Part shown: positions 1 through 64,000 of the stretch, one piece after another
How the letters are laid out: each line of letters opens with the position of its first letter
Position numbering within the stretch: the stretch's first letter is position 1
NCBI GenBank assembly: GCA_949751835.1
Contig: CATKHK010000019.1
Span: forward strand, 434,001 to 498,000
Direction of reading: 5' to 3'
Source: Blepharisma japonicum
Taxonomy: Eukaryota; Ciliophora; Heterotrichea; Heterotrichida; Blepharismidae
Length of the DNA: 64,000 nt
Program-made: the position numbers and the translations under genes
Notes under the pieces: model-generated
The model's input: only the letters and a program-made list of their open reading frames with translations
Databases searched by the model: none
What the model was told of the DNA's origin: nothing

Positions 1-2
1 CT

Positions 3-2630
3 TATATTTTAAACCAAATTGAACAAGACAGCAAATCAGCAATTAAATTAAAGCTCAAAAATTACTGTAATGATAGAAAATTTTCTTTAGTTAATATCCA
101 GGATGGAGAAAGAGTGATAGTTGGATCAATCATAAATAGCAATATCACTATATCAAAAAATTTAATATTTCCTGGAAATTCTACGATTACCCCAAAATCA
201 ATCAAAAAAATCATAAACTTAAGCATAAACGCAGGCCCCACAAATCCGAATTCATCACCCGTAACAAGTGGTGTTATAGGATCTCATGGTGCTTATGTAG
301 TCAAAGATAAAATTAACTCCGGAAGCAGTAATCTTTTATCAAATTTTCAACTCGAATTTTTTATATTTGACTGCGGAGCAACTGTTTTTAACTCGACATT
401 TGCTTACAATTGTTTTAAAAAAGATATAAATAAATTCGGAATAGCTCATATATCGTCTCATGGCTCAGCAGTAGCAATAGGAGCTTTAAATATATTCAAG
501 CAGCTAAATTTAACATTCCCAGTTATCGGAACTACTAATTCTGATGTTTCTTTAAATTCGACTACAAAATATCCTATGTATACCCGAGTTGGGCTGTCTA
601 CTTCTTATGGCTCTATACTGACTGCAGTTTTACTCCGAGCAATGGGCTGAGAAAAAGCGGCGTTATTAAGTCAATCTGATAGTTGGGGCTCACAAAGAAT
701 TTATTATTTAAGTATGGGAGCGGCTTCGACTGATTTAGAAATAGTCAATCCTCAAAGCACAAGATATCTCCCGCCTAATCTTGATAGAGAAGGTCTTAAA
801 AATTATACACATATAATTCAAGGAATTATTGATAGTAAAGCGAGATTGCTGATTTGGTCTATACAATATCCGATGAGCAATTATGTGTTAGAAATGTTCT
901 ATGATTTAGGTCTAAGAAGCGGAGATTTAGTTATGTTTTCAACTTTTACAGACCCTTTGACGAATTTTGGAAATAATGATACGTTCAGATATAAAAGGAT
1001 AGAGGTTGGAATACCAATGATTGAGCTTGAATTAGAAAACTGGGTAGGGGATATAGGAAAAGATGCAAAAAATAGGATCATTTCGACTTATAATCAATCT
1101 CCAAATGGATTTTCTTGCAACTATGTCGATGGAGCTTATTTAATAGCTTATGCTTTAGACTACATGATAAATAGAGGAGAAGATTATACTAATCCTTTTA
1201 AGCTAGAATCTACTATAAGAAATCAGCAATTCCATGGATGCACTGGAAGAGTTTCAATAGAAAAAGGAACCAATGATCGTGCCACTGATGCTTTAGATAT
1301 CGGTGTAAACCAGCTTAATTCTGATGGCACAGTAAGCATTCAATATATTGGGAAATATATGCCCTATAACACTCAAGTATTAAAATACACTACACCTATG
1401 ATTTACCCTGGTGGAACTACTATCAAACCTAGCGACTTAAGAGACGAAAATAGCGAATGCCCATTTTCTAAAAAACTTATAAAGACTTTTGACAAAGGAA
1501 GAGAGCTACTTTTTGGCATCTGTTTCAGCGTTGCTTTAATAACAGTTTTTATAACAATTATCATATGAAGAAAATGGTGAAATATCTCAATCGAAATGCT
1601 AACTAAAAAAGAAGAAATTTCATTAGAAGATTTTATTGTTGGGATTTCTATTGCTGTGGAGTTTTTCCAGTATGCTGCCATGGGGCCTGATATTTCTCTT
1701 ATCAGCTCTATTATGGCTGATATAAGTGATGCTTTTTCACTTAATTTAAAAGACTTTTTTAAGCTGAGAAATGGAGTATTTTGGATTGTGGTAGATCTTG
1801 TTTTTGCAGGCATTGGATTATGAATTGCCTTGTGTTTAGTTGTTTTATTAAGACTTGATGAAAAATGCCACACAGTTTCAATGTTTAAATATTTATCAAT
1901 ATTAGCAGACTATGCAATGCCTATTTTAGGAAATTTGTGCTTTATTCCTTTTGTTTCAATATGTCTTGATATTTTTATATGCGACCAATCTATCGGTGAT
2001 AGCTTTACTGACAGTTTTTTATCTAAAGATTGTTATTATTTTTGCTGAAAAGATGAACATTTAGTATATGCGATAATATCATTTCTTGCGTTGATATTTT
2101 ATGAGCCCTTAGCTGTGTTCTGCAGGCCTCTTTGGCAAGAACTTCAGCCAATGCTGCATGTAAAAGCAGTTCCGCTATTTTTGATGATTAAAACGATTTT
2201 TCAAGTCACTCTAATTGTGATGAATAAAACAGTGAAAAGAGCCCAAGACATTACCCATGGAATCCTGTTTATTATAGTCATGGCTATTTATATTGCTTTT
2301 ACTTTTAAATTCAAACCTTATAATTACGAAAGATTCAGCTGGTGGCAAGGACTAACACTGATTGCGGTTGCTTGATTAGCTTTCATATCAACAATTGGTT
2401 TAATACTTAATAAAGGTTATACCCCTTTATTAATTATTTTAATATTAGGATGAATTATTATAACTATAACTGGGTTTTATATCCAAAGAAAGAAATATCC
2501 TAGCTTATTATTTAGGAGAAAAGGCCAGGATACATCAACTTTATTTAAATTTGCTTTTTCTTTTGGTAAAAGTTCGAAATTACATTTATCAAAAATATCT
2601 CCGAGCCAAGATAAGAAAAGCAACCCATAA
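3..2630 (+). CDS. Dual-VFT multi-pass receptor, subfamily I, copy 1 (5' end outside window)
   Basis: One frame is open from the window edge to TAA at 2628-2630 when TGA is read as Trp; 875 residues are visible. The missing part is the signal peptide and most of the first VFT domain. What remains starts at the tail of VFT1 (FSLVNIQDG, then LIFPGNS..IPKS). VFT2 follows, opening with LSINAGPTNPNSSP and FDCGATVFNSTFAYNCF, and closing with YPGGTTIKPSDLR and ECPFSKK. The membrane module begins with LLFGICFSVALITVFITIII at about 1510-1568 and includes CRPLWQEL, MNKTVKRAQDITHG and FKPYNYERFSWWQG. TGA stands for Trp at 648 (AMGW), 1566 and elsewhere. The likely role is a surface receptor for a small ligand, by domain type only. 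The copy looks intact as far as seen. Confidence 0.88.
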
Positions 2631-3219
2631 TTTTTTAAATTCTTTAACTTAAGCAAACTTTCTTTTTTTAATATTTATAATTAAATTCTATAAGCCAAAA
2701 AGCGATTTTTGAATTTTTTTTCCTATGCTAATATAAGACCTTTAATCTTTAATTTTTTGAAGTTTAAGATAAAAAACAAAATAGAAAGAATTCCCGATAT
2801 TAAATTAAATATGTTACTGCCTTGATTTTAGACAATGCTTTTAATCCTTTTTTAGAATTTTTTCGAAATTAAATTATTATAATTATATTTTCAATTGATA
2901 GGAATATTAGCATTTACAACTGTATGGTTTTAAGAGTTAATCCAATATTCATGTTCAATTTTTGGCTAATAAAAAGAGCTATCAATTTCTTTTTCGTTTT
3001 TCATTTTTTGGTGGTATAATGTCTTAAATTTGATATATCAATTTCAACAAGCTGATTTTAGTTAAAAGAAAAGGAATTGGCTACTATAAATTTTAATAGC
3101 TTTTAATAAAAGTCTATTTCTAGATATTAATATTTTCTTATTTATTTTGAAAAATTCAGATATTTCGATTTCCCTGGATATTATTATAAATTTTACTCCT
3201 AAGACCATCAAATAAAATT
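2631..3219. other. Intergenic spacer, nothing recognised
   Basis: This is AT-rich DNA between two tandem copies. Poly-A and poly-T runs are common. I see no open frame of note, RNA gene or repeat. It must hold the 3' end signals of the upstream gene and the promoter of the next, but no motif can be picked out. Confidence 0.6.
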
Positions 3220-6200
3220 ATGATCCAAAAACCTATCCAAAAGTTATTATATTTGATAGAAATATTTTACTTATCCTCTACTTTAGAGGTCATAATTGCT
3301 TATGAAGGCTTGAATCCTGATATTCTAAATGAAAATTCCATTTTTAGCCTAACCAGTTCCTTTAGTAACCTTGTGGATTGGCACAAGTGTAAAATTTCAA
3401 ATATCTCTGCATGCTATGAAGAATTTTCAAATTCTTTAATTATTCTTGACTTATCTAGAGATTTAGATGTACAATACTCAATTTCTCAGCTATGTAAAAC
3501 CCATTTTTTGGCTCATTTAGTTTTCCAAGATAATTTCCACTATATTGACGACTGGACTTATTCAGCCATTACTTCAAAATTTGACCAAATTGATGCTTTT
3601 TTAGAAGTTCTCAATCATTTTGAGTGAAATAAAGGAGCAGCTTTTATTGATAAAGAAAGCTTATATGAAAGAGAACGAATGTCACAATTTTCTTCTGAAT
3701 TTAATTATTTAACTGTTGAAGAGTATTCAGATGTCGAGCAGCTTGTAAATAGGCTTACTTTTAAGCTAGGAGCAACACTTTATTATATTATTACTAATTC
3801 TGTGGATTCCTTACAAATCCAAAATTTTTTAAAAAGTGCGAAACTTTTAACTATCGGGAATGGGATTATTCTTAATCAGAGAAGTGGCTATTTATGTGAT
3901 AGTGATGGATTATTGATAATTACTGATTCTGGGCAAGAAGCAGTAACTTCTTTAGAAGAATATTATAAAAATTCTGCTATTAACACAATTTCTTATATTT
4001 TAAGCAATATTTCTCAGGAAAACACACAAAATATCATTTCAGCACTCCAATTAAAATTTAAAAATCATTACAATGAAGGTAGTTTCTCATTAATTAATGT
4101 CCAGAATGGAAAAAGAGTAATTGTTGGCTCAATCATAAATAATAGCCTCACAATATATAAAAATCTGACTTTTCCTGGAGAATCAAGTTCTATTCCAAAA
4201 TCCACTAAAAAAGTGATTAATTTAAGTATAAATGCTGGACCAAGTAACCCAGATTCCTCACCTGCATCTCCTGGTTTAATATTAGGCTCAAAAGGTGCAT
4301 ATATAGTTAAAGACAAAGTTAACGAGGGAAGCAGCCTTTTATCAAATTTTCAGCTTAAATTTTATATTTATGACTGTGGAGCGACTGTTTTTAACTCAAC
4401 ATTTGCTACTAATTGCTTCAAAAATGATATGGATAAATTTGGAGTTGCTTATATGTCTTCAGGAATGTCTGCAGTTGCAATTGGCGAACTAGGATTATTT
4501 CAGAAGCTCAACTGAACATTTCCAGCAGTAGGCTCTACCAATTCTGATGTCTCATTAAATTCTACAGCAAAGTATCCTATATATACTCGAGTAAGTATTT
4601 CCACTTCTTATAGCGCTTCAAAGACTGCCGTATTGCTTAGAGCTATGGGTTGAGAAAAAGCTGGACTATTGACACAAAATAATTCCTATGGTAAACAAAT
4701 AGCTTACTATATAAGCCAAGGAGCTGCTCTTGCAGATCTCGAAATAGTCAACCCTCAAACTACATGATTTATCCCTCCTAATCTTGATAGAGAAGGCATA
4801 AAAAATTACACATATATAATCCAAGGAATAATTGATTCTCAGGTAAGATTATTAATTTTATCGCTGCAGTTCCCTATGTATAATTACGTATATGAAATGT
4901 TTTATGATCTAGGGATGAGAAGTGGGGATATTATGATTTTTGCAGCAGCCCCAGATTCTTTGACAAGTATAGGCTATAATGATACTTTTAGGTACAAAAG
5001 ACTAGAAATTGCAATTCCTATGATTGAGCTTGACCCTGCCACTTGGGTCGGCGATGTAGGAAAAGATATAAAAAGCCGATTTATTTCAACTTATAATCAA
5101 GCTCCGAATAGTTTTGCTTGCCAATATGCAGACGGTGCATATCTCATTGCTTATGCTTTAGATTATATGATAAACAGAGGACAAGATTATACTGACCCTT
5201 ATAAATTGGACTCTGCTATAAGAAGCCAACAGTTTCAAGGATGTACAGGAAGAGTTTCAATAGAAAAAGGAAGCAATGATAGAATTGTTGATGCTTTAGA
5301 TATAGCTGTCAATAAGCTGGATTCAAATAATACAGTTATTATTCAGTATATTGGGAAATATATGCCGTACAGCACTCAGGTATTAAAATACACCACACCT
5401 ATGATTTATCCTGACGGTACTACTATTAAACCTAGCGATTTAAGAAATGAAAACGAGAAATGCCCATTTTCTAATAAACTTGTAAGAACTTTTACAAAGG
5501 GAAGAGGCCTTCTTTTTGGGATTTGTTTTACTGTCGCATTTATAACTTTTGTTATCACAATTTTTATATGAAGAAAATGGTGAAATATTTCAGTCGAGCC
5601 ATTGGTGAAAAAAGAAGAAATTTCTATGCAGGATTTTATTGTTGGGCTCACAATTGCGGTAGAAATATTCCAGTATGCAGCAATGGGGCCTGATTTTTCA
5701 CTTATTAGTCCTGCTGTATCTGGTGTAAGTGATGCCTTCTCGTTGAATTTGGATGATTTCATGAAATTGAAAAACGGAGTATTTTGGATTGTTGTAAACA
5801 TTGTGTTTGCTGGAATTGTGTTATGAATTGTTCTGTGTTTAGTAGTTTTATTGAGACTTGATGAAAAATGACATTTTATGCCGATATTTAGATATTTATC
5901 AATATTAGCAGATTATGCAATGCCGATTTTAGGAAATTTGTGCTTTATTCCTTTTGTTTCGATATGTCTTGATATTTTTATATGTGATCAGTCAATTGGT
6001 GAAAATTTCACTGACAGCTTTTTATCGAAGGATTGTTATTATTTTTGCTGAAAAGATGAACATTTAGTATATGCGATAATATCGTTTATTGCTTTGCTAT
6101 TATATGAGCCTTCTGCTGTATTTTGCAGACCTCTATGGCAAGAACTGCAACCAATTCTTCACGTAAAAGCAGTCCCGCTATTTTTGATGATTAAAACAAT

Positions 6201-6645
6201 AGTCCAAGTAACCTTAATAGTGATGAATAAAACAGTGAAAAGAGCTCAAGATATAACTCATGGGGTGCTATTTATCATAGTCATGGTTATGTATATTTTA
6301 TTTATTTTTAAATTCAAACCTTATAACTACGAAAGATTCAGCTGATGGCAAGGAATCACATTAACTGGTGTTGCTTGATTAGCTCTTATATCAGTAATTG
6401 GGCTAATACTTAGAGATGATTATACTCCTTTGCTAATTATATTAGTACTCGGGTGGCTCATTATCGCAATATTTGGATTTTATATACAAAAAATGAAGTA
6501 TCCAAGCTTGCTCTTCAGGCAAAAAGACAAAGATACTTCAACTTTATTCAAATTTGCTTTCACTTTTGGAAAAAATTCTAGACTCCACTTAACCAAAATT
6601 GTTCCATCTGAAAGCAAAAAAGCCAGCAGTAGAATTTCTATTTAA
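3220..6645 (+). CDS. Dual-VFT multi-pass receptor, subfamily I, copy 2 (complete)
   Basis: ATG at 3220 to TAA at 6643 gives 1,141 aa in one frame with TGA=Trp. The start is chosen because it gives a hydrophobic leader (LLYLIEIFYLSSTLE) right at the N terminus. VFT1 covers about residues 20-325: VDWHKC and SLIILDLS near its start, then an FxxVLxxxxW helix-strand pair, ending LTFPGESSSIPKS. VFT2 covers about 328-745: SINAGPSNP, YDCGATVFN, then a GQDYTDPYKL..FQGCTGRVSIEKGSNDR block, ending YPDGTTIKPSDLR. Membrane segments lie near residues 764-784, 852-878, 901-922, 949-970, 987-1004, 1013-1031, 1044-1064 and 1071-1090. The short C-terminal tail holds the family motif DTSTLFKFAFTFGK. No introns are evident. 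It is the clearest reference copy for the family. Ligand and signalling partner are unknown. Confidence 0.9.
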
Positions 6646-7265
6646 TTTATCAAATTATTTTATAAATGAGTATTTTAACAATAAAATAATTATAATTTTA
6701 CTTTTAATGTAGTTTTATTTTTTAATGAATATATATGCGTTTACTTTTTTAATCAGTCTCTTACGTTATAATCTCTTTGGGAATTAGAGCTATTTGGCTT
6801 AAGATTTATATATTAATCTTTATTTCATGCAATCATGAAATTTCAAATATTTCTTTAATATTGCTTATATAGACAATGTCATATTGATCGATTTGCTTAA
6901 ATTAAATCACAAATAATTTTTATCCAAAATACTTATTATTTTGAATTATTTATTGGATTTTTTTTATTTTTAAAAGATGAGAGAAAGATGATATATATTC
7001 TTAATTATTTTTTAATTATAATTCAATAATAATGATTTTTAAATATTTTGAACAAAGTTAAAGTCTTGCTTTAGGAGATTAAAATACCATTGTGAGTTAT
7101 TTATAAGTTTTTGTTTTTCATTATGATTTCTTACAAAAAATTCAGTTGCATTCATAGGTGGCCTAAATTTTCAAATTTAATTTTAAATAAAAACGAAGGT
7201 TTCTCATATAGTTTTATTATGCTGTTTTTTTTTTGGATAATCAAAAAATTAATATTTCCAAAATT
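6646..7265. other. Intergenic spacer, nothing recognised
   Basis: AT-rich spacer between tandem copies 2 and 3. No coding frame, RNA gene or clear repeat was seen. Confidence 0.6.
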
Positions 7266-10200
7266 ATGTTCAGTAATTACATATTAATCATCATGCAACA
7301 GGAAGCCTTGAAAATATTATTTTTACTTTCAATATTCCACTTATCTAGCACTCTAGAAATCATAATTGCTTATGATAAACCAAATTCCAACTTAATAAGC
7401 GAAGCCTCCATTCTTGATATTACAGGCTCATTTCCAAATTCAGTGGATTGGCACATGTGCCAAATTTCAAGTATTTCTACTTGTATTGAAGAATTTTCTG
7501 GCTCATTGATTATTTTAGACTTATTAAGTGATTTAGATGCCCAGTACTCAATTTCTCAGTTATGTAAGAGCCATTTTTTAGTTCACCTAGTCTTCCAGGA
7601 TGACTTTAAATACACTGATGATTGGACTTTTTCGGTTATTACCTCAAAAATAGACCAAATGAATGCATTATTAGCAGTTATTGATCATTTTGAATGAAAA
7701 CAAGGGGTTATATTTATTAATAAAAAAAATTTATACGAAAAAGAAGCCCTAGGAAAATATTCATCAGAATTCAATTTTCTGACAATTGAAGAATATTCAA
7801 ACATAGAAATACTTGTAAATAGGCTTACTTTTAAGCTAGGTGCAACACTTTATTATATAGTTACTGATTCATTTGAAGCACTAGAAATCCAAAAGTCTTT
7901 AAACAATGCAAAACTTTTAAAAAGTGGAAATGGCATTATTCTCAACCAGAGAAGTGGATATCTATCCAGTATTGATGGCCTTTTAATAATTACTGATTTT
8001 GGACAAGAGTTCATAATTGCTTCAGAAGAATATTATAAAAATTCGGTTATAGCCGCGATCTCATATATTTTGAATCAAATTTCTCAAGAAAACGCTAAAA
8101 ATATTATCTCAGCTTTAGGATTAAAATTTAAAAACAATTATAATGAAGCCAAATTTTCTTTGGTAAATATTCAAGATGGAAAAAGAGTTATTGTTGGATC
8201 CATTATAAATAGCAATGCTACAATATCAGGAAATTTAATATTCCCTGGAAATTCAAGAATTATTCCAAAATCAACCAAAAAAATAATAAATTTAAGCATA
8301 AATGCTGGATCTACGAATCCAAATTCGGGACCTGTAGCTGTAGCTGTGATAGGATCTAGAGGTGTTTATGCAGTTAAAGACAAAATTAACGAAGGTCTCA
8401 CTAGCCTTTTAACAAACTTTCAGCTTGATTTTTTTAATTTTGACTGTGGTGTCACTGTTTTTAACTCAACATTTGCTTACAATTGCTTTAAAAAAGATAT
8501 TGATAAATTTGGAGTCGCACACGTGTCATCAGCTGGTTCTCCAGTAGCAATCGGTGCATTAAATGTATTCAAGCAGCTTAACGTTACTTTTCCAGTTGTA
8601 GGATGCTCGAATTCTGATATTTCATTGAATTCAACCTCAAAATATCCTATGTACACTCGAGTTGGTCTTTCCACTTCTTATGGTTCTATATTAACTGCAG
8701 TTTTGCTTAGAGCTATGGGATGGAAAAAAGCTTCAATATTAAGTCAAAATGACGCTTGGGGCCAGCAGAGATCTTATTATTTAAGCCAAGGGGCTGATAT
8801 TACTGATCTTGAAATAATTAATCCTAAGGACACATGATTCATACCTCCTAATCTTGATAAAGAAGCGCTAAAAAATTACACTCACATAATCCAAGGAATA
8901 ATTGATTCACAAACAAGGTTATTGATCTTCTCAGTGCAATTTCCTATGCTAAATTACGTATTAGATATGTTTTATGACTTAGGACTTCGGAGAGGAGATT
9001 TGGTTATTTTTGCCACGTTTCCAGATGCCTTAACAATTATTGGGAATAATGATACTTTAAAATATAAAAGGCTTGAGCTAGGAATCCCAATGATAGAACT
9101 TGAGGCTGCAAATTGGGTTGGCGATGTAGGAAAAGATATAAAAAATCGAATTATTTCTAAATATAGCCAAGCCCCTAGTGGATTTGCTTGCAGCTATGCG
9201 GATGGCGCCTATCTCATTGCTTATGCTTTAGATTATATGATAACCAGAGGAAAAGATTATACTGATCCTCATAAATTGGACTCTGCTATAAGAACTCAAC
9301 AATTTCAAGGATGTACAGGAAGAGTGTCAATAGAAAAAGGAACCAATGACAGAATTGTTGATGCTCTTGATATCGGCATAAATAAACTGAATTCTGATGG
9401 CACAGTAACCGTTCAATTTATAGGAAAATACATGCCATATAGCACTCAAGTATTAAAATATTTTTCACCGATGGTTTACTCTGATGGGACGACTATTAAG
9501 CCAAGCGATTTAAGGAACGAAAACAGCAAATGCCCATTTTCTGACAAATTAATAAGGACTTTTACTAAGGGAAGAGGCCTTCTCTTTGGAATATGCTTTA
9601 GTATCGCTTTTATAACATTTGCTATTACAGTTTTTATATGAAGAAAATGGTGAAATATTTCAGTTGAGCCATTGACCCAAAAAGAAGAAATTTCTTTACA
9701 GGACATAATTGTTGGGGCATCTATTGCTATAGAATTTTTCCAGTATGCCGCTATGGGGCCTGATTTTTCACTTATTAGTAAACCTGTGGCTGATGTAAGT
9801 GATGCTTTTTCGTTAAATTTGGATGATTTTATAAAATTGGAAAATGGCGTTTTTTGGATTGTTGTGAATGTTGTTTTTGCTGGAATTGGGCTATGAATAG
9901 TTCTTTGCATAGTAATTTTATTTAGACTTGATGAGAAATGGCATTTTATGCAAATATTTAGATATCTATCAATGCTAGCAGACTATGCAATGCCGATTTT
10001 AGGAAATTTGTGCTTTATTCCTTTTGTTTCAATATGCCTTGATATTTTTATATGTGATCAGTCAATTGGTGAAAATTTCACTGACAGCTTTTTATCGAAG
10101 GATTGTTATTATTTTTGTTGGAAAGATAGACATTTAGCGTATGCGATAATTTCCTTCATTGCTTTGCTATTATATGAACCTTTAGCTGTATTTTGCAGAC

Positions 10201-10703
10201 CTCTTTGGCAAGAGCTGCAGCCAATGCTGCATGTAAAAGCAGTTCCACTATTTTTGATGATTAAAACAATAGTCCAAGTGACTTTAATTGTGATGAATAA
10301 AACAGTAAAAAGAGCCCAAGACATTACACATGGGTTTTTATTTATTTTCATCATGATTATTTATATTTTATTTATTTTTAAATTCAAACCGTATAACTAC
10401 GAAAGATTTAGCTGATGGCAAGGAGTGACACTAATTGGAGTTACTTTGCTAGCTGTATTATCAACGATAGGATTGATTATTAAAGAAAGCTATACTCCTT
10501 TGCTGATTATATTAGTAATAGGGTGAACTCTTGTAGTGATATTTGGATTTTACATTCAGAAAAAGAAATATCCAAGCTTGCTATTCAGGAAAAAAGGCCA
10601 AGATACTTCAACTTTATTTAAATTTGCCTTTACTTTTGGCAAGCATTCTAGAGTTCATTTATCAAAAATATCTCCGAATGACAACCAAAAAGTTATTGAA
10701 TAA
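7266..10703 (+). CDS. Dual-VFT multi-pass receptor, subfamily I, copy 3 (complete)
   Basis: One frame runs from ATG at 7266 to TAA at 10701-10703 (1,145 aa). An in-frame ATG at 7293 would give 1,136 aa with the leader closer to the N terminus (MQQEALKILFLLSIFHLSS) and is equally possible. VFT1 has VDWHMC and SLIILDLL and ends LIFPGNSRIIPKS. VFT2 carries FDCGVTVFN, YPMYTRVGLSTSYGS, MGWKKASIL and FQGCTGRVSIEKGTNDR. Here the MGW tryptophan is TGG, whereas copies 1 and 2 have TGA at the same site; this is direct support for TGA=Trp. The membrane module matches copy 2 closely, with SKDCYYFC and KPYNYERFS. No frame breaks were found. Confidence 0.9.
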
Positions 10704-11224
10704 AATTCTTTAATTTTAAACATTTTAACACTGATGATTTTAAAGTAAAATAAAAGAAAAATAAAATCTAATACTCTCTGTATTCTTAATTGAACGATTT
10801 TTATAGTGCATAAAAATTTTATTGGGAAATTTAATATAATAATTATGAAGGCGAATAAAATTTTTGGTCATAAAGTAAATGGTTCTTTGGGTTAAGCCTT
10901 ATTGCTATATCAGCATTCATCTAGTTTTTTATAGCATCAGGCCTTACAATATTTCCAATAAATCTTCTAAATTACTAGTTCTTTCTTTTCTTTTTATGAA
11001 AATTCTAGAATTCCTTTTCTTAATATTATTAGGTGGCTGTTAGATTTATGCTTTTAGATGAGATAAAATATCATAAAAATATGCAAGCTGCTTTAGTAAG
11101 CCGAAAAGTAATTGAATTTTCTTGTCCTTTAATTCTAATTAAATTTAAATATCTTGAATAACTTTATGGCCAATTTATCATATGTTTTGCTTGCTCTAAG
11201 TATTTTTTAATAAAACTTCCCATC
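10704..11224. other. Intergenic spacer before a decayed copy
   Basis: AT-rich sequence of about 520 bases. It occupies the place where the 5' two-thirds of the following decayed copy would lie, but I could not recognise any receptor coding sequence here by eye. Confidence 0.5.
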
Positions 11225-12013
11225 TTAGTTGTCTTATTAAGACTTGATGAAAAACGATTTTGTGCTACCATATTCCAAAACTTATTAGTGATTGCAGACT
11301 ATTTGATACCAATTTTAAGAGATATTCTCTGTATTCCTTTTGTTTCAATCTGTTTAGATATTTTTATATGCGATCAATTAATTGGCAATAATTTTGACAG
11401 CTTTTTATCTAAAGACTGCTATTATTTTAGCTGAAAAGATGAAAATTTAATGTATACAATAATATCATTTATTGCTTAAATATTATATGAGCTTTTAGCT
11501 GTATTTTGCAGACCACCGTGGCAAGAATTGCAGCCAATACTGCATGCAAAGGCAGTTCCCCTATTTTTGATGGTTAAAAAAATAGTCCAAGTAACTTTAA
11601 TTGTGATGAATAAAACAATAAAAAGGTCTCAAAACATTACCCATGGGATTTTATTTATTATAGTCATAATTATTTATATTTTGTTTATTTTTAGATTCAA
11701 GCCTTATAACTATGAAAGGTTCAGCTGGTGGCAAGGACTCACATTAATTGGAGTCTGTTGGTAGCTGGTTTATCAACACTAGGGTTGATTATTCATAAAG
11801 GATATATTCCCCTGTAGTTATTTTAATAATAGGATGGCTCATTATAGTATTATTTGGCCTATATGTACAGAAAATAGGTATCCAAACTTACTATTTAGAA
11901 AGAAAGGAAAAGATACCTCAGCATTATTCAAATTTGCCCCTACTCTTGCTAAGCATTCAAAAAAGCATTTAAATAAAATATCTCCAAATGAAGACAAAAA
12001 AATTAGTTATTAA
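11225..12013 (+). pseudogene. Decayed receptor copy: C-terminal membrane half only
   Basis: Homology to copies 1-3 starts abruptly at the VVLLRLDEK segment between the second and third membrane helices and runs to the usual C terminus. Both VFT domains and the first membrane helix are absent. The frame is broken: TAA at 11477-11479 replaces a leucine-rich stretch (FIALLLYE in the intact copies), and small deletions shift the frame near 11757 and around 11815. One piece stays readable from 11528 to about 11764 (MQPILHAKAVPLFLMV and on). It groups with subfamily I by KPYNYERFSWWQG. It looks like a truncated duplicate that never worked, or one long dead. Confidence 0.85.
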
Positions 12014-12302
12014 AATCATTTTATAATTAAGAATGCCATTTTTTAATTCAGGGCTTTTGAGAAAGCTTTTATAGATAATACTGCTAAAATGTTAAGAATA
12101 ACAAATAATAAATTATTATTTGAAACAAATTTCTTGGTCAGAGCTATTTATAAAATCAGTATTGAATAATATATATTTTTAAATTTCAAATAAATAAGCT
12201 TCTTTTAGAATTATTCTTCAATTTCAAAACTGAGAGATCATTACTGCTTCTTATTATACATTTATGACAAAAACTATTAATTTTAATTAAAAATCTTAAA
12301 GA

Positions 12303-15300
12303 ATGCCATCTAATCAGAATTATAGGTGAATTCTCACATATTCCTGCTTTATTTGTCTTATAATTATCACTTCTTCTATAGAAGTAGTAATTTTCGGAAA
12401 TACTGAAGACACCCTCAACTCACTGTGAAAAGAAATAACTCAGACTCATCAGAATTCTTTTTCTCTCTTAATAGATTGGCATATCTGCGCATATTCATCA
12501 ATTTATGAGTGCTTAGAAAAATACCCAAACACTTCTGTATTACTTGATCTATCAGAAGACTTAAGTACTCAACTTTCAATATCCCAATTATGTGGGCAAT
12601 ACAAAATTATCCATTTGGTAGCACAAGAAGAATTTAAATATTACGATGACTGGACTTATTCTGTGGTCTCCTCCAAAACTGACAGATTAAACGCTTTTTT
12701 TGCACTTATAGAATATTATAGCTGAAATAAGGGAATAATTTTTATAAATAAATTCGACGAAGCAAAGTTTTTGAATTTTACCACAAATTTTGAGATAGTT
12801 ACAATAGAAACTATGACAAATATTGAAAATTTAATTATGAGATTTGTTCCACCGTTAGGTTTAACACTTTATTATATATTTAGTGATAATGCTGAATCCC
12901 TTTTAATACAGCATTTTTTGGCAGCTGCAAATTTACTGACTTCTGGGAGTGGGGTGCTTTTAGACCAAAAAAGCGGATATAATTGCACTACTAATGGAGC
13001 ATTAATTATTACTGACCTAGGACAAGAATTAGTAGTTTCTGAAGAAAAATACTTAAAAAATTCTATTTTAAATATACTATCAGACATTGCAAAAAATGCT
13101 GAAAACCCTATTGAAGCCCTTTCACTTCTCAAAAATCAACGAAATTCACATTACTTGCCAAATAATTTTTCTATTATTAATATACAAGATGGCAAAAGAG
13201 TAAAAATAGGATCAATTATTGATGGAAAAGTTAATTTTTACAATGCTACAATTTTCCCAGGAAAAACTAAATCAATTCCAAAATCAGACAAAAAAATCCT
13301 TAATCTCAGCATTGATGCAGGGACGACAAACCCAAATTATTCTCCATCTACAATTGCAGCATTAGGTGCAAGAGGGTCTTATCTAGCTTTAGATCTCATA
13401 AACCATGGAAAGTCTGGGATGCTGCCAAACTTCAAAGTCCAGCTTTTTAATTATGACTGTGGGGCTAGTCTTTTTAATTTAACATTTGCATCGGCGTGCT
13501 TTAAAAAAGATATTGATAAATTTGGCTTGGCCCATATAGTATCATATACTTCATCAGTCACAATTGGTACCATGAAGCTCTTCAAATCTTTAAATTTAAC
13601 TTTTCCAATGGCAGGCATAAATTCTGATCCTTCTTTAAACTCCACAAAAATATACCCATGGTACCAACGAGTTTGGCCATCTACTTCATTTACGCTTCCT
13701 TTGATTCCCATTTTATTACGAGCTCTAGGATGAACTCAAGCAGCTGTTCTATACCAAAATGACAGCTGAGGTCAGAATGGGTACTATTTCTTAAAAATAG
13801 GCGCTGAAAATCATAATATGAGCTTTGTTAACCCTGAAAACACAAGGGCGATGCCGACTGGGCTTGATAGAACTACTATAAAAAACCACTCCGATATAAT
13901 ACAAGGGGTAATAAACTCACAAGCAAGATTAGTGGTTTTTATTATACAGGTTCCACTTGTTCATTATGTAATAGAATCATTTTATGATCTAGGAATGAGG
14001 AAAGGTGATATTATAATATTTACCAGCACTGTCCCAGATATTTTGACGAATATTTTGACAAATGATGACTATCTTTATAAAAGAGTAGAAATTGGCGTGC
14101 CTATGATCACTTTTCTAGGCCAACAATGAGTAGGCGAGCTAGGCCAAACTGTGCTATCTCGGTATTATGAGGTCTATACAAATTCAACCCCAAGTGCATA
14201 TGTTTGTAATTATTTTGACGCAATTTATTTAATGGCGTATGCTATAGAATTTATGATAAATAGAGGACAGAATTATACAGACCCTTATAAGCTGGAAAGT
14301 GTTGTAAGAAACACTCAATTTGCAGGGTGCACTGGGCATTTTTTAATAGAAAAAGGCAGCAATGATAAACTTATATCAGTGCTTGACGTCCGAGGCAGTA
14401 AATATGACGATGACAGAAACGTCGTAAATTACTTAATTGGAGAGCTTAAGCCTTATAGCACCAGTATTTTAGAAATAAAAAATCCTATCATTTATCCTGA
14501 TGGAACCACTAATAAACCTACAGATTTTCGTAACGAAAATTATGACTGCCCTTTCCCTGACAAGGAAATAAAACCCTTCACCAAAGGCAAATTTTTGGTT
14601 TTTGGGATTTGTTTTGCAATAGCTGTAATATCAATTATTATTACTTTTATTATATGGAAAAGGTGGTGGAATATTCCAATTGAAGACCTTAGGGAGAGAA
14701 AAGAAATTTCTTTTCAAGATATTATTGTGATGCTTACTATTGGTATTGAATTTTTCCAGTTTGCCTCTATGGGACCAAGTATGTCATATTTAAGTTCAAT
14801 TTTAGAGCAGTTTAGCAGCTCTATGACTTTGGAACTGACTAATCTGGTAAAGCTAAAAAATGGAGTGTTTTGGGTTGTTGTAGATATTGTGTTTGGGTCT
14901 ATTACTTTGTGGTTTTCTATGTGTATGGTAGTTCTTTTTAGGCTTGATGAGAAATATAGCCATTTTTGGATCTTTAGATTTGTGGCGTGGCTTGCTGACT
15001 ATTTAATGCCAGTTTTAGGAAATTTGTGTTTTATTCCGTTTGTGTCAATTTGTCTTGATATTTTTGTGTGTGATGAATCAATAGGTGATCATTTTACAGA
15101 CAGTTTTTTATCATATGACTGCTATTATTTTTGCTGAAAAGATGAGCATTTAGTATATGCAATTTTATCGATTTTTGCTTTATTATGCTATGAGCCACTT
15201 GCGGTTTTTTGTAGGCCACTTTGGCAAGAGCTGCAGCCAATGCTCCATGTAAAAGCAATTCCTCTGTTTTTGATGATAAAAACAATAGTACAAGTGTCTT

Positions 15301-15755
15301 TAATTGTGATGAATAAAACAGTAAAAAGAGCACAAGACATCACTCATGGAGTTTTATTTATTTTTGTTATGATTCTTTATATTATTTTTCTATTCAAATT
15401 CAAGCCTTATAACTACTCAAGATTTAATTTATGGCAAAATTTGAGCTTAATTGGAGTCGCATGGTTAGCTTTTTTGTCAACAATTGCATTAGAGGTTAAA
15501 GGAAGTTCTATAATTTTGACAGCTGTTCTATGCAGTGGATGGGTTTTTATTATATTAATGGGGCTTTATATTCAAAAGAAAAAATGTCCAAGCCTACTTT
15601 TCAGAAAGAAAGCTCAAGACACTTCAACTTTATTTAGATTTGCGTTTACATTTGGCAAAAATTCGAAAAAGGCGTTGAATAAGATTATTCCTTCAAGTAT
15701 AGGCTCCGGAGTTTCCTCATCTCACAAGCTTCAATTTCAATTTAATGAAAATTAA
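12303..15755 (+). CDS. Dual-VFT multi-pass receptor, subfamily II (complete)
   Basis: ATG at 12303 to TAA at 15753 gives 1,150 aa in one frame with TGA=Trp; the second half of the leader is a hydrophobic stretch (LTYSCFICLIIITSSIE). VFT1 has IDWHICAYSSIYEC and SVLLDLSEDLSTQLS and ends TIFPGKTKSIPKS. VFT2 opens LSIDAGTTNPNYSPS and has ARGSYLALDLIN, YDCGASLFN, YPWYQRVWPSTSF and FAGCTGHFLIEKGSNDK, ending YPDGTTNKPTDFR. The first membrane segment begins near residue 764. Subfamily II hallmarks are SYDCYYFC and KPYNYSRFNLWQN. The C-terminal tail is longer and serine-rich (SSIGSGVSSSHKL). It ends 204 bases from the stop of the convergent next gene; a copy of this gene's 3' tip reappears near 19758. 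Confidence 0.9.
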
Positions 15756-15959
15756 TTTAGGCATTGGAATTTTAATTTTATGGTAACAAAATTTTTATGA
15801 AAGAAAATAGAGTCAGTGAATAGAAAATTTACATTTATTTCCATATGAAAGTATTTCTTTTATTACATTATTGGATAATATTTATTTTAAATAATTTTTG
15901 AGATGAATTTAAGCATGCTTTTTATCATACTAATCAAATATTATTATCTAAAATAAAAT

Positions 15960-18900
15960 TTATATTATTAATTTTGGAGCAACTTTATCTTTTGAAATAC
16001 CTGTACTTTTTCCAAATGTAAAAGCAAACTTAAATAAGGTAGATGTATCTTTCGCGCTTTTTCTGAATAACAAGCTTGGGTATTTTTTCTTTTGCTTATA
16101 TAGTCCTACTAATATAATAGCAACCCATCCAACAAAAAGAATTATGAGAAGCGCAGTAAAATAATTCTGTATTCCTATTGCAATTGTAGAAATAAAAGCT
16201 AACCATGCAACTCCAATTAAAATTAATCCTTGCCACCAACTAAATCTTGCGTAGTTGTAAGGCTTGAATTTAAATGTAAAAATAATATAAACAATTAAAA
16301 TTGCGACAAATAGACACCCATGAGCTATGTCTTGAGACCTTTTTATAGTTTTATTCATAACAATCAGGGTTATCTGGAAAATTGTTTTTACCATTAAATA
16401 CATAGGACTTGTTTTTACATGAAGCATTGCTTGCAACTCTTGCCAAAGAGGTCTACAGAAAATAGCAAAAGGCACATATAAAAATAATGCTAAAAATGAC
16501 AAAATTGCGCGAACTAAATGTTCATCTTTCCAGCAAAAGTAATAGCAATCTCGAGCAAGAAAGCTGTCTGTAAAACTATCCCCAATAGATTGATCACATA
16601 AGAAAATATCTAGACAAATAGAAATAAAAGGAATAAAGCACAAGTTTCCTAAAATAGGCATAAGATAATCAGCAAGCCATGATAAGAATTTTATGATTGA
16701 TAAAAAATTCCATTTCTCATCAAGTCTTAGTAAAACAACAGCACAAAGAACTGTTCATAATCATATACCTCCAAAAACAATATCTACTAAAATCCAAAAT
16801 ACTCCGTTTTCTAATTTTATAATATCTCCTAAATCTAATGAAAACGCGTCAAAACACTTTGCAATAAAAGGACTTAAAATCGAAAAATTTGGCCCCATAG
16901 AAGAATATTGGAAAAATTCAATAATTATAGAAATTGCCACCACTGTATCTTGCAATGAAATTTCTTCTTTTTTCTTAAGGTCTTCATTTTTAATATTCCA
17001 TCATTTTTTCCATATAAACACTGTAATAAAAAAAGTAACCACAGCAACAAAAAAGCAAATCCCAAAAAGGAGCGCCCTCCCTTTTGCAAAAGTTTTAATT
17101 AATTTTTCAGGGAATGGACATTTACTATTTTCATTTCTTAAATCGCTGGGCTTAACTGTACTCCCATCAGGATAAGCAAACAAATTTGATAAGGTTAAGA
17201 CCTTAGAAGAAAAGGGCTTAAAAGTTCCAATTACTTGTGTGGTTACATTTCCTTCAATATTAAGCTCATTAGTTTCCATATCTCAGGAATCAGCAATTCG
17301 ATCATTACTGTCTGACTCTGTAGCTACTCTACCTGTGCACCCTATAAATTGCTGAATTCTGATTATCGATTCCAGCTTATAAGGATTTGTGTAGTCTTGG
17401 CCTCTGTTTATCATATAATCTAAAGCATGAGCTAAAAGATAAGTCCCATCATAAAAAGAACAGGCATATACAGTAGGAATTTGCTTATGAATAGCTGTGA
17501 TTTCTGCTTTGACTGTTTGGCCAATTTTGCCAACTCAAGTGCTCAAAGATAATCTCATAATAGGGATTCCAACTTCAAGCCTTTTATATCTATAATCATC
17601 AATATTGCCAATAACTGTCAAAGTGTCAAGAAAAGTTGCAATTGTAATTATGTCACCTTTCCTCAACCCTAAATCATACAGCAATTCAAAAAAGTAATTA
17701 CACATAGGATATTCCATACTTAGTACTAGTAATCTAGCTTGAGAATTAATAACGCCTTGCACAATATCTGTATAGTTTTTCAGGCTTTGTCTATTAAGAC
17801 CTGCAGTAATTCACCAAGTATTTTTAGGATTTACTATTTCTAAGCCTTGGCTTTCAATAGCTGGGTTTAAATACCAAAATTTAGAGAGTCCCCATGAATT
17901 ATTTTGATATAAAACTGCAATTTTTTGCCATCCCACGGCTTTAAGTAAAACAGGAAGATAAGAGGATCCATAAGATGCTGAAAATCAAACCCTTGTAAAC
18001 ATAGGATAAATTGTTGTAGAATTAAGAGATGGCTCAGTGACTGAACAGCTAACTACTGGCAGAGTTACATTTAGCTTTTTAAATGTCTGGAATGCTCCTA
18101 TTGTAGTGCTTGACATGAATGGTGAAATTTGCCCGAGTCCTAACTTATCAATGTTTTTGCTATAGCAATTATAAGCAAATTGTGCATCGTAAACTGCAAC
18201 CCCACAGTCAAAGCTAAAAAATTCAAGCTGGAAATTTTGTAAAAAGGTGTTTCCATCATTTATTTCGTCCATTGCAAAATAAGCACCCCAAGATCCAATT
18301 ACCCCACTTGGGGATGAGGTTGAGCCAGGATTTGTGGACCCAGCATTTATACTTAACTTCAATATTTTTTGGGTTGATTTTGGGATGATATTTGACTGTC
18401 CTGGAAAAATCATATAACTTGTAATTGTGACGATATTATTTATGATTGAACCTACAGTGACTCTTTCTCCATCCTGGATGTTGACTAAAGAAAATTTGTT
18501 TCCAATATGATAATTTTGTAATACTGTAAAAATATCTTGTGTAGTTTCTCTTGAAATTTGGCTTAGAATATAAGAGAGCGTGTTTAATATTGAATTTTTC
18601 AGATATTCCTCAGGAGAAGCTGCGAATTCTTGTCCAAATTCAGTCACTATTAAAGCGCCATCACTATTACTCTGGTACCCACTTTCTTGATCCAAAATAA
18701 TTCCATTTCCAGCAGATAAAAGTTTTTCATTCTGTAAGCATTTTTGTAGTTCTAAAGATTCTAATCAACTTGTAAGAATATAATAAACAGTTGCACCTTG
18801 TCTAAAAACCACTTTATTTACAAGTTCTTCTATACTTGAGTGAGACTCGACAGTTAAAAAATTTATGCCTGAGTAATATTTTTCCACATCTTCTTTAAGA

Positions 18901-19370
18901 CTATAATTTTCAATACTTCCAATGGCAACCCCTTGTGTCCAATTTAAATAGCTTAATGTTGACAAAAATGCATTTAACTTTTCTCTTTTGGTTGAGACCA
19001 GTGAAAAGGTCCACCTATCTGAATACTCAATATTTTTTTGTAACACAAAATGGATTAGCATATGACTTTTACAAAAATAAGAAATTGCATTTTGAGTGTC
19101 AAATTTTTCAGATAAGTCTAGAATAATTAATGAGTTTGGAAAGTAACTTATACAATAAGTAAGATTTGAGAAGCTACACTTGTGTCAGTCTATTTGAGAA
19201 GTTAGTGATTGGGTGACCTCAAGAATAGAGTTTAAATTCCAACTTCTTGGATTTAAATTATAACTATCTTCATAGGCAACAATAATTTCTAGTGAGGCTG
19301 GCAGATGAAATAAAGTAAATAATAAGATGAGTTGCTGCTCAATTTGATAAAATCTTCAAATTAATGTCAT
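15960..19370 (-). CDS. Dual-VFT multi-pass receptor, subfamily III, copy a (complete)
   Basis: Read on the minus strand from ATG at 19370 to TAA at 15960-15962 this is 1,136 aa in one frame. The leader has a hydrophobic core (LILLFTLFHLPASLE). An in-frame upstream ATG at 19442 would add 24 residues, and I prefer the shorter start because it puts the signal peptide first. VFT1 has IDWHKC, SLIILDLSEKFDTQ and MIFPGQSNIIPKS. VFT2 has WGAYFAMDEIND, FDCGVAVYD and YPMFTRV. The membrane module carries ARDCYYFCWKDEHL, FCRPLWQELQAMLHVK, MNKTIKRSQDIAHG and KPYNYARFSWWQG. It is the near twin of the gene at 20162-23563; their membrane halves differ at only a few residues. Confidence 0.9.
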
Positions 19371-19667
19371 AATTAATGCAAATTTAATATAAGTAGCAGC
19401 AAAAACTTTAGCAAAGAATAAATACATAGCTTTTATATTCATAATAAAGCATTTTTAATATATCGAATTATCCCAGAATTTTAAGAAAAAAAATCTTTTA
19501 AAAATTTAAAATAATTAATAGAATCAAATTAAACCATTAAGAGATATTAATATGCATATATAATTCAAATAATTCATCTATTAAATACTTAATATAAATC
19601 TAATGTAATCTAAAAAATTGACACATGATATAATAAAATTGTTAAAACATTTTAGCCAATTTTTATT
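19371..19667. other. 5' flank shared with the next copy
   Basis: The first part of this flank, just upstream of the minus-strand gene, resembles the flank upstream of 23563: both hold a motif reading atttaatataag, then A-rich sequence and caatttttaata-like stretches. This shared flank shows that upstream DNA was copied together with the gene. No other feature was recognised. Confidence 0.55.
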
Positions 19668-19866
19668 TTAGTCTTTGATATGCAGGGCTATTTTTTCTTT
19701 TGAAAAAATAACCCTTTTTCCATAAGTAAAGGCCAACTTGAACAAATTTGATGTAAACTGCCTATTTGCATTTTACTTTGACAAAAATTCAAAAAAGGCA
19801 TTATAGGTTCTGAAATGTTTTCATCTCATAAACTTCAATTTAATCTAATTAATCCTAATGAAAATT
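19668..19866. pseudogene. Composite scrap: two receptor 3' tips joined in opposite directions
   Basis: Positions 19668-19756 read on the minus strand match the last codons and stop region of the gene at 24617 (AKLASL-like to KEKIA). At about 19757 the match switches to the plus-strand 3' tip of the subfamily II gene at 12303-15755: it reads DKNSKKAL, then SH/HKLQFN-like sequence, and ends in TAA at 19864-19866. Neither piece could code for a receptor. The second piece and the DNA after it repeat the convergent gene junction at 15640-15960, so it marks the left edge of a segmental duplication. Confidence 0.75.
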
Positions 19867-20161
19867 AAATTGACCATATTTATTAAGAAATAGTTTTTGC
19901 AATAGAATAATAGAGTAGGTGAATATAACTTATATTTCTTTAAATTTATGGTTTTATGTGGCAATATTTCCTTCATTAGTTATATAATTATTTTTATTTT
20001 AAATAATATTCAAGATGATTTAAACAGGCTTGCTTCGCGCTATTTAATATATGATATAAATTTAAATATTTTTATTAGCATTGATATCTAATTAAATTAT
20101 ATTTCGAATTTAGAATGATTTATTTTCGAGACTTAATTAATCAGAAATACCCAATATTATA
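19867..20161. other. Duplicated intergenic spacer
   Basis: This spacer is a diverged copy of 15756-15959, the gap between the convergent genes. Matching landmarks include gtgaata followed by atttctttaaat- or atttatttccat-like sequence, then tattttaaataat and gatttaa or gaatttaa. It has extra sequence at its right end. No gene is seen. Confidence 0.6.
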
Positions 20162-23100
20162 TTAATAAGGAGCAACTTTATCTTTTGAAATACCTGTACT
20201 TTTGCCAAATGTAAAAGCAAACTTAAATAAGGTAGATGTATCTTTCGCACTTTTTCTAAATAACAAGCTTGGGTATTTTTTCTTTTGCTTATATAGTCCT
20301 ACTATTATAATAGCAACCCATCCAACGAAAAGAATTATGAATAGCGCAGTAAAATAATTCTGTATTCCTATTGCAATTGTAGAAATAAAAGCTAACCATG
20401 CAACTCCAATTAAAATTAATCCTTGCCACCAACTGAATCTTGCGTAGTTGTAAGGCTTGAATTTAAATGTAAAAATAATATAAACAATTAAAATTGCTAC
20501 AAATAAGCACCCATGAGTTATATCTTGAGATCTTTTTATGGTTTTATTCATAACGATCAGGGTTATCTGGAAAATTGTTTTTACCATTAAATACATAGGA
20601 CTTGTTTTTACATGAAGCATTGCTTGCAACTCTTGCCATAGTGGTCTACAGAAAATAGCAAAAGGCACATATAAAAATAATGCGAAAAATGCCAATATTG
20701 CATGAATTAAATGTGCATCTTTTCAGCAAAAATAATAGCAATCTCGAGCAAGAAAGCTGTCTGTAAAACTATCTCCGATAGATTGATCACATAAGAAAAT
20801 ATCTAGACAAATAGAAATAAAAGGAATAAAGCACAAGTTTCCTAAAATAGGCATAAGATAGTCGGCGAGCCATGATAAAAGTTTGATGATTGATAAAAAT
20901 TTCCATTTCTCATCAAGTCTCAATAATACAACAGCACAAAGAATTGTTCATAATCATATACCTCCAAAAACAATATCTACTAATATCCAAAATAATCTTT
21001 TGTTTAATTTTATAATATCTCCTAAATTCAATGAAAATGCCCCAGAAAACTTTGCAATAAAAGGACTTAGAATCGAAAAATTTGGCCCCATAGAAGAATA
21101 TTGGAAAAATTCAATAATTATAGAAATTGCCACCACTGTATCTTGCAATGAAATTTCTTCTTTTTTCTTAAGGTCTTCATTTGTAATATTCCATCATTTT
21201 TTCCATATAAATACTGTAATAACAAAAGTAACCACAGCAACAAAAAAGCAAATCCCAAAAAGTAGCGCCCTCCCCTTTGCAAAAGTTTTAATTAATTTTT
21301 CAGGGAATGGACATTTACTGTTTTCATTTCTTAAATCACTAGGCTTAATAGTAGTCCCATCAGGATAAACAAATACATTTGATACCGTAATGATATGAGA
21401 AGAAAAGGGTTTAAAAGTTCCAATGACTTGTGTAGTAATATTTCCTGCACTATTAAGTTCATTAGTTTCAACATCTCAGGAATCAACAATTCGGTCATTA
21501 CTGTCTGAGTCTGTGGCTACTCTTCCTGTACACCCTATAAATTGGTGGATTCTGATAATTGATTCGAGCTTATTAGGATCTGTGTAATCTTGGCCTCTGT
21601 TTATCATATAATCTAAAGCGTGAGCTAAAAGATAAGTTCCATCATAAAAAGAACAGGAATATACCGTAGGAGATTGCTTATGGATAGCGGTAACTTCTGC
21701 CTTGACTACTTGGCCAATTGTTCCAACCCAGGTACTCAAAGATAATCTCAAAGTAGGGATTCCAACTTCAAGCCTTTTATAAGTAAATTCATCGATATTT
21801 CCAATAACTGTTAGAGTATCAAGATAAGTTGCAATTGTAATTAAGTCACCTTTTCTCAATCCTAAATCGTAAAGTAATTCGAAAAAATAATTGCACATAG
21901 GATATTCCATGCTTAGTATTAACAATCTTGCTTGAGAATTAATAATGCCTTGTACAATATCTGTATAATTTTGCAGACTTTCTCTACTCAAACCTGCAGG
22001 AATTCACCAAGTATTTGTAGGATTTACTATTTCTAAGCCTTGGCTTTCAATTGCTGGGTTTAAATACCAAAATTTAGAGACTCCTCATGAATTATTTTGA
22101 TATAAAACCGCAATTTTTTGCCATCCCATAACTTTCAGTAAAACAGAAAGATAAGAGGATCCATAAGATGCTGTAAACCAAACCCTTGTAAACATAGGAT
22201 AAATTGTTGTAGAATTGAGAGATGGCTCAGTAGCTGAGCAGCAAACTACTGGCAGAGTTACATTTAGTTTTTTAAATGTCTGAAGTGCTCCTATTGTATT
22301 GCTTGAGCTGAACGGTGAAATTTGTCCGAGTCCTAATTTATCAACGTTTTTGTTATAGCAATTATAAGCAAATTGTGCATCATAAACTGTTACTCCACAG
22401 TCGAAACTAAAAAACTCAAGCTGAAAATTTTGTAAAAGTGTGTTCCCTTCATTTATTTCGTCCATTGCAAAGTATGCGCCCCAAGAGCCAATCACCCCAC
22501 TTGTAGATGAGGCTGAGTTAGGATTTGTGGATCCAGCATTTATACTTAAGTTCAATATTTTTTTGGTGGATTTTGGGATGGTAATTGATTGTCCTGGGAA
22601 AATCATATAATTTGTTATTGTGACTATATTATTTATAATTGACCCTACAATGACTCTTTCCCCTTCCTGGATATTGACTAAAGAAAATTTGTTTCCAATT
22701 TGATAATTTTGTAGTGCTGTAAAAATATCTTGTGTGGTTTCTCTTTCAATTTGGCTTAGAATATAAGAAAGTGCAGTTATTATTGAATTTTTCAGATATT
22801 CCTCAGGAGAAACTGCGAATTCTTGTCCAAATTCAGTCACTATTAAAGCGCCATCAATATTACTCTGGTACCCACTTTTTTGATCCAAAATAATTCCATT
22901 TCCAGAAGATAAAAGTTTTGCATTCTGCAAGCATTTTTGTAACTCTAAAGACTCTAGTCATCTAGTAAATATATAATAAACAGTTGCACCTTGTCTAACT
23001 ACCACTTTATTTACAAGCTCTTCTATATTTGACTGAGACTCAGTTGTTAAATAATTTATATTTGAATAATATTTTCTCACATCTTCTTTAACACTATAAT

Positions 23101-23563
23101 TTTCAATGTTTCCAATGGCAACCCCTTGTCTCCAATTTAAATAGCTTAATACTGACAAAAATGCATTAACCTGCTCTGTTTTGGTTGAGATCAGCGAAAA
23201 AGTCCATTCATCTGAATATTTAATATCACTTTGTAACACAAAATGGATTAGCATATTACTTTTACATAAATGGGAAATTGCATTTTGAGTGCCCAAATTT
23301 TCAGATAAATCTAGGATAATTATTGAGTTTGGAAAGTAGCTTATGCAGTTAGTAAGATTTGAGAAGCTGCATTTGTGCCAGTCTACTAGAGAAGTTAACG
23401 ATTGAGTGACCTCAAGAACAGAGGTTACATTTCAATTGCTGGAATTTAAATTATAACTATCTTCGTAGGTAATAATAATTTCTAGTGAGGCTGGCAAATG
23501 AAATAAAGTAAATAATAAGATAAATTGCTGCACAGTTTGATAAAGTCTTCAAAATAATACCAT
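20162..23563 (-). CDS. Dual-VFT multi-pass receptor, subfamily III, copy b (complete)
   Basis: Minus strand, ATG at 23563 to TAA at 20162-20164, 1,133 aa in one frame. The leader is hydrophobic (FILLFTLFHLPASLE). VFT1 has VDWHKC and SIIILDLSENLGTQNA and ends MIFPGQSITIPKS. VFT2 has WGAYFAMDEINEGN, FDCGVTVYD, YPMFTRVWFTASYGSS, MGWQKIAVLYQNNS and FIGCTGRVATDSDSNDR. The membrane half is nearly identical to the copy at 15960, while the two VFT domains differ more. Either stronger constraint or gene conversion in the membrane half could explain this. The protein ends DKVAPY, whereas its twin ends DKVAPKLII. Confidence 0.9.
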
Positions 23564-24616
23564 AGTTAATACAAATTTAATATAAGAAAAAAAAACTTTG
23601 CCAAAAAATAAATAAATAAATAGCTCTTGTATTCACAAACAAACAATTTTTAATAATATTTTATAAACTTGTTTTATCTCTAATTTATTTTATTTCGATA
23701 CTAAAATAATTTTTAGCATTATTCAATAGATTTCACCCTTTTCCAACTAAAGATAAGCTGTATATCACTTTTCTATGTTAACCCTTCAGCATAGAATTAA
23801 AAAAATTTTATTAACTGAAGAAGGATGAGCTAATTTTGAAAATTAGCAGGATTTGCTAATTCTTAAAATGATTTCAAAGCATCTTCTCGCAAATAGCAAT
23901 CATAAAAATAAAATTATATGATTCTAATAATCTATATTTAGATTCATTCTATAAAAAATAAAGAAATTGAATGATTGATTAATATTAAGAAAGGATAAAA
24001 TTTGAATAGAAGTTTGAAAAAGTGATTTTAAATATTTACTGGAGATTTTCTTAAATTTATTAAGATGGATAAGTTTAAATTACAAAAAATCAGAAAATCA
24101 AAATTTAAATCTAAAAAATAAGTTATGCTTTGATTATAAAAAAATTATTCAAGCAAAAACTTATGAAAACCTGGAGAATTTGAAAAGTAAAAAATTATTT
24201 AATAATATTAAGGTTTTAAAATAGAAAATAATGCTTTATCAATTTTTATAGCAATTTTCAATCTTAATTTTATTATTTTAAATTTTATAGTTATACTGAT
24301 ACAATAACTGTTAGACATATCCAGCACTGGATACAGTCTTGCATGTAAAATCAATTCATTAATTAAATTTTATATAATGAAAAGAGCTTTGCAAGATTTC
24401 TAAAATTAATAAAGTAAAAATCAAGCAAAGATTAGGATATTAATTTTCTTATAAAATATGATTATAAAATATTCTTTAATATACTCAGTGCAAAAGCATT
24501 GGAGAGAGAATACATATATTATAAAATATTACCTAAAGTTCACAAAATAAGGATATTAAATGAATGTAAAGTATAGCTTTTTCTTGGATTTAACTAATCA
24601 TTATATATTCATTTAT
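23564..24616. other. Long AT-rich spacer, partly shared with the next spacer
   Basis: About 1.05 kb without a gene. A short palindrome, nine bases on each arm (gctaatttt and its complement), lies at 23829-23847. The right part (about 24342-24540) resembles 28565-28730: both contain aattcattaattaaatttta and a caatg/cagtgc...attg.gaga stretch followed by tattataaaa. This shared stretch downstream of two neighbouring genes shows that spacer and gene were copied together. No coding frame or RNA gene was recognised. Confidence 0.6.
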
Positions 24617-27600
24617 TTAGTCTTTGCTGTATGGGGCTATTTTTTCCTTTGAAATAATCGCACTTTTTCCAAAGGTAAAGGCAAACTTGAACAAATTTGA
24701 TGTATCTTTTGCACTTTTCCTGAACAATAAGCTTGGATATTTTTTATTTTGAATGTACAATCCGATCACAATAATGAGAAAATACCCAAAAATTAGAATT
24801 GTAAATAGTAGAGTTAAATATTGCTTTATGCCTATAGCAATAGTAGAGATAAAAGCCAATCAAGCAACTCCAATTAAAATTAGGCCTTGCCACCAACTAA
24901 ATCTTGCGTAGTTGTAAGGCTTGAATTTAAATGTAAAAATAATATAAATAACTAAAACTACTACAAAGAAGCATCCATGGGCTATATCTTGAGACCTTTT
25001 TATGGTTTTATTCATAACGATCAGGGTTATCTGAAAAATTGTTTTTACCATTAAATACATAGGACTTGTTTTTACATGAAGCATTCCTTGTAACTCTTGT
25101 CATAGAGGTCTACAGAAAATAGCGAAAGGCACATATAATAATAATGCTAAAAATGACGATATTGAATATACTAAATGTTCATCTTTTCAGCAAAAATAAT
25201 AGCAATCTCGAGCAAGAAAGCTGTCTGTAAAGCTATCTCCGATAGATTGATCACATAAGAAAACATCAAGGCAAATAGATATAAAAGGAATAAAACATAA
25301 ATTTCCCAATATCGGCATAAGGTAGTCAGCAAGCCATGCTAAAAATTTAACGATAGATAAAAAATGTCATTTCTCATCAAGTCTCAATAAAACAACAGCA
25401 CAAAGAACAGCTCACAATCCTATGCCAGCAAAAACGATATCTACTAAAATCCAAAATACTCCATGGTCTAATTTAATAATATTTTGCAAGTTAAATGAAA
25501 ATGATGCAGAAAAGTTCTCAAAAAAGGGGCTTATTATCGTAAAATTAGGCCCCATGGCTGAATATTGGAAAAATTCAATTATTATCGAAATCCCTACGAT
25601 CGTGTCTTGCAAAGAAATTTCTTCTTTCTGCTTAAGATCTTCATTTGCAATGTTTCATCACTTTTTCCATATAAATACTGTAATTGCAAAAGTGATTACC
25701 GCAACAAAAAAGCAAATCCCAAAAAGGAGTGCCCTCCCTTTAGGAAACGTTTTAATTAATTTATCTGGAAACGGGCATTTACTGTTTTGATTTCTTAAAT
25801 CGCTAGGTTTAATAGTAGTTCCGCTTGGATAAACAAAAGAGCTTGATAGAGTTAAAACAGGAGAAGAAAAAGGCCTAAAGCGTCCTATAGCTTTGGCTGT
25901 AAGATTCCCTGTACTATCAATTTCATTAGTTTCGATATCTCACGATTCAACAATTCTGTCATTACTGTCTGAATCTGTTGCAACAAATCCGGTGCATCCT
26001 TGAAATTTCTGAATTCTGATAATTGATTCAAGTTTAATAGGATCTGTGTAGTCTTGACCTCTATTTATCATATAATCCAAAGCATGAGCTAAAACATATG
26101 TCCCATCATAGAATGAGCAGGCATATACTGTAGGAGATTGCTTATGAATCGCTGTAACCTTTGCCTTAACTTTAGTTCCAATTTTGCCAACTCAAGTACT
26201 GAGAGAAAGTCTCATAATAGGAATCCCAACTTCAAGCCTTTTATAAGTATACTCATCCCAATTCCCAATAGCTGTCAAAGAATCTAGATAAGTCACAAAT
26301 GTAATCAAATCGCCTTTTCTCATACCTAAATCATAAAGCATTTCGAAAAAATAGCTACACATAGGATATACTATATTTAGTATGAGCAATCTTGCTTGAG
26401 AATCAATAATGCCTTGCACAATGTCTGTGTAGTTTTTTATACCTTCTCTATCTAAATCTGCTGGAATTCATTGTGTACTTTCAGGATTTATTACTTCTAA
26501 GCCTTGATTTTCAATTGCTGGCGTTAAATATCAAGATTGTGAAATTCCTCAGGAATCATTTTGATAAATAAGGGCGACTTTTTTTCACCCCATAGCTTTA
26601 AGTAGAACTGAGAGGTAAGAGCAGCCATAAGAAGCTGCAAATCAAACCCTTGTAAACATAGGATAAATTGCTGTAGAGTTAAGAGATGACTGTGTAGCAG
26701 AACAGCCAACTGTTGGAAGCGTCACATTTAGCTTTTGAAATGTCTGCATTGCTCCAATAGTTGTGCTTGAGCCAAATGATGATATGTGAGCGAGCCCTAA
26801 TTTTTCTATGTCCTTTTGAAAGCAATTATAAGTAAATTTTGCGTCATAAATATTAACTCCACAATCGAAAGTAAAAAATTCAATTTGAAAATTTTGTAAA
26901 AGGGTATTTCCTTCGTTTATTTCATCAGTTGCAAAATATGTTCCCCAAGCTCCATATATTCCACTTAAAGCTGGAGCTGAATTAGGATTTGTGCGTCCTG
27001 CATTTATGCTTAAATTCAAAAATTTTCTAGTTGATTCAGGAGTTAAGATTGACTCTCCAGGAAAAATCAAAATTTTTGATATAGATATAATATTATTTTC
27101 AATTGATCCGACAATGATCCTTTTTCCTTTCTGGATATTTACTAATGAAAATTTGTAAATATTATGATAATTTCGCAATGCTGTAATAATGTCTTCGGTA
27201 GTTTCTTTTGAAACTTGATTTAAAATATAAGAAATTGCATTTAATACTGAATTTTTGAGATATTCTTCAGGAGAAGCTGCGAATTCTTGTCCAGATTCAG
27301 TCACAATTAGTGAGCCATCAATATTGCACTGATATCCACTTTCTTGGTCCAAAATTATACCATTTCCCTCTGTTAAAAGTTTTGCATTTTGTAAACCCTT
27401 TTGCAGCTCTAGTGATTCCAAGAAGTTTGTAAATATATAAAAAACTGTTGCACCTTGTCGAACAACTACTTTATTTACAAGCTCTTCTATGCTCGACTGC
27501 GACTCAACAGTTAAGAAATTGAAATCCGGGGAAAATTTATCTACTTCTTCTTTAATGCTATAATTTTTTATATTTCCAATTACAACCCCTTGAGTTCAAT

Positions 27601-28027
27601 TTAAATAGGTTAAAACTGACAAAAATGCATTTGTCTGTTCCTTTTTTGTCGAGATAAGCGAAAAAGTTCACTCGTCAAAAAATTTTGTATTACTCTGTAA
27701 TACAAAATGGATCAACATTTGGCTTTTGCATAAATGGGAAATTGCATTTTGAATATCCAAATTTTCTGATAAATCTAGAATAATTAATGATTTTGGAAAA
27801 TTACTTATACAATCAGCCAGATTTGAGAACCTGCATTCGTGTCAGTCTATTTCAGAGGTGTGTGATTGGGTAACCTCGAGAAGAAAGGTCACATTTCAGG
27901 TGCTTGGATTTGAATTATAATTATCTTCATAGGTAATGATAATTTCTAATGAAAATGATAAGTTGGTAAGAGCGAATAAGATAAATATTTGGATCATAAA
28001 CCGTTGATGTCTTGATAGTGATGCCAT
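24617..28027 (-). CDS. Dual-VFT multi-pass receptor, subfamily III, copy c (complete)
   Basis: Minus strand, ATG at 28027 to TAA at 24617-24619, 1,136 aa in one frame. The leader is MASLSRHQRF then IFILFALTNLSFSLE. VFT1 has IDWHEC and SLIILDLSENLDIQNA and ends LIFPGESILTPES. VFT2 has WGTYFATDEINEGN, FDCGVNIYD, YPMFTRV and FQGCTGFVATDSDSNDR. TGA codons are frequent in the first 600 bases, for instance where family tryptophans lie. The membrane module has ARDCYYFC and KPYNYARFSWWQG, and the tail KSAKDTSNLFKFAFTFGKS. Its closest relative is the neighbour at 28805, with which it shares flanking DNA. Confidence 0.9.
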
Positions 28028-28804
28028 ATATTAATATTTACAAAAAAAAAGTTATTAGAAAGAGAAAAATAATAAATTGAAAGTAATATTGCTGAATTTT
28101 ATTTAATCCATAAGGTATATTTAATCTAGAACTCATCTGAGTATTTATTAAGCAACTAGAAAGAATATAATTTCATTAAAATTACACCTGAAAACTTTAA
28201 TATTTTACAAAAGTTATCTTAAATCTATCTATTAAGATAAAAATTTTATATACTTAAAAATAGAGAATATCAAAATTTAAATACATAATATATGCATTCA
28301 TGGCTTTCGAAATATAAACAAATCTAAGGATATGCAGAAAGCTCAGTGAAATAAAGGAGACTATTGAGTTCTATATCCTTTTATCTTTAAAATTTTTATT
28401 CTATATCTAAATATATACCCAGAAATTAAATAATTTATAGACATTAATAAAATTTTTCTACCAATATTTTAATTAAAAATATTATAATTTTTTATTCCCA
28501 TGGATTAAGAGGTAAATTTTTAAATTTTTTGGTAGTTTATTGCTAGATTTTATCCAGTGTGGCTTATAAAATTAATTCATTAATTAAATTTTATGTATAA
28601 AAAAAGTTTTCATGAGCTTTGAGATCTCAAACATAAATAGATAAATCGAGTAAGAATTAAGATATTTATTTTTGACATGCTCAATGTCAGAGTATTGAGA
28701 GATTAATTATATTATAAAAATTTCCTTAATTTTAAAAAGAATTATTATTAAAAGAATTTAAATATAGTTTTTCCTAGATTTAATAGTCTTTATATATTTA
28801 TTTT
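28028..28804. other. Spacer duplicated with its gene
   Basis: About 0.78 kb. Next to 28028 the sequence (atattaatatttac, then an A run) matches the flank upstream of 32209. Around 28330 an agctca.tgaaa.aaggag stretch recurs near 32508. The part near 28565-28730 recurs near 24342. No gene or RNA feature was seen. Confidence 0.6.
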
Positions 28805-31800
28805 TTAGTCTTTCTTATATGGGGCTATTTTTTCCTTTGAAATAATCGCACTTTTTCCAAAAGTAAAGGCAAACTTGAATAAAGTTGATGTATCTTTCGT
28901 ACTTTTCCTAAACAATAAGCTTGGATATTTTTTATTTTGAATATACAGCCCTACAACAATAATAAGAAAAAATCCAAAAATCAGAATTGTAAATAGTAGA
29001 GTAAAATATTGTTGTGTTCCTATAGCAATAGTAGAGATAAAAGCCAATCATGCAACCCCAATTAAAATTAGTCCTTGCCACCAACTAAATCTTGCGTAGT
29101 TGTAAGGCTTGAATTTAAATGTAAAAATAATATAAATAACTAAAACTGCAATAAAAAAACATCCATGAACTATATCTTGTGACCTTTTTATGGTTTTATT
29201 CATAACGATCAGAGTTATCTGAAAAATTGTTTTTACCATTAAATACATAGGACTTGTTTTTACATGAAGCATTCCTTGCAATTCTTGCCAAAGAGGCCTA
29301 CAGAAAATAGCAAGAGGTACATATAATAATAATGCGAAAAATGACAATATTGCATGAACTAAGTGTTCATCTTTCCAACAAAAATAATAGCAATCTCGAG
29401 CAAGAAAGCTGTCTGTAAAGCTATCTCCGATAGATTGATCGCATAAGAAAACATCTAGACAAACAGAAATAAAAGGAATAAAGCACAGATTTCCCATAAT
29501 AGGCATAAGATGGTCAGCAAGCCATTCTAAAAATTTAATGATAGATAAAAAATGTCATTTCTCATCAAGCCTCAATAAAACAACAGCGCAAAGAACAGTC
29601 CACAATCCTATGCCAGCAAAAACGATATCTACTAAAATCCAAAATACTCCGTGATCTAATTTAATAATATTTTCTAAGTTTAATGAAAACAATGCAGAAA
29701 ACTTCTCCAAAAAAGAGCTTAAAATCGTAAAATTAGGCCCCATAGCTGAATATTGGAAAAATTCAATTATTATCGATATCCCTACTATTGTGTCTTGCAA
29801 AGAAATTTCTTCTTTATGCTCAAGGTCTTCATTTGCAATATTCCATCATTTTTTCCATATAAATACTGTAATAGCGAAAGTAATTACGGCAATAGAAAAG
29901 CATATCCCAAAAAGGAGCACTCTCCCTTTAGGAAATGTTTTAATTAATTTATCTGGAAATGGGCATTTACTGTTTTCATTTCTTAAATCGCTAGGTTTAA
30001 TAGTAGTCCCGCTTGGATAAACAAAAGAACTTGATAGAGTTAAAACAGGAGAAGAAAAAGGCCTAAAGTGTCCTATAACTTTGGCAGTAAGATTCCCTGT
30101 ACTATCAATTTCATTAGTTTCGATATCTCATGATTCAACAATTCTATCATTATTGTCTGGATTTGTTGCAACAAATCCTGTGCATCCTTGAAATTTCTGA
30201 ATTCTGATAATTGATTCAAGTTTAAGAGGATTTGTGTAATCTAGACCTCTATTTATCATATAATCCAAAGCATGAGCTAAAACATATGTTCCATCATAAT
30301 ATGAGCAGGCATAAACTGTAGGAGATTGTTTATGAATCTCTGAAACTTTTGTCTTAACTTTTGTTCCAATTTTTCCAACCCATGTACTGAGAGAAAGTCT
30401 CATAATAGGAATCCCAACTTCAAGCCTTTTATAAGTATATTCATCCCAATTCCCAATAGCTGTTAAAGAATCTAGATAAGTCACAAATGTAATCAAATCG
30501 CCTTTTCTCATACCCAAGTCATAAAGCATTTCGAAAAAATAGCCACACATAGGATATTCCATATTTAGTATGAGCAATCTTGCTTGAGAGTCAATAATGC
30601 CTTGGACAATGTCTGTGTAGTTTTTTATTCCTTCTCTATCTAAGCCTGCTGGAATTCATTGTGTGCTTTCAGGATTTACTACTTCTAAGCCTTGATTTTC
30701 AATTGCTGGTGTTAAATATCAAGATTTTGAATAGCCTCAGGAATCATTTTGATATATAAGAGCAACTTTTTTTCACCCCATAGCTTTAAGCACAACTGAG
30801 ATATAAGAACAGCCATAAGAAGCTGCGAATCAGACCCTTGTAAACATAGGATAAATTGCTGTAGAGTTAAGAGATGCCAGTGTGGCTGAACAGCCAACAA
30901 CTGGAAGTGTTACATTTAGCTTTTTAAATGTTTGCAGTACTCCAATAGTTGTGCTTGAGCCAAATGATGGTATATGCGCAAGGCCTAATTTTTCTATGTT
31001 TTTTTGAAAGCAATTATAAACAAATCCTGCGTCATAAACTGTAACTCCACAGTCAAAAGTAAAAAATTCAATTTGAAAATTTTGCAAAAGGGTGTTTCCT
31101 TCGTTTATTTCTTCCATTGCAAAATATGTTCCCCAAGCAGCATATATTCCACTTAAAGCTGGAATTGAGTTAGGATTTGTACGTCCTGCATTTATGCTTA
31201 AATTCAAAATTTTTCTAATTGACTTGGGGGTAATATTTGACTCCCCAGGAAACATCAAATTATTTGATATAGAAATAATATTATTTTCAATTGATCCAAC
31301 AATGATCCTTTTTCCTTTCTGGATATTTACTAATGAAAATTTGTAAATATTATGATAATTTCGCAATACTGTAATAATATCTTCAGTAGTTTCTTTAGAA
31401 ATTTGATTTAAAATATTAGAAATTGCATTTAATATTGAATTTTTGAGATATTCTTCAGGAGAAGCTGCGAATTCTTGTCCAGATTCAGTCACAATTAGTG
31501 AGCCATCAATATTGCACTGATATCCACTTTCTTGGTCCAAAATTATACCATTTCCCTCTGTTAAAAGTTTTGCATTTTCTAAACCCTTTTGCAACTCTTG
31601 CGATTCCAAGAAACTCGCAAATATATAAAAAACTGTTGCACCTTGTCGAACAACTACTTTATTTACAAGCTCTTCTATGCTTGACTGTGATTCAATCATT
31701 AAGAAATTGAAATCCGGGGAAAATTTATCTACTTCTTCTTTAATGCTATAATTTTTTATATTTCCAATTGCAACCCCTTGAGTTCAATTTAAATAGGTTA

Positions 31801-32209
31801 AAACTGACAAAAATGCATTTATCTGTTCTTTTTTTGTCGAGATAAGTGAAAAAGTCCACTCATCAAAAAATTTTGTATTACTCTGTAATACAAAATGGAT
31901 CAACATTTGGCTTTTACATAAATGAGAAATTGCATTTTGAATATTCAGATTTTCTGATAAATCTAGAATAATTAATGATTTTGGAAAATTGCTTATACAA
32001 TCAGCTAGTTTTGAGAAGCTGCATTCGTGTCAGTCTATTTCAGAGGTGTGTGATTGAGTAACCTCGAGAAGAGAGGTCACATTTCAGTTGCTTGGATTTG
32101 AATTATAATTATCTTCATAGATAATAATAATTTCTAATGAAAATGATGACTTGAAAAGAGCGAATAAGATAAACAGTTGCCCCATAAGCCGATGAAGCCC
32201 TGATGCCAT
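28805..32209 (-). CDS. Dual-VFT multi-pass receptor, subfamily III, copy d (complete)
   Basis: Minus strand, ATG at 32209 to TAA at 28805-28807, 1,134 aa in one frame. The leader is MASGLHRLMGQ then LFILFALFKSSFSLE. VFT1 runs through IDWHEC to LMFPGESNITPKS; VFT2 has WGTYFAMEEINEGN, FDCGVTVYD, YPMFTRV and FQGCTGFVATNPDNNDR. The membrane module has HLVHAILSFFALLLYVPLA, FCRPLWQELQGMLHVK and KPYNYARFSWWQG. It matches the gene at 24617 along its whole length with only scattered changes and no indels that I could see, so this pair is a recent tandem duplication. Confidence 0.9.
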
Positions 32210-32627
32210 ATATTAATATTTACCAAAAAAACATTTTTGAGAAATAGAAAAATAATAAGTAACTTGAATTATAAGGTTATATCTTTAGATTTGATTGAGT
32301 TAATTTTATAATATATGAAATAAGAATCCTGAGCATTTATTAAACAGCCAGAAATAATACAATTTCATAGCAATTACAGCAGGTGGGTTTTAATATTTTA
32401 CTAAAATTATCATAAATCTATCTATTAATTTTATTCCTAAAATTAGAGAATACCTATAATTTACAAATTCTTGATTTTCAAAAATAATAAAACCTAAGAT
32501 ATGAAACAAGCTCAATGAAAATAAGGAGATAATTAAATTCTACACTTAAAAGAATTTAAAATAAAAATTTTCTTTTCTAATTTTTATTATGAAAATAAAG
32601 AATATCTTCTTTTTTTAATTGTTAGGT
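32210..32627. other. Intergenic spacer
   Basis: The left part, upstream of the gene ending at 32209, resembles 28028-28370 as noted there. The right part is AT-rich with no recognised feature. Confidence 0.55.
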
Positions 32628-35600
32628 TTATTTTCCATCTGGAACTATTTTTCCTTTAGAAAAGGTTGAAGTTTTTCTGAAGTTAAATGCGAATTTAAAT
32701 AAAGTGGATGTATCTTTAGCACTTTTTCTAAATAGCAGACTAGGATATTTTTTCTTTTGAATGTACAGCCCTGCCATCCCAATAATAAATCATCCAAATA
32801 GTAAAATGGCTAATAATGCTGTTAAATCGCGGTCTATCACTATAGCAATTGTAGAGATTAAAGCTAGCCATACAATTCCAATTAAAGTTAATCCTTGCCA
32901 CCAGCTAAATCTTGCATAGTTGTAAGGCTTGAATTTAAATGTAAAAACTGTATAAATAACCAAAACGACTATAAATAAACACCCATGGGCAATGCTCTGA
33001 GATCTTTTTATAGTTTTATTCATCACAATCAGCGTAATCTGAAAAATCGTTTTTACCATTAAATATATTGGACTTGATTTTACGTGAAGCATTGATTGCA
33101 ATTCTTGCCAAAGAGGTCTACAAAAAATAGCTAAAGGTACATACAAAAATAATGCTAAAAATGAAAATATTGCATGAACTAAATGCTCCCCTTTCCAGCA
33201 AAAATAATAGCAATCTCTTGCCAAGAAGCTGTCTGTAAATTTATCTCCTATTGACTGATCACACAAAAATACGTCAAGGCATATCGAAATAAAAGGGATA
33301 AAGCACAAGTTTCCTAGAATTGGCATAAGGTAGTCAGCAAGCCATGATAAAAACTTAAAAATTGTTATAAATTTCCATTTCTCGTCAAGTCTAAGTAAAA
33401 CAACTGCACACAGAATTGTCCATAAAAGAATCCCACCAAACACCATTTCCAAGATAATCCAAAAAATCCCATTTTCTAGCTTAATAAAATCTCCTAAATT
33501 CAGTGAAAAAATATAAGAAAATTTCGCAATAATTGAGCTTAAAATTGAAAAATTAGGCCCCATAGCTGCATACTGGAAAAATTCGACCACTATTGATGCC
33601 CCAACTATTGCATCTTGTATAGAAAGTTCTTCTTTTTGTTTAAGCTCATCAATTGACATATTTCACCATTTTTTTCATATAAAAATTGTAATTACAAAAG
33701 TAATTAAAGCTACGGTAAAGCAGATCCCAAATAGCAGCCCTCTTCCTTTATCAAATGTTTTAACTAATTTGCTAGGAAATGGACATTTATTGTTTTGATT
33801 TCTTAAATCACTAGGCTTAGTAGTCGTTCCGTCTGAATAAACAATAGGATCTGAAATAGTTAAAATATGAGAGGAAAAAGGCTTTAATAATCCTACAACT
33901 TTAGTAGTAATATTTCCAGTGCTATCAAGTAGATTGCTCTCAATAGACCATGCATCTGCAATGCGATCATTACTGCCTGCATCCGTTACAATGTTTCCTG
34001 TACACCCTTGAAATTTCTGAATTCTTACTGAAGATTCTAACTTATAAGGGTCAGTGTAATCTTGACCTCTATTTATCATATAGTCTAAGGCATGGGCAAT
34101 TTGATAAGTTCCATCATAATAAGAGCACACATAGCCAGTTGGAGTTTGCTTGTGAAGGGCTATTACATTTTCTTTCACTTTTTGTCCTATTTTACCGACC
34201 CAAGTTTGAAGAGTTAGCCTTATTGTAGGAATCCCAACTTCAAGCCTTTTATAGCATATCTAAATATGTAGCAATTATAACTAAATCGCCTCTCCTTATT
34301 CCTAAGTCATATAGCATTTCTAAAAAATAATTGCACATTGGAGATTCCATGTTTAGTATTAATAATCTTGCTTGTGAATCAATAATGGCTTGAGCCAAAT
34401 CAGTATAATTCCTTATACTTTCTCTGTCTAGTCCTGTAGGTATCCAACGCGTGCTTTCAGGATTTAATACTTTTAGTCCTTGCTTTTCAATAGCTGGATT
34501 TAAATACCATGATTTCGCGACAGCCCAAGAATTATTTTGATATAAAATCGCAACTTTTTGCCATCCCATAGCCTTGATTAATACAGATAGATAAGAAGTC
34601 CCATAAGAAGCAGTAAACCAAACCCTTGTAAACATAGGGTAAACTGAAGTAAGGTTAAGAGAAGGTTCTGTAGTTGAGCACCCAACTACAGGAAATGTCA
34701 AATTAAGCTTTTTAAATGTTTGTAGTGCTCCAATTGTCATACTAGAACTGAAAGACGAGATATGACCAAGCCCTAATTTTTCAATGTTATTGTTAAAACA
34801 ATTATAAGCGAATTTTGCATTATAAACTGTAACCCCACAGTCAAAATTAAAAAACTCAACCTGAAAATTTTGTAAAAGGGTATTTCCTTCATTTATTTCG
34901 TCCATCGCAAAAAATGCACCCCAAGAGCCAATTACTCCACTTGAAGCGGGTGCTGCGTTCGGATTTGTGGACCCTGCATTAATGCTTAAATTCAAAATTT
35001 TTTTAGATGATTTTGGAATATAATATGATTGCCCAGGAAAAGTCAAATTACTTGATATTGAGATAATATTATTTATAATTGACCCGACAATGACCCTTTT
35101 TCCGCTCTGAATATTTACTAGTGAAAATTTGTGTGTCATATAATTTTGTAAGACTGAGAAAAAATATCTTGTATATTTTCTTCAGAAATTTGGCTTAAAA
35201 TATAGGAAATTGCATTTAATATCGAATTTTTAAGATATTCCTCAGAAGAAGCTGTGAATTCTTGTCCAAATTCAGTCACAATTAAAGCCCCATCAATATT
35301 GCACTGATACCCACTTTCTTGATCCAAAATAATTCCATTCCCAGTCGTTAAAAGTTTTGCATTTATTAACCCTTTTTGTAATTCTAATGACTCTAATAAA
35401 CTAGTAAATATGCAATAAACAGTAGCGCCTTGTCTAGCAACCACTTTATTTACAAGTTCCTCAATGCCTGACTCTGATTCAACAGTAAAAAAGTTAAAAT
35501 CTGAGGAAAAATTAATTACCTTTTCTTTTATATCTAAATTCTCCATATTGTTAAAAGCTACCCCTTGAGTCCAGCTTAAATTGTTTAATACTGATAAAAG

Positions 35601-36002
35601 CGCATTTAGCTGCTCTGTTTTTGTAGGAATAAGCGAAAAAGTTCATCCATCAGAAAATTTAATGTTGCCTAATACTAAATGGATAAATTTTTGACTTTTG
35701 CATAAATAGGAAATAATATTTTGGGTATCCAAATTATCTGATACATCCAAGATAATTAACGAATTTGGATAATAATCTAAGCATTCAGCTAGGCTTGAGA
35801 TGCTGCATTTGTGTCAGTCCACCAAAGCACTTAGAGATTGCGTGACCCCAAGAAGAGAGGTAGTGTTCCAGCCACTGTAATTAGAGCCATAGCTATCTTC
35901 ATAGGCAACTATTATTTCTAGCGAGGTTGACATATGAGCTAGAACGATTAGTAAGACAAGCTGTTGTAGATATTGATGAAGACTTCTATTGGAGTATGAC
36001 AT
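32628..36002 (-). pseudogene. Dual-VFT multi-pass receptor, subfamily III, copy e (two frameshifts)
   Basis: A full-length copy from ATG at 36002 (MSYSNRSLHQY, then a hydrophobic leader to TSLEIIVAYED) to TAA at 32628-32630. The frame breaks twice. Near 35155, in DIFS/VLQNY, there are two extra bases (a TC repeat) compared with the sister copies. Near 34257, after ATYLDML, about 32 bases that encode roughly TVIGNNDTYT in the sisters are missing, joining ATGC directly to TATAAAAGG. The two changes together equal -30, so the original frame returns for the last third. The product would stop inside the end of VFT1. All else is well kept (VDWHKC, WGAFFAMDEINEGN, ARDCYYFC), so the damage is recent, or an assembly or excision error. 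Confidence 0.82.
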
Positions 36003-37386
36003 ACTTAATTAAAATGTTAAGATATCCACAAAAAAACCTTGTATAATCAGAAAATAGTTAATTTATAGCTTATGTGAAGTTGTGCTGCTTAACTTAAATC
36101 TCATTTTGGGTGCCATATAAAATTTATTTTTTGGATTTGATTCCAAGTTGTAGTTAATTTATTTTTAGAATTTTGACAAAAAACCAAAAATAAATTTTGT
36201 TTTTATAAAAATAATTGGAATATTCTATGAGAAAAGAAGAAATTGATGTTTCGTTCTTAATTGAGATTTCAGGAATAAGTGGCCATATTAGCAATTTATT
36301 GAAAGTGTCTTAGATTAAATTAAGATGGTCAATTTTATGTGAAAAGGCAAAGATAATAGGATATCGGTTAAAGATATTTAATTTGCTGATTTTAAAGAAA
36401 CGGAAACTGAATTATAGAAAATTTCAAATTTCTTTTTAGCCAAGGTTTGGAAACTTTTAAATTGGTGTTTTTGAAGTGTAATAATATTTAAGAATAAGAT
36501 AATTTTAGTAAACTATAAATTAATTTGAGATATTTGGCTTATACTTAAGCTGTCATTATGTAGCCTTTAACATCTATAATAAAATATATAAACTTCAATT
36601 TGGATAATTGATCATAAAATTATTTGCTTTTATTTATTGTAAAACTAATTTTAATTCATTATTTGCAAATCCTATTGGCTAATGATTAAAATATTAAAAA
36701 TTTTCCGTGTTGTCTTAAAATTAAAAATTTATTAGCGCTAAAACTAGAATCGAAATCCTCAATGTCTATTTCAAGGAAACCCTATATAGTTTTTCAATTT
36801 TGTTTTAGCCTAGGCGTAATTACCATTTTAGTCAGTAATTTGCAAGCAAGTGAAGACCTAACTCGGAGTAAATAATTCAAAATTAAATAAAAATTATTTC
36901 TGACATTCAAAGATAGTCATTCCTAGATTATCATCTAATTTTAAGAATTGAAATTTTATTAGCAATTAATCATTTTAACTTTAAACTTGTGCTCCACATC
37001 AACTATTTTATATCTTAACTCTAACTTTTAATTTCCTTATATATCTCCAAATCAGATATCTTATACCTTAACTTTAATTTTATATTTTTCTGAAGACTTA
37101 TTGCATATATAAATTTACCCATCTAGAAATATCAAATAATGAGTAAATATCATCAATTTAGGCATAAAAGAATTTTTCTTTTATAACTATTTTGAAGTTA
37201 TTTAGTTTTATTTTTTTAATTATGGTTTTTAAAACATTATATAATAGTCTTCAAAATCAAGTGAAAAATACAATCAGTAAAATTTTTTTATTATATTCTA
37301 GTTTTATGATTGATATCACAAATTACATTTTTTGCTTTTTCCGTTTTTCAAGTAAATTAGTATCAAAAATAACTAAATTCTGAATA
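36003..37386. other. Divergent intergenic region, about 1.4 kb
   Basis: This lies between two genes that point away from each other, so it probably holds both promoters. It is AT-rich, with no recognised motif, RNA gene or old receptor fragment. A frame open from 37192 runs straight into the downstream gene through a TGA codon, but the sequence before 37387 does not look like other family members. Confidence 0.55.
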
Positions 37387-40300
37387 ATGTGGACTCTATT
37401 ACCCTTTACTAGACTTTTATTCTTAGCAGGTCTTATTAATCTATCAATTTCAACAGAAATTATTATCATTCAAGGTGATGAATATATAAAAAAAAGCTTA
37501 TGAAACGAAACAGCTATAGTAAATTTTCTTCTAAATTCTACTTCTCAAATTTACTGACACATTTGCCCACATATATCAGCCTATGAATGCATTGAGCTTT
37601 ACCCAAATGCTTTTATATTACTTGATTTATCACAAGAATTAAACACACAAATTGCAATATCTCAACTATGCAAAGACTCAAAAAAAATTCATTTAATAAT
37701 CCAAGAAGATTTCAAATATTACGATGATTGGACTTATTCTGTAATTTCTTCCAAAAAGAACCGATTAAATGCATTTTTCGCAACATTAAATTATTATAAT
37801 TGAAATAAAGGGATTATTTTTACAAGTGAATTTGATCAAGACATATTTTTGAATTTTACGACAGATTTCGAAATATTTAAAATTCAATCAAAAACAGACA
37901 TGGAAAACTTAATTATGAGGGTTATTCCTGCTTTAGGGTCAACCTTGTATTATTTATTCACAGAGATTACTGAATCTCTTTTAATTCAAAAATATTTAAA
38001 AAATGCAAATTTATTGACAAGTGGAAATGGAATAATTTTAAACCAAAAAAGTGGGTATCGATTTCCGACTGAAGGGGCATTAATTATTACTGATATGGGC
38101 CTAGAATATGCTGATTCTGAAGAAGAATATTTAGCATCCTCAATTTTAAATTTGATATCAGATATTACTCAAAATACAGAAAACTCTAGTGAAGCAATTT
38201 TATTGCTTAAAAAGAAGGGAAATTCTCACTATACTCAAGACAATTTTTCTCTTGTCAATATACAAGGGAATAAAAGAGTTATAATTGGATCAATTGTTGA
38301 GGGGCAAGTTCTTCTCTATAACAATACAATATTTCCAGGAAAAACTACAGAAATTCCAAAATCTGACAAAAAAATTATCAATCTCAGCATCGAAGGGGGA
38401 ACTACAAATCCGAATTATTCTTCTTCACCAATAGGCTATTTAGCAGCCCGAGGCTCATTTTTAGCTGTAGATTACATAAATGCAGGCAGCTCTGGTATGC
38501 TTTCAAATTTTCAGATTGATATGTTCACTTACGACTGTGGTGTTTCTGTGTACAATGAAGCTTTTGCTAAAGCTTGTTTTAAAAAGAATTATAATGATCT
38601 TGGCTTAGTCCATATACCATCATATGCCTCATCAGTGGCCCTTGGAGTTTTAAAATTATTCAAGTCTTTAAATTGGACTCTCCCTATTGTAGGTACAAAT
38701 GCAGATCCTTCTTTTAACTCAACTGCCCTTTATCCTTGGTATCAAAGGGTTTGGCCGTCATCTTCGTTTACTTATCCTTTATTTTCTGTTTTGCTCCGAT
38801 CTCTTGGATTTAAAAAAGCAGCAGTTTTATATCAAAATGATAGCTGAGGCCAAGGTGGATATTATTATTTAAGACTAGGTATGAGTAATCATGATATAAA
38901 TTTAGTCAATTCTGAAGAATCGAGAGTTATTCCTGTTGGACTTGATAGAAATACAATAAAAAACTATTTAAATATTATACAAGGAGTTATAGATTCTCAA
39001 GCAAGGCTGATTATTTTTATTATACAGTTTCCTTTAGTGCAGTATATATTGGAAGCTTTCTATGATTTAGGCTTGAGAAGAGGTGATGTAATGATTTTTA
39101 CTGCTGTTCCTGATATTTTGACTAATATTTTAACAAAAGATGATTTTCTGTATAAAAGGCTCGAACTAGGTGTCCCTATGATAACATTTTTAGGGGAGCA
39201 ATGGGTCGGAAAATTTGGGCAGGGGGTTCATTCAAAAATGCTTCAAGTTTACAATAATTCTGATCCAAGCTCATTTTCATGCCATTATTTTGATATAGTA
39301 TATTTAATAGGTCATGCTCTTGATTTCATGATAAACCGAGGACAAGACTACACAAATCCTTATAAATTAGAAAAAGTTATAAGAAATACCCAATTTATAG
39401 GTTGTTCTGGGCGAGTAGTACTAGAAAAAGAGAGTAATGATAGATTCATGTCAGTTATAGACGCCCTAGCATCTAAATTTGATATTAATGGAAATGTTGT
39501 ACGATATCTTGTAGGGGAGGTAAAACCTGTTAGTACACAAATTTTGTATATGTATAATCCACTTATTTATCCCGACGGAACTACTAATAAGCCAGACGAT
39601 TTAAGAAACCAAAACAGCAATTGTCCTTTTCCTGATAATGAAGTAAAAACGTTTGTTAAAGGAAAAATTCTTGTTTTTTGTATTTGCTTTGTTATTGCAT
39701 TTATATCAATAATAATTATCTATTTTATATGAAAAAGATGATGGAATATTCCAATAGAAGAGCTTAGAGAAAGGCAAGAAATTTCTTATGAAGATGTGCT
39801 GGTTGGTGTTACAATTGCTATTGAATTTTTCCAATTTGTTTCGATGGGTCCTAGTATATCGTATTTAAGTTCAATTTTAGGAAAATTCAGTAACTCATTA
39901 ACTTTGGAATTGACAAATATAATAAAACTCAAAAATGGGATGTTTTGATTAATCGTTGATGCTGTATATGGATTTATACTGCTTTGGATTTGTATGTGTG
40001 CTGTCATTATTTTTCGTTTAGATGAGAAATATTCAAAATTTTGAGTTTTCAGGTTTGTAAACTGGCTTGGAGATTTTTTAATGCCAATTTTAGGAAATTT
40101 GTGCTTTATTCCTTTTATTTCAATTTGTCTTGATATTTTCGTGTGCGATCAATCAATAGGAGATAGCTTCACAGACAGTTTTTTATCATATGATTGCTAT
40201 TATTTTTGCTGAAAAGATGAGCATTTAGCATATGCAATTTTATCGATTTTTGCTTTATTGTGTTATGAGCCGCTTGCTGTTTTTTGTAGGCCACTTTGGC

Positions 40301-40818
40301 AAGAGCTACAGCCAATGCTCCATGTAAAAGCTGCTCCTTCTTTTTTAATGATAAAAACAATAGTCCAAGTGTCTTTAATTGTGATGAATAAAACAGTAAA
40401 AAGAGCCCAAACTATTACTCATGGAGTTTTATTTATTTTTGTTATGATTTTTTATATTGTTTTTCTTTTCAAATTTAGACCTTATAACTATTCCAGATTC
40501 AATTTATGGCAAAATTTAAGTTTAATGGGAGTTGTATGGACAGCTGTTCTATCTACAATTGCATTAGGCGCACAAGGAAATTCCATAATTTTAACAGTAC
40601 TATTGTTTATTGGATGGTGTATTATAATATTATTTGGATTATATATCCAAAGGAAAAGATACCCAAGTTTATTATTTAGAAAGAAGCCTCATGATACCAC
40701 AAGTTTATTTAAATTCGCCTTTACTTTTGGCAAGAGCTCTCGTAAAGCATTGACTAAAATAGCACCACCGAGTAGTTCATCGGAGCGCCAGAAGATAAAT
40801 ATTTTTGATAAAGATTAA
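37387..40818 (+). CDS. Dual-VFT multi-pass receptor, subfamily II (complete)
   Basis: ATG at 37387 to TAA at 40816 gives 1,143 aa in one frame. This start gives MWTLLPFTRLLFLAGLINLS, a good signal peptide; the frame is open further upstream to 37192 but lacks family similarity there. VFT1 has IYWHICPHISAYEC (a tyrosine where others have D) and AFILLDLSQELNTQIA, and ends TIFPGKTTEIPKS. VFT2 has LSIEGGTTNPNYSSS, ARGSFLAVDYIN, YDCGVSVYN, YPWYQRVWPSSSF and FIGCSGRVVLEKESNDR, ending YPDGTTNKPDDLR. The membrane half has SYDCYYFC and KPYNYSRFNLWQN, and the tail is SSSSERQKI. No frame breaks were found. Confidence 0.9.
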
Positions 40819-43033
40819 TTATAGTTTATTACTCAATAGCATTTTATTATATTCTTAGCTTAATAACTCTAATATGATTTATCACATTTTAAAATACTTT
40901 GAATGTGAAATCAAATCTTTTAAAGAAATAATAGCCTAAGAGTTTCAAGTTAGTTAATTTAGGATAAAACTTTCTTTAAAAAATGAAACTTATAAGAATT
41001 AAATAAATATTTTGAAGTAATGGAGATGCAAAGCAGTGCCTATTATTTCAATTTAATTTGCAAAGATAAAGAAGCTTTAGAGAGCGAGAATTTTGGTATA
41101 TTATAAAAATATTTCATATCAAATTTTTTAAACTAAAAAATGATTTTTGCATTCAGCGCCAGTAGCTGTAAATTCTTAATCCATTGTTTGAAGTAAGTCA
41201 GAGAATACTTTATTATTGATTAAACTAATCAAAGGTTTTGGTCAAATTTTTATTAACAAATTTGTCTTAGAAGTCTTGAAAACACATATTCAATTGTAGA
41301 CCATTTTCTCTGTTAATTGATAAAATGGAATGCCGACGTCATCTATATACTTTATATCGTCCCTTCTATTTCTGCTTTAGTTTATTCTTTGGGTCCAATT
41401 TTAAATTCTTGAATGGAAAATTTTATTTTATATCCTTACTTCATTTTTTGGTCATAGATTTTTTGTGAAATTTTTCTAATGTAACATTTTTTATTTAATT
41501 ATACAAGTCTTATTAAGAATTTCTGAGATCGCATTAATGATGAACTTATTTTTTAAATTAAATTCACTTAATAATGAAATTAAGTAGCAAAATAAAGACA
41601 AATTGGCTAATGAAGATATAAATTTTATTATTGCAGATATTCTTTGGCTGAAAAACTTATTTATATAGTAGAGCTTAAGTTCTTAGGCAAATATATAAAT
41701 TATTTGAAAATTAGTTTTCGTACAAATTTGAATGGGACAAAAGATTGTAAAAATATAAAAAATATGCTTACTAACTAATTATATTTAAAATTAATGTGAA
41801 AATCAATGATATAAAATATCATGGGAGAGTATTAATATTAATTTATTTTCAAATTAATAGTATAAAACATTATAAAGATTTAATAAATTTACTTCTATAT
41901 AAGAAAAGGGATAAAAATTTAAAAGTAGCATATTCAAAAAAATTGCGTGTTAAGATATGATAAAAATTGAAGCTACGATTTATCATGTTAGAATTATATT
42001 ATCTCAATTTTAATCGATCAAAATAAATTTTTATAAGGGCTTCTATTAATAAAGGCTTCATATTATCTAAAATTGAAATTTAGAAATTGTAAAAATTATT
42101 TCTATTTTTTAACAATAATTGATATACTATTTTATTGGTTTTTGGTATTTAATTCTTTATTCCTATTAAATTTAAAAAACTTGGAGCTTTTCATATGTAA
42201 ATTTTAATTGAATCTAATAAGATTAGTTAATGAATTTGATCTTTTAATAATAATATATTTATTAGTATAATTAGCATTTAATAATAGGTATGGTGAGTTA
42301 AAGTGGCCATGAGTTAAAACTTGATATCTGAAAGCATTACCATTAGAATTAAAACTTATAAGAGAAGTCCTTATAAGGTCCTTGATTCTATTTCCTTTAT
42401 TCTGCCAAATTGCCCAAAGCCGGTAGACGCTCTTTTACCTTCTCAAGGTTTCTGATGCTCACACGGGCTCTGGCAATAGGACTGTAAGATAAAGAATAAT
42501 TCTTAACACAAAATTTTGAAAGCAGCTTGATTATTATATTTTTATTTTTCATTTTAGATATTCCAAAAAGGGATAAAAGAATCAAGCAAATTCAATAAGA
42601 AGCTTAACTACCCTTTGCTAATTTTTGAATTTAAAGTTTATCTCTTACAAATTCTTAAGCACGAAAATTAAATAAACCTTGATTTTAAAGACATTGTTAA
42701 GAAATGGCTATTTTAATTTAGCTCAAACATTCAAAATATTTTTTTGTGCTATTGAATTATCAATAATTACTATAATTAATTTTGTTTAATTAATTAAATT
42801 CATCTCTTAAATTTATTTTTTCTAATAAATAAAGGAAAACTTATTTTGGTTGAGCTCTTATAAAAAATACCATGGTAAATACTATTAGAATAATCACTTA
42901 TTTAAACTAAATCTAATAAATACATATAAAGCTTATAAAATTTCAAGTTTATTTCTTGAGTCCTTTTATTTAGATTATTATAAGATTGGATCGCTTTTTT
43001 TTTAATTATATTATACATAAGATCTTATTCAAG
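40819..43033. other. Largest gene-poor gap, about 2.2 kb
   Basis: Mostly AT-rich sequence without a family member. One GC-richer island near 42400-42500 contains a short minus-strand frame, listed separately. The rest shows no RNA gene, repeat or old receptor fragment that I can recognise. Confidence 0.55.
42397..42585 (-). CDS. Possible small ORF or gene remnant, unrecognised
   Basis: Minus-strand frame of 62 codons ending in TAA at 42397-42399. The last third (SPIARARVSIRNLEKVKERL, then PALGNLAE) uses GC-richer codons than its surroundings and looks like real protein. The first half (MILLSLFGISKMKNKNIII) looks like ordinary AT-rich DNA read by chance. It may therefore be the final exon or leftover 3' end of another gene rather than a small gene. 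I do not recognise the family. A structured RNA on either strand is the alternative. Confidence 0.25.
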   Translation of the reverse strand: MILLSLFGISKMKNKNIIIKLLSKFCVKNYSLSYSPIARARVSIRNLEKVKERLPALGNLAE

Positions 43034-46000
43034 ATGAGCTTTCTTCAGAATCTTTGAAAATTCGTGCTGCTATCTATTATATCCCATTATTCAACCTCTT
43101 TAGAAATCATAGTTGCATATTCGCATGGAACAGACTTAATTTCTGACACTTATAATGAAACTTCTATTCTCCAAGTAACTCAAACACTTACTTCATTCGT
43201 AGACTGACACCCCTGCCAGATCTTAGATCTTTCTTCATGTCTCAGCAGCTTCCCAAATTCCTCAATTCTGCTAGACTTATCAAGTGAGCTTGACATTCAA
43301 AATTCAATTTCCCAATTGTGCAGAAGCCATATGATTATCCATTTTGTGCTTCAAAGCAAAATGAAATTTACCGATGAGTGGACTTTTTCTGTTACTTCAA
43401 CAAAGGAGCAACAGATAAAAGCTTTTTTAGCAGTTTTGGAATACTTGAATTGGACTCAGGGAGTTGGATTTATCAATAAGAAGAATTATGATATAAAAGA
43501 AATAATTACAAATTATTCTTCAGATTTTAATTTTTTGATTGTTGAATCTGAGTCAAGCATTGAGGAACTTGTAGACAAAGTCGTGGTGAGGCAAGGCGCT
43601 ACTGTTTACTGTATATTTACTGATTTAACAGAATCGCTAAAAATACAAAATGGATTAAAAGATGCAAAACTTTTAACAGTTGGAAACGGAATTATTTTGG
43701 ATCAAGAAAGTGGGTATAAATGCAAGATTGAGGGCTCTTTAATTGTGACTGAGTTTGGGCAAGAACTTGCAGGTTCTACAGAGGAATTTTTGAAAAACTC
43801 AATAATAAATACTATCTCATATATTTTAAGCCAAAATTCAAAAGAAACGACTCAAGATATTCTTTCAATATTAAAAAACAGTCAAAATAAACGCAAATTC
43901 TCTTTGATTAATATTCAGAAAGGAAAAAGAGTAGTTGTTGGGTCAATTATAAATGATAAAAGCCAAGGAGAAGAACATTTAACGGGCTCGACGTTTTCTT
44001 TTTATTTATCAAACAACTTGACTTTTCCTGGAAGCTCGGCGAATATTCCAAAATCAGTACAAAAAATATTAAATGTAAGTATGAGCGCTGGGCCTTCGAA
44101 TCCAAATGCATTGCCTGCTTTAAGTGGTGTAATTGGTGCCTGGGGCACATATTTAGCAATGGACGAAATAAATGAAGGTCATGGCCTTATTCCTAATTTC
44201 CAACTTGCATTTTTTAATTATGACTGTGGGTCTACAGTTTATAATTCAAAATTCGCTTATACCTGCTATAAAAATGACATTGGCAAATTTGGGCTTGCTC
44301 ATATTCCTCCTTTTAGTTCTAGTGTAACCCTGGGAGTATTAAAAACATTTAAACAGCTAAATGTCACATTTCCTGTTGTTGGCTGCTCAAATACTGAGCC
44401 ATCGCTTAATGTAACAAAAGATTATCCTATGTTTACAAGAGTTTGATTTTCTGCATCCTATGGAACAGCTTTGCTTTCAGTTCTTGTCAAAGTTATGGGA
44501 TGGCAAAAAATTTCAATTTTATATCAAAATGACTCATGAGCCATATCTAAGTCTTGGTATTTAAATCCAGCAATAGAAAAGCAAGGTCTAGAAATAGTAA
44601 ACCCTGAAAGCTCACGATATATACCTGCAAATCTTGATAGAGAAGGACTGAAGAACTACACAAGTCTTATACAAACTATTATCGATTCTCAAGCAAGATT
44701 ACTTATTCTAAGTGTCCAGTACCCAATGTGCAATTTTTTATTAGAAATGTTTTACGATTTAGGTCTAAGAAAAGGCGACTTGATTATTTTTGCAACTTAT
44801 CTTGATATGCTGACATATATAGGAAACAATGATACATATACTTATAAAAGACTAGAGCTTGGAATTCCTATGTTCAGGCTCATTTTATCAAGCTGGGTCG
44901 GCGAAATTGGCCAAAGAACCAAAAACAAAGTCATAGAAATTCATAAAGAAAATCCATTAGTATACACCTGCCCATATTATGACGGCGCTTATCAAATGGC
45001 CCATGCTTTAGATTATATGATAAACAGAGGCCAAGATTACACTGATCCTTATAAGCTAGAAGCAGTCATAAGGATTCAGAAATTTGTAGGGTGCACAGGA
45101 ACAATATCGACAGAAGCAGATAGCAACGACCGCATTGCAGACTCATATGATATAGAAGGTAATGGTCTTGATAGTACTGGAAGCATTACTACAGAAGTAA
45201 TTGGACAATTAAAGCCTTTTTCTTTACAGATTTTGACGATAGAAAATCCTATTGTATATCCTGATGGGACTAATATAAAGCCTAGTGATTTAAGAAATCA
45301 GAATAGTAAATGTCCATTTCCTGATAAAAAAATAAAAACTTTTGATAAAGGAAGAGGACTACTATTTGGGATTTGTTTTTTTGTTGCACTTATTACCATT
45401 GTAATTACAGTATTTATATGGAAAAAATGGTGAAATATATCAATTGAACAGCTTAAACAGAAAGAAGAAATTTCTTTACAAGATACAATTATGGGAGTAT
45501 CCATAATAGTGGAATTTTTCCAATATGCTTCTATGGGGCCTAATTTCTCACTTTTAAGCTCTCTTTTTGCGAAATTTTCTGATGCTTTGTCATTGGATTT
45601 GGATGATGTAATAAAATTAGAAAATGGGGTGTTTTGAGTTGTAGTGGATATCGTTTTTGGTGGGATTGCACTGTGGGGTATTCTTTGCGCTGTTGTTTTG
45701 CTAAGACTAGATGAAAAATGGAAAATTATTTCAATTTTTAGATTTTTATCATGGCTTGCAGACTATTTGATGCCAATATTGGGGAATTTATGCTTTATTC
45801 CTTTTATTTCTATATGTCTTGATATTTTCTTATGTGATCAATCAATTGGAGATAGCTTTACAGAGAGTTTTCTTGCTAGAGATTGCTATTATTTTTGTTG
45901 AAAAGATGAGCATTTGGTATATGCAATCCTTTCATTTTTAGCATTATTTTTATATGTGCCTTTAGCTATTTTCTGCAGACCACTTTGGCAAGAACTGCAA

Positions 46001-46462
46001 TCAATGTTGCATGTAAAAGCAAGCCCAGTTTATTTGATGGTGAAGACTATTTTTCAGATAACATTAATTGTTATGAATAAAACAATAAAAAGATCTCAAG
46101 ATATAGCTCATGGGCTATTATTTATAATAGTCTTAGTTATTTACACTATTTTTACATTCAAATTCAAGCCTTACAACTACGCAAGATTTAGTTGGTGGCA
46201 AGGATTAGTTTTAATTGGAGTCTCATGACTAGCTTTTCTTTCTACAATTTCAATAGTGATAAAGCATGATTTTACTGCATTGCTAATTGTTTTAATTCTA
46301 GGATGGTTTTCGATTGGGATGGTAGGACTGTATATTCAAAAGAAAAAATATCCAAGTTTGTTATATAGAAAAAGTGCTAAAGATACGTCAACTTTGTTCA
46401 AATTTGCTTTTAATTTCAGAAAAACTACAGCATTTTCAAAGGGAAAAATCGTTCCAGATTAA
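43034..46462 (+). CDS. Dual-VFT multi-pass receptor, subfamily III, plus-strand member (complete)
   Basis: ATG at 43034 to TAA at 46460 gives 1,142 aa in one frame. The leader is MSFLQNLWKFVLLSIISHYS. VFT1 has VDWHPC and SSILLDLSSELDIQNS, and ends LTFPGSSANIPKS. It carries an in-frame insertion of about 13 residues (around KSQGEEHLTGSTFSFY) near 43957-44000, in the loop before the FPG motif, absent from every other copy here. VFT2 has SMSAGPSNPNALPA, WGTYLAMDEINEGH, YDCGSTVYN, YPMFTRVWFSASYGT and FVGCTGTISTEADSNDR. The first membrane segment begins near residue 775. ARDCYYFC and KPYNYARFSWWQG place it with the minus-strand subfamily III genes although it lies among subfamily II neighbours. 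Confidence 0.9.
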
Positions 46463-47017
46463 AACCTAATTACTTATAAAAAAATTAAATCTTGAATATC
46501 TTAAATTATGGAATTGAGCATTCATTGGTGAAAATTAGAAAGTTTGTATAATTAATAAATTCTTTAATATATTATCTTATATATTGGAATTCCTTAGCTC
46601 AAGCATTTTTTAATTTATAAAAAAATTGCTGTTGATAAGCAAGTTGCAAGTAAAATTACAGTGTACTTTCAATTTTCTTTCTTTATCAAAAATAGAGCTA
46701 TTTTAAAAAAATGTGTATGAAGATATATTTATCTCAATTAATTTGCAATTAAAAATAATATTTTTAATCATATTAGCATGAATTAAAACAAATCAATAAG
46801 AAGTAAAAAGCTCTTGTGAGTTCTCAGATTTTTAATTTTGACTGATAATAGCTAAACATTGATTTAATGTAGAAAATTTTTTTTTAAAATATTTTAATAA
46901 TCAATAGAATTTTAAGGGCTTGCTATTAAATGCCTTAAAATGGTATTTTATAAATATTTTTGGATTAAAATAGCTGAAATTTTCAAAAATCCCTATCATA
47001 AATTTAACCATAAAATC
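46463..47017. other. Intergenic spacer, nothing recognised
   Basis: AT-rich spacer before a decayed partial copy. No coding sequence, RNA gene or repeat was recognised. Confidence 0.55.
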
Positions 47018-47757
47018 AGCTACTTGGGGCCGAAGTGGCTATTATTATTTTAAGGTAGGGGTAAGCTCACATGATATAGATTTAGCTTATCCTGAAGAAT
47101 CAAGAGCAATTCCTGCTGGACTGGATAGAGCGGGATTGAAAAATTATCTAAGGTTATCCAAGGCGTAATTGATTCCCAAGCAAGACTAGTCATTTTTATC
47201 ATACAGATTCCATTAGTGCTATATGTATTAGAGACTTTTTATGATTTAGGTCTAAGAAAAGGTTGATATATATATTTGGTATGCTAATGCGTGTTCTCAG
47301 AAATATCAGGATAGAGTGTCTAGAGCTTTTACTCTCCAATTCAATTGGGAAATCGCTTTAAGTTGATAAAAAGGTATTAAGATCGGCTTATCATTATTAG
47401 ATTGGATAGCCAAAACCAAGTTTCTATAAAGGCTTTGAGCACGCTAAATGAGTGCTCTATTCATATTTATATTTACTGCTGTCCCAGATACCTTGTCCAA
47501 TATTTTGACAAATGATGATTTTCTATATAAAAGACTAGAAATAGGAGTCCCTATGATGACATTTCTGGGAAACAGTGAGTTGGAAACTTTGGAAAAGGGT
47601 TCTATTCAAAAATATTGCGTAAATATAACAATAGTGCTCCAAGTTCATATGCGTGCCATTATTTTGATATTATTTATTTAATAGGCCATGCCCTGGATTT
47701 CATGATGGACCGAGGGCAAGATTATACAAATCCTTATAAACTTGAAAAAGTTATAAG
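47018..47757 (+). pseudogene. Decayed receptor copy: middle of VFT2 only, with an insert
   Basis: The fragment begins at the SWGQGGYYYL region of VFT2 and ends at DYTNPYKLEKVI. Nothing before or after it is recognisable, so it lacks VFT1, the N-lobe of VFT2 and the whole membrane module. It resembles the subfamily II genes at 37387 and 48239. Its frame is lost near 47150 (KNYL to VIQGVIDS) by a short deletion and again near 47575 (FLGEQWVG region). About 190 bases of unrelated sequence split it between GLRKGD and FTAVPD; that insert is listed separately. It is a dead gene piece. Confidence 0.85.
47274..47465 (+). other. Unexplained ~190-base insert in a decayed receptor copy
   Basis: The host sequence reads KGDIYI up to about 47273 and resumes with TAVPDT at about 47475. 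Similar AT words (tatattt and atatttatattt) flank the insert and could be a target duplication, though in such AT-rich DNA this is weak. Inside, gcgtgttctc near 47290 can pair with gagcacgc near 47437-47444. Further hairpins are ccaat/attgg at 47336-47348, agagt/actct at 47313-47335 and gagcac/gtgctc at 47437-47457. It could be a small non-autonomous element, a retained internal eliminated sequence, or a copy of a structured RNA. No known family was recognised. Confidence 0.5.
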
Positions 47758-48238
47758 TAAAAATTACAAATAATGCTTTATAATGTTGACCCTATAGGAC
47801 AATTATTGCAAAAAGTTGCAGGGAGTTTACCAGTCACTCCATATGTTTAGCAAACTTATTAGAATAAATATATTGTAGAAAATTTGATTTTCTTGATATA
47901 TAGGAAGGGGCTATCTAGGTATTTTTATTCTCACCAAACGAAAAAAAGTACCCTGCTTTAATTAATAGTCTTAAATTATGTAATCAATGATAAAATGCTC
48001 TTATTAAGTCAGATTATCTAAAAATTTATATATTCGTATTTTCTTCTAATGATTTTTACTAATTTATAGGGGATACTCTGCTTCCTTCATTGACAAGATA
48101 CTTTAATTGATCCTTTTTTTTATATTTGGTTATCAGTTTTCGATAAGCAGCACTGATATATATCGATTGCTTTGCGAATTTTTATTATCATTAACTCAAA
48201 TTTTTAATTTTCTAAGGAAATTAATTAAAAAAATCACA
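47758..48238. other. Intergenic spacer, nothing recognised
   Basis: AT-rich sequence between the decayed copy and the next intact gene. No receptor similarity continues after 47757, and no other feature was seen. Confidence 0.55.
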
Positions 48239-51200
48239 ATGTCACTGATGTGAAAACAGAAATCTTTTATAAGGCTATTCTACTTAGCATGATTTATCAA
48301 TCTTACAGTTTCCATAGAAGTCATTATTATTCAAGGGAGCGATGATAAAAATGACTTTTTGTGAAATGATATAACTATAACCTCCTCCCTTCAGAATTCT
48401 GCTCCTCAAATCGATTGGCACATTTGCCAATACATATCAGCCCTTCAATGTATCAATTCATATCCAAACGCCTATATATTGCTCGATCTATCACAAGACC
48501 TAAGCACCCAACTTACAATATCCCAGCTCTGCCAAGAGTTAAAAATAGTCCACTTGGTTATCCAAGACGAGTTCAAATACCTCGATGATTGAACTTATTC
48601 AGTCATTTCCTCTAAAACACACAGATTTAATGCTTTTTTTTCTATACTAAACTATTATAGCTGGAGCAAAGGAATAGTTTTTACGTCCTGGGAAGATGAA
48701 GAAAGGTTTTTGAATTTTACAACAAACTTTGAATTAATGATTATTGAATCGTGAACTGACATGGAAAATTTAATAATGCGAGTTGTGCCGCCTTTGGGAT
48801 CAACTCTTTATTATGTTTTTACACAAAATAATGAATCCCTTTCTATACAACATTATTTAGCAAGTGCACATTTATTGACGGAAGGAAGTGGAATTATTTT
48901 AAATCAAAAAAGCGGGTATGGTTGCAAAACGGAAGGTGCTTTAATTATCACAGAGGAAGGACAAGAAAATGCAGATTCAGAAGAAAAATATTTGGAAAAT
49001 TCCATTGTGAAATTTCTCAACGCTATAATAAACACTCAAAGCTCACTTGAAGCAATCACAATACTGAGCAATATCTGGAAATCTCATTATGGGCAAAATA
49101 AATTTTCTCTTGTCAATCTACAGGCTGGAAAACGAGTTAAAATAGGATCAATTATTAATGAGCAAATTCTCATTCTTAATAACACAATTTTTCCAGGAAA
49201 AACCACATCAATCCCAAAATCCAACAAAAAAATCCTAAACCTTAGCATTGAAGCAGGAATTACAAATCCAAATTATTCTCCCTCAACAATCGGATCTATG
49301 GCAGCAAGAGGAGCTTACTTAGCAGTAGACTATATAAATTCAGGCACCTCTGGAATGTTACCAAATTATCAAATTGAGATGTTTAATTATGACTGCGGCG
49401 TGACTGTTTATAATGCAGCCTATGCTACTGCTTGCTTTAAAAAGGATTTTAATAGTTTTGGCCTAGCTCATGTTGTGTCATATGCATCCTCAATGGCTCT
49501 TGGGGTGCTAAAATTATTCAAGTCTTTGAACTGGACTTTTCCAATTATAGGGATCAATTCAGATCCTTCTTTTAATTCCTCTACACTTTACCCATTTTAT
49601 CAAAGGGTTTGGCCATCAACTTCATTTACGCTCCCTTTAATCCCTGTTTTATTGAGATCTCTTGGCTGGGAAAAAGCAGCTGTCCTATATCAAAATGATA
49701 GCTGGGGCCAGGGCGGGTACTATTACTTAAGAATGGGAGCAAATACCCATGATATGCTGTTTGTGAATCCTGATGACACAAGAGCGATTCCTACAGGACT
49801 TGACAGGACAACAATAAAAAACCACTCAGATATTATACAAGGAGTTATCAATTCAGATGCAAGGCTAGTCATTTTTATCATTCAGGTCCCATTAGTGCAA
49901 TATGTAATTGAAACTTTCTATGACTTAGGCTTAAGAAGGGGTGATATATTAATATTTACAGCTGTTCCAGATATATTAACTAATATTTTAACAATCGATG
50001 ACTACCTTTATAAAAGACTGGAAATTGGAGTTCCCATGATAACTTTTTTTGGGGAACAATGAGTTGGAGAGTTTGGGCAAGGCGCCTATTCCAAGATTGT
50101 GAAATTGTATAACGCTACTCCAAGCTCATTTGCCTGTCACTATTTTGATATAATATACCTAATAGGTCATGCTCTTGATTTTATGATCAACCGTGGACAA
50201 GACTACACAAATCACTATACACTGGAAAGAGTTATCAGAAATACACAGTTTACAGGTTGCTCTGGACGGGTGATAATCGAAAAAGGAACCAATGATAGAA
50301 TTACATCAGTGTTAAATGTCCAAGCAGATAAATTTGATATAAGTGGAAATGTAATTCCTTATTTTATAGGAGTGCTAAAGCCTTTTAGCACACAAATTTT
50401 ACATATTACTAACCCACTTGTCTATCCTGATGGGACTACTATAAAGCCAACAGACTTAAGAAACCAAAATAGTGACTGTCCTTTTCCTGATAATAAAGTA
50501 AGAACTTTCACTAAGGGGAAAATTCTGATTTTTGGCATCTGTTTTGCAATTGCTTTAATATCAATTATAATAACGTTCATTATATGAAAAAGATGATGGA
50601 ATATCTCTATAGAAGAGCTCAAAGAAAAACAAGAATTTTCTTTCCCAGATATGATTGTTGGTATCACAATCGCTATCGAATTTTTCCAATACGCTTCGAT
50701 GGGACCTAATATGTCATATTTAAGCTCGGTTATGAATAATTTCAGCAATTCTCTGACTTTGGAGCTTACAAATATTATAAAACTCAAAAATGGAGTCTTT
50801 TGGATAATTGTTGATGCAGTGTATGGGTTGATACTCCTATGAATTTCTATGTGCGCAGTTGTTCTTTTTCGCCTAGATGAAAAATATTCCCATTTTTCTC
50901 TTTTTAGATTTATAGCTTGACTTGCTGATTATATGATGCCAATTTTAGGAAATTTGTGCTTCATTCCGTTTATTTCTATATGTCTTGATATTTTTGTATG
51001 TGATCAGTCAATTGGAGACGATTTCACTGATAGCTTCCTATCATACGATTGCTATTATTTTTGCTGAAAAGATGAGCATTTAGCATATGCAATTTTGTCA
51101 TTTTTCGCTTTATTGTGTTATGAGCCGCTTGCAGTATTTTGTAGGCCGCTCTGGCAAGAATTGCAGCTTCTTTTGCATGTAAAAGCAGTTCCTCTTTTCT

Positions 51201-51676
51201 TAATGGTTAAGACGATTATCCAAGTTGCTTTAATAGTGATGAATAAAACTGTAAAAAGAGCCCAAGATATTACTCATGGAGCATTATTTATTGCTGTGAT
51301 GATTATTTACATTATTTTTCTCTATAAATTCAAGCCTTATAATTACTCGAGGTTCAATTTATGACAAAATTTAAGTTTAATCGGGGTGGTTTGACTCGCA
51401 ATATTATCGACAATTGCATTGGGCGCTAAAGGAAACTCTGTAATTTTGACAATATTTTTATTTGTTGGATGATTTATTATTGGACTGATAGGGGTATATA
51501 TACAAAGAAAAAAGTGCCCAAGTTTACTTTTTAGAAAGAAAGGCCATGATACTGCAAGCCTATTTAAATTTGCTTTTACTTTTGGCAAAAGTTCACGCAA
51601 AGCTTTAACTAGGATAGCTCCTTCTAGTGGCTCACTAGAAACCCAACACAAAAATAAAAATATTAATAGCAGATAA
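48239..51676 (+). CDS. Dual-VFT multi-pass receptor, subfamily II (complete)
   Basis: ATG at 48239 to TAA at 51674 gives 1,145 aa in one frame. The leader has a hydrophobic core (FIRLFYLAWFINLTVSIE), with TGA for its Trp. VFT1 has IDWHICQYISALQC and AYILLDLSQDLSTQLT, and ends TIFPGKTTSIPKS. VFT2 has LSIEAGITNPNYSPS, ARGAYLAVDYIN, YDCGVTVYN, YPFYQRVWPSTSF, LGWEKAAVLYQNDSWGQGG and FTGCSGRVIIEKGTNDR. The membrane half carries SYDCYYFC and KPYNYSRFNLWQN. The next gene starts only 84 bases after its stop and is its close relative. Confidence 0.9.
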
Positions 51677-51760
51677 TTTTTTTCTATCTAAGACCATTTT
51701 GAAGTTTTTTAATTCTTTTAGTCATTATTATTGAATATGGTATTATAAAACATATAAGAA

Positions 51761-54700
51761 ATGTGGCTTGTTTTAATTCAAAGACTTTTTGTAAGGTTTT
51801 ATTTTATTGCATTGCTCATAAAACTTTCACTTTCTCTAGAGATTATTGTTATTCAAAGTGATATGAATTACAAAGACGATTTGTGAAATGGAGGGATTTT
51901 GATTAGTTATTTAGTAGATGCAAGTCCTCAAATAGACTGACACATTTGCCCATATATTTCAGCACTTAAATGTATAGAATTTTATTCAGATTCCTTCATT
52001 TTAATTGATTTGTCAGAAGACCTAAGCACCCAAGCTGCAATGTCTGAACTTTGTAGGGAGCATAAAAAAATTCATTTAGTGGCTCAAGATGAGTTTAAAT
52101 ACCACGATGACTTGACTTATTCAGTTATTTCGTCTAAGCAAAATAGATTTAACGCATTTTTTAATTTACTGAACTTTTTTAACTGGAGTAAAGGGACAAT
52201 TTTTACAAATTGGTATTATGAGGAGAGGTTTTTGAATTTCACAGAAAACTTTAATCTAATAACAATTGAGTCAATGATTGATATGGAAGATTTAATAATG
52301 AGAATTGTTCCACCTTTAGGATCAACTCTTTACTATATATTTACACAGAATAACGAATCGATTTCGATACAAAATTATTTAATAAAGGCAAACTTATTAA
52401 CTGGAGGAAGTGGAATTATTTTAAATCAGAAAAGCGGCTATAAATGCAAAATTGAAGGGGCTTTAATAATAACTGATATGAGTAAAGAAGTCACAGATTC
52501 TGAAGAAAGATACCTGGGCTCTTCTATTTTAGCTTTTCTCAAAGAAATAGAAAATTCTGAAAATATGCTTGATGCATTAAATATACTGGAAAAAGCACAT
52601 AAAAATCATTATGGACCAAACAAATTTTCTATTGTCAATATCCAGGGTGGAGAAAGGGTTATAATTGGATCGATTATTGAAGGAGAAGTTTTTATGCAAA
52701 ATAATGCAATTTTCCTAGGAAATACTACATCAATTCCCAAATCAGATAAAAAAATTCTGAGGATAAGCATTGATGCTGGGTCAACCAATCCAAACTATTC
52801 TCCATCAACTGTAGGCCCTCTAGCAGCTCGAGGCTCATATTTAGCTGCAAGCTATATAAATGAAGGCAACTCTGGAATATTATCAAATTTTCAAATTGAT
52901 ATGTTTAATTATGACTGTGGTGCTAGTGTCTATAATGCATCATTTGCTAAAGCTTGCTTTAAAAAGGATTTTGATAGTTTTGGCTTAGCCCATATTGTAT
53001 CATATGCATCCTCAATGGCCCTTGGTACTGTAAAACTATTCAAGTCGTTAAATTGGAATTTTCCTCTCCTCGGGATCAATTCAGATCCTTCATTTAATTC
53101 CTCCACATTATATCCATGGTACCAAAGAGTTTGGCCTTCCTCTTCGTTTACACTTCCCTTAATCCCTGTTTTATTACGATCTCTTGGCTGAGAAAAAGCA
53201 GCAATTTTATACCAAAATGACAGCTGAGGCCAAAATGGGTATTATTATTTAAATCTAGGTGCAAATACTCATAATTTGATTTTAGTAAATCCTGATGAGA
53301 CCAGAGCAATTCCTATTGGACTCGATAGAAATACAATAAAAAATCATTCAGACATCCTACAAGGAGTGATAGATTCAAATGCAAGGCTGGTTATTCTTCT
53401 GGTACAAGTCCCATTAGTGCAGTATGTAATTGAAGCTTTTTATGATTTAGGCCTAAGGAGAGGCGATATACTTATATTTGTTTCTGTTCCCGATATTTTG
53501 TCCAACATTTTAACAAGTGATGACTACCTTTATAAAAGGCTGGAAATCGGAGTGCCTATGATGACTTTTTTTGGGCAGCAATGAGTTGGAAAACTTGGCC
53601 AGGGTGCTTATTCGAAAATTTTGCAGTTATATAATAACACTGCGCCCAGTTCTTTTGCGTGCCATTATTTTGACATAATTTATTTAATAGGTCATGCTCT
53701 TGATTTTATGATTAACCGTGGGCAAGATTATACAAATCCTTATAAATTGGAAAGTGTAATAAGAAACACACAGTTTATAGGCTGCTCTGGAAGTGTGATT
53801 ATTGAAAAAGGAACCAATGACAGATTTGTTTCAGTTTTAAGTGTCCAAGTAGATAAATTTGATATAAATGGAAATGTTGTCAAGTATTTTATTGGACAAT
53901 TAAAGCCGTATAGTACACAAATGTTGCAAATTTCCACCCCGCTTATTTACCCTGACGGGACCACCATAAAGCCTTCAGATTTAAGAAATCAAGACACTGA
54001 TTGCCCTTTTCCTGATAATGAGATAAAAACTTTCGTTAAAGGGAAAATTTTGGTTTTTTGCATTTGTTTTGCTATTACTCTTATATCAATGATAATTACT
54101 TTTATTATATGAAAAAGGTGGTGAGAATTTTCAATTGAAGAGCTTAAAGAAAAACAAGAAATTTCTTTCCAAGATGCTGTAGTTGCCGCAACGATCGCTA
54201 TCGAATTTTTCCAATTTGCTTCGATGGGACCTAACATGTCATACTTAAGCTCGACTTTAGGAAATTTTAGTAATTCTTTAACTTTGGAGCTAACAAATAT
54301 TATAAAACTCAAAAATGGGGTATTTTGGGTAATTGTTGATGCAGTTTATGGATTGATAATTCTATGAATTTCAATGTGTGGAGTAATTCTTCTCCGCTTA
54401 GATGAAAAATATTTACATTTTACGCTTTTTAGATTTATAGCTTGGCTTGCTGATTATATGATGCCAATTTTAGGAAATTTGTGCTTCATTCCATTTATTT
54501 CTATATGTCTTGATATTTTTGTATGTGATCAGTCAATTGGAGATAATTTTACCGACAGTTTTCTCTCATATGATTGCTATTATTTTTGCTGAAAAGGTGA
54601 ACACTTAGCATATGCAATTTTGTCATTTTTCGCTTTATTGTGTTATGAGCCGCTCGCAGTATTTTGCAGGCCTCTTTGGCAAGAGTTCCAATCGCTGCTG

Positions 54701-55183
54701 CATGTAAAAGCAGCCCCTTTATTTTTGATGGTTAAAACAATTATCCAGGTTACTTTAATAGTGATGAATAAAACTGTAAAAAGAGCTCAAGATATTACTC
54801 ATGGAGCTTTGTTTGTTTTGGTAATGATCATTTATATTGCTTTTCTATTTAAGTTCAAACCTTATAACTATTCAAGGTTCAATTTATGACAAAATTTAAG
54901 CTTAATTGGTGTGGTGTGGTTAGCAATATTATCAACAATTGCACTTGGCGCTAAGGGAAACTCTGCAATATTAACAGTATTATTATGTGCTGGATGGACC
55001 ATAATTGGTATATTCGGGCTTTATATTCAAAGAAAGAAATATCCAAGCTTACTTTTTAGAAAAAAAGGCCATGATACAGTAAGTCTATTTAAATTTGCCT
55101 TTACCTTTGGAAGAAGCTCACGCAAAGCTTTGACTAAAATAGCCCCTTCAAGTGGCTCATCAGAGCTTCAGCACAAGAAATAA
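51761..55183 (+). CDS. Dual-VFT multi-pass receptor, subfamily II (complete)
   Basis: ATG at 51761 to TAA at 55181 gives 1,140 aa in one frame. The leader (MWLVLIQRLFVRFYFIALLI) is hydrophobic. VFT1 has IDWHICPYISALKC and SFILIDLSEDLSTQAA, and ends AIFLGNTTSIPKS; the usual FPG is FLG here. VFT2 has RISIDAGSTNPNYSPS, ARGSYLAASYIN, YDCGASVYN, YPWYQRVWPSSSF and FIGCSGSVIIEKGTNDR. The membrane half has SYDCYYFC and KPYNYSRFNL followed by a TGA Trp. The promoter must fit into the 84-base gap or lie inside the upstream gene. The gene converges with the next one, with 101 bases between stops. Confidence 0.9.
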
Positions 55184-55284
55184 AATATAAATAGTAAAAT
55201 AATGATTTATTTGAAGCATTAATATATTTGTTTATTAAAAAATTACTCTGAAGAGAAATAAAATAATTAATTATTTATAGTAAG

Positions 55285-58200
55285 TTAGTCAGCACTTTTG
55301 ATCCCAGATGGCATTATTTTGCCTTTTGAAAGTGTACCTTTTCCAAAAGTAAAGGCAAACTTAAATAAAGTAGACGTATCTTTACCCCTTTTTCTGAATA
55401 ATAAGCTAGGATATTTTTTCTTTTGAACGTATAATCCAAGAGCAACAATTGCAAGCCACCCACCTATTAAAACTACAAGTAAAGGAACAAAATTATCTTT
55501 TATTCCTATCGCAATTGTGGATAGTGAAGCTAGCCATACAACTCCAATCAAACTTAGCTCTTCCCACCAGCTAAATCTTGGGTAATTATAAGGCTTAAAT
55601 TTAAACGTAAAAATTATATATATAATCATCACAATGACGAATAAAACTCCATGTGCGATATTTTGAGATCTTTTTATTGTTTTATTCATCACAATTAATG
55701 TAATCTGGATCACACTTTTTACCATCAAATATAATGGAGCAGTTTTCACGTGCAGCATATGTTGTAATTCTTGTCAAAGAGGCCTGCAAAATATTGCCAA
55801 TGGGACATATAAAATTAGTGCAAGAAATGATCCAATTGCGTACCCTAAATGCTCGCCTTTCCAGCAAAAATAATTGCAATCCCTTGCAAGAAAGCTGTCA
55901 GTAAAGTTATCTCCGATTGACTGGTCACATAAGAAAATATCAAGGCAAATTGAAATAAAAGGAATAAAGCACAAATTCCCTAAAATAGGCATAAGATAGT
56001 CAGCAAGCCATGATAAAAATCTAAAAATGGAAAAAAACCTCCACTTCTCATCTAGCCTTAGCAAAACAACAGCACAAAGAAGTGCCCATACCCCAACCCC
56101 GCAAAAAACTATATCCACGACAATCCAAAAAGTTCCTTTATCAAAATTCAAAATATCCCATAGACTTAGTGAAAGTACATCTGAAATTTTTGCAATAGCA
56201 GAGCTCAAAATATCGAAATCAGGCCCCATAGCAGTGTATTGGAAAAATTCTATAACAATAGACGCTGCTACTATTGTGTCTTCTATAGAAATTTCTTCTT
56301 TTTGTTTTAGCTCATCAATAGAGATATTTCATCATTTTTTTCATATTAGCACTGTAACACCAAAAGAAATTAATGCAACTGAAAAGCAAACCCCAAATAG
56401 CAGCTCTCTTCCTTTATCAAATGTTTTAATTTCTTTATCAGGGAATGGACATTTACTATTTTCATTCCTTAAATCGCTAGGCTTATTGGTAGTTCCATCA
56501 GGATAAACAATAGGATTTGTGATACTTAAAATCTGAGCCGAAAATGGTTTTAATTTACCTATAAATTTTGTAGTAATTGCACCAGATAAATCATCCTGAC
56601 TGACCTCTATATCTCACCCGTCAACAATCCTGTCATTCGTCCCTTTCTCTATTGTTACCCTTCCTGTGCATCCTTGAAACTGCTGAATCCTTATGACTGC
56701 TTCTAACTTTTTAGTGTCAGTGTAATCCTGCCCTCTATTTATCATATAATCCAAAGCATGAGCCAAAAGATAAACTCCATCATAATAAGGGCAAGTAAAC
56801 GCATTTGTAGGCTCTTTATAGGTTGCCATGACCTTTGCTTTAGCTTTTTCCCCAATTTCTCCTACCCAATTTTGTTGAATCATCCTAAACATCGGAACTC
56901 CGACTTCAAGCCTTTTATATAGATAAGTATCATTGCCTCCAATAATAGTTAGCATATCCAAATAAGTCGCGAAAATTAGCATATCACCTTTTCTCATGCC
57001 TAAATCATAGAGCATTTCTAGCACAAAATTGCACATAGGATACTGTACCGTAACTATCAATAATCTTGCTTGGGAATCTATGATTTTCTGGAACACATTG
57101 GTATAGTTTTTTATAGTGGTTCTATCAAGATTCGCGGGAATATATCAAGTGCTTTCTGGATTCATTATTTGTAAGCCCTGACTTTTGATGGCTGGGTTTA
57201 AATACCACGACCTTGAAATTGCCCATAAATCGTTTTGGTATAAAATCGCAATTTTTTTCCATCCCATAACTTTGATTAAAACTGAGAGTAATGAAGAAGC
57301 ATAAGCTGTGGAAAACCCTACTCGGGTGTACATTGGATAGGTTTTCGTTACATTTAGAGAAGCATCAGAATTGGTGCATCCTACAACTGGAAAAGATGCA
57401 TTAAGAGATTTGAAAGTCTGCAATGCTCCAACAGCTACACTTGAGCCATATGATGAAATATGGCCTAAGCCAAATTTATCAATGTCTTTTAGAAAACAAC
57501 TATAAGCAAATTTCGCATTATAGACGGTAGCTCCACAGTCATAATTAAAAAACGCAAGCTGGAAATTTGATAAGATGCCGTGGCCTGCATTTATCTCATC
57601 TCTTGATAATCATGCACCTCTAGCACCGATTACGCCACTTGTAGCTGGCAGTGCATTCGGGTTTGTTGGCCCAGCATTTATGCTTAAATTCAAAATTTTT
57701 TTGGTAGATTTCGGAATTATGCTTGATTTCCCAGGAAAAGTAAGGTTATTTGCTATAAAAACATCATTATTTATAATCGTCCCGACAATGATTCTTTTGC
57801 CATTCTGGATGTTGACTAAAGAAAATTTGTTTTTATCAGGATAATTTTTAAGCACAGAGAGCAGATTTTGGGCATTTTCCTTTGAAATGTGACTTAAAAT
57901 GTAAGAAATGACATTTATAATAGAATTTTTAAAATATTCTTCAGAAGATTCAGTATATTCTTGCCCATAATCAGTAATAATTAAGGCTCCATCTGTATCA
58001 CACTGGTACCCGCTTTCTTGGTTTAAAATAATTCCATTACCAAGTGATAAGAGTTTTGCATGATTTAAGTATTTTTGAATCTCAAGTGACTCTGAGATAT
58101 GAGAAAATATATAGTAAACTGTGGCCCCTTCTCGAAAAACAACTTTATTTACAAGCTCTTCGATGCTTGATTTAGCCTCCACTCCTAAAAACTTGAATTC

Positions 58201-58701
58201 GCTTGAAAATTTTTTAACTTTTTCTTTAAAATCATAATTCTCTTGATTGTAAAACGCAATCCCCTGCGTCCAATCTAAATATTCGAGAGCTGCTAAAAAA
58301 GCATTTATTTGATCGGTTTTAGGCGAAGCAAGCGAGAAAGTTCAATTGTCAGAATATTCTAAGCTGCTTTCTAGAACCAAGTGAATTATGAAATTGCTGA
58401 TGCATAACTGTGAAATTTTGTTTTGGGTATCTAAATTGATAGATAAATCAAGCAAAATTAATGAACCCGGAAAATTGCCAATGCATTCATCAATGAGTGA
58501 AATCTCGCATCTGTGTCAGTCGACAGATGAATTTAGTGATTGAGTCATATCAAGAATAATAGCTTCGTCTCACATGTCAGAATCTGAATCACTTCTATCT
58601 ATATAAGCAATTATAATTTCTAACGAAAAGGATAATTGCGATATTGTGAATAATAAAAGAAGCATTCTGAAATAACGCTGAAGAACGCCAAAAGCTGTCA
58701 T
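55285..58701 (-). CDS. Dual-VFT multi-pass receptor, subfamily III, copy f (complete)
   Basis: Minus strand, ATG at 58701 to TAA at 55285-55287, 1,138 aa in one frame. The leader is MTAFGVLQRYFRMLLLLFTI. VFT1 has VDWHRC and SLILLDLSINLDTQNK, and ends LTFPGKSSIIPKS. VFT2 has SINAGPTNPNALPA, YDCGATVYN, YPMYTRVGFSTAYASS and FQGCTGRVTIEKGTNDR, and closes YPDGTTNKPSDLRNENSKC. The membrane half has ARDCNYFCWKGEHL (Asn for the usual Tyr) and KPYNYPRFSWWEEL, so it is more distant from copies a-e. The tail ends GIKSAD. The gene at 60605 is its nearest relative in the window. Confidence 0.9.
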
Positions 58702-59079
58702 ATTAAAATTAAGTTATTTTTGTATAAAAAATAAAGAGCAGACAGAAAAATTACCTGAAAAAAATTTAGAGTCTGTGATATTTCTGGGAAGGAGGTGGAA
58801 AAAAGTTTTCCATTTTGCTTTTTGAGAACAAAAACTATTAGAGTTTTTTTCTAAGTTCTAGCAGCATATTTTTCGGTTTTAAAAAAGTTCAAAGAAAAAG
58901 AAAGCGTTTAAAAGCTTTTATCTGCTTTTAATATTTCAGAATATATCAAGTATCGATCGATGCGCATAAAAATAAAGGTTGCAATAAAAATGCTATATTT
59001 TCAAATTTTTGTATAAACTTAAAAATGTTGGCGTTTTAAAATTTAGCGTAAGCCATCCTAAAACCACTTACACATCGAA
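58702..59079. other. Divergent spacer between a receptor gene and an unrelated gene
   Basis: AT-rich, with a ggaaggaggtggaaaaaag stretch near 58788 and no recognised coding or RNA feature. It should contain both promoters. Confidence 0.5.
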
Positions 59080-60050
59080 ATGGCTCCAGATTTTGTTGGA
59101 GATTGTAGACTAGCTGATAACAGTTGATTTTACAGTGATTCAGATGAAGATGAATTAAGCGGACTTGATAATATGGAAATATTGGGATGGATATTGAGAT
59201 ATTTAGGCTACAAGAAAGATGAAGCAAGAAAAGCGCTTGAAGTATGTGAAGGGGATATCGAGCACGCTCTTGAGTTGCTACTAGATTGTAGCGCAAAATC
59301 AAATAAAATTACTGAAATGGATTGGGAGCAAGATTTACTATTATTTATAGGAGGACTTGAAGGAAAGTTGCTGGAAGTAGACGAAATCATTACAATTTAG
59401 CCAGAAGACTGAAAAAGAGCTGATGTAAGACTAATCTATAAGGAAGGAGAAAATTCCATTCGTGCGGCTACTGTTAAGCAAAAAGGAAGGAAGATTCAAT
59501 AAAAAGAGAATGAGGCAGCTACAAGATGCTGGAAGAGATGGCATACAATGATGAAATTGTGGGCAATAGACGATTAACATGTAAATATTTATCTGAAACG
59601 AGAGAAAAGAATAATGGATGCCAAGAACTGGAGGGATCATGATGGAGCTATGCAAAGCTTAGTAAAAGTTTGAGCGAAATAATCGATGAATTTAGCAACG
59701 ATGATGAAGTCCATAAATACAAAAGACGAAAGATAATTTCAGAAAAGCAAAGAGCAACAATAGATAAGCAAGGTGTAATGAATCGAAATGGAAGAAACTG
59801 GAAGAGTTTTAAACAAAAAAGGTTCATAAGGACAGTTAGGCCAAAAAATAGCTGAAGATATGAAATAATCGTGAAGGAATGGAGGGATGCAGGTGGATAT
59901 GAAGCTGCACAGGAAGTAGACTGAATACTTAAGGACTATCTCACGAAGATATTTATGAACAGAGGACTCAGACATACAGAGGATTGAAACAGAAGTGAAT
60001 ACGGCATCAAGCAACACAAGATCACAGATTGATTACTATGCGGTTCATAA
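59080..60050 (+). CDS. Unrelated gene with a UBA-like segment; probably two or more exons
   Basis: The only gene here outside the receptor family. ATG at 59080 is the first after an in-frame TAA at 59059. Residues 32-71 (MEILGWILRYLGYKKDEARK and on to GDIEHALELLLD) look like a UBA-type three-helix fold. The frame meets TAG at 59398-59400, then stays readable (PEDWKRADVRLIYKEGENS) to TAA at 59500. A second frame, open from 59478, runs to TAA at 60048 and is lysine/arginine-rich, with TGA where Trp fits (VDWILKDYL, EDWNRSEYG). A 24-base intron from GT at 59377 to AG at 59400 would remove the TAG in frame. A second intron or frameshift near 59473-59500 is still needed to join the two parts. It may also be a decayed gene. 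UBA domains bind ubiquitin; no further function can be given. Confidence 0.5.
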
Positions 60051-60604
60051 CTAATAATAACTAAGCAAGAAAATATTTCAAGCCATTTACTTTTTACCCC
60101 TCTACTACTGAGTAAACTATTTTATAAAGCTACCTGATAATCTTTAATATTATTTTTGAACAATTAAAATAAATAGAGAACCTTCTTAACCCTTTTGGAA
60201 ATTTCAAAATAATTTATTGCTGCTTCCTCTGAGCAGAAGATTTGGCAAGCGGAAAATACAGCTGATTAAGGATCTTTTAAAGCTTACAGAGTAAGGTGGC
60301 TAAAGAAAGATATATATATTATAATCATGAGCTAAACATGAAGACAGGTGTGAAAATTAAGAATAAATGTTGCAACTAAAATAAATAACCAAACCTTGGA
60401 TTTTTCATAACACCACTATTTTGGAATTTATGTCATTTTTAAGTTATAAATAAATTTTTAACTTATAATGAAATATTATTAAATTTTAATTTTTTTTTCA
60501 AAGATAAAATTTTATTGAGGCATTCAAGAAATCTAAATTTATTAAAATGAGCTTTGTATTCAAAAAGAAAAGAAATGCAATCAAAAGCTAATAATTATAA
60601 CTTA
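60051..60604. other. Intergenic spacer, nothing firm
   Basis: AT-rich overall, with a slightly GC-richer patch near 60225-60300 that shows no long frame. No RNA gene or receptor fragment was recognised. Confidence 0.5.
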
Positions 60605-63600
60605 TTAAGAAATTTTGTGTTCTTTTGGGACTATTTTTCCCTTTGAGAATCCGACACTTTTTCCAAAAGAAAAAGCAAATTTAAATAAAGTTGACGTATC
60701 TTTGGCGCTTTTTCTAAATAACAGGCTGGGATATTTTTTCTTTTGAATGTAGAGCCCAACAATTACGATAATAAGCCAGCCAAAAATCAAAACTGCTAAC
60801 AGAGGAATGAAATCATGCTGGATCCCTATAGCAATCATAGATATAAAAGCTAGCCACTCAACACCAATTAAGCTTAAGCCTTGTCATCAGCTAAATCTTG
60901 GATAATTGTAGGGCTTAAATTTAAAAGTAAATATAATATAAATCAGCAGAACTATTATAAACAAAACACTATGGGCTATTTCTTGAGATCGTTTTATAGT
61001 TTTATTCATAACAATTAATGAAATCTGAAAAATACTTTTTACCATCAAATATAAGGGAACAACTTTGACATGAAGCATTAGCTGCAACTCTTGCCAAAGA
61101 GGCCTACAAAATATCGCTAAAGGTACATATAAAAGCAGTGCTAAACAAGACAGTATTGCATATATCAAATGCTCATCTTTTCAACAAAAATAGTGGCAAT
61201 CTCTAGCAAGAAAACTGTCAGTAAAATCATCACCAATTGATTGATCACATAAATAAACATCAAGACAAATCGAAATAAAAGGGATAAAGCACAAATTCCC
61301 TAAAATCGGCATGAGATAATCAGCAAGCCATGATAAAAACTTAAAAATAGATATAAACTGCCATTTTTCATCAAGTCTTAACAAAATAACAGCGCAAAGA
61401 ACAGCTCAGAGCCCAATTCCTCCAAAAACAATTTCTACAACAACCCAGAATACCCCATTTTCCATCTTTAAAATATCATCTAAATTCAGTGACAATGAAT
61501 TAGAAAATTTCGAAACTATAGAAGAAAAAATTGAAGTTTCAGGTCCCATGGAAGTATATTGGAAAAATTCCACAATTATTGATACTCCCACTATTAAATC
61601 TGGCACTGAAATTTCTTCTTTTTTCTTTAGCTCATCAATTGATATATTTCATCATTTTTTCCATATTAAAACAGTAATTACAAATGTAACCAAGGCAACA
61701 ACAAAGCAAATCCCAAAGAGCAGCCCCCTTCCTTTAGGAAAAGTTCTTATCTCTTTATTAGGGAATGGACATTTATTATTTTCATTTCTTAGATCGCTGG
61801 GCTTAATAGTAGTTCCATCAGGATAAACAATAGGATTTGTGATGCTTAAAATTTGGGAGGAAAAAGGCCTTAATTTCCCTATAAACTGAGTAATAACATT
61901 TCCTGCTTCATCGAACTCATTTATTTCGATGTCTCAGACGTCAACAATTCTGTCATTAGTCCCTTTCTCAATTGCCACTTTTCCTGTGCAGCCTTGAAAT
62001 TGCTGATTTCTAATAGCCGCTTCTAGTTTATAAGGGTCAGTGTAATCTTGCCCTCTGTCTATCATATAATCCAAAGCATGAGCTATAATATAAATCCCAT
62101 CATAATAAGGGCAAGTATATGAATTTGTAGGTTCTTTAAACATAGATGTTATTTTTTCTTTAATACTTGCTCCTTTTTTACCTACTCAATTTTGTGGAAG
62201 CATTCTAAAAGTTGGAATACCTACTGCAATCCTTTTTCATGCATAAATATCATCTTTTCCAGCAGCAGTTAGCTGATCCAGATAAGTTGCGAAAAAAAAT
62301 AAATCACCTTTTCTAATTCCAAGATCATAAAAAAACTCCATCAAAAAGTTATACATAGGATACTGCATAGTCAAGACCAATAGCCTAGCTTGGGAATCAA
62401 TAATGCTTTTTATTGTGCTGGCATAATTTTTTAAGCCTTCTCTATCAAGACCTGCAGGAATATATCAGGTACTTTCTGGATTCACAATTTCTAATCCTTG
62501 CTTATCTATAGCTGGGTTTAAATATCAAGACCTTCCTATTGCCCAAGTATCGTTTTGATATAAAATCGCGATTTTTTTATATCCCATAACTTTGATTAAA
62601 ACTGAAAGCAATGAATAAGCGTACGCAATGGAGTAACCCACCCTTGTAAACATAGGAAAATTTGAAGTGGAGTTTAATGAAGCATCAGTATTTGAGCATC
62701 CAACTATTGGGAATGTTAAATTGAGCAGTTTAAATGTCTGCATTGCTCCAATCGCTACATTGGAAGCATATGATGACACATGGCCAAAACCGAACTTGCC
62801 AATATCTTTTAGAAAACAGCTATAAGCGAATTTCGCGTTATAAACAGTAGCGCCACAGTCGTAGTTAAATAGCTCAATATGAAAATTCGGTAAAATGGTG
62901 TGACCATCATTTATTTCATCTTTTGCAAAATAAGTACCTCTTGCTGCAATTACACCCCCTGTTGCAGGCAATGCATAAGGATTTGTGGGGCCTGCATTTA
63001 TGCTTAAATTCAAAATTTTTTTGGTTGACTTTGGAATAGTATTTGAGGTCCCAGGAAAAGTCAAATTATTTGTTATGACGATATTATTATTTACAATTGA
63101 TCCAACTACCACTCTCTCTCCGCTCTGGATATTCACCAAAGAAAACTTGTTTTCATTAGGACTATTTCGGAAGCCCTTCATAATGACTTGAAGATCTGAC
63201 GATGTTTCATTTGAAGTTTGGTCTATAATAAAAGAAATTGCACTTACAATAGAGTCTTTAAAATATTCACTAGAAGAAGCTGCAAATTCGTGTGCGAAAT
63301 CAGTGATAATTAAAGCGCCATCAGTTTCACACTGATAGCCACTTTCTTGATCAAGAACTATTCCATTACCAGATGTAAGAAGTTTGGATTTTTTTAAGTT
63401 TTTTTGGATTTCTAATGATTGTTCTCAGTTTGCAAAGAGACAATATACAGTTGCACCTTCTCTAAAAGCAACTTTATTGATAAGCTCTTTGATGCTTGAC
63501 TTTGTTTCAACTGCCAAAAAATTAAATTCATATGAAAAATGTTTCATGGTTTCTTTTACTTCGTAATTCTCTTTATTATTAAAAGCAATCCCTTGAGTCC

Positions 63601-64000
63601 AATTTAGATATCTCAGTACTGATAATACAGCAGTTATCTGCTCAATTTTAGAAGAGCCAAGAGAAAATGTTCACTCATCAGCAAATTTTATGTTGCTCTG
63701 GAGAACTAAATGAATCAAAATTCGACTTTTGCATAAATGGGAAATTGAACTTTGTGTCGCTATATCATTTGATAAATCTACTAGAATCCTTGCATTTGGA
63801 AAGCAGTCAGCACAGCGAGGAAGATTTGTAATGCTACATTTGTGCCAGTCCACAGAAGCACTTAACGATTGAGTGATGCTAAAAATAAAGGTTTCGTCTT
63901 GATAAAGACTGTCCTCATAAGCGATTATAACTTCTAATGGGGTGGATAAGTGTAAAAAAGTAAATAATGTCAAGGTTTTCCACAAAATCTGTGATCGAAT
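60605..64000 (-). CDS. Dual-VFT multi-pass receptor, subfamily III, copy g (start outside window)
   Basis: Minus strand, open from the window edge to TAA at 60605-60607; 1,131 residues are visible. Only the first few codons seem to be missing, since the hydrophobic leader (LTLFTFLHLSTPLE) is present but no ATG precedes it. VFT1 has VDWHKC and ARILVDLSNDIATQSS, and ends LTFPGTSNTIPKS. VFT2 has SINAGPTNPYALPA, YDCGATVYN, YPKF-like FPMFTRVGYSIAYAYS and FQGCTGKVAIEKGTNDR. Near 62236 the usual YKRLEVG reads WKRIAVG, with TGA for Trp. The membrane half has ARDCHYFCWKDEHL and KPYNYPRFSWW. The tail ends KIVPKEHKIS. No frame breaks were found. Confidence 0.88.

Follow-up and report, generated by a model that had tools for sequence, protein, structure and literature searches.

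The DNA analysed here, referred to as the window, is a stretch of 64,000 nt from Blepharisma japonicum (GCA_949751835.1, contig CATKHK010000019.1, positions 434,001–498,000, forward strand). When TGA is read as tryptophan, as in a Blepharisma-type genome, the window contains 12 uninterrupted frames of 1135–1216 codons, each with 7–18 in-frame TGA codons; with the standard code, the longest listed open reading frame is at most 433 aa. Besides these 12 complete copies of one gene family, the window holds a broken copy, three remnants and two copies truncated by its edges. An earlier note on this DNA described a dense cluster of such genes. The family and the cluster are real, but one of the 15 genes is a pseudogene with two breaks, there are three further fragments, and the family reaches far beyond the window. 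The reading frame that the note gave for 3220–6645 is correct. The features are as follows, with VFT1 and VFT2 designating the two flytrap domains.

3..2627, forward strand: copy cut by the left window edge, with the end of VFT1, VFT2 and the membrane module
3220..6645, forward strand: complete copy that encodes the 1141-aa reference protein P0001
3220..3279, forward strand: approximate signal peptide of the 3220 gene, from hydropathy (hydrophobic segment at residues 9–27)
3280..4215, forward strand: VFT1 of the 3220 gene, residues 21–332, a diverged and shortened PBP-I domain by homology
4216..5469, forward strand: VFT2 of the 3220 gene, residues 333–750, an ANF_receptor domain that ends in CPF
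5470..6642, forward strand: membrane module of the 3220 gene, residues 751–1141, with about nine helices, a Cys loop and a basic tail
7266..10703, forward strand: complete copy from the first Met (the in-frame Met at 7293 was used for alignments)
11225..12001, forward strand: remnant, a membrane-module fragment only
12303..15755, forward strand: complete copy P0003
15960..19442, reverse strand: complete copy from the first Met (the in-frame Met at 19370 was used for alignments)
19671..19754, reverse strand: remnant, 28 codons that resemble the C-terminal end of a copy
20162..23563, reverse strand: complete copy P0002
24617..28027, reverse strand: complete copy
28805..32209, reverse strand: complete copy
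32601..35930, reverse strand: broken copy whose frame is interrupted twice, first in VFT1 and then in VFT2
37222..40818, forward strand: complete copy from the first Met (the Met at 37387 is the family-like start)
43034..46462, forward strand: complete copy
47013..47755, forward strand: remnant with parts of VFT2 spread over more than one frame
48239..51676, forward strand: complete copy
51761..55183, forward strand: complete copy
55285..58701, reverse strand: complete copy P0004
60605..64000, reverse strand: copy cut by the right window edge (uninterrupted frame 60608–64000), complete as locus L024 (1138 codons)

Tiny introns at both breaks of the 32601–35930 copy were considered and rejected by eye, because no 15–16 base insert lies within continuous paralogue sequence and the break in VFT2 lacks paralogue residues. 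The first break may be a sequencing error.

The genes, lineage-expanded and tandemly duplicated, encode single-chain proteins with a signal peptide, VFT1, VFT2 (both PBP-I domains by homology) and a membrane module of approximately nine predicted helices, in this order. The uniform domain order that had been noticed in intact copies is found in all 12 complete copies, and the landmarks cited from the 20162–23563 product are present (LSYLNWRQGVAIGN, LLKVMGWQKIAVLYQN, FPGQSITIPKS and YPDGTTIKPSDLR). A genome-wide search gives an estimate of at least 163 genes on 50 contigs. The VFT1 profile spans the N-terminus of all 42 full-length open reading frames, which have at least 1100 codons and represent 41 genes; 25 of the 42 were absent from profile building. 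In all 42, two flytraps stand in series before the membrane. VFT2 and the membrane module share one frame in 30 of 30 excised ANF loci.

For VFT2, whole proteins exceed the PF01094 cut-off of 25.4 bits in four of four cases (66.7–85.7 bits, 2.5e-18 to 4.1e-24), and a VFT2 fragment scanned alone gives 5.9e-15 and 55.6 bits. The nearest PDB chains of VFT2 are those of GLR3.4 (2.5e-28), GABA-B1 (2.6e-21) and T1R2a (2.7e-19). VFT2 ends in CPF, which is invariant among the window copies, and a short linker with this conserved CP(F) joins the domain directly to the first helix. The residues of the mGlu1 amino-acid site are only partly kept in the window VFT2s and are different in four divergent members of the family, so that an amino-acid ligand is no more than a candidate.

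The earlier note proposed HMM searches with each half of the ectodomain. VFT2 passes, but VFT1 of the same protein scanned alone does not (PF01094 E value 0.0015, 18.1 bits against the curated cut-off of 25.4), and it is the relatives that do. The C64 and C112 genes have a second PF01094 match in the place of VFT1 (31.5 and 30.2 bits), each above the cut-off by itself, and the C112 gene is closely related to the window copies as judged by module identity. The C133 gene shows a match of 62.2 bits at this place in the genome search, and the N-terminal halves of the four divergent members give 45.5–63.3 bits (2.8e-17 to 7e-12). Among 17 VFT1s scanned singly, the four divergent members included, eight match PF01094 at E ≤ 0.01.

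Profile comparisons extend the link. A VFT1 profile from window copies and relatives aligns over its full length with the four divergent N-terminal domains (98.7%, 3.5e-16); a profile built on the window VFT1s only gives 7.6% against the VFT1s of these four. In a PDB search, the VFT1 profile that includes the divergent members finds GluN1 amino-terminal domain (ATD) chains at 5e-13, and without these members at 5.7e-4, mainly over the closing segment. VFT1 compared with VFT2 gives 0.2% for the window copies only and 18.9% without the four divergent members, and values of 0.9% against VFT2 of the four divergent members and 85.4% against all VFT2s. The identification of VFT1 as a PBP-I domain is thus supported, with reliance on relatives, and the claim that VFT1 is of this type holds at the level of sequence, where the first 325 residues did not point to another fold. 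Structure prediction yielded low confidence for both the full-length protein (AlphaFold2, 14 window sequences, mean pLDDT 39, pTM 0.27) and the module (15 window sequences, pLDDT 44), and VFT1, VFT2 and the membrane module as delimited here therefore rest on sequence.

The multi-pass nature of the membrane module, first described as having about eight segments, is upheld, but hydropathy favours nine helices over eight. With nine helices, the Cys loop falls outside and the basic tail inside, although loop 1, which should also be inside, is net negative. No convincing Pfam or PDB relative of the module was found. A PDB profile search gave nothing at E ≤ 10, and Foldseek with the low-confidence module model returned no matches at E ≤ 0.001; weaker names (TRPV4, TAS2R14 and others) were set aside. 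The best Pfam mention that touches a module, Oxidored_q2 (0.0016, in the whole L005 protein), is below the cut-off and did not recur at that level with the module alone.

Purifying selection is seen in every domain and in all pairs tested, and is weakest on VFT1. The dN/dS values are 0.16–0.31 for VFT1 (six pairs), 0.10–0.20 for VFT2 (eight pairs) and 0.09–0.15 for the membrane module (eight pairs), and mean paralogue identities are 51%, 57% and 70%, respectively (66 pairs). Such a pairing of a variable sensor with a conserved transducer would suit a repertoire for chemosensing.

Blepharisma is a predatory ciliate, and its mating pheromone is derived from tryptophan. The reading we favour, and consider probable, is that of an expanded family of surface chemoreceptors in which the ectodomain would lie outside and the module would pass the signal on by a route that is not a recognised 7tm_3 and probably not a canonical heterotrimeric G protein. 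The ectodomain would bind small molecules. VFT2, which is closest to the amino-acid-binding flytraps of plant GLR, GABA-B, T1R and mGlu receptors, would be the proximal sensor, and its closure would drive the membrane module. VFT1 is shortened, and it is the domain with the weakest constraint and the greatest variability; it might tune the choice of ligand, dimerisation or the resting state, a role that the amino-terminal domain plays in NMDA receptors and that may also be likened to that of VFT1 in BvgS. Module output could be channel activity or a cytosolic partner. Candidate ligands are amino acids from food and, more boldly, the Blepharisma mating pheromone.

Perhaps the module is an oligomeric pore, possibly a distant TRP-like fold, that is opened by flytrap closure, i.e. 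a ligand-gated ion channel. Five residues (D55, Q68, P74, R220 and K242) are invariant across 19 diverse members, and a sixth, E65, is present in all but one of the 19; some of these residues lie within predicted helices. The TRP-like fold is present in the genome (15 PF06011 matches, of which eight are flagged above the cut-off), and the module KPYNY motif aligns with a motif of these TRP-like proteins. The TRP-like/FLC family resembles the module in its multiple helices and in having a (K/R)P(Y/F) motif at a similar position. Yet the relation is not significant by profile, as comparison with three TRP-like modules of the same genome gives only 1.5% (reversed decoy 0.1%), and PF06011 matched none of 19 modules. 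A TRP-like fold, our second suspicion for the module, did not hold up in these comparisons. With no usable Pfam or PDB match and no pore signature noticed, we regard a channel of this kind as unlikely, while giving it some weight.

The first suspicion was 7tm_3, and the corresponding explanation is a class C GPCR variant, with a 7TM core, two extra helices, a second flytrap and a diverged G protein. Class C receptors (GABA-B, mGlu, T1R, CaSR; PF01094 with PF00003) similarly have a PBP-I flytrap over a multi-pass module, GABA-B, T1R and mGlu receptors are among the nearest PDB relatives of VFT2, and T1R and V2R receptors serve as chemosensory repertoires. 7tm_3 and RGS domains also occur in the genome. 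VFT2 meets the membrane without a Cys-rich domain, a trait that passages of PMC12716839 ascribe to GABA-B. However, class C receptors have one flytrap and seven 7tm_3 helices, whereas two flytraps and eight or, more likely, nine predicted helices that do not match 7tm_3 are found here. PF00003 appears in none of 19 modules at E ≤ 10 (HMMER filters drop most matches above approximately 0.1), the module profile against the genome's own 7tm_3(-RGS) proteins gives 0.4%, below the 1.0% of a reversed decoy, and the genome-wide search locates 7tm_3 at three places, none within the window. A 7tm_3 identity for the module thus did not hold up. In addition, no single G-alpha match passes the cut-off in a six-frame genome search; the 19 matches all fall within profile positions 159–264 of 333, and one 676-codon frame passes only with its pieces summed. 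This frame and the RGS domains indicate that some G-protein-like signalling may exist, but signalling by the family through a canonical heterotrimeric G protein is, from these searches, probably not the case. A class C variant is hence improbable.

Variable ectodomains also fit surface-antigen variation, and the family might instead encode variant surface proteins that serve in mating or self/non-self recognition, gamone receptors included. The extensive tandem arrays, in which remnants and a broken copy occur, would agree with this, as would the greater variability of VFT1 compared with the other two domains. We consider this quite improbable, since dN/dS is no higher than 0.31 in every domain and pair tested, and the strong conservation of the module argues for a transducer and not a coat. 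A role in nutrient uptake would have a bacterial precedent in GlnPQ, whose permease carries two substrate-binding domains in tandem; PBP domains are substrate-binding domains and the polytopic module is conserved, but the chains scanned contain no ATPase or known permease family, and at least 163 estimated paralogues with a more variable ectodomain are unusual for a transporter, which makes this explanation very doubtful. That VFT1 is not a PBP domain is hardly credible: the window VFT1 is sub-cut-off by itself, nine of the 17 VFT1s have no PF01094 match at 0.01 and the full-length model lacks a confident fold, but relatives pass the cut-off, profiles link VFT1 to them and to the GluN1 ATD, and residues 62–312 alternate between helix and strand even in that low-confidence model.

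With surface chemoreceptors as the preferred reading, other known systems may be compared. In ionotropic glutamate receptors, the ligand domain is topped by a further, distal PBP-I domain; the proximal ligand domain itself is of the PBP-II type and split around the pore. The likeness to NMDA GluN1 and plant GLR proteins lies in the best PDB profile matches, which are the amino-terminal part of GluN1 for VFT1 and GLR3.4 for VFT2. Here, in contrast, both ectodomains are PBP-I, unsplit and upstream of all helices, and Pfam scans of four proteins show no PBP-II ligand domain interrupted by a pore region. BvgS-type kinases are bacterial, single-pass proteins with PBP-II type flytraps and a kinase. 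The earlier note called a tandem pair of flytraps on one chain before a multi-pass module unusual; this is so for eukaryotes, as far as the literature searched extends, whereas tandem flytraps are known from these bacterial kinases. Passages of PMC4352136 describe the BvgS/EvgS sensor kinases as having two flytraps in series, a distal VFT1 and a proximal VFT2 that adjoins the membrane. The resemblance lies in the layout, with two serial flytraps on one chain before the membrane. The flytraps of the Blepharisma proteins belong to PF01094, and scans of four plus seven whole proteins list no kinase domain.

Neither a eukaryotic protein with tandem PBP-I domains on a multi-pass module nor the Blepharisma family itself was found described in the literature searched, which included few subscription papers and no preprints. 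Pattern matches in GTDB genome contigs (56) and viral contigs (292) gave no confirmed relatives, a result that says little on distant relatives because the patterns were short and exact. One survey annotated domains in 27 ciliate species (Pfam including 7TM_3, Superfamily, PROSITE and helix prediction) and reports no family C GPCR; the name Blepharisma was not found in it (PMC9960496). Flytrap-based sensing in ciliates thus looks under-described.

More tentatively, the family may be a receptor superfamily of its own, with a PBP-I tandem on a nine-helix module that has no detected relative, which would constitute a main chemosensory repertoire of a single-celled predator and operate without a canonical heterotrimeric G protein; we put this at somewhat short of an even chance. 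If the fold of the module is new, the module would be a new kind of transducer. The genes offer concrete candidates for what heterotrich ciliates use in tasting prey and nutrients, and for receptors of the small-molecule mating pheromone of Blepharisma. Vertebrate V2R repertoires are of comparable size, and here a repertoire of that size, with a variable distal flytrap and a constant membrane module, would be present in one cell.

The tandem-flytrap architecture is real, and the family is far larger than the window. The longest frame listed for the window (G+C ∼30%) under the standard code is 433 aa. TGA codons occupy conserved Trp positions when family copies are compared, and with TGA read as Trp there are twelve complete frames of 1135–1216 codons, each with 7–18 in-frame TGA and a TAA stop. 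The somatic genome of Blepharisma stoltei is reported as 41 Mbp and 66% AT, with UGA as Trp and introns mostly of 15–16 bp (PMC9942806). Besides the 12 complete copies, the window contains two edge-cut copies, one broken copy and three remnants:

32601–35930, broken copy, with one frame loss in VFT1 and another in VFT2 with residues missing
11225–12001, + strand, remnant
19671–19754, − strand, remnant
47013–47755, + strand, remnant

The 15 genes (the broken one counted) make up 79% of the window and are separated by gaps of 85–2216 bases. The array runs past the window, with 24 members placed on contig C19 at ∼338–499 kb, 15 of these in the window. There is also an apparently unrelated gene at window positions 59128–60047 (+), with an acidic frame that is UBA-domain-like by eye and, after it, a 190-codon frame with six TGA and without a Pfam match.

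The genome searched comprises 45.2 Mb in 224 contigs (the window is C19:434001–498000). At least 106 matches to PF01094 (ANF_receptor) were found (102 of 267 candidates scored), and two membrane-module queries gave at least 118 (118 of 264 scored) and at least 106 (106 of 297 scored). The family is estimated at 163 genes or more on 50 contigs, a lower bound obtained by merging the 118 module places of the first query with the ANF places by expected spacing, five second ANF pieces of already listed genes being omitted. The same rule yields 15 genes for the window, which is the right number. A 24-base pattern from the B. stoltei telomere repeat, CCCTAACA, has 168 matches in the genome and the backward-read pattern 0; matches lie within the first 100 bases of C36, C47, C69, C78, C80 and C89, and the remainder include ones at high contig coordinates.

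VFT2 is readily recognized. Four whole proteins match PF01094 at 66.7–85.7 bits (cut-off 25.4), each with two stretches at E ≤ 1. Searched against the PDB, a profile built from 18 VFT2s retrieves 205 distinct sequences with E no higher than 1e-5, the top ones being plant GLR3.4 (2.5e-28), GABA-B1 at 2.6e-21 and the taste receptor T1R2a at 2.7e-19. A short linker joins VFT2 to the first helix; its CPF is invariant among window copies, and the C and P are kept in at least 90% of 18 diverse members. The domain scan of family proteins lists no Cys-rich domain between VFT2 and the membrane.

The earlier note had proposed two PBP-I domains on one chain, to be checked by searching with each half. Searched alone, the VFT2 fragment scores 55.6 bits (5.9e-15) with PF01094, whereas VFT1 of the 3220 gene (the complete copy at 3220–6645, +) stays below the cut-off of 25.4, at 18.1 bits (0.0015) on the corresponding model part. 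That VFT1 is a PBP-I domain is supported, by sequence comparison, through its relatives. Five genes in the genome have a second PF01094 match in the VFT1 place: one each on C133 (62.2 bits, 3.8e-16) and C64 (31.5 bits, 6.5e-7), and three on C112, one at 30.2 bits (1.6e-6) and two at 22.4 and 21.3 bits that pass only with neighbouring matches. The 30.2-bit gene goes with a module that shares 67% identity with the 3220 gene's module, which makes it closely related to the window copies.

Four divergent genes, L004, L005, L006 and L009 (on C133, C52, C173 and C59), share the VFT2–module order. Scanned by themselves, the N-terminal halves of all four exceed the PF01094 cut-off (2.8e-17, 3.1e-15, 4.1e-13 and 7e-12). 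A profile of 37 other VFT1s, 13 of them from window genes, matches these four with a profile probability of 98.7% (3.5e-16) over 316 columns; a window-only VFT1 profile matches divergent members weakly (7.6%). The 37-member profile matches the profile of all VFT2s at 85.4% (5.8e-6), falling to 18.9% without the four divergent VFT2s and to 0.9% against those four alone; against the membrane module it gives 0.0%. One by one, eight of 17 VFT1s match PF01094 at 0.01. With the 17-VFT1 profile, 177 sequences in the PDB match at E ≤ 1 (best 5e-13), and the best 60 of the 177 are all NMDA-receptor chains. A profile of 24 sequences that leaves out the four divergent members has GluN1 as its top PDB match (5.7e-4, closing segment), and a GluK2 chain matches a different segment at 0.0086.

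In each of the 42 ORFs that reach 1100 codons, the 17-member profile covers the N-terminus, with E never above 4.2e-36. Of these rows, 25 are outside the profile, and one, L024, repeats the window's right-edge gene, leaving 41 genes; the loci were picked for a match to VFT2 or the module, without regard to VFT1, and L030 and L034–L063 are too short for a whole N-terminus. This coverage, and the link to relatives over the cut-off, support a PBP-I VFT1 in tandem with VFT2. The four divergent loci (G+C 37–38%, 1–4 TGA per frame) and a fifth divergent-type VFT1 at a contig start (C61:8–871) form a small subgroup in which VFT1 is longer and less decayed. Relative to the divergent ones, window VFT1s are shortened chiefly in the early part of lobe 1. 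The subgroup is possibly closest to the ancestral form.

The module lies downstream in the same frame in 30 of 30 loci cut around ANF matches (L024 being the window's own gene, L030 cut). Among the modules seen, only two lack VFT2 in front, and both are fragments truncated by locus ends (L045, 379 codons; L063, 356 codons). The 'about eight' membrane segments noted earlier are better read as nine. Mean hydropathy shows nine peaks, and the choice between eight and nine helices depends on the weakest, at about residue 815. Eight would place the basic tail (mean 7.5 K+R vs 2.3 D+E in 19 diverse members) outside. With the ectodomain outside, nine place this tail inside and a Cys loop outside. Of the loops then lying inside, 3, 5 and 7 are net positive as expected, but loop 1 is net negative, contrary to expectation. 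Invariant in all 19 diverse modules are D55, Q68, P74, W106, C172, C189, C193, W194, H198, R220, W223 and K242, with E65 kept in 18. A Pfam scan of the 19 modules gave no family better than 0.07, and a PDB search with the module profile came back empty even at E up to 10. The module profile reaches a probability of 1.5% with three of the genome's TRP-like (PF06011) modules (reversed decoy 0.1%) and of 0.4% with three of its 7tm_3 proteins (decoy 1.0%). Two structure predictions have mean pLDDT 39 and 44. PF06011 has 15 matches in the genome, five on C139 and others on C110, C51, C15 and elsewhere (L072–L074).

As to membership of the family among class C GPCRs, iGluRs, TRP-like channels or BvgS kinases, the tests made were against. 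In bacteria, BvgS is an established case of tandem flytraps on a single chain, and functional tests were made of its VFT1 locked in the closed state (PMC4352136); tandem flytraps are also listed for the EvgS and CdgH papers (PMC5573083, PMC5431781). By anatomy, the family would work like a tandem-flytrap receptor. In GPCRs of the glutamate family, an ANF domain accompanies the 7TM (PMC12716839). A survey of 27 ciliates by domain annotation reported no family C GPCR, and would have missed the present module (PMC9960496). The words 'receptor' and 'tandem' are absent from the main text of the B. stoltei genome paper (PMC9942806), and the gamone 1 paper, in its available text, refers to putative receptors without naming a gene for one (PMC10892320). 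No description of the present family was found in the literature searched.

Three proteins of 431–433 codons match 7tm_3 (PF00003): L001 853–2151, L002 961–2253 and L003 958–2250 (C5, C25 and C81). L001 is over the cut-off (1.9e-9); the other two are below it (4.8e-5 and 5.2e-4). Two of the three show a 7TM-RGS layout, in a ciliate; the survey of 27 ciliates reported no GPCR of family C (PMC9960496). A six-frame genome search for G-alpha, run without a eukaryotic positive control, gave no single match over cut-off. All 19 matches lie within profile positions 159–264 of 333; two pass only by summing with neighbours in one 676-codon frame on C42 (89 bits), and 17, in open frames of 153–242 codons, resemble Arf-like GTPases. 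We lean towards an output of the family other than canonical GPCR signalling. Two of the three 7tm_3 proteins (L002, L003) have an RGS domain, over the RGS cut-off, behind 7tm_3, and this counts against an absence of canonical G-protein signalling.

Residues in window VFT2s were compared with what we take to be the mGlu1 amino-acid site (S165, T188, Y236). The S165 place has Ser/Thr in 10 of 14 and a gap in four, the T188 place Ser in 12 and Ala in two, and the Y236 place Trp (13) or Tyr (1) in all 14. An amino-acid-like ligand is possible for window VFT2. Inspection by eye shows Gly at the S165 place in the four divergent members and either Gly or Asp at their T188 place; it shows no comparable residue set in VFT1.

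A tree of 60 distinct modules (support values not shown) has two groups of window copies. One comprises the genes starting at 12303, 37222, 48239 and 51761, beside copies from other contigs; the other comprises eleven window copies, with L040 (C112) alongside. The four divergent genes are on a long branch. Mean paralogue identity is 51% for VFT1, 57% for VFT2 and 70% for the module (66 pairs, 12 copies), and dN/dS over six to eight window pairs is 0.16–0.31, 0.10–0.20 and 0.09–0.15, respectively.
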